A DNA stretch of 64,000 nucleotides from Ischnura elegans (taxonomy: Eukaryota; Arthropoda; Insecta; Odonata; Coenagrionidae), in the NCBI RefSeq assembly GCF_921293095.1, contig NC_060249.1:74287907-74351906 (forward strand), given 5' to 3'. The position numbers were made by a program, and so were the translations under genes. Shown here in pieces: positions 1-64,000 of this stretch. The notes under the pieces are model-generated. The model was given only the letters and a program-made list of their open reading frames with translations. It was not told where the DNA came from and made no database searches. Numbering within the stretch: the first letter of the stretch is position 1; every line of letters starts with the position of its first letter.

Positions 1-3000
1 GAAAAACTAAATATTAATTTTAATTTCGTGTTGATGAAAAAAAAAATATTTTTATAAAGGAAGAGCAGCCGCATTTAGAGATGAATCGCTCTAAATAAGG
101 GATAATTCATAGAAAACATTACGATTGGGAAGCATTTATCACCACCGAATCCTTATCATACCGCAGTGGATTTCACGGTACTTTGACCGTAAGTGAGTTA
201 TCGCGTCCATTAAAAACAGGTTAAAATTGAACATGGCCAGTCCCAGACGACTACGTAATGAAGATATTTATTATTCTCAGCTTTAGCCTCGCGCAGCCCA
301 TTTTCCAAATTTCACGCGTAAACCGCTACACAATGCGACTCCTAAGGTAATAAATAAACCAATGCAAACGGCAGCGGCAGGATTTCGGCGAAATGATAAC
401 GTCACTCACAAACTCTGACTTTCACGAGAGTCCCTTATCGACACTGCATATTTCATTCCAGCACCGGGAGGGTAAATTGATTTTTTTAACGTCATAACTT
501 TTTGGGTGATTTATGAGAAACGTACTTGAATAAGGAGGGTAAATACTTTCCACTGATCGCTGGATGCGCCCTAAGTCGGAGTAATGTGGAAATAATAAAC
601 GTGAATGGGAAACACATAAGTACCAAGACCACACAGAGAATTTTTGGTTTGCGTGGATTCAGAATACACAATTTCATACGCATTGAGAATCACTAATATC
701 AATCATTACATGCAATTTACTTGTGAGGTAACTTTATACGCAAAACGACACATATGGGTCACTTCTTCACCCCGCTAGTCCCATCACATGCGTAAAATTT
801 CTTTCGTTCTAAAAAATTCGGTTTAAGGTCTATCACACTTCATTTTATCCAAAAACCCAGTGACATTTCCTACATACCTCGTTAAACCCAAAGCTATTCC
901 ATCTACTTCATTTTTCAGCACCCCTTTGTCTATAATTGCACGCTAACGTCAGTCTCTGGTATTGTCATACAATTTTTTGTAACTTACGTATTTTTCAAAA
1001 GGATCAAATATCACTTACACGAAATGGGCCACAAAAACCTACGTATAGGTTTGGCTTACCAGTTATAATGAACGTAAATTTTCATAAGAAGGAAAATAAA
1101 CAACCTTCTGTTTTCTCAGGAGGCAAAGGGAATAGTTCGGAACCCAGAGGAAAAAAGCGATAGCTCAAATGAATTGAAAAACGACCAACACAATTTCACA
1201 AAGCGAAAGGAACAAAGGCATATTGTAAAGCAAGATTTTTTTCGTGAATAAGTTAGGGATTATGGATAATTTGCTAATAAATCCCACCGAAACGGAAACT
1301 GGAGCGGAATTCTACCACTAATCTAATATATCCGACGACTGAACGACTGTCCATTTTTCATTTATTTACATGCTGCGTTAAATCGAACGCAGTGAGAAAT
1401 GTCGACACCTCAATTCAATTTGGTGGGATGAATTAGCATACGTAAAAATAAACTCAACGCGTTTGGTAAATAATAGATTCGAATTATCTACAATTACCAT
1501 TAATTACTGACGTCAGCCCCGAAAGTAATTCCAGATAAATTCCAAATGCTCCGCATATTTGCGAGGAAAAACAAATGAAGAAATAAAATCCAAATGCAGC
1601 AGAGACTTCCATAGCAATGGAACGGTCATAATAAACAAAAAATAAATAAAATACAACCAGATATATCACGAAGGAGACTTTTTCTCACCTTTCTTTGCAT
1701 CCATGAAAACAGATAAACGACCTAGCCAAACAAGATCAAATATGAGAAACGCGGTTCCTGTGAAGTTCTGGTAAAAGAAGAACTGACGTTCAGAATATCC
1801 TAGAACACATTAACTGCAATGTAAAAAATGCGAATCAGATAAATTAAAAAAGACTAACTGAGGAACCAGTACGTTAAATAGTGCAGCTGAACATCAACAT
1901 TAAACAAACACATATACGCGGAGGAAAGGAAGAGATTCGATATTAGCATAAAAAAATTCCACTTATCCAATTAACATAAATAATTCCTTCTCCATCACCG
2001 TTGTTCAAACGGAAAGTGGGAAGTACATTGAAATTCTGTGCCGCTTAAAATGGAGTTTACGGGTATCTCTCATTATAAATCCACACGTACGACGAAAGAA
2101 AAGTCCAAGAATCTGACTTATCCTTCCCAACTTTGCATCATTCCTAAGAACAAAATCGCCCGATGGACATCTACGCAAGAGAGTTTGTTCAAACACCTCC
2201 GAAAGGACTCAGAGCTCCTGTTACGTTATAGTTACTTGACACGCACAACCGAAATACAACACACGCATAGATAAAAATGCACATGATTAACTAGGTTGTG
2301 ATAAAAAAAATGACATGTGACTATAAAAATGGGCGTATAAACTGGGTTCTAAAATTACCCCAAGATAGTGTCATTAATATTATTCATATAAAAATGAGTT
2401 ATTTAAACTACATAATGATTTAAATTCGGAATGAAAACCTTCGTTCATGGGCAATACACTTGATTATTGAGTAGCATGGAAGACCTAATGAAAGAATTGC
2501 CAAGAGAAAAAATTCACCTTGACCAGAAATCGAACAAGGACGATGGGAGCCTTGCTTTCCGGGGCAAAATATTTGGAACTAAAATATATATTATTAATAG
2601 TGGTACACATTAGAGCTAATTTTAAATAAATTATCTTTATTAAATTAAATTTTAGGGATTCGTCAAGAGATCATCTCCAAATCTAGGTGAAATGCAACTC
2701 AACGTACAAATGTGGATGATAAATTATTAAGCTACTGATAAATACCGGCCACTACCATAATGCATACCGCTAGAGCAATGGGCTTAGGGTTACGCTGGAG
2801 CTTGATATACACCAAGATTACTCAACTTTTTCATTGACCGAAGTACAGAAAGTCATACCTCAAACAAAGCACTCGATGACGACGGCTTGTCACCAACGAA
2901 CAGGCGGATGTGAGACTGGTAGAGACGAGGGCATATAGTATTTGCATTGATTATGCTTTCGTCGCCCACACTGCGCGTACATTGGGTAAGCCATCACAGG

Positions 3001-3803
3001 CTTCCCTTTTATCTCTCCTCGCTGAGAGAGATGCTTGAGCAAGTCAAGTGTCGGTTAGAGTGCCGAGTCACTCACGGTGAACCATGGAACTTGGGAGCAA
3101 CTGGGCATCTGGCTTCTCTTATTCAAGCTATTTGCTCACCCTCCCCACTCTCTTCACCCCAAGTGAACTAAAGCACCGAGCTCCCATGACATAAAATGGC
3201 GGGCGGGCGGCTATCGTCGTTTTAACCTTTGATCACTCGTCGACTGGTTAAACATGGAGCAAGATATCTCAGTGAGAGACCCATACTCCGTTCCCACGCT
3301 TGTAGGATCTCTCGTTCCAAATGCATCCTTACCACTTTCGACTGAAAAGTACCATGCGGTATGTTCATCACGTTCCACCTAACGAGACTCCTTTTTTTTC
3401 GTTTCATTCGATTCCTTCGTCATCCAACAATCGCGCTACGACCCGACAGTGAACAGTTAAATTTCTATTCAAGTCACTGATTCCTCATTCCGATGAGAAA
3501 ACATTCACTTCTCGAAACAAAAAGATGACTAGAGTGATCGAGTGGTATCTTTTGATCATTAATCGGAGGCAAACCTATTTTTAATTACTGAGCTTCCATT
3601 AAGCTTCACTATCAGCTATAACCAGTCGTGAATGAGAACAAAAGCAGTAAACTGGGCGCGTGACTTTCAGAGTAATGGTAAGCGAAATGTAGGTATTCTT
3701 GGAATCATTCCTAATGTAATTACGGTGACATCACAAGTGACCTGAGCACTCAAGTCATCTGCAAGCTGAACAGAGTAAGCCGGAAGCCTCCAAGACCTTG
3801 ATT
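1..3803. other. no gene or repeat recognised
   Basis: AT-rich sequence with only short chance ORFs (78 codons at most) and no splice-flanked conserved stretch. Nothing further can be supported. Confidence 0.6.
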
Positions 3804-3950
3804 CCAATGACTCCATTCTTCCGTTGCTACCGCGTCGGTTGTTGGTTTAAGACAACAGTGCTGGCACTGCTGCCAGCGTCTTCAGATCGAAGAAAAGGTT
3901 GTCTTAAACCAACAACCGACGCGGTAGCAACGGAAGAATGGAGACATTGG
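3804..3950. repeat. fold-back with 46-bp perfect arms and hammerhead-like loop
   Basis: Arms 3811-3856 and 3898-3943 are perfect reverse complements over 46 bases and extend by six more matched bases after one mismatch. The 41-base loop, read on the minus strand, contains CTGAAGA, a hairpin with GCTGGCA/TGCCAGC arms (stem II), then ACTGTTGTC. The arrangement is that of a type I hammerhead ribozyme whose GAA before the final A has been lost. The arm next to the core (TTAAACC with GGTTTAA) is placed to extend stem I. Confidence 0.85.
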
Positions 3951-4439
3951 AACCTCGAAAACGCGGAAACCTAAGTAGTCACATTCCAAGACCTGGAGTT
4001 GACGAAGCAGCGAGTGCAGAAATTAGATGGATATAGTGAGAAATAGGATTTCCTGATGAATAAAAGAAAGGTAACTATGGAACAGCATGCGTCAGGAAAG
4101 GACCCAGTGCACAGGCCAAGTCATAAAGCATATCAATCACGTTAGCAATGTAAAGGAGGGAAATTTGAAGGTAAGGTTCCCCAAGAAAGATCGAGAGATA
4201 AGAATTTGGGGCAGATGAAGAAGAACGCATAGATGAAGAACTCGAGGAACTAAAAGAATTAGTCAGAGAAAAGGAAAAAAGAGAGCTACATTATATCTAT
4301 CTCAGGATTGCATTATTACAAATGTCTGAAATGAGCTCCTTTGGTTAAATTTTTCTCTAGGATAAACGTCTCGAAATATAATGCACTGACGAAAAAAATC
4401 AGAGAATCCATGAAGGTTTTGCACAATTTGGGTTACTTG

Positions 4440-4599
4440 CAGTGGCGGATCTATGGGGGGGGGGGGCAAAGGGGGCTATAGCCCCCCTTGGGTATCCAAT
4501 GTACACTAGATAGATTGGTAATTTTTCCGACCACCACTACTGCTGGAATTTTAACCCCCACTTAGCTCCTCCCTTGTCCCTATCCTGGATCCGCCACTG
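4440..4599. mobile_element. hAT-type MITE, 160 bp
   Basis: Left end CAGTGGCGGATCTATGG and right end (reverse complement) CAGTGGCGGATCCAGG share 12 perfect terminal bases. Flanking 8-bp repeats GTTACTTG (4432-4439) and GTTGCTTG (4600-4607) match at 7 of 8. The interior holds a 12-base G run and a GGGGGCTATAGCCCCC palindrome. No coding capacity. Confidence 0.88.
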
Positions 4600-4607
4600 G
4601 TTGCTTG

Positions 4608-7600
4608 TAAGTAAGAGTATTTGTACACTCCACGGAAAAAATATAAGCCACGCCCATAGTGCCATTTTTATAATGCCTACACTTCCAGAGATCAATGGTC
4701 AAGAACGGCGGTGTCCATAAAATGCCGATCGTAGCACAAAAATGAACATATTCGATCGCACAAAGTAATATGTTTGGTGATTAAGAGTACTAGATGAAAT
4801 TATTATAACCTTTTTTTAAAATTAAGTTCTGGTCAACACTTGACCCTATATTATATATTAGCACCAAAATAAAACTGAGTTAAATATGCGGCAGTTGGAG
4901 AGGAGAAGTGCAAATTAGGATGCAATGAATGCAGGAAGATTTAACCACGCACAAAAAGCAATGAAAACATTGTTAAGGGGACATCAGATAACACCAAATT
5001 ATATACGATCCAAATTAAAATAAAGGAGTTTACAGCGGAAGGTAGTTGAATCGGCCCGATGCGACGGAAATAATAATCACTAACTTCATTTATATTGATA
5101 ATGCGAAAGAGGAAAAAAGAGCAAGAGTCAAAAACTCATGTCATCTAAATGATAATCATTATTTTCTCCACGACCCAAATAAACGCCGCAGAACCCATAC
5201 GGCGTCTTGGGGTTGCATCAAGATTAGGGGACTTTAAAAAAAAATCCCCCTTACAGCCGCAGTTTCACCCGAAACTTGGCGATCGATGAATTTTCACCCA
5301 GGGGGAATGTTTTGGGTAACGCGGTCCTAAGAGCGACCACATTTTACATTCCTTAACAGCTACCACGACTCGACCCTCATTAGGGAAAGATAAGAATCTT
5401 ATTCAGCGTTTCCCTGAACGTAATTGGATGTCATTTTGTACGTTATGTAGCCATAATACAACTGCGAACAAATCTTAACCGGGCTCTCGTAGGTCCATAC
5501 CTTGACTCGCTCTCATTTGGAAGTTACTTACAGTTAACAGAGGTTTTTAGAACTGGTGTTTGCTTCCATATTCTACCACGACAACTTAAAAAATGCTAAT
5601 GAATGGCAGAAGAAATGGCGAAACCACAGCATTCAGAGCACAACGTCACGACGGATGATGTCTCTTTCTATGAGAAAAACAATTAAATATCTTTTTCGTA
5701 AGCTCTGCTAGCGGTCTGGAGTAAAGACATTAATTACTGATTCAAATCAGCGCATTAGACTGAAACACATATTTTAGGCTATTATTACAGAAAACTTAAT
5801 AATATAAAGCGTGAATATTAATAATATTAAAAAAAAATTCCCGTATTTTTCACATTTTGGGTCCGTTTTTTAATATATTTGCATGGACATGACCTGAAAG
5901 GAATTAGTGAAAGCAGATAACAGAGTAAAATAATGTTTATACTGTAAAGTGGTTAAAAAAGTGGTTAAAAAAGTCCTGGAGCATTGAGAGAATATAATTA
6001 GCCGAATAAGATATAATAATAATGCTATGTAGACGTATATATGTAAACGTAACAGAGAGAGGAAGAGAAAAATGCAGGGTTAAGAAGAGAGAGACAGGTT
6101 TAAAAAAATAAGTGCCTACAGAAATCTGAATAAACGAAACACACAGGGAAAGTAAAGAATTGAAATTAGGGTTTATAAGGAAGCTTGGAATATATATTAT
6201 CGTACAGTATGGGCTTATGCTACCCAAAACCGAGAATTATCCAACATAGACTGTGAGAAAGACACCATAAATAAACTAATAAAAAGAATTGACAACCATC
6301 TGCAAAGAGTGATGTGAATACGATGTCATAAATATCCTTTCCGACATGATTACGGAGAAAAAGTATGTACTTATACTTCTGAAAGGATAAGAGAGCTGAC
6401 AGTGTTTCACAAACTGAACTGACAGAGGAAAAATTCAGACGAAAATGAGGAAGAGAAGGATAACTTACAGGCCCTTGCATTTACAAAAAAATCTTGATTT
6501 GGGCCTGATAAACCGCTAACAGCTGAATTTCTCGTCACTAAGGATAAAAGGATGATATGAGGTACTTCAACAGGCTTATTAGGGCCTCCGTCATAAATAA
6601 ATTATAGGTAAATCAAGAATTGGGTCTCATACCGGGCCAAAAAACCATCCTAAAATTGGAACTGGATTGCCGGAATCGGACTGAAGAATACGACCTTAGC
6701 ACGAATTCGATCATATTCTGGAAAAATTAAAGGCGCTATTTAAAAGTTTTCGAGCGACAGAAAATTGAAATCAGGTGATTTACTAGCTCACAATTCAAGT
6801 CCTTTCAACATTTATTCCTGTAAAACGTGACAGCAGGCGCATTTATCACATATGACGTAACGAACCTAATACAGGAATACAGACAAGTTTCGTAACGACT
6901 TCAAACATTTCCTTAGAATTGCCGACAAAGATAAGCGACTCTCTTGATATGAACACGATTCAAAGAAAAGTCTAATGAGTAATCACCGAATCAGCAACAT
7001 CTTCGTAGATGATAAAGTCGGTAAAGGAAAAATCGCACGGCTATGGAAAAAACATATTTGAGAAGAAATGAACTTCAGTATCAGACCCGTGGCAACAAAA
7101 AAATAAATGAATAATTATTATCTCTTTCCCGGCAGCAACCTACTTTAGGGGTGAAAGGGACGCATTGGGTTAAAATGAAGCCTGCTTGCACATTCTTGCG
7201 GCACCCTGGCACGAAGAATAAAATAACTGCGACCATATCCATACGATGAGGCCGCATTTAATAATGCATAATTTTCTTCGCCACAATAGTACGAGCAAAG
7301 AAATGGTCGTTTTATTTCATACGACGTAAAAAAAGGAAAGATAAAATAGCCAGAGGTTTATGGCGGTCGTCTGTACCGACTATACTGAACAGGAGGAATG
7401 AGGCAAAACACTCCCTAGTATCATTATTTAACAAGAAATGGTAAAATTTTCATACCACGTTCTCTAACCTCGTTTGCTGGAATAGAGCGAGCTTCTAGAC
7501 AACTTTAGAGTGGAATTGGTACAGGAACACGGAATTTGCTGATCAAAAAGTGGCTACTGAGAAGGCAAAAAATAAAGTTAAAAAAAAGCACATTCGATCC

Positions 7601-8340
7601 ACTTTTAACATTGAAAAGTACAATAAAAATCTAAATAAAACCATTGAAGGCAAATATTTAAAGAGGTTTGAGGATGAAGGTACATTAATATTTGAAAGTA
7701 AATTCCGACAGTTTCTACGTATAATTCAAACATTTTACTAATACTGTAAATTTTATTGGAACTAAGAATGATTTTTAATGTTCAAAATCGAATCCGAGGA
7801 ACTAAAACGGAAGTATTGATTGCATTTATAGGTTGCCGCTATCCGTAACTAAGTTTGAAAGAAATGAGGTATAAAAATAATCATACGAAACATTAACAAC
7901 TCGAAAAAGAAAATTTATATTCTAATAATCTATATTACAGTTTCCTTGGCGCGAGGTACACATAGAACTTCCCAACTCTTCGGAGAGTTAGTACCCTCAA
8001 GAAGAATGGAGGCCAGCACGGAAGAGGTAATGGAGTGTTTGGCCATCATAATGGATCATGGAACAAAACTGGGAACTATTCAAGTTTCCACGTTCTTATT
8101 ATGAAATACCTTCCAAAGATGTCATCAATAAAGCTGTGCAGTCGGATCCTTCTTAAAATAAAGAGACTTGGTACATGATAGTTGGCTTTGTTCTCACTAA
8201 CTGCCAGCTGCTTTTTGATACGATAAATAGCAAAATGAGTTACGATGAGATCCTCTCGAGGTCCCACCCAAACGTCATTGTCGGATTACTTTCCGCCCTG
8301 CCTTCCCTCGTGCCGTCACATGACCGACGAGGGTCAACAA
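4608..8340. other. no gene recognised
   Basis: Open frames up to 96 codons lack domains. The only oddity is a tandem GTGGTTAAAAAA pair near 5948. Several fragments look like old repeats but could not be named. Confidence 0.55.
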
Positions 8341-8351
8341 GGAGGGCCCGA

Positions 8352-8720
8352 TGTGACCTATGCTTTACGCATTACTTATCATAATGTAATAATATCATGT
8401 TTTTTTTGTTATTTAATAATTTTAAGTTATTCTTGAATGGAAATTTTAAGGCTAGAGCTATATACTAGTTGTATAATATTCGAAGTTGTTTAAACTCCTG
8501 GATAAAATGGATTAGTTCATGACCTAGCGATGATTTTCATTGACTTTAAGTCTTGGACATTCATTGGAACTATATGTGGCCATTCGCTGGATTTTAAGGA
8601 CATTCATCGGATTTTTTACGTAGTTTTCCTTTCACCACTGTACCTTTGATCACTATTCATTTACATCAAGAAAAGAGGATTAATTTCACATTTGAACCTT
8701 CAAGATTAAGAAAAGTCTAT
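8352..8720 (+). mobile_element. possible Gypsy-type LTR
   Basis: The stretch begins TGTGACC right after a purine-rich AAGGAGGG tract (polypurine-like). It is followed at 8722-8730 by TTGGCGCAG, resembling the primer-binding sites of 297/17.6-type Gypsy elements. Three imperfect copies of a GGACATTCATTGGA-like unit lie at 8555, 8578 and 8598, with a fourth at 8783. No gag, pol or second LTR was recognised, so this is a hypothesis. Confidence 0.27.
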
Positions 8721-9039
8721 ATTGGCGCAGTTTGACGGCATTTCATTATCTAAAATCAAATTTTGGAAGTTTACTTCTAAAGTGGACATTCACTGGTGCG
8801 ATTGTAATAAAAATAGTGGCGTTCGGATGCATGCGTCGTCGCTCCCGATTTTTCGCCCGAAGTACTTATTAATTGTGTCTATAATTTGTGTCGATTTGAT
8901 TCGTGAAGTACCGTCGCTTCTGATTTTCTTCATGAGAACTTTTCCTGGACAAGGGTGTTTGTGAAGTGTGTTTAATTGATTTGTTGAATTAAAAGTGAAC
9001 GTTATATCATTAACCAGAGAAAAACGTGAATAACGCGGA

Positions 9040-9385
9040 AGGAGGTAGCCGCCGAGCGGGGCCGGAGTGCGAGGCAGAATTTTGGAGGCCACGAATGCAT
9101 CCATCCATCTTGATCCCCTGAAAAGGGGCCAAGAGGGAGGAGGAGAATTAATCAGCAACTTTTTGGAGCGGCGATCGTTGAGCGCATGGCTTTCCCGGGG
9201 TCGGCAAGTGGCCGGCACCGGGGGTCTCTCGTCGGGAGCGTTGGCCCCCGAGGGCCGTCGTTGCCGCGGGCGGTAAATTCAAGGGGAAGGATTTCCATCG
9301 GAGACGGCCGGCCCGGAATAAATTGGCGGGCAATAGGGCCTACCCCGTTCACGTCGGTGCGTTTAAGGCCGATAAATCCCGAGAC
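9040..9385. other. GC- and CpG-rich block
   Basis: The stretch is clearly richer in G+C and CpG than its surroundings (CCGCCGAGCGGGGCCGG near 9050; GGCCGTCGTTGCCGCGGGCGG near 9250). Overlapping open frames exist on both strands, but none shows a domain. It could be a CpG-rich promoter or 5' exon, or the leader of the possible LTR element to its left. Confidence 0.35.
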
Positions 9386-9391
9386 CAGAGG

Positions 9392-9506
9392 CGATCCATC
9401 ATTTAAAGATTGCCCAGTGCTCTACCGGTCCACCTACCGCAAGTCCTTCGACCTGTCGTACCTACCTGAACGAATTTCAAATTACAATTGTGCCATTCGT
9501 CCACCC
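9392..9506. repeat. diverged duplication, copy 1
   Basis: Shares with 9927-10043 the ordered blocks ATC-ATCA-TTAAAGATTGC, ACCGGTCCACC, CGACC-GTCG-ACCT-CCTGAA and ATTACAAT. The two copies lie 535 bp apart in the same orientation. No coding similarity recognised. Confidence 0.7.
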
Positions 9507-9926
9507 AGTAGAAAGCATTCTCATCTATTGCGAAAGGAGACCCAATTCATTAACTGAAGAGATAAATATCAGACATCAAGGATAGATAGGTTTTCATCAA
9601 CATTTATAAATAAAACATAAGAACATAATAATTAACACTATGTTCATACATTAAATTCTTTCATTTGCCTACTGACAGAGTAGATAGGAAATAGTTCTCC
9701 ATCAATTACAAAGCATTCAAAATACACCAAGGATGTATAACACAAATAATTCAATCAATGTAAAATAAACTAAGTTACTTTTCATTTTTTTTCTAATGCT
9801 TTTTGTATTTTTCCCATTCTAGATCCTTATATTATACTCAAGCGAAAGCATTAAGTTAATAAACACCTGTTTCTGATAAAAAAAATCACGTCGCGGTATA
9901 TTTACCGGCGCATATTTAAAATAGAA

Positions 9927-10043
9927 AATCAATCAGTTAAAGATTGCGTGAGTTTTAGTTTTACCGGTCCACCGTCCTAACTCCCTACGACCCGTCGAAC
10001 CTGCCTGAATTTGATATTACAATAGCTATTCCCATTCACCCTG
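9927..10043. repeat. diverged duplication, copy 2
   Basis: The second copy of the unit at 9392-9506, with small indels. Weaker similarity appears to continue about 100 bp further (ACATCAA-GATA segments). Confidence 0.7.
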
Positions 10044-10066
10044 AAAAAATACGCTCTTCTGTTGTA

Positions 10067-12170
10067 CGAGGTGTCCCAACAAAAGAAAAATAACAAACAT
10101 CAACGATAAATTACTGATTTCATCGACATCAAACATTTGTCACAGTGACGATCCGCATTAAATCGACACATGGCTCTCACATTTGTTTTAATGTGCAAAT
10201 TTGTCCTTTTTCTTTTACCTTTCCAATGAGTAAATAAAACATAATGGGTACAGAAATAAATCATATTTTCAATATTTTAACCGTAAAATCTCATGCATGA
10301 AATTTTATCCATTCCGAAAAAATACGACTCCCATTATTCCATTAAAAACAATTAAACCAAGATTTCATGAGTCTTCAATTGCATGCAGGATTTTTTCAAT
10401 CTCTTCTTTCCATTTTTCTACTTTTCTGCATTCAAAACTTATTATTTCATAATTATTCAAATAATTAATGCGTTCCATCCATGAAACAACTAATTCTTTT
10501 AGACTAAAATTAAAACTATCTGGAGAGATTTCTCATGCTCTGCATATTCAGTCAAAAATCCAATAAGGTAGAATAATAGTCCAAACTTTCAGACGAAGAT
10601 ATCAGGATAACGTAAAATGGTATGAATTTCTTCATTAACCCGATTTGTAGCTTAGCGTATCACAGCAAGGTGCTTCTTTTTCCAAAAAAACGAAGCACAT
10701 AATTGATAAAGAAAACAATCAGGAAAAGAACATTAATTGAGAAACCATATAAATAATTACGTAACGCGGATCAAATAATATACAATAAAGACGAAGGAGG
10801 CTATATAATAACGAAAAATAATAGCAAACACATTGTACATGACTTTAATCCATTCCAGATTTTTCGAAATGGAATAGATATTAAAATGAATTGGCTAAGG
10901 ACATGAGAATCGATATAAAATAATCAAAAACATTCGGAGAAAATACTTGAAAAACGGAAGCTATTATCGTTATATCAATTGATAAGGTAGAAATGATACC
11001 GTAACCGAAATTAGAATCTAACATTCTCACTTCTCAAATTTTCTTAACCCAACTTACTCACCCAAAGAAATCCTATGCTAATACCAGGAAAATAATATTA
11101 TCAACCAAAGAAAATCAACATGACGGTATATTTATACAGCGACACCTGCAAAAAAAAACACGTGCAAGAGAACGTATATTTCCCCAAACCTGCATCTGAC
11201 AGCTTCATTACCAAAAAGAACCAGGAAAAACCCATTGCTAGTGGTAATTTTTTGTACATGGAGGAGTCTAAACCGCCTCCTCACGTCAAGTGACCGTAAT
11301 AAATAGCACGAACTCCATGGGAACGACCGGAGAAAAAATCACGCTAGCCGCCGTACCGTGACAGTGAACTAGGATACCCAATCGCGCTTCTGCTTTTCGA
11401 GACAACCCGACCCAGCTGCACCCATAACGATTTATTGAGCGCACCAAAACTTCCCTATTTATTGAGACGCGTTCCGAAATTTTGCTGCATAAAATCCAAT
11501 TTTAAAGCTGGGAGAGATTTTTGGCTTAAAAAAAAAAACTTGAGGGCAGAAAAAAGCATCTAAAACGTTCACGAAAGTTGCAATTCACCCACTCCTTGTC
11601 ACTTACTTATGATGTTACGGTTGTAACCGACTACGGCTAGATCAAGAACTCAAATGTATGGAGCTGGGATGGTTCATATTATTCATTCTCGACAAATAAA
11701 TTTCGAAATGTAAATTCACTGTTCGAAATGTAAATGTAATGCATTATGTACCGAAAATAAGAGCACTGCTAAAAATATTACGATAAACACAAGAAAAAAT
11801 ATACTTTTCTCAAAATTATAAAAGAAACATTAAATTATTTCGTATAAAATTCGATCACACCAAAACCGAGGAGAATGAAATTATTTCGCATAAAGTCGCT
11901 CGAATTATCAAAACTCATTGGTTTTTTCAGATAAATGGAAATATTTGAGTTAGTTTAAGTTCACATATTCTGTAAAATCGCAGTAATATACAGTGGTTAC
12001 AATAATTCGGATCGAAGAATTACTACAGCATTACTATCACCATGATTAAGTTCCAAAACTCATGCAAAAAATTAAATAGAATTTGTCCAGCCGGGAGGTT
12101 GACGATTACATTCATAGGGAAATGCCATAGAATATTTCTCTTGAATGAATAAAACTTCGAGAACGGGCTT
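10067..12170. other. no gene recognised
   Basis: AT-rich with no open frame over 60 codons. Only the hairpin at 10670-10698 stands out. Confidence 0.6.
10670..10698. repeat. short hairpin
   Basis: GTGCTTC and GAAGCAC are perfect 7-bp arms, extended by T4/A4 around a CC centre. No associated gene. Confidence 0.5.
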
Positions 12171-12380
12171 CCTTTAAGGCTCAAACCCCTTAGCCTAGCC
12201 ATAGGGCAGTATATGAGAAGGAGAAGCGTTGATTAGATCATCTAATCAAGGCTCTTTCTCATATACTGACTGGCCTAGTTAGGAATAATTATCTTCGAAT
12301 TAGTTATCTTAGAATTAATTTATCTTCTGGACTTCAAGCCAGGAAAGGGCTTATAGGCTAAGGGATTTGAGTCTTAAAAG
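12171..12380. repeat. nested fold-back repeat, 210 bp
   Basis: Outer arms 12171-12197 and 12354-12380 match as reverse complements at 24 of 27. An inner hairpin (12194-12237 with 12241-12283) shares CAGTATATGAGAA and ends in a perfect TTGATTAGA-TCA-TCTAATCAA tip. About 70 bases lie unpaired between the inner and outer right arms. No hammerhead core and no clear target duplication. Confidence 0.75.
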
Positions 12381-12539
12381 AACATATGTTACTAGGTAGG
12401 CATTCGGAGTATGCGATCTTTGCGTCGATTACTTCACAACCCTTAGGTCACTAAATTTTCTGATCGATACAAACACCTGATCGACAGCACCACCTTTCGT
12501 CAGGCCCAAAATATTTTCGAATATCTCCCCCAGGATATC

Positions 12540-12660
12540 AATTTCTTTCCCCATTTCCCGACAGCCCCCTATTCAATACATCTTCGACCCTCCGTTTTCC
12601 CTCGAATATCTTCCAAGAGCTTCCTCTCTACCCAAACCTTGTCGGGCATTAATACATTTG
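12540..12660 (-). pseudogene. possible LINE tail remnant
   Basis: The minus strand reads VERKLLEDIRGKTEGRRCIE and, after a stop, GKWGKKLISWG, loosely like the GE-LLEDVIEGKIEGRRPRGRKR tail of arthropod LINEs. The match is short and degenerate. The open frame that continues to 13038 on this strand shows no recognisable domain. Confidence 0.3.
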
Positions 12661-15600
12661 TCTTCCTCTCCGCACGAAATCGAAATACAATCTGCGTCCA
12701 ATACCTCTCGCTCCCACATGGATAGCTTCTTTCGCCGACCAATACCAATTCCATACGAGAGATATATATAATTTCCTTTCCGTTCTCTTTGATTCACACC
12801 GGCCTTTCACCAGTCCCAAGAACACGATGGTTCCATGAATAAGGGACACACAAAAAGGCCAGCAACAGCGCGGGCAAGATAAAGAGTAACCATCCAATAT
12901 CATTAGAAAATTGGCGACTCTCCGAAACGTATTGTAATTGAGATCTAATACGGTTTCGATGAAAACCCTATGAGAAATTACGTAGATATAATATAATAAA
13001 TAAACGCTAAATGTTATGACTAAGGATAAATAAAACATAAATATTAGGTTTTCTGGTGATTCGGAAAGCTAGAGTTCAGGGGGTTGGAGTTCAACTGCAT
13101 TTATCTCACAAGGGAGAATCGCATCTCTAAAGGTACGCCTGAAAAACAGATAATTAGTAATACACTATGGAGAACTAAACGGATATAAATATTTTTACAG
13201 TGTGTACACCTGGCTGACCTAAACCGCATTTCTATTCACATTAACATCATTCACGGAGAAGTAATGCAAGGGAGTACAATTAAACATTCTCAAGGCCTGT
13301 TTGCATTATAAATTAACACGTACGAGTTCATGTTTGAATGCATGAACGATTTTGGTGGACCGGAACGGAACATGTACGAACGCACGAACCAAATTAGAAC
13401 AGGATCTATTTTCTGTTCATGCATTCGCACAAGTTGGATGGATATGGGGCATGTTTGCGTTCATTCACGCGTTCATACAATTAGGCATTACTGCGTACGG
13501 TTTAATGTACCGTGTGTGAAGGCCTTCAGAAGCGGAAGATAGCAGCAGGTAATTTTTACAGCGCATCGCTTTCAAGCTAATTGATACAATACGATTTTCA
13601 TGTTGTAATTAGGCATAAAGATTTTTGAGTCCCAAACTTTGCTAAGTTTTTCATACAGAGTTAGAAAAACACTTTGCATAGATACTTGGCCACAAATTAC
13701 AAAAAAATGTAAAAATAAGTTGGGACAAAATTTTATAAAAAGTTGGGCAGTTTGTGTCTCAACTTTGCGTGTCTAGACCATCCCAACACGAAAAACACAA
13801 TTCATAGAGGTATTGTTAAGATAAAAAGGGGGTAAACTCATTTCAGAAACACTTTCATTGGGAGTAAAACATTTAGTTATCAGCAACAATTTCCCGACCA
13901 CTATATAGTCAAAATAGATGGGAAAGGATTATTCGTAGCGGAACGTGCTTTGACCGTAAAACTCGCCCAACGCATATCTAATTTTGGCTACTTACACAGC
14001 ACGAGCAAATGAGAGCGCGGACAATATTTTTCGGATGCAATTACGCCTAGTAATTTTGAAAAAAAAATACCCACTAATTCTGTTTTCTTTTTTTAATTAA
14101 TGCGTCCCCGACAAGAAAGCGACCGTTTTTTAAACCATACTCGTTCCCCTCCACACTACTCGCTCGACCTTCCAGGGCATAGAAAAAACGTCGGAATAAG
14201 GGTGGACATAAAAATACGCAGCTTAAGCTTTTTCGCGTTTCGGAAAAATTTGCTCCGACCTACTTTTTTCGACAAATACCAGGCTTTATTGTGTACCACG
14301 GGGTGAGTGGATGCTAAAACCTGAAACAGAGGGGAGGTTGTACAGCAAACGGGGAGGGAGAAAGGAATAAGCTATGCTTGTAAATAAGACAGGTCCGACG
14401 TATACCGAACTGAAGAAGGAAATATAACGGGCGAATGGAAGCCTGCGTGCATTAGCGTCTACTAATATTAAAGAATTCACCGACAACTGGGAGCCCAATG
14501 GAAGAAATCTAAATCCGGACCACGACTCTAAATCTCTTTTCCTTCCCAATATTTTACGATTTTCTAATCCATGATGCCATGGTTCTTTTTAATTTATTTC
14601 ACTCCACTTGCTATGACTTTCTCTGGCATAAAAAACATTAGAATTTACAATTTTTTATTGCTTCCACCACACAAGGAACATTACTAAGGATAATAAACAT
14701 GAAACAGTAATTCTTCCACGCCCGCACATAATTGCTAAGAATTAGAGGTCTTGGGCAAATATAAATTAATAAGTCACTAGCCATATAAATATTTATATAC
14801 TGGCGAGTGATGCCTTGCGCTTACGTCTCCATTGTGCATCATGGGTAAATTACATCAGAGAATAGTATACAAATTTTCTTATATTTTCTTACTAAGAGGA
14901 TACTCCGATGACCACAACGTTACTATAGTTTTTAATTCAAGCTACTAATAATTATTGCTGTCTCTAAATCCGTTTCATCCTACTATTTTCGCGTCCACGA
15001 ATCCTAAATTTAGTTTTCATCCAGTATACGCTCATCGTCGCAGATTCATGCTTTCCTTCGAGTATTATTCTGGCGGCGCGAAACACATTGGAGTATAATA
15101 AAACCTCAGTCAACCGCGGCAACAACCTTATCTCCAGAAGAGCTTGAAACGACAAAAAAGAAACTTGCCCCTTATAGCCTGCGACAGCCTGACACTATCG
15201 CCACACGAAATGGAAATTGTTGCCTTAGTTTTTTTCCTTAGCAACACAACCCATAATAAATTAAGTCCAGCAAGTTAGGCATTTCTTGGTGAGAGATATA
15301 TTACGAAAAAGATTATCACATATTTTGTTATGGAAATTTTATATTCCACTTTAAAGGCAGTTTTACAAGAGTCACTTAAATCTAACCTTGTGATACATGC
15401 AGTTATCCGCACAGAGCAACACGACCAAAAACAAAATTACAATGGGACCCACTTTTCTGGGATTCGCATTCATGCACCAACGCATTCGATTTTGCAATTT
15501 GTCATTCCCACGAATCACTTCAACTGCGCCCAAATACGTAAATCAGAGTATGTATCGCAATGGCTAGTACGTAAACAGACTTTACTTCCAATTTTAAGGG

Positions 15601-17158
15601 GTGAGGTATTCATTGAAGTTTACTATTCTTCTATAAATAATTCAAAATTTCCCTTTAAAGCGAAATAGTTCGCGCGAAACCGCTAATTCACCATTTTGAA
15701 GGATTCTCTCACGCTGCGCATACGATCAGGAGATGCTTAGAGTTCCTAATGAGGACAGAGAAAATTGTACGAGTACTTCTTTCACGAAACAGCTCGCTAC
15801 ATCGGGAAATCGTAATCTAAGGAGACACGCGTGCATTGGGCACGCGCGAATGCACGCGATTGGCAAGGGAGCAGTGGAGCGAGGAAAACTCTATGTATGC
15901 TGCCAGCAAAAAGCCTGGAAGTGGGAAAGAGAACATTTGTTCGTGATGAGAAACATGATGGGGTCATTTTTTTACGAACCAAAATCGACAAATACGTAAA
16001 TCTTGAAAATTCAAGGTGTGGAAACGTGACATCATCACCAGTAGGAAATAAAAAATCTCCAATTCCACAAAAATAAGAAAACTTCAATCATAACACGGAT
16101 TCAGCCCGAAAATCCAGAGTCTTGCTATGAACAGCATCTGCAGATGGATTCTGCAAAAAGCAGGACTAAAGGATGCTGTCAAAAGTAAAAGCTTAGACAT
16201 GATTTAAGTTTTTTACCTTGGTTGACTACGCAATTTAGTGATTCCCTCGTGATGGTCGGCCATTAAACCATCGATCTTATTTATGGATGGTATATCGATT
16301 TTCGGACAAAACTAGGATTATTTTGTAACTGCCTCCATGGTCCAAAATATTTTTCTAAAAATCTAAATCCAAATATGGCAACAAAAATACCATCCACTTC
16401 GTCAGTTAAGTTAAAAATGACAATTAAAAATAAATTATTCAGAAACGTTAATACAAAACTTAATTTGTTCGTACGATATTTATCAGTGACAAAATAACAA
16501 CCCAAAAGTTTAATGGGGGTTCATTTACCTCAATCACATATATACTTCAATAGATGAACACTGATATTTCACATAGAATATTACAGGAGTAATGGATTAC
16601 CTCTTCAGCAAGTGTTTGGATTCGATCCCAGACCCTCGAGATGACATTCCCGGAGCCAAACTCCGGAAGAAAGCTCCAGGGACGTGCGCGGTAGCCCTTC
16701 ACGTAAAGTGTGTGTGCCCACAGAGGCGGGACACAACCAAGGCATGCATATCACTCACTCACTCGGACCCCCAACCCCCGCTAACCTCTTCAGCTGTCTC
16801 TCCCTACCGAAAATCTCTCCACAAGGGGGGGGTCTCAGCCACCCGCGCCGTACAAACTGCCTTCACCTTCCCCTAGATGAGGGAGGAGAGGAGAGGTGCG
16901 ACTGCTGGAGGGGGGGGATCGATAAAAGCAGAGGCCGGGAGGGGAAGGAAAGGTGGTGGAAGGGGTGGGGGATGAGGGGAGGAATGAGGTGGGGGGATAG
17001 GTGTCGCGTGGGCGTGGAGAGGGCACGGGAGGGGAAGGGAAACACGGTTAAGTTGGGGAAGCAGCATCGCAGGAAGTGAACCGAGCGGTCGACGTATCGT
17101 TAAGTTGTGAAGTAACCACTCGTCGTAAGAATTACGAAAAAAAGGAATTCAGAATTTT
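12661..17158. other. no gene recognised; GTTCATG-rich and purine-rich patches
   Basis: A minus-strand frame of 129 codons (12649-13038) has hydrophobic stretches but no recognised domain. Around 13330-13480 GTTCATG/CATGAAC and GAACG strings recur, which may be a decayed element. The 16870-17060 segment is a strand-biased GGGGA-rich tract. A B-box-like GGATTCGATCCC lies near 16617. Confidence 0.45.
14775..14809. repeat. AT-rich palindrome
   Basis: CACTAGCCATATAAATATT and the following TATACTGGCGAGTG form an imperfect palindrome centred on AAATATTT. It may be a short fold-back or chance in AT-rich DNA. Confidence 0.4.
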
Positions 17159-17230
17159 GTGAGTTTTGGGTAAAAATCAAAATGCATCGGAGACCGAAGC
17201 ATGACGTACCGCGAAATATGAATACCGACT
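17159..17230. repeat. short direct duplication, copy 1
   Basis: Shares TTTTGGGTAAAAAT and CGAAAT-TGAAT-CCGACT with 17423-17486, in the same orientation and about 264 bp apart. Function unknown. Confidence 0.6.
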
Positions 17231-17422
17231 TTCATTGTTATATCTTTATTTTGATCTTAAATAGCGGACTATCAAATAAAAATACTTTCATTGGAAAATA
17301 TTTATTTCTCCCTTAAATCGTGAAGGATATAAATAATAATAAAAATAAGGGAATAAAATTTAAGCCGTAAAGCTGAGCTGAATTCGGAGAGCGAGAAAAG
17401 CAAGGCTTGATTGACAACGGTG

Positions 17423-17486
17423 GTAGATTTTGGGTAAAAATTAAAACTCAATAAATATGAATTTCCACGAAATGTGAATTCCGACT
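17423..17486. repeat. short direct duplication, copy 2
   Basis: Partner of 17159-17230. The middle segment has diverged and is shorter. Confidence 0.6.
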
Positions 17487-17499
17487 CGAGTAAAAAGAT

Positions 17500-19775
17500 A
17501 ATAAATTTTCGATTACAATAAGGAGTACTTCCGGAAACCTTTTTCATGAGTTATTACCGAATCCAGAGGTTATGGTGAAGAAAAGGTTTGATTCACGTTA
17601 TTGATGGAGATAAAAAATGAAACGCATTCAAGTGTAACACAAGGAAAAGTCCGTGAAACATACCAACGACAATATTTTTTACTTGAATAATGGACAATTT
17701 AAGAAATTTAAACTCACGGTGTTTTTTTCAGGTTTCGCTGAGAAAATAATAAAAAAAATTAATATGAAGGAATTAATGAAAGATATCATTCATATCATTG
17801 AATTGTAGGTAATTGTTTTTTTTACACGAAACTCGCATAATACTAAATTCTTTTCATTGTCGCGGTTCTTACAAGCAGTGGTCATTTCATAGCTTGCGAC
17901 ACGTCGATCGCTCCATTCACTTCACCGTGATGCTGCTTCTCCAGTGAATTTTTAAGTCGTTTTCAGCACATGTACCTCCAAGCGAAAAAGAAAGAGGAAA
18001 TGCTCGATATGATGGGCTCTGGCGAAGAAAGTCGACAGATTCAGCTAAATTTAAATACAAAAGAACTCGCTAGTTTCTGCAACTAGTAAAAACATAATAG
18101 AGTATTACGAAAAAAAACGAAAAATTTCTACACTCCAACTATAACAATGAAACAATAGCTTATAGATCATTAGGCCGGTGAGTGAAGTCCTCACGTGCCA
18201 GTAGGGTTAAGAGTTGTGATGTACCAGAGCGACTCCAAAAATAATTAGAAATGTTGACAAATGCTTCTACATATATCGGAATTAAAAAAACGAAGTAAAC
18301 AATAAAAATGTTCAATCCATGCCTACAAAACCGCCTCTGCCCTGTTAGGTGGTTATTCCACTGAATAAGTTTGGCTGATCACTCTGAGAATGAAGTTTAC
18401 TTGGGAGTTCTCATTCAGGTCGAGGATAATACTTGACTGACATTCGAGTGAAAAAGAGAAACCTGACTTATCCACGAAGATCATTCAACAGCAGCCAATC
18501 ACTGAAAAATTCCTACACATTTTCCGTAAACTTAAAATCCTACGCGAGATTTTACGAAAGCAGCTTGCAAATTAAAACAATATCGCTGGGAAATTCGGAT
18601 AAATACTGCTGCCTATCGGTTAGATAATTTTTTTTAATTCAAAAGATTATGTAGTCGAAAGCATCCATTAAATTAGCAATATTAAAGGAGAACTGTATTA
18701 GTCTTTGCATGTCACTGAGGTAATAAAAAGTAGCGAGAATGAACATAATCACATGCGCCAAAAATTTGTATTCACTAACCCCGTTCAAAACGTTAATATT
18801 ATTACGTTATAAGTTATTACAGAAAACAAATGACCAATTTTTTTATAAAAAGAAGCTGATTTTACCTTAAATAAACATACATCTCCTACAGCAGCGATTA
18901 AGGCTAAATTAACAGTGAATAATATATAAATTTCATAAAAATAATTGGATTTTGCCTGAAACCGTAGGCATGGGCAGAGTACGTATTCTAAAAAAAGGCA
19001 GAGCACGTTGTCAAGAGAAAATGTAGCAGACAACGAAGCTAATATGCACTATCTCCCGCGTAAGAAAGCCGTGTGTTGAACGGCTGGAATCTCAGTGCGC
19101 GGAAAACGACGAATCGAGTACATTTCACAATGAAGAACTGGCGTTGAAGATATCCAAGATACGTAGTACCTATCACAACCTCCAATTCACATGGAATGGA
19201 AATTGCGACGCTATCCGCTAACTGGTTTATTTTTTAATACATCACATGAAAATAACCCCGCAGCCAACGAAACGGTTTTGTTGCAATAAAAGTTTATACT
19301 GGGGTTTGGCATGGTTTACTCCCTCGTTTCAAAAGTATCACTATCCAGTTTCTCAATAGCCGATTGATATTTGATCAAAAGTGAAAATATATTTTTCAAG
19401 AACACTGAACCCAAAGAGAAAATTCCGCGAGGATTGCGAGAGAGACAAAATTCATTCAAGTGTGTGGCAATCATCTACTCCATTTTTGCCAAAAAGGCCT
19501 CGCTGATTTATTTATGTTTACGTATATACGTCATGGACTGAGACTGTAAGTCTAATAAGGCCTAATAAATCGATAAACGTGGAAATCTCACTTATCCATC
19601 CCCACAAGTATCTCACCAGTCCTTCACACAATCATTTCTGTCGAAAAGCGAAGTAAGCATCATTTCCATACATATTAACAGAAAATAAACTTTTAAGAAT
19701 TTACTCAATGCCTAGAAACGGAAGCTCGTACGGTTGGCATCACAAAAATAAACATATTGAGCAAAACATCACACG
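17500..19775. other. no gene recognised
   Basis: AT-rich, short frames only, no repeat that I can name. Confidence 0.55.
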
Positions 19776-19779
19776 TCGA

Positions 19780-20100
19780 TGGGATCCTTGTCTCCGATGG
19801 AAAGGCGTGGGCGGGACGACCGCTACTCCGGGGGGTGGACACGTACCCCCCCTCCCCCAGCCGATCCCCTTATGACCACCACCCCCTTTCGTGGGGAAAA
19901 TCGAGCGAAGCCGAGGCCATACGGAAGTGCTAGGAGGAGTGGATGGATGGACGGGGGAAATTTCCCGCGCCTCCCTCCCCCGCTCCGCTGGGAACAGCAT
20001 TCCATCCGTAAATATTTACTCTCTCGGTCCAGGTTACGAGGTAACCTCGTCACCACCGCCATGCCGCTCCAATGTAAACATGGATACGTGCATCCCGTGG
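19780..20100. other. GC- and CpG-rich block
   Basis: Rich in CpG with C- and G-runs (near 19850 and 19970). A long plus frame crosses it into the RT fragment at 20180, but its residues here are low-complexity (Pro/Arg/Gly). Possible CpG-rich promoter or repeat-derived sequence. Confidence 0.35.
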
Positions 20101-20179
20101 AGCGCGGACCGAAAAATTAGCGACAACAAAATCGCGTACAACCGAATGGGACCCACTCGAGCAAAAGAGGAGTCGAGAT

Positions 20180-20667
20180 GTAAAATAATCACTTGTCAAC
20201 CGATATTTCAAGCGTTCTTCACCACTAAAAAAAATAATTCCTTCCCCGTCACCATGTCTCAAGCAGCATTCTGTCACATGATTCAAGAATGTGATCAGGA
20301 TGTGAGGAAAATTATCTCTGATATCCCAATGAAATGCCCAGGATATGACAACATTAGAATGAGAGATCTGAAAAATCCTAATTTTAATGTAGAAATGTTG
20401 ACTAGCTTCATCAACAATTGCCTCGAGCATGGTTTTATACCACAAAATCTGAAACTTGCTACCTTTATCCCTGTTCATAAAGGGGGAGGTAAATCTGACT
20501 TCAACAATTATAGGCCAATTTCCGTATTGAGCTCAGTTGACAAAATCCTAGAAAATATATTTATAATCACCTTTTACAGTTCTTGAATGCCAAAAAAAAT
20601 TTTATCCATCTATCAGTATGGGTTTCAAAAATCAAAGAGCACCAAAGACGCTCTTGAATGAAATCAA
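20180..20667 (+). pseudogene. reverse-transcriptase fragment of a LINE (N-terminal RT part)
   Basis: The continuous frame contains CPGYDNIRMRDLKN, LEHGFIPQNLKLATFIPVHK and NNYRPISVLSSVDKILE, the classic first motifs of LINE reverse transcriptases (Jockey/CR1-like style). A frameshift near 20580 moves the next motif (YQYGFQKSKSTKDAL) to another frame, after which similarity fades. The catalytic YADD region is absent, so this is a truncated copy. The preceding 400 bp, open in the same frame, is GC-rich and shows no RT similarity. Confidence 0.8.
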
Positions 20668-21740
20668 TTAAAATTTAATTGGATAAACGTTTTTGTCAAA
20701 CGAACAACATTTCATTTTGACCAGTTTTCTATTTAATTACGTCGGTGGCGGCCAAAATGACATCTAAGATCAGGCTTACAATTCTTAGTAAGCACCATGA
20801 AGAGGAAAAAAATAGTTTGTAGTCTTAGGTAATTCCCAAGTTGGACCCAAGAAAATTATTGGCTCTAATCTGGACATGTAACCATTGCGGTTGCTTATTC
20901 GGCCTATGAAGATGAATGTAATTAAAATGTGCGGGAGAAATTCATTACACGAAATAACCATAAATTAAATTCAGTTTCGTTGAATCAGATGAAATTGTTT
21001 TTTCTATTCCACGAAAATAATACAACAATCGATACCTATACTCATTTCCCGCCAAATAGAATTCTTTCCCGGAAAAAGCTGACAGCGAGTTTTCTTAGGC
21101 GTCAAACTGAATCAAAATTTCCCATTCCTGACCAACCCATTGCGAAGTTATGAATAGGAATTCGCCCTTGGCCTTCACGGCGTCTAATATCATAAGCAAA
21201 ACCGTTAAAAAGAAAGAGTCCTCATCAAAACAACTGAGGGAAAAACTGAACACAAGCCTGGGAGGAGGAATACATGTTAAACAAATTGAACGGTTCGGAA
21301 CCATACCGGTTATTTGGCATCAATAATCAGCAACCGCCACGCCTTCATTGACCGAATTTGATTACCAAAAAAATCCATTCCGATTTTTACTATTGGCGTC
21401 AAACAAAATTACGCTATCAAGGACTGTTCGCGAATAAAAGCGTATTGCGATGAATTATGTCGAAACTCTACAAATATATATCCAAATTAAACCAAGGTAA
21501 CTTTTGGTAATAACATTTTTTAAATATTTTCAATAAGTGACCATATTTCCAGCAACTAATTATCAAGGCACTAGATGTTTTTGATCGCGCTAAGTTATTG
21601 AAAAGTTTGTGCGAAAAGTTACTTTTGTTTCATTTTGAGAGAGATTATTAGGGTAATATTTCCTATTCCTAGACATACTGATTATGGAGATAGATTAGGG
21701 TCATTGTAATAGGTGAACACAATGGAGTTCAAATATAATA

Positions 21741-21818
21741 CGTTGTCTCGGGCGTGACTTCATGGAATCGGATTAACATAATGAAACGAAAAAAGCTTTG
21801 TAATTCCACATAAATTTA
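21741..21818. repeat. dispersed repeat, copy A
   Basis: CTCGGGCGTGACTTC, GGAATCG, TAACATAATGAAA and GTAATTCCA-ATAAATT occur in this order here and at 43150-43225, same orientation. The copy at 43150 adjoins a LINE remnant, so the unit may be LINE-derived. Confidence 0.7.
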
Positions 21819-22318
21819 TGTTACAAATTACGAATTTTTTTACTTTAAATTTGGTTAGGGAATTCAAAAGTTAGAATGGCCCGGAACATGATTTTCGAAA
21901 ATTAAACATGGATCGGGCGGAGGCACGTCTAAATCTGAACGAGCTGGGAAATTTGCCTCCTCTTTCCCGTCTGATGTGAGTTGCCCCAAATTCTTAAGTG
22001 TTCCGTTGGAAAAGTTCCCACTCTCGATTACGCGGCAGCGCAGACAATACTTCGCACTTGCAAAGCGGATTAGCGGGGAGATGATTCCACCACAATAGCG
22101 TTAAGCAAAGAAGAGGCGTAATTGTTCGCTAAACGGAAGTCTGCATTCACGGTCGCTTGTCTTCCGAGACATTTTTTGCCTCGCGGACCCTAGCGAAAAT
22201 GGTCACTTACCACAATTACCGCAGACGGAGGACAAAAAACACCTATTGTGAGACGATAACACCCCACCGTAGCCTACTTAAATAACGCTTTCTTACATGA
22301 AGCAACAGTTACAGCGGT

Positions 22319-22480
22319 ATGGTGGCACAGTTAATCAAGGCCTGGACTTCAACCCCGAGAGTCCTGTGCTCAAATCCGTGTGAATCCTCAAGAGAAGGGC
22401 ACTCAAAAACCCTAGAACTGCGTCATAATGGATGTATGGACGACGTGGGTTACTGACCTCCCTAAAAATATTTATTCTGC
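22319..22480 (+). repeat. tRNA-derived SINE-like sequence
   Basis: GGTGGCACAGTTAATCAAGG (A-box-like) and GTGCTCAAATCCGTG (B-box-like) are spaced as in a tRNA with a long variable arm. A unique body with no ORF follows. Degenerate. Confidence 0.4.
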
Positions 22481-23568
22481 AAGTCAGAGGATAAATGCGT
22501 GTCAAACTCTACCATCTCCTATAATATCGGTCGAGCGCACTGCAACGGGTATATGTACAATGCCAAGGATTCTTTCGAATTAATGTACTATTAATATTAT
22601 GTAATATCTAATGCATTAACGTACTAATAATAACCAGAAAAATTACCCACTAACCATCAAAGGTTTCAATATACAGTATTTTGAAAAGTAATCTTCGTAC
22701 TTACCAAAGAAAGTGACAAAAAGACTTTTTTTCCAATCACTCCAACAAAAAGCGTAAAAGTTGGACTAAATTATTGGCAAAAGAAAAGGATGAGAAAATT
22801 TTATGAAAAAAGTTCGACAAAAAGTAAACACGAATATTTAACACATATATTTATTTATTCTTAGAGCCCAGTAAGTATTTCAATGAGTTTTAGATACAAA
22901 TATATTCATCACATATTCACATCATAGACGCGCTAAATTATGCTTCAGCTACGCCCCCATAAGTTACTCTGGCGCGCCGGGGTTCCTGATTAAATGTTAT
23001 AACTGACGGAAAATGCAAAAAAATAATTAAATTTACATAATGACGACTTGATTGGAGAAATATACATCAAGTTTAATCGTGTAAACAAAAGTTTTTCTTT
23101 CATCGAGAACGGTAAGCCGTCTCTCCCTTCCAATCCGTGCCAAAGGGGATCGCTCCCCCTGACAACACTTGAGTGAGAGAAAGAGGACTTCCGAATTTTT
23201 GGCATGAGCTTTCGGTTGGATAGGGGAGTCACCTCTTCGACGGTACCCCTCCCACAGCATTCCTCCACCCCCTCACGTCGACGAAGGACGAGAAGGCAGG
23301 AAAGAGAACGCGGAGACGGCAACGTCTCGAGGGAGAAATAACACACTCCCCTCATGCACCTAAGAGGAATCTACGCTGTGTGCCTCAACTTCCACAACAG
23401 CAAGTGGGAGTAGATGTCAGAACGCTAGTCCTATAAAAGACGAGCGCATTGAAAAAATAATAACGAAAGACACCGTTAAGCTGCTGGATGGCGAACCTTA
23501 TGCGATAGAATGTCAAATTCTTCCTGTGAAATAAAGGTAGTATAAAATTCAAAAGGGTTGCATAGACT

Positions 23569-23602
23569 AATCGCTACGTTTCGAAGCATCGGCCAGGTGA
23601 TT
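23569..23602 (-). ncRNA. degenerate hammerhead-like motif
   Basis: The minus strand reads AATCAC, CTGGCCGATGCTTC, GAAACGTA, GCGATT. AATC/GATT pair as stem I with one internal mismatch, and GAAAC plus GTA fit the core and cleavage triplet. The CTGANGA box is altered. Confidence 0.3.
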
Positions 23603-25627
23603 GATCAACTTTCAGTATCTATCATTCCTTTAATCTATATTTACTGATATGGGGAGCGATAAGAACTTAGATCTTAATTCGATACTCATATGGCTCAGGG
23701 CCCTTGGTCCACTACTGTACCGTTGCAATGGGAATGCTTTTCAAACCTTTGCTTCGTACAAGATTTTAATTGCGCCTAGTCTAGTTGGAAGATTGCTACA
23801 ATCAATTAGAATCACACATTATACCATCTTGAAACACTATACACGCTTCACAGACGCCATGGTTTTGTGCTTCGGGATGGAAGAAGGCTCGCATTTGTTG
23901 GCCCGTAGGGAAATTGCCCTTCTTGCTTCCTTTTCCTTCTCCTGTTGGGACGAGCCAAGGCGCACGAAAATTTCGTGAAAAAAATATAAGTATTCTATCC
24001 TAAAAGCAAGTATGTATGTGCATAGTTCCACATGCCTGAAGCACCTCTGAGCTAACAGCAAGGCAATTCCGAGAAGATGCTTCCTTCGTAAGGACCTATA
24101 TACTCAAATAATTAAATAATTATCCAGCTATAAAATGATCCCCAAGCTCTCATTGGAGTACATGAACTACTGTTAGACTTCCCAAATAACCGATCAAACT
24201 AGGGGAAGAAGCGCAAACACTACGACGAGTTTCAATGGAAGAACAGATTTCCCATACCTGAATTTACTGACCAAGTGACTAAGGGAGAAAATAACAATAA
24301 AAATGTTAAAATGAAAAATTAAAAAATTGAGGAGTATCGAGACTATCTCAGGGTTTTTGACTGTAGATGATAATACTTCCCACTAAATTTTATTTTATCA
24401 TAAAGATTCCGGGCTTCGTTAGCAAGTATAAATATATGCTCTCCCAGTTTATTCTTCCAAAACAGAGAAATGTCAACGAAGTCCTTTGGAAGCCAACCAC
24501 CAACAGTGCCATCCTACTGGCTCTCGATTTTTCCATAGCAAAATTTGCTTTTGATATCTTAATATATTGGACGGTTCATTGCAATCGTTTGAAGTCATCA
24601 ATCAGCCGCTTCATCTAAATTGGCATCAAGAGTGCGATTGAAACTACAGTTAACGATGAAGAAATGAGAAGCATTAAGTAGGTTAGGAGAGAAGGCGGTG
24701 AACGGTATGAGGGGCCCGCCGGATTACTGAATAGGAATGGGATCAATTTTCTACCTGAAGATAATGCAAAGTTATTGAAACCAAGGCCGGTAAATAGTCG
24801 TCTTAGAAAATTAAGGTGGGGAGTTGCATCGTCTTGTCGTTCAAAAGATACCATTCGGTAATTCTTACCTCGACCTACTGTCTATCATTTCCCTCGTTCA
24901 TACTATTTTTTTTAAATGTTGCTGTATTCACATTCATTGGCCCAGAAAATAGTCTACTGGATTTAATCATCAAGGCTTATCAAACATTTTGCATAGAAAT
25001 TTTGCATAAATATACTGTAAACAATATGAATTCACGAGTTTCGTTAATTTTCTTGCTCCAAGAAATCCTTCAAGGTGGGAAAATTTATTTATTTCCTATT
25101 AAAACGAACACTGTCAGAAAATATTTCGCTATGGAGTTAAGTTTTCATGTTTTCACTATAGAACCAAATACCGTTACCTCCACTCCTCCAACCCTATTGT
25201 ACCCATAACATTCTTGAGGAGAATAAACCTGCCAAGCTATCCATAAAACCACAAATACTTTAATTCCAAACATATTGGACAACTAACAGTTGGTCGGATT
25301 TTTAAAATTTCTCGATGGCATGATAGAGGACAATGAATTTAAGGGAGTTACTGATAGCAACACATATAACTGATACTTAAAGCGATTAAAAACTACCTTC
25401 ATTTCCTGTCTTATCTTCAATTTTAAAACATATATCTCTTATGTCAAATAAATGGCCATTGCTTGTCTATCAACTCGGAGTCGACCACAATTTTACTTAA
25501 AAACTAGCTTTAAAGCCAGTTAATTACGAATGGGAGTAATAAAAGCATAAAGTAAACAGGATTATTATTTTTCCATTCAAAATATTTACGATGGCCTATT
25601 AGAATGGGTTATGCTACCCTATACTTA

Positions 25628-25656
25628 CTCCTAACAGGGTCGCGAAACGTCGGGAG
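25628..25656 (+). ncRNA. degenerate hammerhead-like motif
   Basis: The plus strand reads CTCC, TAACAGGGTCGC, GAAACGTC, GGGAG. CTCC and GGAG pair as stem I around a GAAACGTC core end. The CTGANGA box and stem II are largely lost. Confidence 0.25.
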
Positions 25657-26700
25657 ATAATCTGTAGTACGCGGTAAGACCAGAAAAAGTTTATTTTATC
25701 AACCATTTACCGAGAAAGCTTCAATGAAGAGTCTTAACATGAAATCGTATGTGTAGCTTAAATGAGTATCATTACTACCATAATAAACCTACAAAATCAA
25801 TTTCTTTCTCATTTTTATCGAATGCAACACATACTTTTAACAGCGTGTGCATAAACCCAATGACATGATTTCTACGCAACACGCAAGCTGAAGTTGGATC
25901 CATAGAAAAAAATGCTTTTAGCACACTCACCTCTCTCCGCTCATCATTCACTTATGCACCTAACTAAAACTCATACCCAAATATCTCGAGTAAGATAAAT
26001 TTAATAGATATAATAAGGAGGGTTTTTGGCATGGAATATGTGTTTTGGGACCTTGAAAGGCCACCAGGCCATTTAAAATAATGAAATGAGAATACTGATT
26101 TCCCTGGTGTCCCTACCTATTGCCTAATCAAATTTCGACATCATTAAATTGAAACGGTAGGTCAGTAAATTTAAGAGAAGAAAATTTACAAACGCTTTCG
26201 TTATACTGAAAAAAACACGAGCATCGTCCCGTAGCAATACATAAAATACTCTTTCCAAGTACTGAGTACACTTCAAACGGAACAGTGCTCTTTCAAATAA
26301 AAATGTGGAGATGTAACTTAATAAAACTAAATAAGGAGAACTTCGAGGAAATGATGCTATCAGCGATGAATATACTCATGTAACCATGCTAAAAATGTCT
26401 CCATCGACTCAACAATATTTAATTAACGTACAGACATGAATCAAGAAGCACAATATTTTCTACACGTGCATCTTCTACGCATTTAAATCCCTAGTAACAG
26501 ATACTACACAGGAATATTTCATGGATACGCATCCCAGTACTTAATGACTATCCAACACAAAAGGGTTTTTAAATCACCGAGGGTGAGGTGATTCCACCGA
26601 GGGTGACTGTACACATAACCCGAGGCTCTTCATCATAGAAGTCTGAGGCACGGACTTAGATAAGAGTGATCACGAGTTCTTTTGTCTCACAACACTTTCT

Positions 26701-26745
26701 TTTTTCTAATACTTTCTTCTTTCTTTCTTTCTTTCCATACACTAC
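26701..26745. repeat. TTTC-rich simple repeat
   Basis: A CTTT/TTTC microsatellite of about four perfect units within a pyrimidine tract. Confidence 0.8.
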
Positions 26746-27563
26746 CCTTTTTCCACTCCTGACCCTCAGCACTTACTTTTTTCTACCCATGGTTCCATAC
26801 TTGACAATTTCTAACTCCTGATTTACAGGATAACAACAGAGCACCCATTTTCTGACGTCTCACCTATACGTCCGCCAGAGTGTAATAGCAATTTATTACT
26901 TATGGCATTTGTGTTTAAACTGCAATAAAATTCATTTTAATCGGTTAAATTGTGGTTATTTTGGAATTTAAAACCATAAATTCACTCTCCGAATACTAAA
27001 GTTTTAATTTAAGCAATAATTTTAATTAGACCAACTAAATTCCAGGTACTTTATAAGGGAAGAAGTGATGTCTCTCCTCTAACTTTTAGAGACTATCATT
27101 ACCTAAGTGCTCTAACGGTTAAGATAGGTTAAATGGAGCATTATGCCAAATTTCCCATCCGGCCTATTCCCAATCAATCCATCTATAAGTCCTTTTTCTC
27201 TTCCTCACAACCTCACGCAAACCTAACATTCATGTCTCAAACGCGTCTTTATAATCTTACTCTTGCTCAGTACGAGACTCATCCAGACCTTAAATCTACT
27301 CCGTAACTCGTACATAGCCAAAACATAAACGTGACCTAAAATATAACAAAATAAATACGACATCGCTCGATGAGAAGTTACTGATACTACACGAGGTATG
27401 AGAAAGATGCATTCACTGCGCACCGCCTTCCTCCCTTACGGATTCCTTCTGAAACCATAAATGCTTACAAACCTGCCCGCATTCCCCCAACGGGAGGAAA
27501 CAACTCACATTCCTAAAAATGTACGCGGAAACCCCCACGGCAGAGGAATCTTGTGACACATGA

Positions 27564-27710
27564 TACGATGAGGGGAGGAATATGATGACGAAGGCAGAGG
27601 GGAGGAGCAGACAGTCTTGTGACGAGGAGAGGTTATCCAGAGCAAAGGAAAGAGCGCGGAGGGGAGGATGTGGAGAAGAGACGGAGGTCAAAGGTGGCCC
27701 GCTCTACCGA
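27564..27710. repeat. purine-rich local repeat, copy 1
   Basis: A GA-rich unit with landmark GGAGGAGCAGACAGTCTTGTG, then GAGGAGAGGTTA and CAAAGGTGGC. Two related copies lie at 28845-28975 and 30397-30542 in the same orientation. The right flank (a TCCCTC, then CCTTGCAAC-like string) is also partly shared with copy 3. Confidence 0.6.
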
Positions 27711-27904
27711 GGAGTCCCTCTAGCGCGTATGTCCTTGCAACGATTTTATAATGCCACGTAATGTTTTATAGCAAGATGGATGACACATTTATTACATTTC
27801 ATCATCAAAAGTTTTTGTTTCACGTAAACAAAGGCCAAAACGGTTTATTATTAGTATTATTATTCTATCGATTTCGTTAGGCTTGCATGGAGTATTTAAA
27901 AATT

Positions 27905-27957
27905 ATTCTAGCATTCTCCCCTATCTCCAAGGATTTCCCTCTTCAATTCATTGTAAG
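27905..27957 (-). pseudogene. LINE 3'-end coding remnant (downstream half, beyond the MITE)
   Basis: On the minus strand this reads YNELKREILGDRGEC, which corresponds to the SYEEMKREAEDRERWR segment that normally follows the GKRGRGRKR segment of the same LINE tail. The first half lies on the other side of the hAT MITE at 27966-28273. The two halves are therefore one old LINE split by a younger MITE. Confidence 0.5.
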
Positions 27958-27965
27958 GCCTACTC

Positions 27966-28273
27966 CAGGGGCCTTCAACCTTTTTTAATGCAAGGGCCAA
28001 AAATCGATCGCCTCACGGCGATAATTTCAAATCGCCCTGAGGGCCACTAAGCTCCATTTAACTTTACCACCACATCAATAAAATTAAAAAAAAACATAAT
28101 ATCAAAGTTCAATAGTCTTCATTGGCTAAAAAGTTCAATCAATGAGATTTTTTACACAATTTATTTTTGATGAGTTCTTCGATATACATTTTATATTGTG
28201 TGGCGCTATACAATATTTTATTTGACCTCTAGGGACCGCATGCGGCCCGAGGCCCTCGGGTTGAAGACCCTTG
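27966..28273. mobile_element. hAT-type MITE, 308 bp, inserted in a LINE remnant
   Basis: Left end CAGGGGCCTTCAACC, right end (reverse complement) CAAGGGTCTTCAACC, 13 of 15 alike. Flanking 8-bp repeats GCCTACTC (27958-27965) and GCCTACTT (28274-28281) match at 7 of 8. The interior is non-coding and AT-rich. It splits a minus-strand LINE tail. Confidence 0.87.
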
Positions 28274-28281
28274 GCCTACTT

Positions 28282-28460
28282 TCTTCCACTCCATCTAAAA
28301 ATGTATAAATTCTCTTCACTATCCCTACCTCGTTCACCGAACATTCTACACTCTAACACTGTTCTCGACATCCCCTCCCCGCTAAGGACTCGCTCCATCC
28401 ATACCTACCCTCTGTCTTCTCCGTATCCCATCCAAAAGCTGCCTCTCCTCACCCACTAGG
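28282..28460 (-). pseudogene. LINE 3'-end coding remnant (upstream half)
   Basis: Read on the minus strand, VGEERQLLDGIRRRQR is followed in a shifted frame by VLSGEGMSRTVLECRMFGE and then RGRDSEEN. This matches the C-terminal tail common to many arthropod LINE proteins, where GEER-LL-IRRRQ is followed by GHVLRGE-LL-VLEGR-GKRGRGR. At least one frameshift and stops break it. The remnant continues beyond an inserted hAT MITE at 27966-28273. Confidence 0.65.
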
Positions 28461-28844
28461 TCACCCTTTCATTTCTCCTCCTATCCGTCCATTTCACTTT
28501 CTCCATTCTTCTCCACACTCATAATAGGCAGCGAAAATTAAAAACTAGACATACCCTGACCATGAGCAGACACCCGGCCATTTAACCGTTGGCCAATCAG
28601 TGAAACCCATTAATGTCGGTTGGATGAGGTGGGGTGAAGTACTCTGTGAAGCAATCAAGTAAAATGGTGGCTTTCCGTAAATATAATATTTTCATGCTCC
28701 TGCAAATATTTCCCTTAACATCTTCAATAACTAGATTTATTTCTTTACAGCATACAGGTCCCTATGATGCCGTGTATCATGAATACCTTTCTGTTTAAAT
28801 GAATCCATACGGTCACCCACACATCAGAATATTATCGTAACGCA

Positions 28845-28975
28845 GGATACGGAGGAAAGAGAAGGAAAATGTTGACGAAGGGAGAGGGAGGAGCAGACAG
28901 TTTGTGATGTGACGAGGATAAGCACGGAACTAAGAGAACGAGGAGAGGTAGAGCGAAGGCACGACCGTCTTCATA
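28845..28975. repeat. purine-rich local repeat, copy 2
   Basis: Contains GGAGGAGCAGACAG, GTGACGAGGATA and a CCGTCTTC end. A left flank with ATCCATACG and ACATCAGA is shared with copy 3, so the duplicated unit is longer than the GA-rich core. Confidence 0.6.
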
Positions 28976-29227
28976 GAAGAACTGAGAAGAACATAGAAGA
29001 ACAAAGATTCTATCAGGACGGACGCGGCAAAAGTGTTCCTTTTCTGTAGGCGTCTTCGTAGAGATTATTAAAACCGTACTGGGCTAAAATAAATTTCACA
29101 ACCCAGTGAACTTTGTAAATTGTATTTCCCTTTTTTGATGCACATATATGAAGGATTCGGCGCTCTCCCACGAAAGGACTGCGCATAATGCTCTCGGGAC
29201 TGCCGCCGGGTAATAAATTGGAATTTT

Positions 29228-29259
29228 GCCGACGTTTCGACAACCGAATTCATCAGGGC
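29228..29259 (-). ncRNA. hammerhead-ribozyme-like motif (Penelope-like style)
   Basis: The minus strand reads GCC, CTGATGA, an 11-base segment, GAAACGTC, GGC. CTGATGA and GAAA are intact core strings, ACGU gives a minimal stem III before a GUC-type triplet, and GCC/GGC pair as stem I right at the core. Stem II is poor. Such minimal type I hammerheads are known from Penelope-like retroelements. No Penelope protein is visible nearby. Confidence 0.5.
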
Positions 29260-29832
29260 TGATAGTGTCCAGGGAGATGTATTGCCCCTTGAATCATGTA
29301 GAGATCAAAGTGTAACGGATGTAAGGAACTAAAAAACGAGAATAGTCTCAACGAGGATCAATCAGGAGTCACTTGACCACCAGGGAGACTGGTAGTTGAG
29401 AAAATATTTTTAACAGCCATGTGAAGGTTGTATATAACAGTATTTCCATTCTTCATTTGCTTTCATAAATGTAAACATATGCCAAAATGGTTGATTTCCC
29501 TACAAATAAATGACTACTAACTACTTCCTAACTACCCCTCAAACTCTTCATTACTTTTACCACTTAGGGGCGAACATTAGATTGGCTCGAACCTCTTCCC
29601 TTCCTGAAATGAAGAAGATTTTTAGCGTTCAAGCTGTCGACCGCCCGCTCTTTGACCTATCGTAGCAATTAAAACCCATCAAATAGTAATATCGCAGTTG
29701 CTTATTTTTTTAATATTGCATTTATTTCAAACAAAAAATATAATGGGGTGGTGTGTAAAATATCATGCTAAAGAGGTAGTATTTCATTTAATCTTATACT
29801 GATCTAGCCCCCAAAAACATAATACATCTGGA

Positions 29833-30094
29833 CAGTGGCGCCGACTCCATTGGGCCTGAGGGGGCCCGAGCCCCCTCAAAAGTTCGTTATGGGTATGAGG
29901 AAAAAATGTGTCAGGCTTGTCGATTTTTCCCGGAGTATCCAGATATCGAGATTAGAGTTATCAGTGTTATAATGTTGATCATATGGCTCTTCTAAAATGC
30001 TTAAAAAACTTAAAAACTCACTACTAGTAAAATTTCCCGGGGCAATATCCCCGGTTTGGGCCCCCCCAATATTTTTTGTAAGTCGGCATCCCTC
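29833..30094. mobile_element. hAT-type MITE, 262 bp
   Basis: Left end CAGTGGCGCCGACT, right end (reverse complement) GAGGGATGCCGACT, 10 of 14 alike, so the right tip is degenerate. Flanking 8-bp repeats CATCTGGA (29825-29832) and CATCAGGA (30095-30102) match at 7 of 8. G- and C-runs next to the ends are typical of this MITE style. Its right flank touches the fold-back at 30100. Confidence 0.78.
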
Positions 30095-30099
30095 CATCA

Positions 30100-30268
30100 G
30101 GAAATAAAGAAATAAAACTTTGTGAGGTTCACTAATATTTAAATATGGGCACGACCCGGGTTTCGTAACGTAGTTACAACACCTGAAGATGTAAATACTT
30201 TACGAAACCCGGGTCTTGTCCATATTAAAATAATAGTGAACCTTACAAAGTTTTATTTCATTATTTCC
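30100..30268. repeat. fold-back with about 70-bp arms and hammerhead-like loop
   Basis: The left arm (30100-30172) and right arm (about 30196-30268) are roughly 88% alike as reverse complements, including CCCGGGTTTCGTAA. The plus strand at 30183-30215 reads CTGAAGA, T, GTAAA-TAC-TTTAC, GAAA, CCCGGGTC. These are the core, stem II, GAAA and a short palindromic stem III ending in a GUC-type cleavage triplet of a type I hammerhead ribozyme. The inverted arms continue as stem I, with some bulging next to the core. Confidence 0.82.
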
Positions 30269-30396
30269 AACATGGAGAGGTTTCACAAAGTAAAGCCTGA
30301 AGTTTTCAGTTATATAATACATCTGCAATACTGTCACCGTTACTTCTGATAAATCCATACGTAAGCCTTACATCAGACGTATTTTGAGACTCGACA

Positions 30397-30542
30397 CTAG
30401 GGGAAGAAGAGGATTATAACGAAGATGGTGGGAACGAGCAGACACTCCCATGATGAGAAGAGGTTAACCCGGAGTTAAGAGAAAGAGAGGAGGGGGAGAG
30501 AGGGATGCAGGGCAAAGGTGGCTCTCCCCGTCTTCGCGGAGA
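30397..30542. repeat. purine-rich local repeat, copy 3
   Basis: Contains GAGCAGACACTCCCATGATG, AAGAGGTTAACCCGGAG, CAAAGGTGGC and CCGTCTTCGCGGAG. A weaker related GGAAGCAGACG string follows at about 30712. Confidence 0.6.
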
Positions 30543-30544
30543 TG

Positions 30545-33500
30545 CAGCTGATTCCCTCCCGGCGTTCCTTCAACCCGCAGACAGCCGACACACACTCGAG
30601 GACCTCTCTCCGCTCCCTTCGCCACCACCAACCGAAGCCGCGCTCGTAAACACGGACATATTAAAAACGAGGAGAACATAGCGGAGCTGGATGAGGGAGA
30701 GAGAGAGAGAGGAAGCAGACGTTACTCATGACCAACGGCAAATTCGAGATGTGGAGGAGAGAGAGTCGGGTGGGAAGATCGGAGAGGGGTGAGGGGGAGG
30801 AGGAAAAGACGACCTCCTCCTCGGAACTCCCGCTCTTCGACCCGCGTTTGCGAACGCAGAGCACATCACAAACCCAGTGCAAACAACTGTCCTACATGCA
30901 ACGTCCAACGTGGTAATACAACCGCAAATCTGGGGTAAAGGCCTCGATCGTCCTCAGCACCACGTCGCGAGGGTTCAAATCAGATTTATCACACACACTG
31001 CCCCCCCAAGTCTAAGTCTCCTCCCGACTGGGATCGAAATTACGACCTCAATAGATGCACATGTGCCCTCAGAATGAATCAGGGCCGCAGTTGAGGGAAG
31101 TTCAGGCGGTGGTAACCGACCCCAGAGGAAAAATAGGTTTTTCATCGAGGTCCTAATGAGATTCAACCTGTTTTCATCGAGATTCTCCAGTAAAACATTT
31201 AAAAAATAAATAATTAAACATAAAAATAGCTATTTCCTTGTTACTATTTATTTTTATCATTCATTATTTTTTTAATAATAAGCTTCCTTATTTAGGCAGA
31301 GAAATAGACAAAAGAAGTATACCAAAATTCTCCCCCTCAGTCATTTTTCTTTGACGTAGTAAGAATAAATACAGCTTCATCAGTCTACACACACACTAAA
31401 TTTAATAATAGGAGTTGTTAATCGATTAATACAGAGTCAAAATTAATAAGATGAACTGATTATCCTCACAAATCAGGAGCAAAGTATCCAACTGTGCAGT
31501 CATTCAAATTCTAATCATCTTAAACTTCTACATGACCTAAATACCCCAATTAACTTATTTTTGAGAGATAAAATGGCATTGTATTACTACACTACAAATG
31601 CAGATAAATTACACAACTAGTAAGGCAAGTTTTAAGAGGATGAAAGCCACGATTTTGCGGACAATAAATAGGGGAGTTCAAAGCTGGTTTTTCATTCGCT
31701 TCCTTGAGGGTTAAATTCTCATTATGAGATCGAAATTTCAATTACGATTCAGGTGCAATTACTTCCACATCAAAGTTCTATTCTCTCAAATAATCTTCCG
31801 ATTCAAGGGGAGAAATGTAATCAAGTTAGTAAATAACTACTATCATGCTACACAAGCAGGTTCATTGCACTCTGCTCTCCTATCTACTACTTCTGCTAGG
31901 GGTTATATCTCACTACCTCTCCTAAAATCCACTAACTGATTACTTTACTCGTCTCTAGTCTGCTGAAAATTATTTCCTTCAAGAAAGATCTATCCTTGTA
32001 ACTTAAGCTGATAGGGTGAATTTTAAACGACACGCAAGACCGCAAAAGTAATGCACAAATTACTCTTACCGCAAGAAATGGAATAATATGAAAACATCAT
32101 ATCACTATCAGTAATCCTATGTGACTAATTTATCACTGTTAACGAGTGAGCAACAGCCCATTCTGATACCCACGACGAAAAGCGAACGTAAAACGGAGGA
32201 GAAGGTCAAGACTTCCTCATACCTCGGCTATCCAGACGCGGAAGTTCATCACATTCAACAAATCCACCCTCCCACAAGGACTTAGATTAGGTTAATATGG
32301 TTTCATCCAAGGTAAAAAAAATTAACGAAGATTCACTCGTACATGGCACAAAAATGTGTAACCCAATTACAAAACAAAATATCACACCTATACTTCTACT
32401 ATGCTACGTGGGCGGGAAAGGTCAGGCGCATGCTGGAATAGGAGCATCTATGGTTACGGGATTTTTAAACGCGCTTTCAACGAGCAATTATTCACGTTAG
32501 CATAAAAGTGATACCAATGGGCTCGATTTATGCTTAAAGAAATGATGGACGGATTACCGACTCATAAAATCACTCACATTGTCTCACCTCAAAGATGTAG
32601 CTGAAGCCTATACGTCCGGAGCAGTTGTTTCCAAAAAAATGATATATTAAGACTCGGATATGGTCTTTGTTTCTTTCGGAATTTCACAGAAAGTCATACC
32701 AAACATTTTTATGGCAAGACCTGAGCAGGACCTGAATCTTCAGGAGCCATTGCAGACAAATAGAATTAACGAATAACTGACTTAATGGCGATGATTAAAA
32801 TGATAACTATTGAGATTGTCGAATGATTAAAACAGAACATCGAGGAAATCCTCATTCTATTTGTCTCCTGTCAAACCGCATCTCTTAAACACAATCCCAA
32901 AACAAATAGCCCGGTATACTTCGATATCTAGCGACAATTTAGCATCGGGCATCTAATTGATCTTACGTTGATACCTATAAACAAAGCTTAGACGGTACTT
33001 TCAGGGTATATACGAAAAAACTAGGTCCTGACTGAAATAATGGAGAACGTTAATAAAAATACTATAATTCAGACAAGTACGCCGAATCAGCTGGTAAGCA
33101 ACCTAGAAAAGAAGTAGGTAGTTCTAATACTAGTAGGTAGTACTATACAACATTAGAAAACAATCTTGATCACTAAGAGAACAGTGATACAAAAAACAAG
33201 GAGGTCGAGATCTGTCAGCAGAGAAGGAAATGCCTAACATTCCAAATATGGACACGAAAAATCCCCTACGAGAATCTTAAAGGACTGCTAAAAAGAGGGG
33301 GAAAGGGAGTAAGGATAGACTTCCGGGGAAGCGGGTGTAATTAAGCGTGGTTCCGCAAACGAGGGACCATTTCCCTATAAAACCACCGAAAACCCTCCCT
33401 CGTCCACCCTCACGAAAACATCCTACCAGCCCAGACGAAATGAGAGATCAATGACACTGGCTACGGAACGTAAACTTGTAAGACATCCACACACTCACTC

Positions 33501-36500
33501 CCGTACTTTCGCACGAGGTTCACCAACCGCAGTCCAAAAACAATAAACAGACCCACGGCACCGCTACATGCGATGCATTCGCTTATCGCCGTACGAACTG
33601 CCCCCGTGGAAACAATCACGATAACAAGAGGCGATAGATACATAAGATAACCACACTCCCATGTGATAGTGATGAGATCAGTCGCCGACTGTGAGAAGGT
33701 GGATCGGGCGGAAAGAGCATTGAATGGAAGAAGGCCAAGCCGTCTTTTCTAATTCCTACCTCATCTCCTGACTTCTCACGCCGAAATGAGAGAAGAGAAA
33801 AGGAGAAGACAACGCTGCAACGGGAAACAGAAATAGAACAATGCCGGTGGTCTACGGTAGACGTGAGGAGAAAGACAGGAGAGATGATAACTGTACATAC
33901 CTCCAAAAACAACTCTTCAAGCGAAACTGCCGAATAGCAATTCTCCAGCACCGGACGGACGAAGAGATGGACGGTGCCGACACAAAGAAGAACAATTGGC
34001 TGCAGTCCTTGCCGAGACGAGCAGCAACAGTGGGCAAAAGGTGTTATCAGTTGAAGGAAGGACCGGTGTAGGAGCACGGATTCAGGCTTGGGGAACACAC
34101 ACGATGGTCAATTCGCCTGGAAAATGACCAATGTTTAGAGCACTGGTAGCAGGCAGGGGATCCTAGGTCAGGCCAACACGACCGTCGAGGTTTCTTCACC
34201 ACCGAGTGCACCCACGGCTACGAGGTGAACTCACAACACTCACTATTCTCTCTTTCACACCTCCGGCGATTGAGCCAAACTCACCGGATCAATCCGGGAG
34301 AGAGGATTAACCTCTTCCGAGACATGGGAACGAACGCGTGGAAGACTAAGGACTCATACACACAACCGTTTTGGCTTCTTACTTCTGTCTGTCGGGGGTC
34401 GTTCCCTTTATGGCGTTCCGTTGCGGCGGCCGATGGAAGCAGTCACAATAGTTGACTCACGCAAAGCGAGCGCTGCAACATCTCGCAGGAGGAGAGTCGA
34501 CCGACCGAACGTCTCTTTCCCCTACCTCGTCCTCGTCCCCACGGTCTTTCTCGTATCTCCTCACACCACTTCTTGCACCTTTCCTCTTTTGTGCCCACTC
34601 CGTGGGTTTTAAGATGGCGATCGAGGAGACCGCTATGAGATTCTGAGGATTTATGCCGCGCCCCGACATCTACCGGCCCCTGTCTCAACTTCTTCCAATT
34701 CAAAAACAGTGGCTGGCGCTGTTTCGACGTTTTCGACTAATGGGACTGTAAAAGGGGAATAGAAATATTTTAGTCCTAAATAATACAATGATTCATAATA
34801 ATCTTTAAAAAAAATAGTTTCTATATTACTCATCGTGATTATTTTATGATAACGTGTTCAAAAAACAACAAATTGAGCACATCGTGAATATTCATCGGAG
34901 TGATCAAGCGCGATGTTTGAATCAAAATATAAGCAGGACAAGCATGCTCTTTCAAGAAATCTGCACTTATGCCATTGGTTTTGAGGAGTACAATAATCCG
35001 GGAAGGTAAAACGAAGCCAGAATATCTTAAACAAAGAAAAGTAATCCGTCAGTACGCGTAATACGCAAAATATATATCCCATATCATACACTTTCATAAA
35101 ACATCATAACAATCCTAAAATTTCTGTACATGATAATTCGTTAGATTTCCGATTATATCTAACGTAACAAAATAATTTGATGGTTATTAATTATCACTCT
35201 CTTCGTAAATCTCAAAACTTTGATTTCATTGGGCAGAACTTATATTTCCCTACTGTGAATTGAATTTCTAATACAAATATCAAATTTAATACCATCTACG
35301 CGAGCAGTTATTCGAAAAGTCATCAGGATAATAATTAAAGTGACTAAAAAATTAAAATCTGGCGAACAGTGAAAAAATGACGGATTATTAAATTTCTAAG
35401 ATTCGCTTCAGCTATGTCATTTTAATAAGTCATTTCATAGATATTATCGGCATATCAAACTAAAAAAATATAATTTATTCATCCCCCAATAACTTGTTGA
35501 GCCTATAAAGGAAGAAGTCCTGACTGATCTATTCATCAGGGAAGTGTCATTTCCCGTGACCACGTGATAGAACCCAGAAATTTGACGTTACCATTTGCTA
35601 ATTTTTTTTGGAATAAACAATTATAGGGTCTTTAACCAACTTACTTTTATAATCCTAGTAATAGCTTTACCTTTTGACCATGGTTTCTTTTATTGTAATA
35701 TTTTTATTTATTTCTAATTATTTTTAAACTAGAAGAAATTTATGTATTTTAGTCACGCAAAACTGTATTCTTTCGTCCAAATTTCTTTTACGATTCGATT
35801 TTCTCTCACAACTATGTCCAGAGGTTCAAATTCATAACTATTGTATTACTTTTCAACCACTATTATCTCCTTGGTAATGAATCATTGAGTCATTACAGAT
35901 GGGTGTTACCATTTTTCTCTTCAAAATAAAAATTCATATTACAATACCTTGTAAGTCTGCCTTGTCTAATTCTGCTAATAATATACAACGGAGGAGAGAT
36001 GATTCGCAGAACCTTGAATAAGATCTGCATTGTAACCTTCGGTCCAGAGCAAAGCACATAGAACCTGCTCTATGTGGCATAGAACTACACGGTAAGGCTC
36101 TGATGATTATCAGAAACAATTAAATGTTGCGATTAGTTTAACTCTTTGCACCAGTCCCAAATATAAAAATTAAGCCAATATTTCCAAATAGGCATACATA
36201 TTCTCCTGCTTAGATAAATTGCAAAAAATCATTCAATACATAAATTATAAAAGGACTGGAAAAACGTATGAGCAATGCCACTCATATTGAGGATCGAAGA
36301 CCACATGCAATTTAGTTCACAAAATAATGTAGGATTTAATGAAAAGGGGAGAATTTCCCAATCGTGAAATCAACCAATACTCAATTAAAATATCGTGCAC
36401 GACGATTTATTTGAAAGCTAAAGTCTGCGTAAATGTTTCGTAGAGAGAATACGTGAAAACAATAACGGGAAAAGTTGTAATAATTAAACATTGAAACGAG

Positions 36501-36879
36501 AAATGATTTAATTTTTGAGCAAAGTAACTTTTCAAATTTCAATCTTAAAATCAAAATTCAACAAAAATATCGAATGCCATGAGATGTGTAGTAAACAGTA
36601 AATTTTAAATAGGGAATAAATAAAAAGAAAAAATATGAACTACGAGTTTTTTGTGGGTACCTGCTCTATATTTGTTAGTTTCGCATCATGTTAATACAGA
36701 AAAGGTTATTGAAGCACTTTTAAAAAATTCCTAACCGTAGACACTAAAAATTTCTCCTTTTTTGAGAAATCACTTTCAGGGGAATAAATCTTTTTGTTTC
36801 TTTAAATATTTACATTTGAATGAAAGCTACATTATTTGCATTTTAATGGTCCCGCTAAGCATTAAGCTTATCAGCAGGT
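30545..36879. other. no gene recognised; CpG-rich patch at about 33660-34640
   Basis: The 33660-34640 patch has more GC and CpG than its surroundings. It includes AAGATGGCG (YY1/Pho-like) at 34611 heading a 10-codon frame. It could be a promoter/5' UTR of a gene on either strand, but no coding exon was found. A 160-codon minus frame (33616-34098) shows no domain. The rest is AT-rich. Confidence 0.4.
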
Positions 36880-37790
36880 TCCATTATTATCTTTACTTTT
36901 ACAAAACATTTATTAAGTGTTAACACATAGACAATATACATATACCCCCTAGCCACATAGAGTATTACATTATGACACTCAAAAACATATCTAAGAAATA
37001 ATAAGACAACCGTTTTACGATCTCTCCAGTAGGTGCTTTTTTAGTTTACTTTTTAATTCCCTAATAGTTTTTATTCTCTTCAAGTTATCTGGTAACTCGT
37101 TTATTGCCATTGGGATTTTAATATTCATTACACCTTTACCATAGTTGTTATTATATTTCGGTACATAGTAATGAGTAAGATTTCTCATTTCCATGGAGTG
37201 TTTGTAATCTTTGTGAATCTTTAATGTATTGTTGAAATAATTATTAATTACTAACACATAAATGTACAGGTCAGTAACCTTTAGTATACCGAGTTCTTCA
37301 TACAAAGATTTATTATGATCAGGAGAACCCTTGAGGGAAATACCTGCATTTTTATGGTTTGTTGTTGATTCAATCCCTGCGTGAATTAATTTGAGTATTT
37401 TTTTTTGAGTTTTTAACAGTGTCCTGATAGTATTGTGCAGTACTTCCCCAAATGGTAATTCCGTAGCGTAGTATTGATTCAACCAGTGCGTGATATATCA
37501 TAATCTTTGTTTTCTTTGGAACTAGGGTATTAATTTGATACATCTGATAATTAATTTTCCTTAGTTTACTGTTCATTTTAACTATGTGTCTATCAAATTT
37601 CAAATACTGATCAATGGTTATACCTAAGTATTTGTAATGTGTAACCTGTTCCAGAGGAGTGCAGTTACAAGTGCTAGAAAGGCCCTTTTTATGTAGACAT
37701 TTGTGGGTAATTATAGTAATACTTATAGAATTCAATCTGTCAAATGTACTATTTTCATCACTATGTTTTCTTTTTCGCTTCACCACATCT
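36880..37790 (-). pseudogene. LINE reverse-transcriptase C-terminal part plus 3' UTR
   Basis: Two overlapping minus-strand frames (37786-37370 and 37482-37015) read as one protein with one frameshift. The first gives HYKYLGITIDQYLKFD, NTLVPKKTKIMIYHALV and ESILRYGITIWGST. The second gives KTQKKILKLIHAG, SLYEELGILKVTDLYIY and KSKLKKHLLERS with a stop. This is the thumb and C-terminal part of a Jockey/CR1-type LINE. The frame break coincides with a run of nine T at 37398-37406. Downstream, the minus strand has an AATAAA-like signal and an A-rich tail around 36880-36915. It appears 5'-truncated and relatively young. Confidence 0.8.
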
Positions 37791-37799
37791 TATTGCAAT

Positions 37800-40040
37800 A
37801 AGTTTGTTGCTTAGAAAGAAATATCAAACGCCAATATTATGTCAAGTGCTTTCAGTTGATAATCAATCTAATTATAAATATACGTCAGTGATTAAGCACT
37901 TAACTCTAGTGTAAATATAGGTGCTCACATTTCGACGAAGGACCTCATTATATTCCAATTAAATAGTAAAGGCAGGTAACCATTTTGAGATAGTAAAGAC
38001 TTCTCCGTCAGGGTGTATGCACAACTAATCACTATGACGAACAAAACATCAGTCGCGGATTCAATGGGAGGGTTTTAAGGGGTCATGATAATTTTATCAA
38101 CAATTTATAATCAATAGTTTAACATTTTTGTATCCTTGTAAATGAGTAAAGGGAATGAGTATGCAAATTCATGCATACGAGTCCCAAACGTGAGAGATGT
38201 TTGAGTTATATTTATCGTAGAGTGTAGATCCTACAGTAAAAACAACAAGCTCAAAAATAAAATAAGCTATGCACTAACTTTTTAGGCATTAGGGAGCATG
38301 GATTTGAGTGTCTAAAATTTAGTTGGCTAACCCAAAGGGAGCATTAACTGGGATATGCTTATTTTTTCATCATTTTCATTATCAAAAATTTTACAAGAGA
38401 GAACGCCCCTCTCTCCCGGAGGATATTCCATTCTCCTCGTACCTAGATCATGACCCCCCCCCAAATTTGATGCTAAATCCGCCCCTATTACACATCTACA
38501 CACAAGTAGTTTCATGGAACCAAACATTAACTCCATGAAAATATGACGTAGCTAATTTCTTCTTAGATTAAACAGCTACTTTAAAGCCGATATGTTAGCA
38601 AATTTACACTACCAAGATTAATCCGAGCATAAGCAAAGAGAGCATTTTTGAAGCAAAGGCAGCAGGAAACAAAATAACAAATTTAAGCTGAGGTGAGTCT
38701 TGACATCGTGATCTTTCACTTCTCTCTTAATCCCAGATGATGTTGGTATTGCACTTAACTTGTATCGCCCGTCAAAGAGGTGTTGAAATGGATTGCAGAA
38801 AATCCTGAAGATGAATCGACATATTCTACTGCAAGCAATCGCTCCTCCCGAGTAAATGTGCCCTAAAACATCAGAAGCATGAAGCTTCAGACTAGGTAGT
38901 GAATATTTTAATAGTAGCAAGATCATGAAGAACCTCATAAAGAAATGTAATACTCCAGAAATCGAATAATTCTATTTCCCTAAGTATATATAAATGTGTA
39001 TTTCTTTTACGTCTCAGAATAGCCAGTTATGCCAAACTACGCCTCGGGAACTGCACTTTCGACAACGGTTAAACCTTCCTCTTTGCTGAAAACATCCTAG
39101 TTTCACCTTTCCTAAATAATGGCACGGTGAAGACGCTTGGTCAGTCATCACTCGTCACTTCACAGTCGTCTCTCAAATGTATCAAAGTACATGATAATAT
39201 TTATTTGATAAATACACGGGCCGTATGGCCTGTAATACCGAAGCGCCTCGATATACACCCGTGCCTTCACCAAGCGGCTCCTCTCCTTCCTTAGACATTG
39301 GTGATATCTTAAAATTTGGCTATGCTAGATGTACAAATTCAATAATTCATTCTATTCCCTTGGATTGATCTGTTAGGATTTTGAATGGGAATAAACTTTG
39401 GGTAAAGGCTTCAAATATTTGTGAGTGATAATTCACTTTTGAACACCAAGGGCACGAATCCACGTATAATACGACACGCAACTTCGGGTCGGGAAGTTCG
39501 AGAAAAGCACAGAGCGATGAGGACATATATAGGCGAAATACAAATATAGGTTTCTCGGCAAATATAGGTGAGGACGGCAAAAATGAAGGAAGATAAGAAC
39601 ACATTCAAACTGCGTGAAAACGTTTGGAACTATTGCGGTGCATTGAAGAAGTATTTATAAGATGTGATTGACGGCAGAGGTACTAAAAGCGTTATGGATG
39701 GTAGTTGCTCAAATTTTATACTACAAAGGAAAGTAGAAGTGAACAAGCGGATGTTGCAACTTCCTGTTTACAAGAGAAATTTGATATTAAGAAGACTCAT
39801 CACTCCCCACGACCGGTTGAATTTTGCCCTTTATCGCAAATTATAACTCGTTCAAAATTTGCATCATGTTCTTGAAAATTTCAGCGTATATTGATAAGAA
39901 TTTCGATAGTATATTCCTGGATCTCAAACATAAATTTACAACTGAGGAAAACCCGAGGTAAAAGTTTCAAAGTTGAAAAACAGGAAAATATTTAAAAGAG
40001 TCAATATTATGTTAGCTAAAAAAATTTAGGCAATTTCGCC
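37800..40040. other. no gene recognised
   Basis: A hAT-like end (ATCCGCCCCT after a C run, near 38450-38487) has only a doubtful partner near 38286 and no target duplication. Otherwise featureless. Confidence 0.45.
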
Positions 40041-40052
40041 GCGTTAATTTTC

Positions 40053-40101
40053 AGGTGGCCCCAACGTTTCCCGACGTCGTTGCTGGTCGCTTTTTCAAGG
40101 G
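40053..40101 (-). ncRNA. degenerate hammerhead-like motif
   Basis: The minus strand reads CCC, TTGAAAAAG, a stem of CGAC with GTCG, GGAAACGTT, GGGG. CCC/GGG would be stem I and ACGU a minimal stem III. The CTGANGA box is mutated. It lies 20 bp from the fold-back at 40121, so both may come from one Penelope-like insertion. Confidence 0.35.
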
Positions 40102-40120
40102 AATCTTATAACGAACAGTG

Positions 40121-40259
40121 AATATTAATTAAATTATACATTGCAGAATTTCTACAGAACTTATTTGAGCCCTTGATAATGTTGTTGTATGAAGCAACGA
40201 TGCGTGTCGTGCTCGCATAAGTTCTGTGGAAATATTGCAATGTATCATTTAACTATATT
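40121..40259. repeat. fold-back with about 43-bp arms and degenerate hammerhead-like loop
   Basis: Arms 40121-40164 and 40217-40259 are reverse complements at roughly 85%, sharing ATACATTGCA and ACAGAACTTAT. The loop reads GAGC, CTTGATAA, a hairpin with GTTG/CAAC, GATGCGTGTC, then GCTC. GAGC/GCTC would close stem I, CTTGATAA resembles CTGATGA, and GTGTC ends in the cleavage triplet. GAAA is mutated, so activity is not expected. Confidence 0.7.
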
Positions 40260-40261
40260 AA

Positions 40262-41600
40262 GAACTTTCACCATGTCGTACCGTATATCATACAAGATAA
40301 AAGAGTTTACTTTATACTCCAGGAAAATCTCAAGCCAATAGCTTAATCTGTAGAAAAGAAATTCGTCGCGAAAAGAAGACCCGTCGATCGGAAGTGGTGC
40401 GAAGTTTAAAATTTCACGAATGCTGGAATGTTTTCATTCCGCCCAAACGGCTGAACAATAAGGTGGATCCCATTTGTTCTCTAACACAAGGCTTTCATCC
40501 GAATTCAAGTTTTTCACATACTCAATGCTCTTTTCTTCATCACCATCACACCAGCTTCTTCATCAAGCACACTTGAGGGATAGCCCTGCCAAGCAGTACC
40601 TCAACCGGTTGACAGCGAGCAAACAGGCTACAACCGTCGGTTTAAATTTCCCTTGGGTCGAACGGACGCCATACTGAGCGGCTCACTGCATCCAGACATG
40701 TCTATCAACGATTAAGCGGACTGTGGAGCCCATTGATTCCGGGAGGGCGGCGCAAATTGAGGTCCCTTCGTGCACGGATGTAATCCAGGCCTGTACTCAC
40801 CCAGGGGTAGGATTAACGAGATCTAGTCTTCCAATTCGGTTCAGCCCTAATTGATACGTACAAGATCCCCATGTTCATTTTCACTAGTGAAATTGTTTAA
40901 AAATAAAATTGATTAATTAATGAATTTGCTCAAAAGATATCATGCCTCTGAATTTAACATGATGGATCTCTCCGTTGGGTTTCGAAACCTTTCGTTACAG
41001 TTCTGTGGGGCAGCCAGTTTATTTTTCTTTCATCTCAACAATAAATAACAAGGCTTGCAAAATTGTGTAGAAGGGTCGGTGTTTTATATGGATTCCATGA
41101 ACAATTTAAAATGGTGAACTACCATCCATAACTTCGGCTTACGAATGACCATATGACCGCATAGCATTGCCTTTCTTACACACACACACACACACACACT
41201 GACATCACCCAACTAAAGCGTTTTTCCACACACTCACATTCTGAACCTCCCTTCCCCCACTTTCAATTTTCCTCTTGCTTTTGTTGATGATTTGCCCAGA
41301 GCTTTCGCGATACTATTTTGTATAGCCGCAATCTGTCTAAAATAGCCACTCCCCAACCTCTGATTTGACGAATGATATACGTTTTTGCCACCACGAAATT
41401 TGGCCAACTTAATTACTGGCATTAAGTGCCGACTCTAGGGCCATTCGTACCTTAAAGTGAAATGAAGCTATGTTATTCTTCCATAATAATGTTTTTAAAA
41501 TACAAAATGATACCCAATGATTTTAAGCTAAAATAAATAATAATATCGCTGTGTAAAAAAAACTTTGCACCACGCCGGGCCGGTAAATATGGCATGGGAA
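40262..41600. other. no gene recognised
   Basis: Short chance frames only, plus the AC microsatellite. Confidence 0.55.
41178..41199. repeat. (AC)11 microsatellite
   Basis: Eleven perfect AC units. Confidence 0.97.
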
Positions 41601-41606
41601 TTAGCG

Positions 41607-41680
41607 AATCTTGATAGCGAAGTGGCTCGCAGAGTAGCCGAGATAGCCACTCGTGGTTCGATTCCCGGTCCAAGGGAATA
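41607..41680 (+). repeat. tRNA-like SINE head or tRNA pseudogene
   Basis: TAGCGAAGTGG fits an A box and GGTTCGATTCC at 41655 fits a B box exactly. GCGA/TCGC can form a D stem, but the anticodon loop lacks U33 and the T stem has mismatches, so this is not a working tRNA gene. Confidence 0.5.
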
Positions 41681-42054
41681 GTTATTTCTCGAAGTATTCA
41701 ATGCTAATATCACCGCCGTTCACACGGCAGGTTTGAAATGTACCACATGAAAACAAACGTCATCGTCGCAGTCGCTCAATCAGACCTATCACATGATCTT
41801 TGACTTTGTTCTTTTACTCCTGTTCGCATGAGCATAGACTGATATTCGCTCTTTCTTACACTTACTCTCGGAGAAAGACCGCGACATATATCGGCGGGAT
41901 GTAGGTGGCGTGACAGGTATGAGGGGACGCTAGAGGGAGCGAGGGTGAAGGGAAAGGTCGAATCGTTTAAGTCTGGGGAGGCGATAATGAAACTGCGAAA
42001 GCAAACGCTACGCCGAGAGTAAATGGATGGGTGTTTGGCCAGGGGAAAACACTC

Positions 42055-42073
42055 GGGGGGGGGGGGGGGGGGG
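42055..42073. repeat. run of 19 G
   Basis: Nineteen consecutive G bases in a purine-rich stretch. It may be assembly-sensitive and could form a quadruplex. Confidence 0.95.
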
Positions 42074-42421
42074 AAGGTAAGGTGGGGAGTCACGTGTTGC
42101 CGCACCAGCCTGCTGTCGCTATATTTCTTATTCTCGAGCAAGTCCTCGAGCTGATATCGGAAGGAAGGGATCAGAGCAGAGGTACCGTCATTTCGTCCCC
42201 ATCCCGTATCTCTGGCGGCCACAGCCACCGGTGACACTATCTCCGCGTTGAGGCGACGCAAGGACGTTTCACCACGACTGCGTTATTATTAAAGTAGTGA
42301 AGTACCGGTAAAGGTAGGTTTACAAGGAGCATTTGGCGAATCACCACAGCCTGTCCCTCCTCCTTAATCGAACTTCCCTCTTCACATCAAAATAAGGCCT
42401 TTGATTACTCTATAAAAGGGG

Positions 42422-42630
42422 AGCGTGGTAGCCAAGAGGGTAGATCACTTGGCTGCTAATCGAGGGGCACCTGGGTGAAATCCAGGGTGAAATTTTCGGA
42501 CACCACTAATCAAAATACTCAAAGGACAAGGTAATCCAGGGAATGGAACTAGTATAGAACGCTGCATAAGGGATATTCACACGCCTGAGGCTTAACCTGG
42601 GGCCTATCCAAAGCAACCAACAAGGTAGAA
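42422..42630 (+). repeat. tRNA-derived SINE (Ser-like head)
   Basis: GTGGTAGCCAAGAGGGTAGA resembles an A box. ACTTGGCTGCTAATCGAGG resembles the anticodon arm of tRNA-Ser(GCT). GGGTGAAATCC at 42473-42483 is a decayed B box. The cloverleaf no longer folds cleanly, and a non-tRNA body follows to about 42630. Confidence 0.55.
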
Positions 42631-42939
42631 TTAAAGAGAGAATGATTTGACTTTCCTTATCTCCTTAAATCCTTTTCTTCTCCTTTCCCCACTGACTCAA
42701 CATTTTATACACTTTTAAGCGAGTTGTTTAAGGCTTTATCTGGTGGAATTACAGCATATCAGTAGGTAAATTAAAAGTTACTGTCAATTTTCCACAAACA
42801 CTTAATTTTACTTCACGACCGATTTTACAGACAATGCGAGATTTATTAAAGCTGGCCGTGAAGAAAATTTAAACTATTCCAGGAAAATCGCCGAGGAAAA
42901 GTTTTAATTTAGTAATTAATACGCTTTTTAGCATCCCCT

Positions 42940-43145
42940 CGCATCTCAGTTCTCGCTCCATCAAATCCATTTCTCATCCAGAAGATTCCTCTCCGCGCCC
43001 ACCATGCCCAGCACTTCATCACATCATATTCGCCTCGCCCAGTTCACCATCAACATTATACTCAAAACCCAAACCTCGAGCACCTCTATATTTTCCCGTC
43101 CTCCTTCCTCGGCGTACGACCACGCAAATGAAAACAAAAAATGAT
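42940..43145 (-). pseudogene. LINE reverse-transcriptase C-terminal remnant
   Basis: Minus-strand reading gives ENIEVLEVWVLSIMLMVNW, then ARRI, a stop, then CDEVLGMVGAERNLLDE. This follows the LINE pattern KRIEAFEMWCYRRMLRVSW / TNEEVLRRVGEERNLLDE. Beyond this the frame decays. It adjoins a short repeat (43150-43225) also found at 21741. Confidence 0.6.
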
Positions 43146-43149
43146 TATT

Positions 43150-43225
43150 CGTTGCCTCGGGCGTGACTTCGCGGAATCGACCTAACATAATGAAAGGCAA
43201 AAATCTTAGTAATTCCATATAAATT
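43150..43225. repeat. dispersed repeat, copy B
   Basis: Partner of 21741-21818. It lies directly next to minus-strand LINE coding remnants at 42940-43145. Confidence 0.7.
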
Positions 43226-46200
43226 AAAAAATGTACGTAGAATTACAAAGTTTTTACTTTTCGTTATATTAAGTCGATTCTGTAAAGTAAAATCTTATAA
43301 ACTCCACTGATATGTTATTAATTTTTAATAAATATAATTGATTTTTAATCAATATTATTTATTTATAATATATAATTATATTTTGATTGCAATTTAACAC
43401 AAATTATTTTATTTATGCGAAATTACTAAGTCTTTACACTTTTCATTATACATTTAAATGTTAGGGAATACACGCAGATTAGCCAGGAGGCGAACTTCAG
43501 AAGAACACAAATAGCATCATTTTTAAAAGAGGATAATTCATTCAGGTAGAGGGTAATACCATTTTACTTGTTCCGTACCCTAAACCAGGATACTACCAAT
43601 CCGTTTCGAGCTATAAAAAGTTGAGCTTTAGGTATTTCTTGAACAACTATTCAAAATGCGACAGTTCCACAGAAAAAAACCATTTGCCTAGACCCGGATT
43701 AAAACTCTGACAACTCGAATTCGGAAGGTGATAATAAGCAAGATCCCGGCTTCGTATTCCAGTTATAGAAAATGATTTTTCCTCGGTGGGATTTGTCCAC
43801 TTTTCGTGAACTTGCGGGTTACAACGTTACGTAAGCGTTTTACACTGGCTAGTCCGCGATCGTTTTTTTAATAATTCTATCAATTAGTAAAAAAACTTGG
43901 TAACATTTCAATTATTGACGCACAATAGCCAACTCCTTAAAACACAAGTAAGTAAACTAAGTAGTTGGTAAAAAAATAAGCTATTACACACAACCTAAAA
44001 AGACAATCCGATTGTTGCATTACTTTAGCTTCAGTTTACTTTCATGTAAAATCACACTTTTTGAATCATCTACCCATTGAATTATAATCAAAATTGGCTA
44101 CAAAATACCGTATTGAAAAGTTTATTACTTTGAGGAGACTATATCAATCACAGGTGGATCCATGAGGAAAATTCCAAGGAGGGCACTAAAACATTATTCA
44201 TGTTTGAAACCGAGAGGTGAACAAGGCGAACAAGATTTCACCCAATTAGAGGCGCTCTATAGAAAATATTTAAAAAATAACATATGTATTTGCAATGGAA
44301 CTGTAAACCTCCATTTAGCAACCGATGAAAGGAATCTATGACCACCGCAAGTTTCCTGGCTTTAAATTAATTTGAGGATCCGCCTCTATCCCAAATTCCA
44401 TAATGCGGAGAATTCTCGCTTTAGTGACCATTTTAAAACTCTATCCCACAGTCCAGTCCAAGGAATCATCCACAAAAAGAATACTTTGCCGGGAAAAGAA
44501 GAACACAACGCCTCACAGAGGAAACAAAGGCTTGAGAAATTATACGAGCTGAGCCTAAGAGATGACGATCGCCGATGCCCTTCGGGACCTCTGCTCAGGG
44601 CTTCCAGTAGACCCACTCCCGCCCCCGAAGCAAAGGGACCCTTCCCTGCCGCACGCCCCGGTTCGGGCCCACCGGCTGGGACCCTCTGGGAAGAAGGTAA
44701 GATTTTGTTTGCAACACAAATTTTTTACTAACTGATTCTCATGGATTTTTTGACAAGACGGTATATTCACCACCGCTCGACCTAAAACAAAAACTTTTCG
44801 CTATCATAGATGACATGCATTGAAAAATACAATGGTACACAGAATTTGGATAGTTAAATTCTTATATTTTTAATTCAATAGTTTTCCACCGCAGCGCCAT
44901 TTTCATTTAATTAACGTGATTGGATATCAATAACAACATTCATTAACTATTTACTCAATAAGTAGAAATTCGGCTTGTCTATATTTTATTTTTATCACGA
45001 TTCATTTGGTACTTTGATTACTAATCCAGGATTTTGTCAAAGAGACACATACCAGTAACACCACACTATTATCGATGCTTAGACAATCACAGACGTAATA
45101 GTCGGCATTTTAAAAAAAATGTAGATTTTCAAAAGCAATTTTCGGAAGGGATAGAATGGAAAGCCTGATAAATGGCTTTTTTTGATGTTGTCAGTCGATG
45201 ATATAGATATAAAGGAAAAAAATTCTTTAAAATGAGAAATACTTAGTTTCTCGCGCCAATCTCAACAAGTGATGAAGAAACAATGAATAAAAAACCAACG
45301 AAGAAAATAAATATATATTAATAAAAAGTACGAAAATTAATTTTAGCAGACAAGGTACGTCTCAAGATTGGCATTTAGGGATATTAAAGTATCGAAGATA
45401 TGACAGTACATAAGAAGATAAGGGCAAATCACTATTTTACAGATCTTTGGTCATTTTACCTGGCATTCCGTAACTTTTAAGACAGGGAAATACAGAGGTT
45501 TTCCAGAGGAATGGCCAACCAGCTATCACAATTTTATTTATTCTCAAAGTTCATTGCATGCCCAATAAAAACAGTCCCCATCTGTGTAAACGGCTATAGC
45601 TACTGGAGTATATCAAAAAATGATCAGCCACTTCTGAAATAATGCGACTGAGTTCTCAATTTAATACACTTCAATCAATACCAATACCTATATCAAGATA
45701 CATTGATTCTCTTCCGTTACCACACAATTTTTCACCAAGTTCTTAAGCAATTTACTCGGAAAATCAATGGAGATGCCAAGAAATGTACCGTCCAGCAAAG
45801 GCATTGCAGAATATATTAAGAGGATGGTTCCACGTGACAAGACCATCGCCAACCTGCTGCGACGAGGCGAGATTAACACTAACTCGTTAATCCATCCCTC
45901 CACATGCTGACAGGCCAATAGCGTGCTGGGATTTCAAATGCACTAACTTCAACATCAAAAAAAGGTTGGAAAAGTATAACTTACCAGTATAAACGGGATG
46001 TACTAACTATGCTAAGACTATAAATTTGTCACATTCTATGTCATAATATTACCAGCAATAAATAATATTGCCCAACAGCATGACAATCAAGGAAATACGC
46101 ACTTGACTTTCACTATTAAAATAATAGGATAAATGTATGTATAAATGGAACTAAACAAAAAAGATACAGAACCAAAATTGTATTAACTATTAAAGTAGTA

Positions 46201-47276
46201 TATCGCAAACCACAAGAGTTATAATCAAGTATTTGAAATTTCCAACTCATCCTTCAACAATGGAAATGCTCCGAAAATCTGATGAACCATAATTTATTGT
46301 CACAATTATTTTATATTACGTAAGTGTAAATGCATTCTGAACGAAAGAGCGAAAGAAATCGATGAAACAATTGTATCATCATCATTAGTCAGCAAACTCA
46401 AGTTCGGTTTGCAGGAGATATCCACTCAATTCTCAAATTAGCTAATCTTTGCATTTTCCATGAGCCTTTCCCGTTGCTTTGAGATTACATTATAATTTTG
46501 AAGTGAAGAATCACTACATTGTACTCAAAATTTTTAATTGTAAACACAACATCATATTTGAGAATATAGGCCCACTTCCTTGAGTCGTTGGAGACGATTA
46601 CCGTACATTGCTAAGGAGAATATTAACCAGAGAAAACTGCACAGTTCAATTCCTAAATATAAAACAAGTGACCCGAACCTTCGTTTCATTAAGAGGGCTA
46701 TGTTTCGTTTCCGTTGACTCGTACGAAAATGACTATTCAGCACAAACTTATAATAATAAGAATCCCCTATAGTAATGAAAATTGCAGTGATGCAAATGTA
46801 GAAATATAAGTTCACTACTGCTGAGAGTGCCACCCACATGTGAGTGAAAATCATTCATTGGATTAAATGGAACAAAGTTTTTATGGAAATTTTCACAATA
46901 CCCTACTACTTGTTGAAACACACAAATTCATCAGTCCTACAATGGCGTTGAAGGAAATATTTTACCACAATCCTCATATATAATATCATAAGAGATATTT
47001 TTTAAATCTTAAAATAGAAGGAAAAAAGTGATGACGCCTTATTTGACGTTTTCACAATATTATAAATATGTTAATGCATCATCTCATACTCATATCAGCT
47101 AGATTTAAATACATGTTGATGCTATTAGGTTTGGTGTTAAAAAATTTTAGCATTATAACGGCCCTACTAATCCTTATTTCAATGAGACCAACTAACTGCC
47201 TCGTCTAACCCCGATCTTAATAATTTAACAAAATGTTCTAAACCCTCCAGTTGAGAAGCAGCAAGCTTACCAGCTT
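43226..47276. other. no gene recognised; one weak exon candidate
   Basis: A plus frame from 44372 becomes GC- and Pro-rich and meets a good donor-like GAAG|GTAAGA at 44697. It could be an exon ending there, but no domain or convincing acceptor supports it. The rest is AT-rich. Confidence 0.4.
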
Positions 47277-47284
47277 ATTATCAA

Positions 47285-47903
47285 CAGGGACGGGACTAGA
47301 AGTAATGTCAAGGGGGATAAATATCAGTTTGCCGACCCCCCTCTCCTGATCCCTCAACCTTCTTCCCTCACCATCCGCCGCAACTAAAATATAATACACC
47401 AGTTCAGTGGCGCGGCGAGGGGGGTTTTGGGGGATAACCCCCCCCCCCCCCCAGAGCTCAGAGAAATGTTTAAGTTTAATCCATTTTACTTTTTTGGATC
47501 AGTATTACTGATAGAATAGTGTTAGGATTAATCAAATATCCCTCAGGAAGCCGTAAAACTCGCCATTTTGAACCATTATTCTTAAAAAAAAATTCTGGAG
47601 GAGGACCCAGCAACTCCTGCTTACCATGGTTGGTGCAATACCCCCACACCCGTAAGTATTAGTTGCGCCTAAAACCCCCCCTAGCCTTAATTCCTGGCTG
47701 CGCCCTTGCACCAGTTAGCTACATTTTTAGATGCGTTAGTTGAAATTACAAACCGTACGTTTGCTATTAAGATGTTTTATAAATATTATTGTTTAATAAT
47801 TTATAAATTAAAAATTATTGGTAAATAATTTAATTAGAAATTTTAAATAAGCTTTTAAAATTTTGCCACGTGCCCCGTTTGCCCCGTCCTAGTTCCGGGC
47901 CTG
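47285..47903. mobile_element. outer hAT-type MITE of a nested pair
   Basis: Left end CAGGGACGGGACTAGAAG, right end (reverse complement) CAGGCCCGGAACTAGGA. Perfect 8-bp target duplications ATTATCAA flank it (47277-47284 and 47904-47911). It contains a second MITE (47405-47708 plus its duplication); without that the outer element is about 307 bp. Non-coding. Confidence 0.86.
47405..47708. mobile_element. inner hAT-type MITE, 304 bp
   Basis: Left end CAGTGGCGCGGCGAGG, right end (reverse complement) CAAGGGCGCAGCCAGG. Perfect 8-bp target duplications CACCAGTT at 47397-47404 and 47709-47716. A run of 15 C lies near the left end. It sits inside the older MITE at 47285-47903, so it is the younger insertion. 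Confidence 0.9.
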
Positions 47904-47911
47904 ATTATCAA

Positions 47912-49980
47912 CATGACATAGTTACTACGAACTACCTCCAACACGATCGATATTCATCAGGTGAAACGCACTCGAATTAAAGATGATTCGCAAGATGAGC
48001 AGGTGCGCTGGGAGGCCGAAAGGATCTTGGAATCCCTCGAGGTGTGGTGAAGGGGTTTCGGGGATGTGGGGGGTGCTTAAGAGGGGCAAAGGGGCTTAAG
48101 AGGGGTTGGGATGGGAAAGAAGGACCTGTAGCATTCCTTGATTAAATTACAGAGGAGTCAATGATTGGTCACAGTAGGGGAAATTTACCTCTGCGCTGAA
48201 CTGCTCCATCGCTGTGGACCGAAGAGGGTATTGATCAGGCTCCACAGTTGGGACATCTTGACAAGATGATCTAAATTAATCCCGATAAGTGGGAAGCGAA
48301 CAAATTTCCACGAAATAGGTGTTTCATCAAACAGCTGAACGACCAAAATTATTCAGAAGGGGGGAGGAAGCTTGTAGATGATTGGGAACGAGGTTAAAAT
48401 TATGCTACGAAATTTTACTTATTCCAAAAATAAAAGAAACCGACGCAATATATAAAATTAATAATAAGTAATGAACTTTCACTAAACATTTCACATTGAC
48501 TTACGCTGTAGTAAATCTACAGCATTGTACTCTTTGACACATAGTAAAGGACGCAAGATGAATTTTAGACACATTTAAAATTGTAAATAATTCTTGTGGA
48601 ACTCCGAACAATAATAATTTCTAGAATAATCTCCAATACTCATGAGTATTTCCATCCGACATGATGTCATCCACTCTACTTACGGAAGTCAGCAAGATTG
48701 TGATTGGCATTAATTGATTTTAGTATTTATCTAACTTCCCATTCAAGACATCAGGTAAAACATTCCCCTATCCCAACTCTAATTATTCTGAGGTACAAGG
48801 TTAAAGGGTATAAAGCTTACACCAAAGCAATATCTATGCCATCATAATGGCAATGTTCCCTTATATCATATTTGGTATATTGGTAACGTAGAGAGAAATT
48901 TACGAAGCTAATACTGAAGGTGTCTTATACATTTGAGTATCCATCTTGGATCACAAAGGGTACCGTAAAATAAAAGACTTTTTAGCTCATTGATTTGATG
49001 GTGATATTAAGTGGAATAGTTGTCTCTGAAAATATGAAGATATTCAATAATCAAAGGGGTGTTCAAATCTGTATTTTACGTCGGATTCTTAATAGATAAT
49101 TACTATAACCCATGGACACAAACTTGAAAGAAAAAAAATCAATATTTTGCTTTCAATCGGCTATTTTAATCGTGCCTATTCTTATTTATCATTAGCATAT
49201 CCGAATGGAATCCTAAACTCCATTAATAGCGATTACTTATTTCCCTTTTCCTGGTATCTTACTACAGTTGATTTAAGCATCTCTTCTTCCCCCACTACTA
49301 TTTAGAAATATATTTTAATTTCATTATTTCGGGAATTTCCTAATCAATTTTCGATACTTGATAGAATCAGACAATCTGATCACTTATTCAGAAAAAACAA
49401 TCGTTTGATAATTTCTTTACGCTTAGGAGCCATTCTAGATCTTCTATATTTCATCTCTGTCGAATTCGTTATCTTGATGAGACACCTCTGAACCCTCGCA
49501 TACACATCAAGTCCTCTCCATCACCACTGTCGTTTATCACCTATTCACCAAGCGCTGCGCGAGAATTCGTACCTCCACGTTAATTCATCAGGTGTAAACC
49601 GTAATCTGCGCCGCAAAATAGGTTACAGCTCATACGATAGCAACCTAATAATCGCAAGGCCTTCACTAATTCAGGATGTTACACATCAATAATAAGTTAT
49701 AAAAAATCCACTCTGGTACAATAAACGGAGATGTTAAAAATTCATTTTTCCCAAGAACAATGAAAGAACTACCCAAAATCGACGAGGAAAATCATTTAGT
49801 TGAGGTGATAATTTCACATTTTCAAACTGAGTGTCAATTATAAATGAAATGTCGATTTCATGGCCAGGTCTGTCAGAAAAAAGTACAAAAGGAATTTAAT
49901 TATTGACCACTAACACATTATAGTAGTCTCAGCTTCTTCTTTTTTGAGTTATGGTCATTGAAATAGAAAGTTCAAGGCCA
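47912..49980. other. no gene recognised
   Basis: AT-rich, except for a G-rich patch near 48050-48115. Nothing nameable. Confidence 0.55.
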
Positions 49981-50093
49981 TGAGGGAAAGATAGAAAATT
50001 AACTTCAGCGGATTTGGATTTAAATATAAATACCATTTTTTCTTCATCTTTGCGAGGCTAAAACCACTTGCATTATTTCAACGGTATATTTTC
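49981..50093. repeat. direct duplication, copy 1
   Basis: Shares TGAGGGAAAG, CTTCATCTTTG-GAG and CCACTTGCATTATTTCAAC with 50820-50930, 839 bp apart, same orientation. The two copies bracket a 177-codon open frame. Confidence 0.75.
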
Positions 50094-50128
50094 ACTTCCA
50101 AAAAAGTACGAAATTCATTTTTTCTTCT

Positions 50129-50662
50129 TTGTCAGAGGACGCAGACATCTTCACGGAGTCCTGCATAATAAGGCATTATGCAGGACTCTACACTCTCAGG
50201 GAGTTCCCCCACACATACATACATTACATATCAATTATATCAGTCAAGGCTAGACTGAATACAATTGAAGAAGGTCTATTGTACGTTAAGAAAGGGTTCC
50301 GGCTCCAGTATGGGTTCTCGGCGTTCGTAATGGCTTCCGCTCTTCAGGTCTCCCAAACAAATAGTTTCCGCTGGTTGTATCCGGACCCTCTACAGACTGC
50401 TCTATGCCGCAGGGTTTGGTTCTTTTACCATTCCTTACCACGACAGTACCCACAGAAACTTTTCAGAGGAGCTTTGGAGGGGAAAATTGGGGAGAGTTTA
50501 TATAGCTTGCAGAGGTTTGAATCCCTAAATCTTGTTTCTGGCACAAATACCGGACAATTATGCACCAATGCATACACAATCTTTATCTATGACACAGTCT
50601 TAAAGAACTTTTGCCGCTCCTCAGTCGGGACATTTTTGAGCTCGAAGTCCTTGGCGATATAG
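50129..50662 (+). other. unassigned 177-codon open frame
   Basis: The longest open frame in the window outside the repeats. It starts MSEDADIF and ends LSSKSLAI; I recognise no domain, signal peptide or membrane segment. A 14-bp perfect hairpin (50156-50188) lies inside its first codons, and direct repeats bracket it at 49981 and 50820. No splice signals or repeat-protein motifs support it. It may be chance, or internal sequence of an unknown mobile element. Confidence 0.2.
50156..50188. repeat. perfect 14-bp hairpin
   Basis: GAGTCCTGCATAAT and ATTATGCAGGACTC are perfect reverse complements around a five-base loop (AAGGC). It is not followed by a T tract. Confidence 0.8.
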
Positions 50663-50819
50663 CAACGATATGCAAACATGCCGTATGACGGAAACGAGTA
50701 TATGCTCGAAGGAGATATAAAATTACGCAACTTACAACGATAGATGGGAAAATATTAAAAGTATGCTATAAAATGCTGTGGGCACACAGATCCCTAACCT
50801 AAGGCGAATCGAGAGGCTA

Positions 50820-50930
50820 TGAGGGAAAGAAGATTAACTAAATGTGGATTGAAATTTAAACGCTTTTTTAGCTTCATCTTTGTGAGACAAAAACCACTTG
50901 CATTATTTCAACTGCATACTTTACAGTTAA
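50820..50930. repeat. direct duplication, copy 2
   Basis: Partner of 49981-50093. A further weak match (TTTCAC-TCGAAAAA-GAACGAAAT) near 51075 suggests that the duplicated unit was longer and has since been interrupted. Confidence 0.7.
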
Positions 50931-51890
50931 CCTTGCGAGGATATTTATTTATTTCCTTAAATGTATTTCTTTTCCCCATATTGTCCTGTTTCTCTTACCT
51001 CCACGATTGCATGGTAGGAATTCAAAAGCCTTTTTCCTATTAGAGATCGTATTTGGGTGATGTGTTGTTTCACAATGAATTTTCACACTCGAAAAACAGA
51101 ACGAAATAGTATGTACAATACGAAATGAATCTGAATGAAGGATCGCTCACTGACAACCACCTTTTCAGTGATTTGCAGAGTATTTAGATATGTTAGATAT
51201 AGTTGATGTAGATATTGGACACTTAAAGATTGAACAACGGATGAGTAACGGAATATTATTTATTTGTGAATTGCGTCCCATTGGGAACCAGAAAACGAAG
51301 CAAGTCCCCGCGGAAGTTACCAAAACTACCTACCCTCCCCTTAGTAGCCACTACAATACTCCATTGACTTCTACACCACGTGATACGTTTTCCGATGAAC
51401 AAAGGGGCCCAATTCGCTTCGAAGGGGAAGACGCAGTACGGCCTTAAGGAGTTGAGGGTCCTTAAGAAATCATCGCAGACACTCAACGAGTTGGCGAGAT
51501 AAAACTTCTGCTCACCTTGGCCAAGGGATAAGAGGCAGCCGAGACGGTTACTGCGTCGACCTGGTATCCTCCTATGCTTGTTACCTGGACTCTTAAGGAA
51601 AGAGGAGTATTTAAGTGTCCCTCCACTTGAAAAAAAGTCCGTTCCGCATCTTTAATTGGTCCGGAACCAGGAGGAAGATGAGGGGCGCGTTCCCCGGGCG
51701 GTAGATTTCAGGGGGCGGCAAAATTTGATAATTTTATTTTTTAAAGTTGTTTAATTTTTCTAATTACATTATTTAAAATAATAAATAATTAAAAAAATAT
51801 CAAACAATACTATTAATAAAACTTCGTAATGGACCTTAGCAGAAGTAAATACGGTTTAAAATAGTCCTTGGTCCAGATCAGTCTTATAGC
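50931..51890. other. no gene recognised
   Basis: Contains an isolated hAT-like end (GAGGGGCGCGTTCCCCGGGC near 51681) without a visible partner. The 85-codon frame at 51190 has no domain. Confidence 0.45.
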
Positions 51891-51894
51891 AATA

Positions 51895-52551
51895 GGGTAG
51901 TTTCCTTCATCAAAGAAAACAAAAGGCATTGATTGCGATACGTTACCCACCATTAGTGTATTCATAATATACAAATTATTTGGTTTTACAAATCCCAGTT
52001 TAAACGAATGGCAATGGTCAATTTTATTCTCATTTGAAAAAGGCCAGATTGGCGCCCATGCGATGCCACTCCACGTGACGTCACAGGGACCTAGTTTCTA
52101 TACGAGTAGATAGGAGTTTTACATCGTCTGAGATTACCAATGCATGCATGAGGCACAGAGCTCAGGGAAACGTCTTAATAATCACCTATTAAAACTGGCT
52201 AAGGTCGGAAACTTTCCTTCGTTTGATAAGGTATTAATAATCCTTATTTAAGCCTAGCGCTACCAGCTAGCAGGGTACTCTGCTACCCGCTAGCATCCTG
52301 CGTCGTATCAGCGCTCATAGCCTCGCCCCAAGGTCACCTCACTTACCGCAGCAGGAACCAGAACGACGTCACACGGCGTTTTCCCAGCATTTATACTTAG
52401 CCGTCGCGTTTTCGCGCGCTTGAAAATTTTCACTTTTCATTTAATCGCGAAAAATAGATATCGTCATTTAAAAATCTAAAAGCTTGAAATACGTACTCCA
52501 GGAGTAACAATCTTTCGATTTAGGCAATAAAAAAATAATAGGAAACCACCC
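51895..52551. mobile_element. MITE with TA target sites, about 657 bp
   Basis: Left end GGGTAGTTTCCTT, right end (reverse complement) GGGTGGTTTCCTA, both flanked by TA (51893-51894, 52552-52553), as in Tc1/mariner-like insertions. Inside are an E-box/CRE composite CACGTGACGTCAC at 52072-52084, a second GACGTCAC at 52365, and a 12-bp-arm hairpin at 52266-52294. No ORF of note. The superfamily assignment is tentative because a TA dinucleotide is weak evidence. Confidence 0.6.
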
Positions 52552-52553
52552 TA

Positions 52554-54164
52554 TTTCTTGGACCTTGATCAATTTTAAGCGGAGATTCCTGACTTAATGT
52601 ATCTAAAATGAGCTCATTCGACCATATTATTTCCTCTCGAATGTGACTGAGTTAGAAAATTCAAAAGATCCGTATTTCACCCGATCTCCATCCATCGCCA
52701 ATTTCTCGAGCTATTCGCGTCGAAAATCGTCGGCCCTATCACACATAAGTGAACGACCTCTCGAACTCCTGCCGAGCGAATCACCGCATCACAGCTGCTC
52801 GCGCATCGACCTCGCATGGTTCTTTGCTGTCAACACGCATTTGATCCCAGCCAGGACAGTAACATGATAACCGTACGAAGATTTCGGGGACAATGAGTCT
52901 TCTTTAAGCTTTCTTCGCGGCATCATTAACGACGGAGGCGAAAGCGGAAAAGGAAGTGCCCGAAAAACAGAGCCGCGAAGAGTTTTCCCGGCCCTCCTCT
53001 CCCATCACAACACAATGGGTGGTCGTGACTAAGTGCGGCGGTAGTTAATTAACTCCACGGATATTATAAATAGCAATAGCTCATTGCTTCTGCATAACCC
53101 ATAAGCTAACGTGATATCGCTGATTTCTGCGCTATCGGGTCCTACAGTATAATCTGATAATTCTCAGGAGTAACTTTTAGAACTTACAGTTAGTTCCAAT
53201 TTTACTCGGTGTATCTATGGTATTTATTCGAGTACTCCGTTATCTTTACCTTAATATCGCCATCGTGGACTTATTTTTACGTTATTATGGTGGATAGATG
53301 TGATGTTTACAATTTTAGATTTAGGCGATGAATTAGGTGACTTCTTTAAAAAATCAGCACAGAAATAGCACACATGTCACACTACTCGTCGGACTTGGGA
53401 GTAATTCCTCCCCTCTGGGAAGGATTCTCTTTGAACGACTTAATGAGGCGAAATTCCAATGGCGTAACCAACTCATGAGAAGTAGGCGGCACTTTCTCGT
53501 CACGTTATTTTAAAATAATGAGCGAATTGAAGAATTAAGAATACTTTCTTTTTTATTAATTAGGAAGAATCAAGAATTTGTTCTTTTACTAACCTTTCCC
53601 ACCCATCAACCGAATACGTTAAACGAATTGCGAATATGGGTATGAGTGAATGACGCCATTATATTGCCTTTTCCCGTCTCTGAATTCCCCACTTATGTGC
53701 CTGTGATGCAACAATTTTAATTTCTCCACACAAAGGCAAGATTACCCCATGGAAATAACTATATTAATAATTAATTTCCCTTGAATAAGCCACAACCAAA
53801 CACAAAAATTCACAAAATATGTGAAACACATAGGCTCAAAAATCAGAGAAGTTTTGTGGACATAGTGCACCTCATATTTTCCCAGCTAAATGCATTTCAT
53901 TTAAATACAATATTGCCTGAATCCTCATGTAAAGGACATCAATTTTTTGTTACTAAGATATTCTGTAGCCGGAGTCCTGCTGGAAGCCCATGAGAAGAGG
54001 GATTTATGCCCAAGAAAATAGGGGCAAAAATTAATTTACAGAATTGATTAGAAGCAAACATATCTAATAGTTACAAAGTGTACAAATGAAATGAAAAACA
54101 AGAACTCATCTTCATTTCAATTCTACATGTTTTTCCTTTTTTCAAACATGGCAAAATATTTTAG
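52554..54164. other. upstream of the first visible urocanase exon; no exon recognised
   Basis: I searched this stretch by eye for the expected N-terminal urocanase exon (a Pro-rich segment with a PHAP-like motif ending on a whole codon) and did not find it. It therefore probably lies further upstream or is too diverged to see. Confidence 0.45.
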
Positions 54165-54295
54165 CAAGCACTGAAGAATGCCCTGCGGTACTTCCCTCCA
54201 GAGACACATCACATCCTTGCTCCTGAGTTTGCAGAGGAACTTAAACTCTATGGACATATCTACATGTACAGATTCATGCCAGATATACCCATGAA
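54165..54295 (+). CDS. UROC1: urocanase exon (N-terminal region; first one seen)
   Basis: This exon encodes 43 codons plus two bases of a split Lys codon (phase 2 donor). It begins after a pyrimidine-rich tract and TTTTAG, and ends ATGAA|GTGAGT, a strong donor. Residues such as NALRYFPPE and [10 protein letters not shown] match the N-terminal block of animal urocanases, near human residues 41-84. It starts in phase 0, so a preceding exon must end on a whole codon; I could not find that exon upstream in the window. An overlapping minus-strand ORF is only its shadow. Confidence 0.93.
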
Positions 54296-57200
54296 GTGAG
54301 TACAGAGAGCTATTTGAAACCCACCCTAATATATTTATCTGCTTTGCTTGCAAGGCCAAAACCTTTCCTTCAGCAATGAACCTAAATAAAATTGAATCAG
54401 AGGATTTAACTTCATGAATTCAATGGTGATATATCTACCATTATGTCATAAAACATTAATAGTCCTTATTTTTGCTAAATGATCGAATTATTGTACCCAG
54501 GGGTGACATGAAATGTGAAAAAATAATTTTTTTAAATACAGCCTTCTATCATCAATACTGACAAAACTAATGCTCGGTCAAAATTAAATTGCTTCATTGC
54601 GCACATAGTGCAGTAAATACATAATATGAATAGAAAATATAAAACAGTTTGCCATCATTCCTTTATGTCTAACATTCTCTTTCACAAGTTGCAATGTCCT
54701 ACAAAGCATACCTAAGAAGAATACCTTCTATTTCAGGGCATATCCTATATCAGAATACCCGGCAAACTGCATTGAATGTGCAGCTGCCATGCTTATGTTG
54801 ATGAATAATCTGGATGTCAAAGTAGCACAATTTCCTCAGGAGCTGGTAACATACGGTGGGAATGGTCAATGCCTATCTAACTGGGCTCAGGTATGTAACC
54901 ATTCAATAATAATTTTTTTGTAAGCATGTACTTGTACTACATCCCGAACTTGGATAAATTGAGTACTGATTAATGAGAAAGAAAATTTTATTACGGTAGA
55001 TTAGTTACATATCACTAAAACATTTTAACACTATTACCTGCCATAAGAAGAGGATGATATTGACATAACTGAGGGGGGAAAGGAACTCAAAGAGAGAATA
55101 AACAATATGCAATTCATAACTAGGTTTTAAATGAAGAAATAAATCACCTGGGAGATATATTGTCTATATCTATTTATAGTAATTAATCTATCGTATTTTA
55201 CTTAAAAGAGGGCATTGAAAAGGTATAAATTTGGTACATCATCTATAGAATATGTTCAGTTTCGAAGGATTCCATTATTGGTTTCAGGCAAACAACTATC
55301 CACAGAAACATTTTCCCTTACTCTATGGATTCACCATTGTAACCGAGAATACACAAACATTTAAACATTTTAAAAAAATATGGACTTACCACGTTAATTC
55401 ATAACTACCGAAATACATACTGCATTTTCCCTCACACTTCACCAGAACTCGAATTATGATGTGTGCCGGTAAAAGAAAGGAAATAGAAATTTTGATTATG
55501 ATTATGATGAAATATGATTTTTTTCATACCATGCTTTAACCTTTAGTCTGCGGGAACGTTTTGTACCCTGACGGTTGGAAAAATGTATTTAAACGTTTGA
55601 CCATTGTTCGACTGCCTATTTCAGTTTCCCAAAATTTTTATTGTTGCCTGGGTAGAGTCCAAGTGCACTTTTCCTCACTGTAGGGATTGCTAATGCGGCT
55701 TAACTCTCCCGGCCATCCCAGAAAAACAAAATGTTTAAAAACTATCCCGCAGTCTAAGAGTTAAACACAACCTCTTATAACTGGCTATTCAACTTACTTA
55801 TTTAAACTTCGCTTGCAGATAAAATAATTATACCATGCTGTGCAATGTAAGAAAATATATTTTTTCTTCCTGCAGTTCCGACTTGTTCTCCACTACCTCT
55901 CAATCATGAAGAGCAACCAAACTCTTCATATGTATTCAGGCCATCCGCTAGGGCTGTTCCCTTCACCACCATTGTCACCAAAAGTGGTCATCACCAATGG
56001 GATGGTCATTCCTAACTATTCCTCGAGAGACCAATATGATGATATGTTTGCCTTAGGAGTAACAATGTAAGTAGAGATGGGTCAAAAAGAACCGAACTGC
56101 CTAAAAGGACTGTTCACTGAAATGAACCGATTTGAAAATGAACAGTTCTCTAAAACTCCCTGTTCACTGTTCATGTACACGCTCCAAAATTTCGGCGTAT
56201 TCGGTCCAACAGGTATGCTCACCAAGAGGTATTTGAACTGCAGCTTACTCTATGAAGTGCATAGTGACGACAACAGATGGCAGTTATGACGCAGATCACC
56301 CAAGGCCGTCGAAGTGCATCATAGACGACTGAGCCCCTCCCCTTCCTTCTCTGCCATTCCCCTCCGAATCTGAACACTTCATTAAACAGTAAGCTGCTGA
56401 GTGGTTCGAACGGGTGTGCAAAATGCTAGGTTCTTTTTAGCCGTTCTTTTTCTCAGCGTATTCATTTCTTGGAGGGCGTTTTTTTCCCCTCAGCATTCAT
56501 TTTGGGGAGGGTATTCTTTTCTAGGAGGACTTTATTTTTTAGGAGGCCGTTCGTTTCCTTTGGCTGTTCATTTGAGCTCTCGCGTTAATTTTGATTTTGT
56601 GTTCATTTCAACATTCGCGTTCGATGAACAGGATGCGATGGTTCAATTTCGCGGTCAATTTACGGGTCGGTTATCTGTTCGTAATTTTTGCTATGGTTCA
56701 AATTTAATTTAAACATTAGGTTAAAACTTTATTTTGATTAGTCATATTAATGCAAAGATGTATTTGATCAAACAGAAAAGTTAAACATAAATTGTTTAAC
56801 TATGTTTTATTCAACATATATTTTGCTATTAAATTCTTCATAATGGGAGGGGGGGACTTTTACCTGGGTTAATCTATATTTTACCGTGCATTGCTTTAAG
56901 AGGTCTGAACTTATGATTTTGAGAGACAAACATTTGGCTTTAACTTTCCTCAAATTACTTGCTTGAATTGTAATTAGACATCGAAGGGAAGCGCTCGGTA
57001 ATCTTTCGGAGAAAGTCTACGGAGGCATATATCCATCATTTTCGAAGAAATAAAAACAATATGTTACCGACGGCGATTTTATTTGATGATATTAGATTTT
57101 TCACGTCACCACATTTTATGTATTTTATTGTGACCACTTATCTTAATTTCACATAAATACACCTCAAAAGGGCTAACTCTTTCTTTGCTTTCAATGTTTA

Positions 57201-60200
57201 ATATTTAAATATGTTACAGAATTCCATGGGTGTAACAGATTCCTCTATTTTTTACATTCTACAAAAAGTACTAATTTAGCAATGATACCGATTATTTCTC
57301 ACCGTCTTACGCATGCTATTATTGACAGTTAATTGCATCATTAGAGTGGATAGATACCTAAGATATCTTAGAGAGAGATTCACAAATGATGTTTATACTA
57401 AAAATGTTTATAAAGAACAGTTAGCTGTGTATGAAAGTCTACATTGCTCATAAGAGCAGCATTTTAAAACTTTTCTGGTGCTATATACACGAATAACATC
57501 AGACGCTGGGTTGATAAATATTACTTCTGGGTTATTCTACAAGTGGACAGCAGATATTGTCCTGCACACAGATGACCAAGTAAAGGCCCGGGACAGAATT
57601 TGCTTGAAATTACTATGACAAGCTGCACAAACCATCTGATACCACACTAAGCCTTCATTTACTCAAAACGTCCGATAAACAGTATTTTCTACCTGAATGA
57701 CCCTGACTGTTCGCCACGAATAGATATTTTGAACTGTTCTTTTTACCGAACAAGTTCAAAGTGAACAGTTCATCAAAATGAACAGTTTAACCCACCTCTA
57801 AATGTAAGAAATACTTCATTTTCTTTCTAACACAGACAACTTTCTCCTATTTGTTAAACTTGGGGAAGTAAGAAACTTTCTGCATTTAGAATAACAGAAA
57901 ATCATCATGAATGTGTTCAAATGAAATTCATTAGCAGAAAATAAAGATCAAAGTATCATTGAATTAGTTCAGTAATAAAATTTGGTCCTCAAACAAAAAG
58001 TAAATATAAGGATGTTTCTCAAGTAAATAAATTTTAATTGATCATTAATATAAAAAAATTATTAAATAACTAAAAGCACTAACATTCAATGTAAAACTCC
58101 ATTTAAACTTCAACAGGTATGGCCAGATGACAGCAGGAAGCTATTGCTACATTGGGCCACAGGGCATAGTCCATGGAACCACAGTAAGCACAAATTATTA
58201 ACCAAAGTCGCTAAATATTTAATGCATAACAACTATTACTCATCACTAAAATGTATTTTCTAAAAAAATTCCCATGAATTAACATTGTCAATTTTCATCA
58301 AGGAAATTTAAAGAATATTTATCACTGAATTAAGTAAGAAAAAACCAGGGCCTAATTATCAACAGTGATTCATGATAATTCCAAAACGTGCATGTCTACA
58401 CTAAAAAATACATTAAAAATCACAAAGCAAGCTGAAATAATACAGCTAATCTCTGCACAAGAATATTTTAATCTGAACTTATATGATACCTTGATAAGTC
58501 AGTTAAAGGCAACAGAAATGTGGATTTCCTTATTTAGTCATTGGTTATTAAATAATTTTTTGTTCCGTTTTCATTTTTGTTTTACAGATCACAGTGCTCA
58601 ATGCAGGCAGGAAATATCTAGGAGTGAATGATTTGGGTGGAAAAATTTTCATTACCTCCGGTCTAGGAGGTATGAGTGGTGCCCAAGCAAAAGCTGCAGT
58701 GATAGCTGGGTGTGTTGGCATAATTGCAGAGGTCGGCAACATGGGTTGAATTTGTACACATCCAGATATAGAGTATCATTGCAGAACTCATACATAATCT
58801 TGAAAATTAATTAATTATCTCTCATTAACACTTTGTCTGAGCAATCCCTTATCAATAAATTATTGACAGTATGAAGCCATGCTGTCAAACATGAAAAACA
58901 AAAAAATATCCATCGCATTTTACCCATAAAATACCTCATAAATACATTTAATATAGGATTTAAGGTTACTGAAATAAACAATAAATTTCAACAAAGCAAT
59001 TATGCAGTAATTGAAAATAATTTGGCCTCCATGCAAGCTAATTAATTTTATTGGCTCTTTAAAAATTAGGTGAGCTACAAAGCACTAAAAAAACGACATG
59101 AACAAGGATGGCTAGGGGAAATTGAAGATGACTTGGATCGGCTGATTAACAGAATAAGGATAGCCAAGAAAAATAAAGAGGCAAGTAACAAAACTTTGTC
59201 TTTTTCCTAACTTATCTGAAGTATAACTCACATTATATGCAACTAGATACAGTGCACCTACACTTCCTTTATACCATGACTTTCACATACAATGTGCACT
59301 AATTTCGCATACCTCATCCCAATGATATACTCAATGAGCATTGCTCATTCACAATAGGATGAAATATTTATTCGTCCTGTGGGATGGATCACTATTGCAA
59401 AAAGGATAATTTGACCATTTATGGGAAATCTTTACTACCTCCATGACCAGCATTATTTCTTAATCAATGTTTAGCGATTATGCTGATTTATAATACCACA
59501 AATCTGTAAAAAAATGTTTCAATGACTCTATCCCTTTCTTCTCAGGCAGTAAGTATAGGGTATCATGGAAATGTAGTAGCCCTTTGGGAACGCCTGGCTG
59601 ATGAGCTGGAAAGAACAGGGGAGCGGTTGGTTGACTTAGGATCGGATCAGACATCTTGCCATGATCCATTTGGTGGAGGATACTATCCTGTGCAGATATC
59701 TTTTGAAGAGGCTCTAAAGGTTAATTGTGTATCCTTGAAATAAGTGAGGAATGTTTCTCATTTTCCTTATCTGTAACTGCATCAGATGAGAGCTTTCTTC
59801 ATGTTTATACTACCATACAAAATGCCAATCAGACCTTTCCATTCAATAGGTTCTAGGTGATCCATCACAAGCAAACTACTTTAAGAAACTGGTGAGAGAA
59901 AGTCTCTGCCGTCAAGTAGCAGCCATAAATAAGTTGACCGAGGCTGGTGCATACTTTTGGGATTACGGCAATGCTTTCCTCCTTGAAGCAAGAAGGGCTG
60001 GTGCAGATGTTAATAAGAAAATAAATGCAGTGAACAATCAGGAGGAAGAGGCTGATGTGCTCTCCTTCCGCTATCCATCATACGTACAAGACATTATGGG
60101 GTAAATATTAGTATATTAGGGATAATATGTATTATTAATAAACCACTCCTAAATTTGGTGGTTCACAGCTGTCCATTCTATCTTGCCCAGTGATTCCTTT

Positions 60201-63200
60201 ATGCCTTTGTAAGTATAACTTTGTAGCTGCAGCATTTTAAATATTTTACTACAAACCAATTTACGTAGGTCTGTATCACACACGTTTCTCCCATATTTCT
60301 TTCAAGTTACTCCCTTCTTTTTTAACCAATCCCACTTCAGGCAACAGCCTTGGGGCATTAATTTTATTCAGGAATCGCTGACAAAAGAAATGAAGGTGCA
60401 TATGATAAACATAGCTATCAAGATCAGTAGATATTATTAACACAATATAGTCTCATTATCTATGGTAATTTTTAATAAATAATGCTCATATGGCGTTTTC
60501 AGAGACATCTTCTCCCTGGGCTTTGGACCTTTCCGATGGGTTTGCACCAGTGGACTGCCAGAGGATCTAAACATAACTGACAAAATTGCTGCTTACGTCA
60601 TAGAGCGAATCTCAAAAGGTTAGCCAAATAGTGATGCATGAATCTGTGCTAATTATGCAAATTAAAATTAACAGGACTTCAATCCAATAATAATTCCAGC
60701 CTTTCAAATTAATGCTAACTACACATTTGATCTCAATTTTTGGGATGCTTAAATTGAAGTAATGTATTAACAATTTGGTAAATTTACATGATGAAAATGT
60801 TACGTACTTTGCCAATCATGCTGATAGTAACTCGACCCTCATTGCCATTGTTGAAATATAGGTGCCGTCTCACAAGCAGCATTCGCTCAATATTCAGATA
60901 ATTTACGATGGATTAAAAATGCAGGAAAACACCAATTGGTAGTAGGCTCGCAAGCAAGGATACTGTATTCAGACTGGAGAGGAAGGATTGAAATTGCTTT
61001 GGAATTCAACGATGCTGTATCAAAGGGGGAAATAAAGGTATTAATATTTTAAATGCTAAGTCTTCTATGTTTAGAGCTACTGTGCATGTCAATGTGATAA
61101 AAGGTTTTCTTCATAAATACTTTACTTTTTCTATTCTGCCTTTTTGATGTCCAATATTTAGCCTAGAGTAAATGCCACAAATGTTGCACTCGGTTAGCTG
61201 GATGTCTATATATTTTGCACTACACATTAATGCAGCCTATTCATCAATATACCATTGATATTTTGATAATTTGATAAGAGAATACAAGAAATGGAGATCA
61301 TGAGTTACACCGTTAATAGCTGGATGGAATGATTGGTGAAGAATATATAAAAACATACTATGTGGTATAGAGTCCCTATACGGCTTACACTACCCAGTGA
61401 TGTGACATAGTGATACCAAAAAATAAAATTTAAATGTCATAAAAATAGTGCATCTCTAAATTACTTAATTACAATGAAAACTTCAGTGACAGTTTAGGAT
61501 ATGAGGACATTTTTCGAAATGTAAAACCTGACACATGTGAACCATCAATAACTGAAGTACATAAAGCCATCAAACAGCTTAGTAATAATAAAGCTCTACA
61601 AAATGTTGATATCCTTATTGAGAATTACAAATTTGGAGAGAAGACACTTCTGATTAATCACCATAAATTGATCCTGGAAGTATGAAAGAAAGATCAATGC
61701 CTGCTGATTGCAATTAAGAGATCATTTAAGATTAAGCATTGTTAACTCCTATATAAAAAAGGAGATAAAATGGACTGTAGCAACTACAGCGGGTTATCTC
61801 TTCAAGGCTCACCTAATAAAACATTGTCAAAAATATTTTTGAATAGGCTAAAAGTCTATATAAAAGATGGTAAAGCTGGATTTATCCATGGCCGCTCCAC
61901 AACAAACCAAATATTTGCCATCACGCAATCACTTTCAAAATATTGGGAATATAACAAGGATACATATTCATCTACTGTTTGTAGAATTGCATACAGCAAA
62001 TGATAGTATGAATAGGAAGAGAATGTACGAAAAGTTTGAAAGAGTTTGACATACCTGATAAACTCCTCAATCTGACAAGAATGTGAGTACAGAAGTCTCG
62101 ATGCACAGTGAAAATAAATGGACAATGTACCTCAAACTTAGAAGTAACCATAGGGGAAGTAAGGGAGATGGCTTCTCACCCCTTCTCTTCAATTTGGAGT
62201 CATAAGATTCCCTTAAAATAACAAAACATCAAGAAGCTGTTACATAATACTATTGGCACTAAAATAAATGTGTTGGCATATGCTAATGATGTGGAACTTC
62301 TATCTGGGTACAGTAACAATCTGGTGAGTTTAATAAAGGTTTTAGTACAAGTAGCAAACTAGATTGGACTAAATATACACCAAGATAAAAAAAAATATAT
62401 GCAAGTTTCAAGAACTGAAAGAGCAGATGACCAGGCAGTGAATCTTAAAGTAGATAAATTTTAATTTCAACATGTTGATGAATTTAAAGTCTTGGTACAA
62501 TAATAACAAATGATGACAAGGAGGGGAGGAAATCTAAAATAAATAATTCCAGCTTCAGCAATCTACTGGTCCATAGCTAATGTGTTTGAGTCAAAGCTAC
62601 TATCAAAAAAACACGAAAGTCATAATAAATCTCACTCAAAAATACTTCCTGTACTCTTGTATGGAACAGAAACTTGGACGCCGTAAAAAATGTGAAAAGA
62701 AGCTAATAGTTTTCAAAAATAAAGTGATGAAAAAGTATTTTGGGCTGAACAAGACGAAGTAGGCTGGAGAATCTGAAGAAAACAGAACTGGAGAGATTTA
62801 TATCATCATCCAGATGCTGTAGCTAGGATAAAAAGCAGAAGACTCAGATTGGCTGGACATGTATGCTGATGAGAGAACACATCCACAATTAAAACTGTTG
62901 ACCAGTGTTACTCAGAAGGCAGAAGACCAATCGGAAGGGCAAGACTACGGAGGAAGAGCCAAGCTCTGAAAGATTTAACTCCATCAGGAACCAATGCCGA
63001 GGTAGCAGAGGATAGAGAAGAGCGGAGGGGTGTCATTGGTGAGGCCAAAAACCGACTTAGGATACAATGGCCAAAGAGGTAAGGAAAGGTAATGTCATAA
63101 ATATTCAATAATTTCTGTGAAATTCTTCCTTAAGAAACTTTACAGATAGAACAATATTTTTCATTCTCCACGAACAGCAAAGAAGAAAAATTAGAAAATT

Positions 63201-64000
63201 AAACACAAAGTTATTGTTTTTATGGGCCTTATGAATAAATTTATCAAACTGGTATGGGCACAACAACGTTCATTAGTATTCTGTTCGCGCCAATAACATT
63301 CGAGATCTCTTCGAAGTGGTGCCCAAGGGAGTTTAACCTTAATATCCTAGAGTTGTTGCAACAGGTACATACATAAGTGTATTTTGTGTTGCCTATACAC
63401 AGAAGAGGAAAGGCATAAATGATCTTGCATTCAAATATAGTAGGTTTCCCACAGCAAGGAAATTGCTACATCTAAGCCTAAACTCTATGTGCAGTTCAAG
63501 TGCCAAGGGTTTAGTGCTGGGTGAGATCTATCCTCAGCTATCAAGTCTATATTTCCATTTAAATATAGAACGAGAGAATAGATCAATGTAAAAGGGTTCA
63601 CATCAACTTTCCATTTTCAATTTCCTTGAATCCTGATTTCCAGTCCGCACTTTTTTAATGAAAGTAATCAAGTAGTGCCAAGTAAGCGCCGCCCCTTTTT
63701 GCCAAGCCAGGAAGGCAACAAGCCTCCCACATCGCTGCTCGATCGCAGCATCATACTACATATTCAGCCACAATTTTCATCTTTTTTGCCACACCTTTGG
63801 AGTGATCCCTGACAATTTTCCTGACATTTCCATGACTTCACAGACTTCGCATGAACCCTCTGTTACTATCCAAGTGATGAGCTATCTCTCAGCCTTCCAG
63901 GGTCTCATGGGGGAATATTTAATTTTAAGGGACCAGTGGTAATTAGCAGAGATCATCATGATGTAAGTGGCACAGATAGTCCTTTCAGGGAGACATCTGA
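54165..64000 (+). CDS. UROC1: urocanate hydratase (urocanase), 11 exons, both ends incomplete
   Basis: Urocanase adds water to urocanate, using bound NAD+ as an electrophilic cofactor, to give 4-imidazolone-5-propanoate. It is the second step of cytosolic histidine degradation, after histidine ammonia-lyase. Eleven coding exons (54165-54295, 54737-54890, 55876-56066, 58117-58183, 58588-58731, 59070-59180, 59546-59719, 59850-60100, 60503-60618, 60862-61037, 63930-edge) join in one frame with no stop and give about 528 residues collinear with animal urocanase (about 676 residues). Conserved blocks appear in the family order: [140 protein letters not shown]. The initiator exon, promoter and C-terminal end are not in view. 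The family is certain. That the gene is active is inferred from intact exons and splice sites. Confidence 0.96.
54737..54890 (+). CDS. UROC1: urocanase exon (NAD-fold entry, [11 protein letters not shown] block)
   Basis: The first G completes the split Lys codon, followed by 51 codons, and the exon ends in phase 0. The acceptor is TATTTCAG and the donor CTCAG|GTATGT. It carries the family block [16 protein letters not shown] followed by SNWAQ, where the glycine-rich stretch belongs to the nucleotide-binding part of the enzyme. The reading frame is clean over its whole length. Confidence 0.95.
55876..56066 (+). CDS. UROC1: urocanase exon with donor at a hAT insertion
   Basis: 63 codons plus two bases (AT) of a split Met codon. 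The acceptor is CTTCCTGCAG. The block [18 protein letters not shown] is diagnostic for urocanase. The donor AAT|GTAAGT lies within the left 8-bp target-site duplication of a hAT element that begins at 56072, so the sixth intron base comes from the transposon. Without the insertion the donor would read GTAAGA, judging by the right-hand duplication copy. Confidence 0.95.
56072..57800. mobile_element. hAT-type DNA transposon, non-autonomous, in a urocanase intron
   Basis: The ends are inverted: left TAGAGATGGGT, right (reverse complement) TAGAGGTGGGT, 10 of 11 bases alike. Perfect 8-bp direct repeats AATGTAAG flank it (56064-56071 and 57801-57808), the hAT target-site size. Subterminal copies of GAACAGTT/AACTGTTC lie in both ends. 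The longest internal ORF (103 codons from 56401) has no transposase features, so this is a 1.73-kb deletion derivative. The left duplication overlaps the exon-intron border of the upstream urocanase exon. Confidence 0.88.
58117..58183 (+). CDS. UROC1: urocanase exon ([16 protein letters not shown] block)
   Basis: The first G completes the Met codon begun in the preceding exon, followed by 22 codons ending in phase 0. The acceptor is CTTCAACAG and the donor ACA|GTAAGC. It encodes [20 protein letters not shown] and then TT, almost invariant in animal urocanases. The preceding intron (about 2.05 kb) is mostly the 1.73-kb hAT element. Confidence 0.95.
58588..58731 (+). CDS. UROC1: urocanase exon ([14 protein letters not shown] block)
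   Basis: 48 codons, phase 0 at both ends. The acceptor TTTTACAG follows a T-rich tract. It encodes [12 protein letters not shown] and the glycine-rich [16 protein letters not shown] typical of the NAD-binding fold of urocanase. The donor GAG|GTCGGC is weak after the GT, but it is the only choice that keeps frame with the next exon, whose first residues continue the conserved AEV region. Confidence 0.94.
59070..59180 (+). CDS. UROC1: urocanase exon ending at a GC donor
   Basis: 37 codons, phase 0 at both ends. It starts after AAAATTAG and encodes a charged helix-rich stretch (KKRHEQGW, then [11 protein letters not shown]), matching the lysine/arginine-rich linker of animal urocanases. The downstream boundary is GAG|GCAAGT: only a GC donor leaves the frame open into the next exon. 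The nearby GT two bases further on gives the wrong phase. Confidence 0.92.
59546..59719 (+). CDS. UROC1: urocanase exon ([13 protein letters not shown] and DQTSCHDP blocks)
   Basis: 58 codons, phase 0 at both ends. The acceptor is CTTCTCAG and the donor AAG|GTTAAT. It encodes [15 protein letters not shown] and [13 protein letters not shown] followed by GGGYYPVQ, which belong to the substrate- and NAD-binding core. The exon contains a GTAAGT string near its start that looks like a donor but is internal coding sequence. Confidence 0.95.
59850..60100 (+). CDS. UROC1: urocanase exon ([11 protein letters not shown] block)
   Basis: 83 codons plus two bases of a split Gly codon. The acceptor is TTCAATAG and the donor GG|GTAAAT. 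It encodes [32 protein letters not shown] and the end block [12 protein letters not shown]. It is the longest exon seen and closely follows the animal family. A short insert ([10 protein letters not shown]) sits where vertebrate proteins have a shorter linker. Confidence 0.95.
60503..60618 (+). CDS. UROC1: urocanase exon ([10 protein letters not shown] block)
   Basis: The first A completes the split Gly codon, followed by 38 codons and one base of the next Gly codon. The acceptor is GCGTTTTCAG and the donor AAAAG|GTTAGC. It encodes [17 protein letters not shown], the animal counterpart of the bacterial GVGPFRW region. In bacterial urocanase a reactive Cys lies just before this motif; the animal-type sequence here has Ser. 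Confidence 0.95.
60862..61037 (+). CDS. UROC1: urocanase exon ([12 protein letters not shown] block)
   Basis: Two bases complete the split Gly codon, followed by 58 codons ending in phase 0. The acceptor is GAAATATAG and the donor AAG|GTATTA. It encodes [17 protein letters not shown] and [17 protein letters not shown]. The latter is the animal form of the urocanase signature region. The following intron is about 2.9 kb and carries a decayed LINE. Confidence 0.95.
61490..63090 (+). pseudogene. decayed non-LTR retrotransposon (LINE) in the last urocanase intron
   Basis: Pieces of a reverse transcriptase are readable across several frames in the normal order: an [23 protein letters not shown] start near 61550, then [17 protein letters not shown], a [13 protein letters not shown] block near 61880, thumb-region traces near 62580-62760, and a C-terminal segment ending [13 protein letters not shown] with stop TAA at 63080-63082. 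Stops and frameshifts interrupt it many times, so it is not functional. The style is that of arthropod LINEs with an NYRGISL / GRSTTDQIF signature. It runs in the same direction as urocanase. Ends and target duplication were not resolved. Confidence 0.85.
63930..64000 (+). CDS. UROC1: urocanase exon, cut by the window edge
   Basis: Starts in phase 0 after AATTTTAAG and encodes G-P followed by [20 protein letters not shown] before the sequence ends. The [16 protein letters not shown] motif is highly conserved and belongs to the active-site region. The remaining C-terminal part, including the GATWVALHNGGGVGWG region expected in the family, would lie to the right. Confidence 0.94.

What the first reader, a model, noticed from the sequence alone, without database searches (positions are those of the whole stretch)
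3804..40259. A set of fold-back repeats with type I hammerhead-like cores at their tips
Three separate fold-backs (3804-3950, 30100-30268, 40121-40259) share one architecture: long inverted arms, then a loop with a CTGANGA-like box, a stem II hairpin and a very short stem III ending in GUC. The arms are positioned to act as an extended stem I. Their arm sequences are unrelated, so the architecture is repeated rather than one sequence copied. Minimal type I hammerheads are known in Penelope-like elements, but long perfect arms around them are less expected. This could be a non-autonomous self-cleaving fold-back family.
Basis: partly seen in the sequence, partly recalled or inferred. Interest (0 to 1): 0.75.

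Follow-up and report, generated by a model that had tools for sequence, protein, structure and literature searches.

The report
Penelope retroelement fold-backs with hammerhead remnants
The three hairpin-like repeats look like short, coding-free insertions of Penelope-like retrotransposons: two copies of the element's control region, with its hammerhead ribozyme motif, joined head to head when each copy was inserted.

Summary
The three fold-backs are real and each belongs to its own dispersed family in this 1.72 Gb genome. They are best read as Penelope-like element (PLE) insertions reduced to two head-to-head pseudo-LTR ends. Of 96 copies read, 95 have a 33-46 nt tail on exactly one arm and none on both. 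Variable target duplications of 8-16 bp are clear in FB1 and FB2, weaker in FB3. Arms match best within a copy and junctions differ between copies. A prediction held: two pseudo-LTR ends of an intact-ORF PLE of this genome, joined in silico, matched 29 places end to end at 91-99% identity. Hammerhead cores are far above chance in families FB1 and FB2 (17/32, 16/32) but altered in FB3 (0/32); of the window's own copies only 30183-30215 keeps one. The arms are not ribozyme stems, and self-propagation is not indicated. Apparently new: in PLE-B 25 of 34 head-to-head inserts end at the hammerhead, against 1 of 20 in PLE-A, which suggests run-off at the mRNA 5' end (inferred; no transcript data).

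The parts
3789..3798 (.). left target duplication TCCAAGACCT of FB1
   Evidence: read; found by script
3802..3856 (-). FB1 left arm (pseudo-LTR copy without tail, reads outward on the minus strand)
   Evidence: family alignment
3857..3897 (-). FB1 loop with hammerhead remnant on the minus strand: CTGAAGA box 3885-3879, stem II hairpin 3877-3860, GAAA missing
3898..3952 (+). FB1 right arm (pseudo-LTR copy that carries the tail)
3953..3984 (+). FB1 tail, present on this side only
3985..3994 (.). right target duplication TCCAAGACCT of FB1
30100..30178 (-). FB2 left arm (no tail)
30183..30215 (+). FB2 minimal type I hammerhead-like core: CTGAAGA 30183-30189, stem II 30191-30203, GAAA 30204-30207, GTC 30213-30215; overlaps the right arm
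30190..30268 (+). FB2 right arm
30269..30314 (+). FB2 tail, present on this side only; no clear target duplication for this copy (4 bases shared)
40126..40170 (-). FB3 left arm (no tail)
40173..40208 (+). FB3 degenerate hammerhead: TTGATAA 40173-40179, GATG where GAAA is expected, GTC 40206-40208
40211..40255 (+). FB3 right arm
40256..40291 (+). FB3 tail, present on this side only; no target duplication seen for this copy

Best explanation
Each fold-back is one insertion of a Penelope-like element in which only the pseudo-LTR end was copied, twice, and the two copies were joined head to head. Shown here: inverted arms with a hammerhead motif at the inner end, a tail on exactly one outer end, variable target duplications, junctions that differ between copies, arms more alike within than between copies, and the same structure built from the pseudo-LTR of a PLE with an intact RT + GIY-YIG frame in this genome. 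Inferred: both target strands are cut and each primes reverse transcription at one of two internal start sites (which gives the single tail), and the two cDNAs are then joined through microhomology. Inferred with less confidence: the cDNAs are short because they start at the 5' copy of the start site and run off the mRNA 5' end just upstream of the hammerhead. The hammerhead travels as part of the pseudo-LTR and was uncut in the templates of these inserts. For FB1-FB3 themselves no ORF-bearing source was found.
For: Tail on exactly one side in 95 of 96 copies, on both in 0, on neither in 1 (the queries held 8, 22 and 15 bases of the three tails). PLE-A long head-to-head inserts follow the same rule in 12 of 13 loci and 6 further pairs. 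Shared flank words of 8+ bases: FB1 20/32, FB2 21/32, FB3 5/24 against 0.35, 0.61, 0.26 expected. Arms within a copy vs re-paired: FB1 0.104/0.160 and FB2 0.071/0.084 (0 of 2000 shuffles each), FB3 0.162/0.175 (27 of 2000). FB2 junctions: 32 of 32 distinct; FB1 core loop reversed relative to the tail in 6 of 29 copies. In-silico PLE-B pair: 29 end-to-end matches at 91-99% and 7 at 83-89% among 40 scored; 20 read: duplications of 8-14 bp in 19 (0.26 expected), arm divergence 0.0099 vs 0.0177 (0 of 5000). Inner ends within 18 nt of the core in 32 of 36. PLE ORFs with RVT_1 and GIY-YIG and hammerheads in their pseudo-LTRs. Core to untailed end 80-86 nt in FB1-3, 84 in PLE-B, about 95-100 in PLE-A.
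Against: No ORF-bearing PLE with FB1, FB2 or FB3 arms was found; the only matches in PLE loci were FB3 copies lying inside L114. FB3 is weak: few duplications, small arm effect, no intact core. The window's FB2 and FB3 copies show no target duplication. Arm-to-arm conversion could mimic the arm result. The run-off idea rests on position only; PLE-A lacks the short class, L166 reaches about 69 nt upstream of the core, and one PLE-B copy starts exactly at the predicted cleavage site.
Confidence: 0.87

Rival explanations
1. Same PLE origin, but the palindrome arises by self-priming (one cDNA or an antisense template snapping back) rather than by two separately primed cDNAs, and the inner edge is set by local palindromes or a stall at the hammerhead instead of the mRNA end.
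For: PMC3846280 (passages) proposes self-priming from palindromes at junctions. PLE-B junctions often fall in TAATTA or TTATAAT. Both arms share rare variants in 6 of 7 carriers, as one template would give.
Against: Snap-back does not by itself give one tailed and one untailed outer end. PLE-A has the same TTATAATTA beside its core yet only 1 of 20 short inserts. L136 has a variant in one arm only (could be a later mutation).
Confidence: 0.35
2. A non-autonomous fold-back family that propagates as a palindrome and cleaves itself.
For: Hundreds of candidate places per family; intact cores in about half of FB1 and FB2 copies read.
Against: Left-left, right-right and left-right distances between copies are about equal; junctions differ (FB2 32 of 32 distinct, PLE-B 31 of 36); PLE-B fold-backs match an intact-ORF PLE. 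PLE-B does have 5 repeated junctions, explicable by microhomology but also by some re-use.
Confidence: 0.07
3. Ordinary terminal-inverted-repeat MITEs (cut-and-paste DNA transposons).
For: Short, high copy, inverted arms.
Against: The tail makes one end different in 95 of 96 copies; duplications vary from 8 to 16 bases; the arms carry a PLE-type hammerhead.
Confidence: 0.02
4. The hammerhead resemblance is chance in ordinary hairpins.
For: Two of the three window copies lack the core; Rfam reports none; FB3 has 0 of 32.
Against: Core + stem II + GAAA + GTH in 17/32 FB1, 16/32 FB2 and 17/20 PLE-B copies, at most 0.10 expected per set; five families keep pairing in stems I and II with different sequences (chosen copies).
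Confidence: 0.02

Closest known systems
Canonical Penelope-like elements (Penelope/Poseidon type; PMC11167929, PMC3846280)
   Same: Inverted pseudo-LTRs head to head, optional tail of 30-40 bp on one, short target duplications, minimal type I hammerhead in the pseudo-LTR, RT + GIY-YIG ORF in the same genome.
   Different: The units described here hold no ORF at all; in PLE-B most head-to-head neighbours (25 of 34 among the listed exact words) are of this coding-free kind with inner ends at the hammerhead.
Metazoan non-LTR retrozymes (PMC7229834)
   Same: Small non-coding repeats with type I hammerheads, possibly mobilised by PLE enzymes.
   Different: Retrozymes are direct tandem repeats of 150-450 bp, mostly with canonical hammerheads, and make circular RNA; these are single inverted units.
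Dispersed minimal type I hammerheads of animal genomes (PMC7761336, passages)
   Same: Same kind of core with very short stem III, in non-coding DNA.
   Different: Here they are shown to lie at the centre of dated PLE insertions.
Fold-back / MITE DNA transposons
   Same: Short inverted repeats in many copies.
   Different: One-sided tail, variable duplications, hammerhead core.

Membership tests
Penelope-like element insertion | RT + GIY-YIG ORF in the element or its source | tested here: inconclusive
   Met for PLE-B, whose pseudo-LTR makes the same fold-backs. No ORF-bearing source found for FB1-FB3 (one search covers 30 GIY-YIG loci only).
Penelope-like element insertion | Pseudo-LTR ends, inverted head to head, with a tail on one | tested here: met
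   95 of 96 copies; PLE-A 12 of 13 loci.
Penelope-like element insertion | Variable short target duplications | tested here: met
   FB1 20/32, FB2 21/32, PLE-B 19/20; FB3 only 5/24.
Type I hammerhead (minimal, PLE kind) | CUGANGA, stem II, GAAA, NUH and adjacent stem I | tested here: inconclusive
   Core: FB1 17/32, FB2 16/32, PLE-B 17/20, FB3 0/32; with adjacent stem I 15, 9, 13, 0. Window copies: FB2 only, without stem I.
Type I hammerhead (minimal, PLE kind) | Self-cleavage | not testable with these tools
   Needs transcripts.
Retrozyme | Direct tandem repeats | tested here: not met
   No tandem array at the three units; PLE-B words: 34 head-to-head, 2 tandem, 0 tail-to-tail neighbours among 100 listed.
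Retrozyme | Circular RNA | not testable with these tools
   No transcript data.
TIR MITE | Inverted repeats at both very ends and fixed-length duplication | tested here: not met
   One-sided tail; shared words of 8-16 bases.

The most novel reading that the evidence does not exclude
Some PLE families regularly turn their own mRNA into coding-free fold-backs: reverse transcription starts at the 5' copy of the internal start site on both target strands, runs off the mRNA 5' end just upstream of the hammerhead, and the two cDNAs are joined. The two start sites are used once each per insertion, which points to a dimeric enzyme with two distinct roles. Such inserts would account for many minimal hammerheads scattered in non-coding animal DNA, could be hairpin RNA sources, and their junctions would map the 5' end of the PLE mRNA.
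Probability: 0.4. Interest if true: 0.72.

Novelty: new variant of a known kind. Interest (0 to 1): 0.55.

Why it matters
PMC7761336 (passages) says thousands of minimal type I hammerheads lie dispersed in non-coding animal DNA and that their role in PLEs is a mystery. Here one class of them is the centre of head-to-head PLE insertions. Each insert records where both cDNAs started (one tail) and ended (at the hammerhead), so many natural products are at hand to test how PLEs integrate; PMC11167929 calls the later steps yet to be validated.

Tried and rejected
Rfam scans of the window, of PLE loci and of the genome: no hammerhead reported even at intact PLE motifs, so not used as evidence either way. 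The miRNA-like Rfam hits are below their gathering scores and fit any long hairpin. MITE rejected by the one-sided tail and variable duplications. Chance core rejected for FB1 and FB2 by shuffles. Arms as an extended stem I rejected: most of a second copy of the core region lies between arm and box. Local palindromes as sole cause of the short inserts doubted, because PLE-A has the same motif without the short class. Test of PLE-A 5' leaders failed: the locus chosen (L173) runs from the tail into DNA that is not the PLE ORF. PLE-B 5' ends: among 40 scored candidates three places reach the query's end without its start, from query 214, 240 and 533, with the hammerhead at 206-239; too few to decide. 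Pfam PF26215 (recalled) is not in the library. No covariance model was built. The organism was not identified.
Full report
Setting. The window lies in an unnamed eukaryotic assembly of 1.72 Gb in 110 contigs. I call the three fold-backs FB1 (3802-3952), FB2 (30100-30268) and FB3 (40126-40255). They are the only ones with ungapped arms of 45 bases or more within 1000 bases; a gapped search also ranks 17054-17943 and 43166-43288 above FB3. Folding z-scores are -13.5, -15.0 and -9.6.

Each is a dispersed family. Whole-genome searches scored the best 40 of 943, 1961 and 347 first-look candidates, so counts are lower bounds and the copies read are the best, not a random sample. I read 32 copies of each (L001-L096).

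Anatomy. The inverted arms are not the ends. Beyond one arm, and only one, lies a conserved tail of 33 (FB1), 46 (FB2) or 36 nt (FB3) on the consensus. With a score cut-off of 25, 95 of 96 copies have it on exactly one side, none on both, one (L086) on neither. The queries held 8, 22 and 15 bases of the tails, a mild bias. Outside arm and tail are target duplications of variable length: shared words of 8 bases or more in 20 of 32 FB1, 21 of 32 FB2 and 5 of 24 FB3 copies, against 0.35, 0.61 and 0.26 expected from mismatched flanks (a narrower version is). For FB3, 8 of 32 copies were left out by the arm-score and length limits. The window's FB1 copy has a 10 bp duplication (3789-3798 and 3985-3994); its FB2 and FB3 copies show none.

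The hammerhead. The inner part of the arms reads as a minimal type I hammerhead. A descriptor (CTGANGA, stem II of 3 or more pairs, GAAA, GTH soon after) is met on either strand by 17 of 32 FB1, 16 of 32 FB2, 0 of 32 FB3 and 17 of 20 PLE-B fold-backs, with at most 0.10 expected per set from Markov shuffles; an adjacent stem I of 3 or more pairs is added in 15, 9, 0 and 13. FB3 reads TTGATAA in its consensus, that is C3 to U and G8 to A, a change on both sides of the C3-G8 pair (the pair swap C3G/G8C is described in PMC11167929). In one chosen copy of each of five families, stem I has 3-5 and stem II 5-7 pairs while their sequences are unrelated (a second chosen FB2 copy, L022, did not match my pattern). 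Of the window's own copies only FB2 keeps box, stem II, GAAA and GTC, with a mispaired first stem I position.

Link to Penelope-like elements. A GIY-YIG search lists 149 matches. L127 and L128 hold frames of 832 and 816 aa with RVT_1 and GIY-YIG domains. PLE pseudo-LTRs here hold minimal type I hammerheads in two main sequence families, which I call PLE-A and PLE-B. PLE-A loci are often head-to-head inverts; among 13 distinct loci with both arms, 12 have the tail on exactly one arm and L113 on neither (L114/L115 and L119/L120 are the same loci). Six further paired places show the same: tailed arms end at query 298-303, untailed at 260-266. From the first core base to the untailed outer end is 84 nt in PLE-B, about 95-100 in PLE-A, 85, 86 and 80 in FB1-FB3.

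Prediction test. If the fold-backs are PLE inserts, a PLE with an intact frame should have its own. I joined two PLE-B pseudo-LTR ends and one tail from L129 in silico and searched the genome. Of 40 scored candidates, 29 match from within 3 bases of the start to base 199 or beyond of 209 at 91-99% identity, 7 more at 83-89%, and 4 match only part. Of the best 20 read, duplications of 8-14 bp are seen in 19 (L140 only 5; 0.26 expected); arms within a copy differ by 0.0099 against 0.0177 when re-paired (0 of 5000 shuffles); a variant at arm position 46 is in both arms of 6 of its 7 carriers. That they carry one tail is not independent, since the query held one.

The palindrome is made anew per insertion. 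(i) Arms of one copy are more alike than re-paired arms in FB1 and FB2 (0 of 2000 shuffles each) and weakly in FB3 (27 of 2000); left-left, right-right and left-right distances between copies are about equal (31, 32 and 17 copies). (ii) All 32 FB2 centres read differ, 29-52 nt, some by point changes only; in FB1 the core-bearing loop faces the other way in 6 of 29 copies (a 30th, L052, has another centre). (iii) In 36 PLE-B fold-backs (20 and 18; L139 and L140 dropped) the longer arm ends between 3 nt inside and 42 nt upstream of the first core base by an ungapped rule, 32 of 36 within 18 nt, with microhomology, short palindromes or AT-rich filler at the joins. A gapped check puts L166 at about 69 nt. 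The 36 centres are of 31 kinds. Arm-to-arm conversion could mimic (i) but hardly (ii) and (iii).

A short class specific to a family. Of the first 100 of 361 exact PLE-B arm words, 34 neighbour pairs are head-to-head, 0 tail-to-tail, 2 tandem; the space between the words is 104 nt or less in 25, 314 in one, over 800 in 8. Of the first 100 of 152 exact PLE-A words, 20 pairs are head-to-head, 0 tail-to-tail, 3 tandem, and 1 of 20 is that short, the rest 175 to 3409 (Fisher p 6e-7). Exact words favour young copies. PLE-A has the same TTATAATTA just upstream of its core, so a local palindrome alone does not explain the PLE-B peak. In PLE-B the frame starts 84 nt after the first core base, so the mRNA 5' end could carry the start sites, and reverse transcription from there would run off at that end and give such short cDNAs. 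This is inference; no transcript data were seen. Against it stands one PLE-B copy that begins just after the predicted cleavage site (query 240).

What is known. PMC11167929 (parts 1 and 2 of 4 read): an Anolis PLE protein cuts and extends both strands, starts reverse transcription at two internal sites whose interval is the tail, and uses unprocessed RNA as the dominant substrate. PMC3846280 (passages): A. vaga inserts with inverted pseudo-LTRs, a 31-bp tail on one, duplications of 8-10 bp, palindromes at head-to-head junctions, and a self-priming proposal. PMC7229834 (part 2 of 6 and passages), PMC7761336 and PMC6155905 (passages): minimal hammerheads in PLEs, dispersed copies, retrozymes. 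Two further papers on PLE hammerheads, cited in PMC7761336, are not held. Coding-free PLE fold-back families were not seen in the listings, which does not show absence from print.

Verdict. The thing is a PLE insertion product, not a self-cleaving fold-back family of its own. Apparently new are the coding-free class, its inner edge at the hammerhead in at least PLE-B, and the near-absolute rule of one tail per insert.

Noticed in passing
window 24755-24800 (+): A further hammerhead-like core (CTGAAGA, 4-pair stem II, GAAA, GTA) with no stem I pairing and no fold-back around it; possibly an old PLE pseudo-LTR.
   Followed up: partly
window 16608 (-): A weak descriptor match to a hammerhead core with a 3-pair stem II and 2-pair stem I; may be chance.
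   Followed up: no
window 43166-43288: AT-rich imperfect fold-back (74% identity, E 3e-13) without a GAAAC...GTC core by eye.
   Followed up: partly
window 12207-12268, inside 12169-12382: Short hairpin nested inside a second, wider inverted repeat.
   Followed up: no
window 19876-20586 (+): Open frame that looks like a non-LTR reverse transcriptase piece (NYRPIS motif, recalled).
   Followed up: no
L032 and FB3 family: FB3 hammerhead box has changed on both sides of the C3-G8 pair (TTGATAA) with GAAAC and GTC kept in the family consensus.
   Followed up: partly
G000 C1:23134907-23135242: A PLE-B copy whose 5' end lies exactly after the predicted hammerhead cleavage site, next to an inverted second copy.
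   Followed up: no
L130: A PLE-B copy flanked on both sides by a long tandem satellite with a period near 175 bases.
   Followed up: no
L129 1864-1880, L173 250-262: PLE-A and PLE-B share TTATAATTA just upstream of otherwise different hammerheads.
   Followed up: partly
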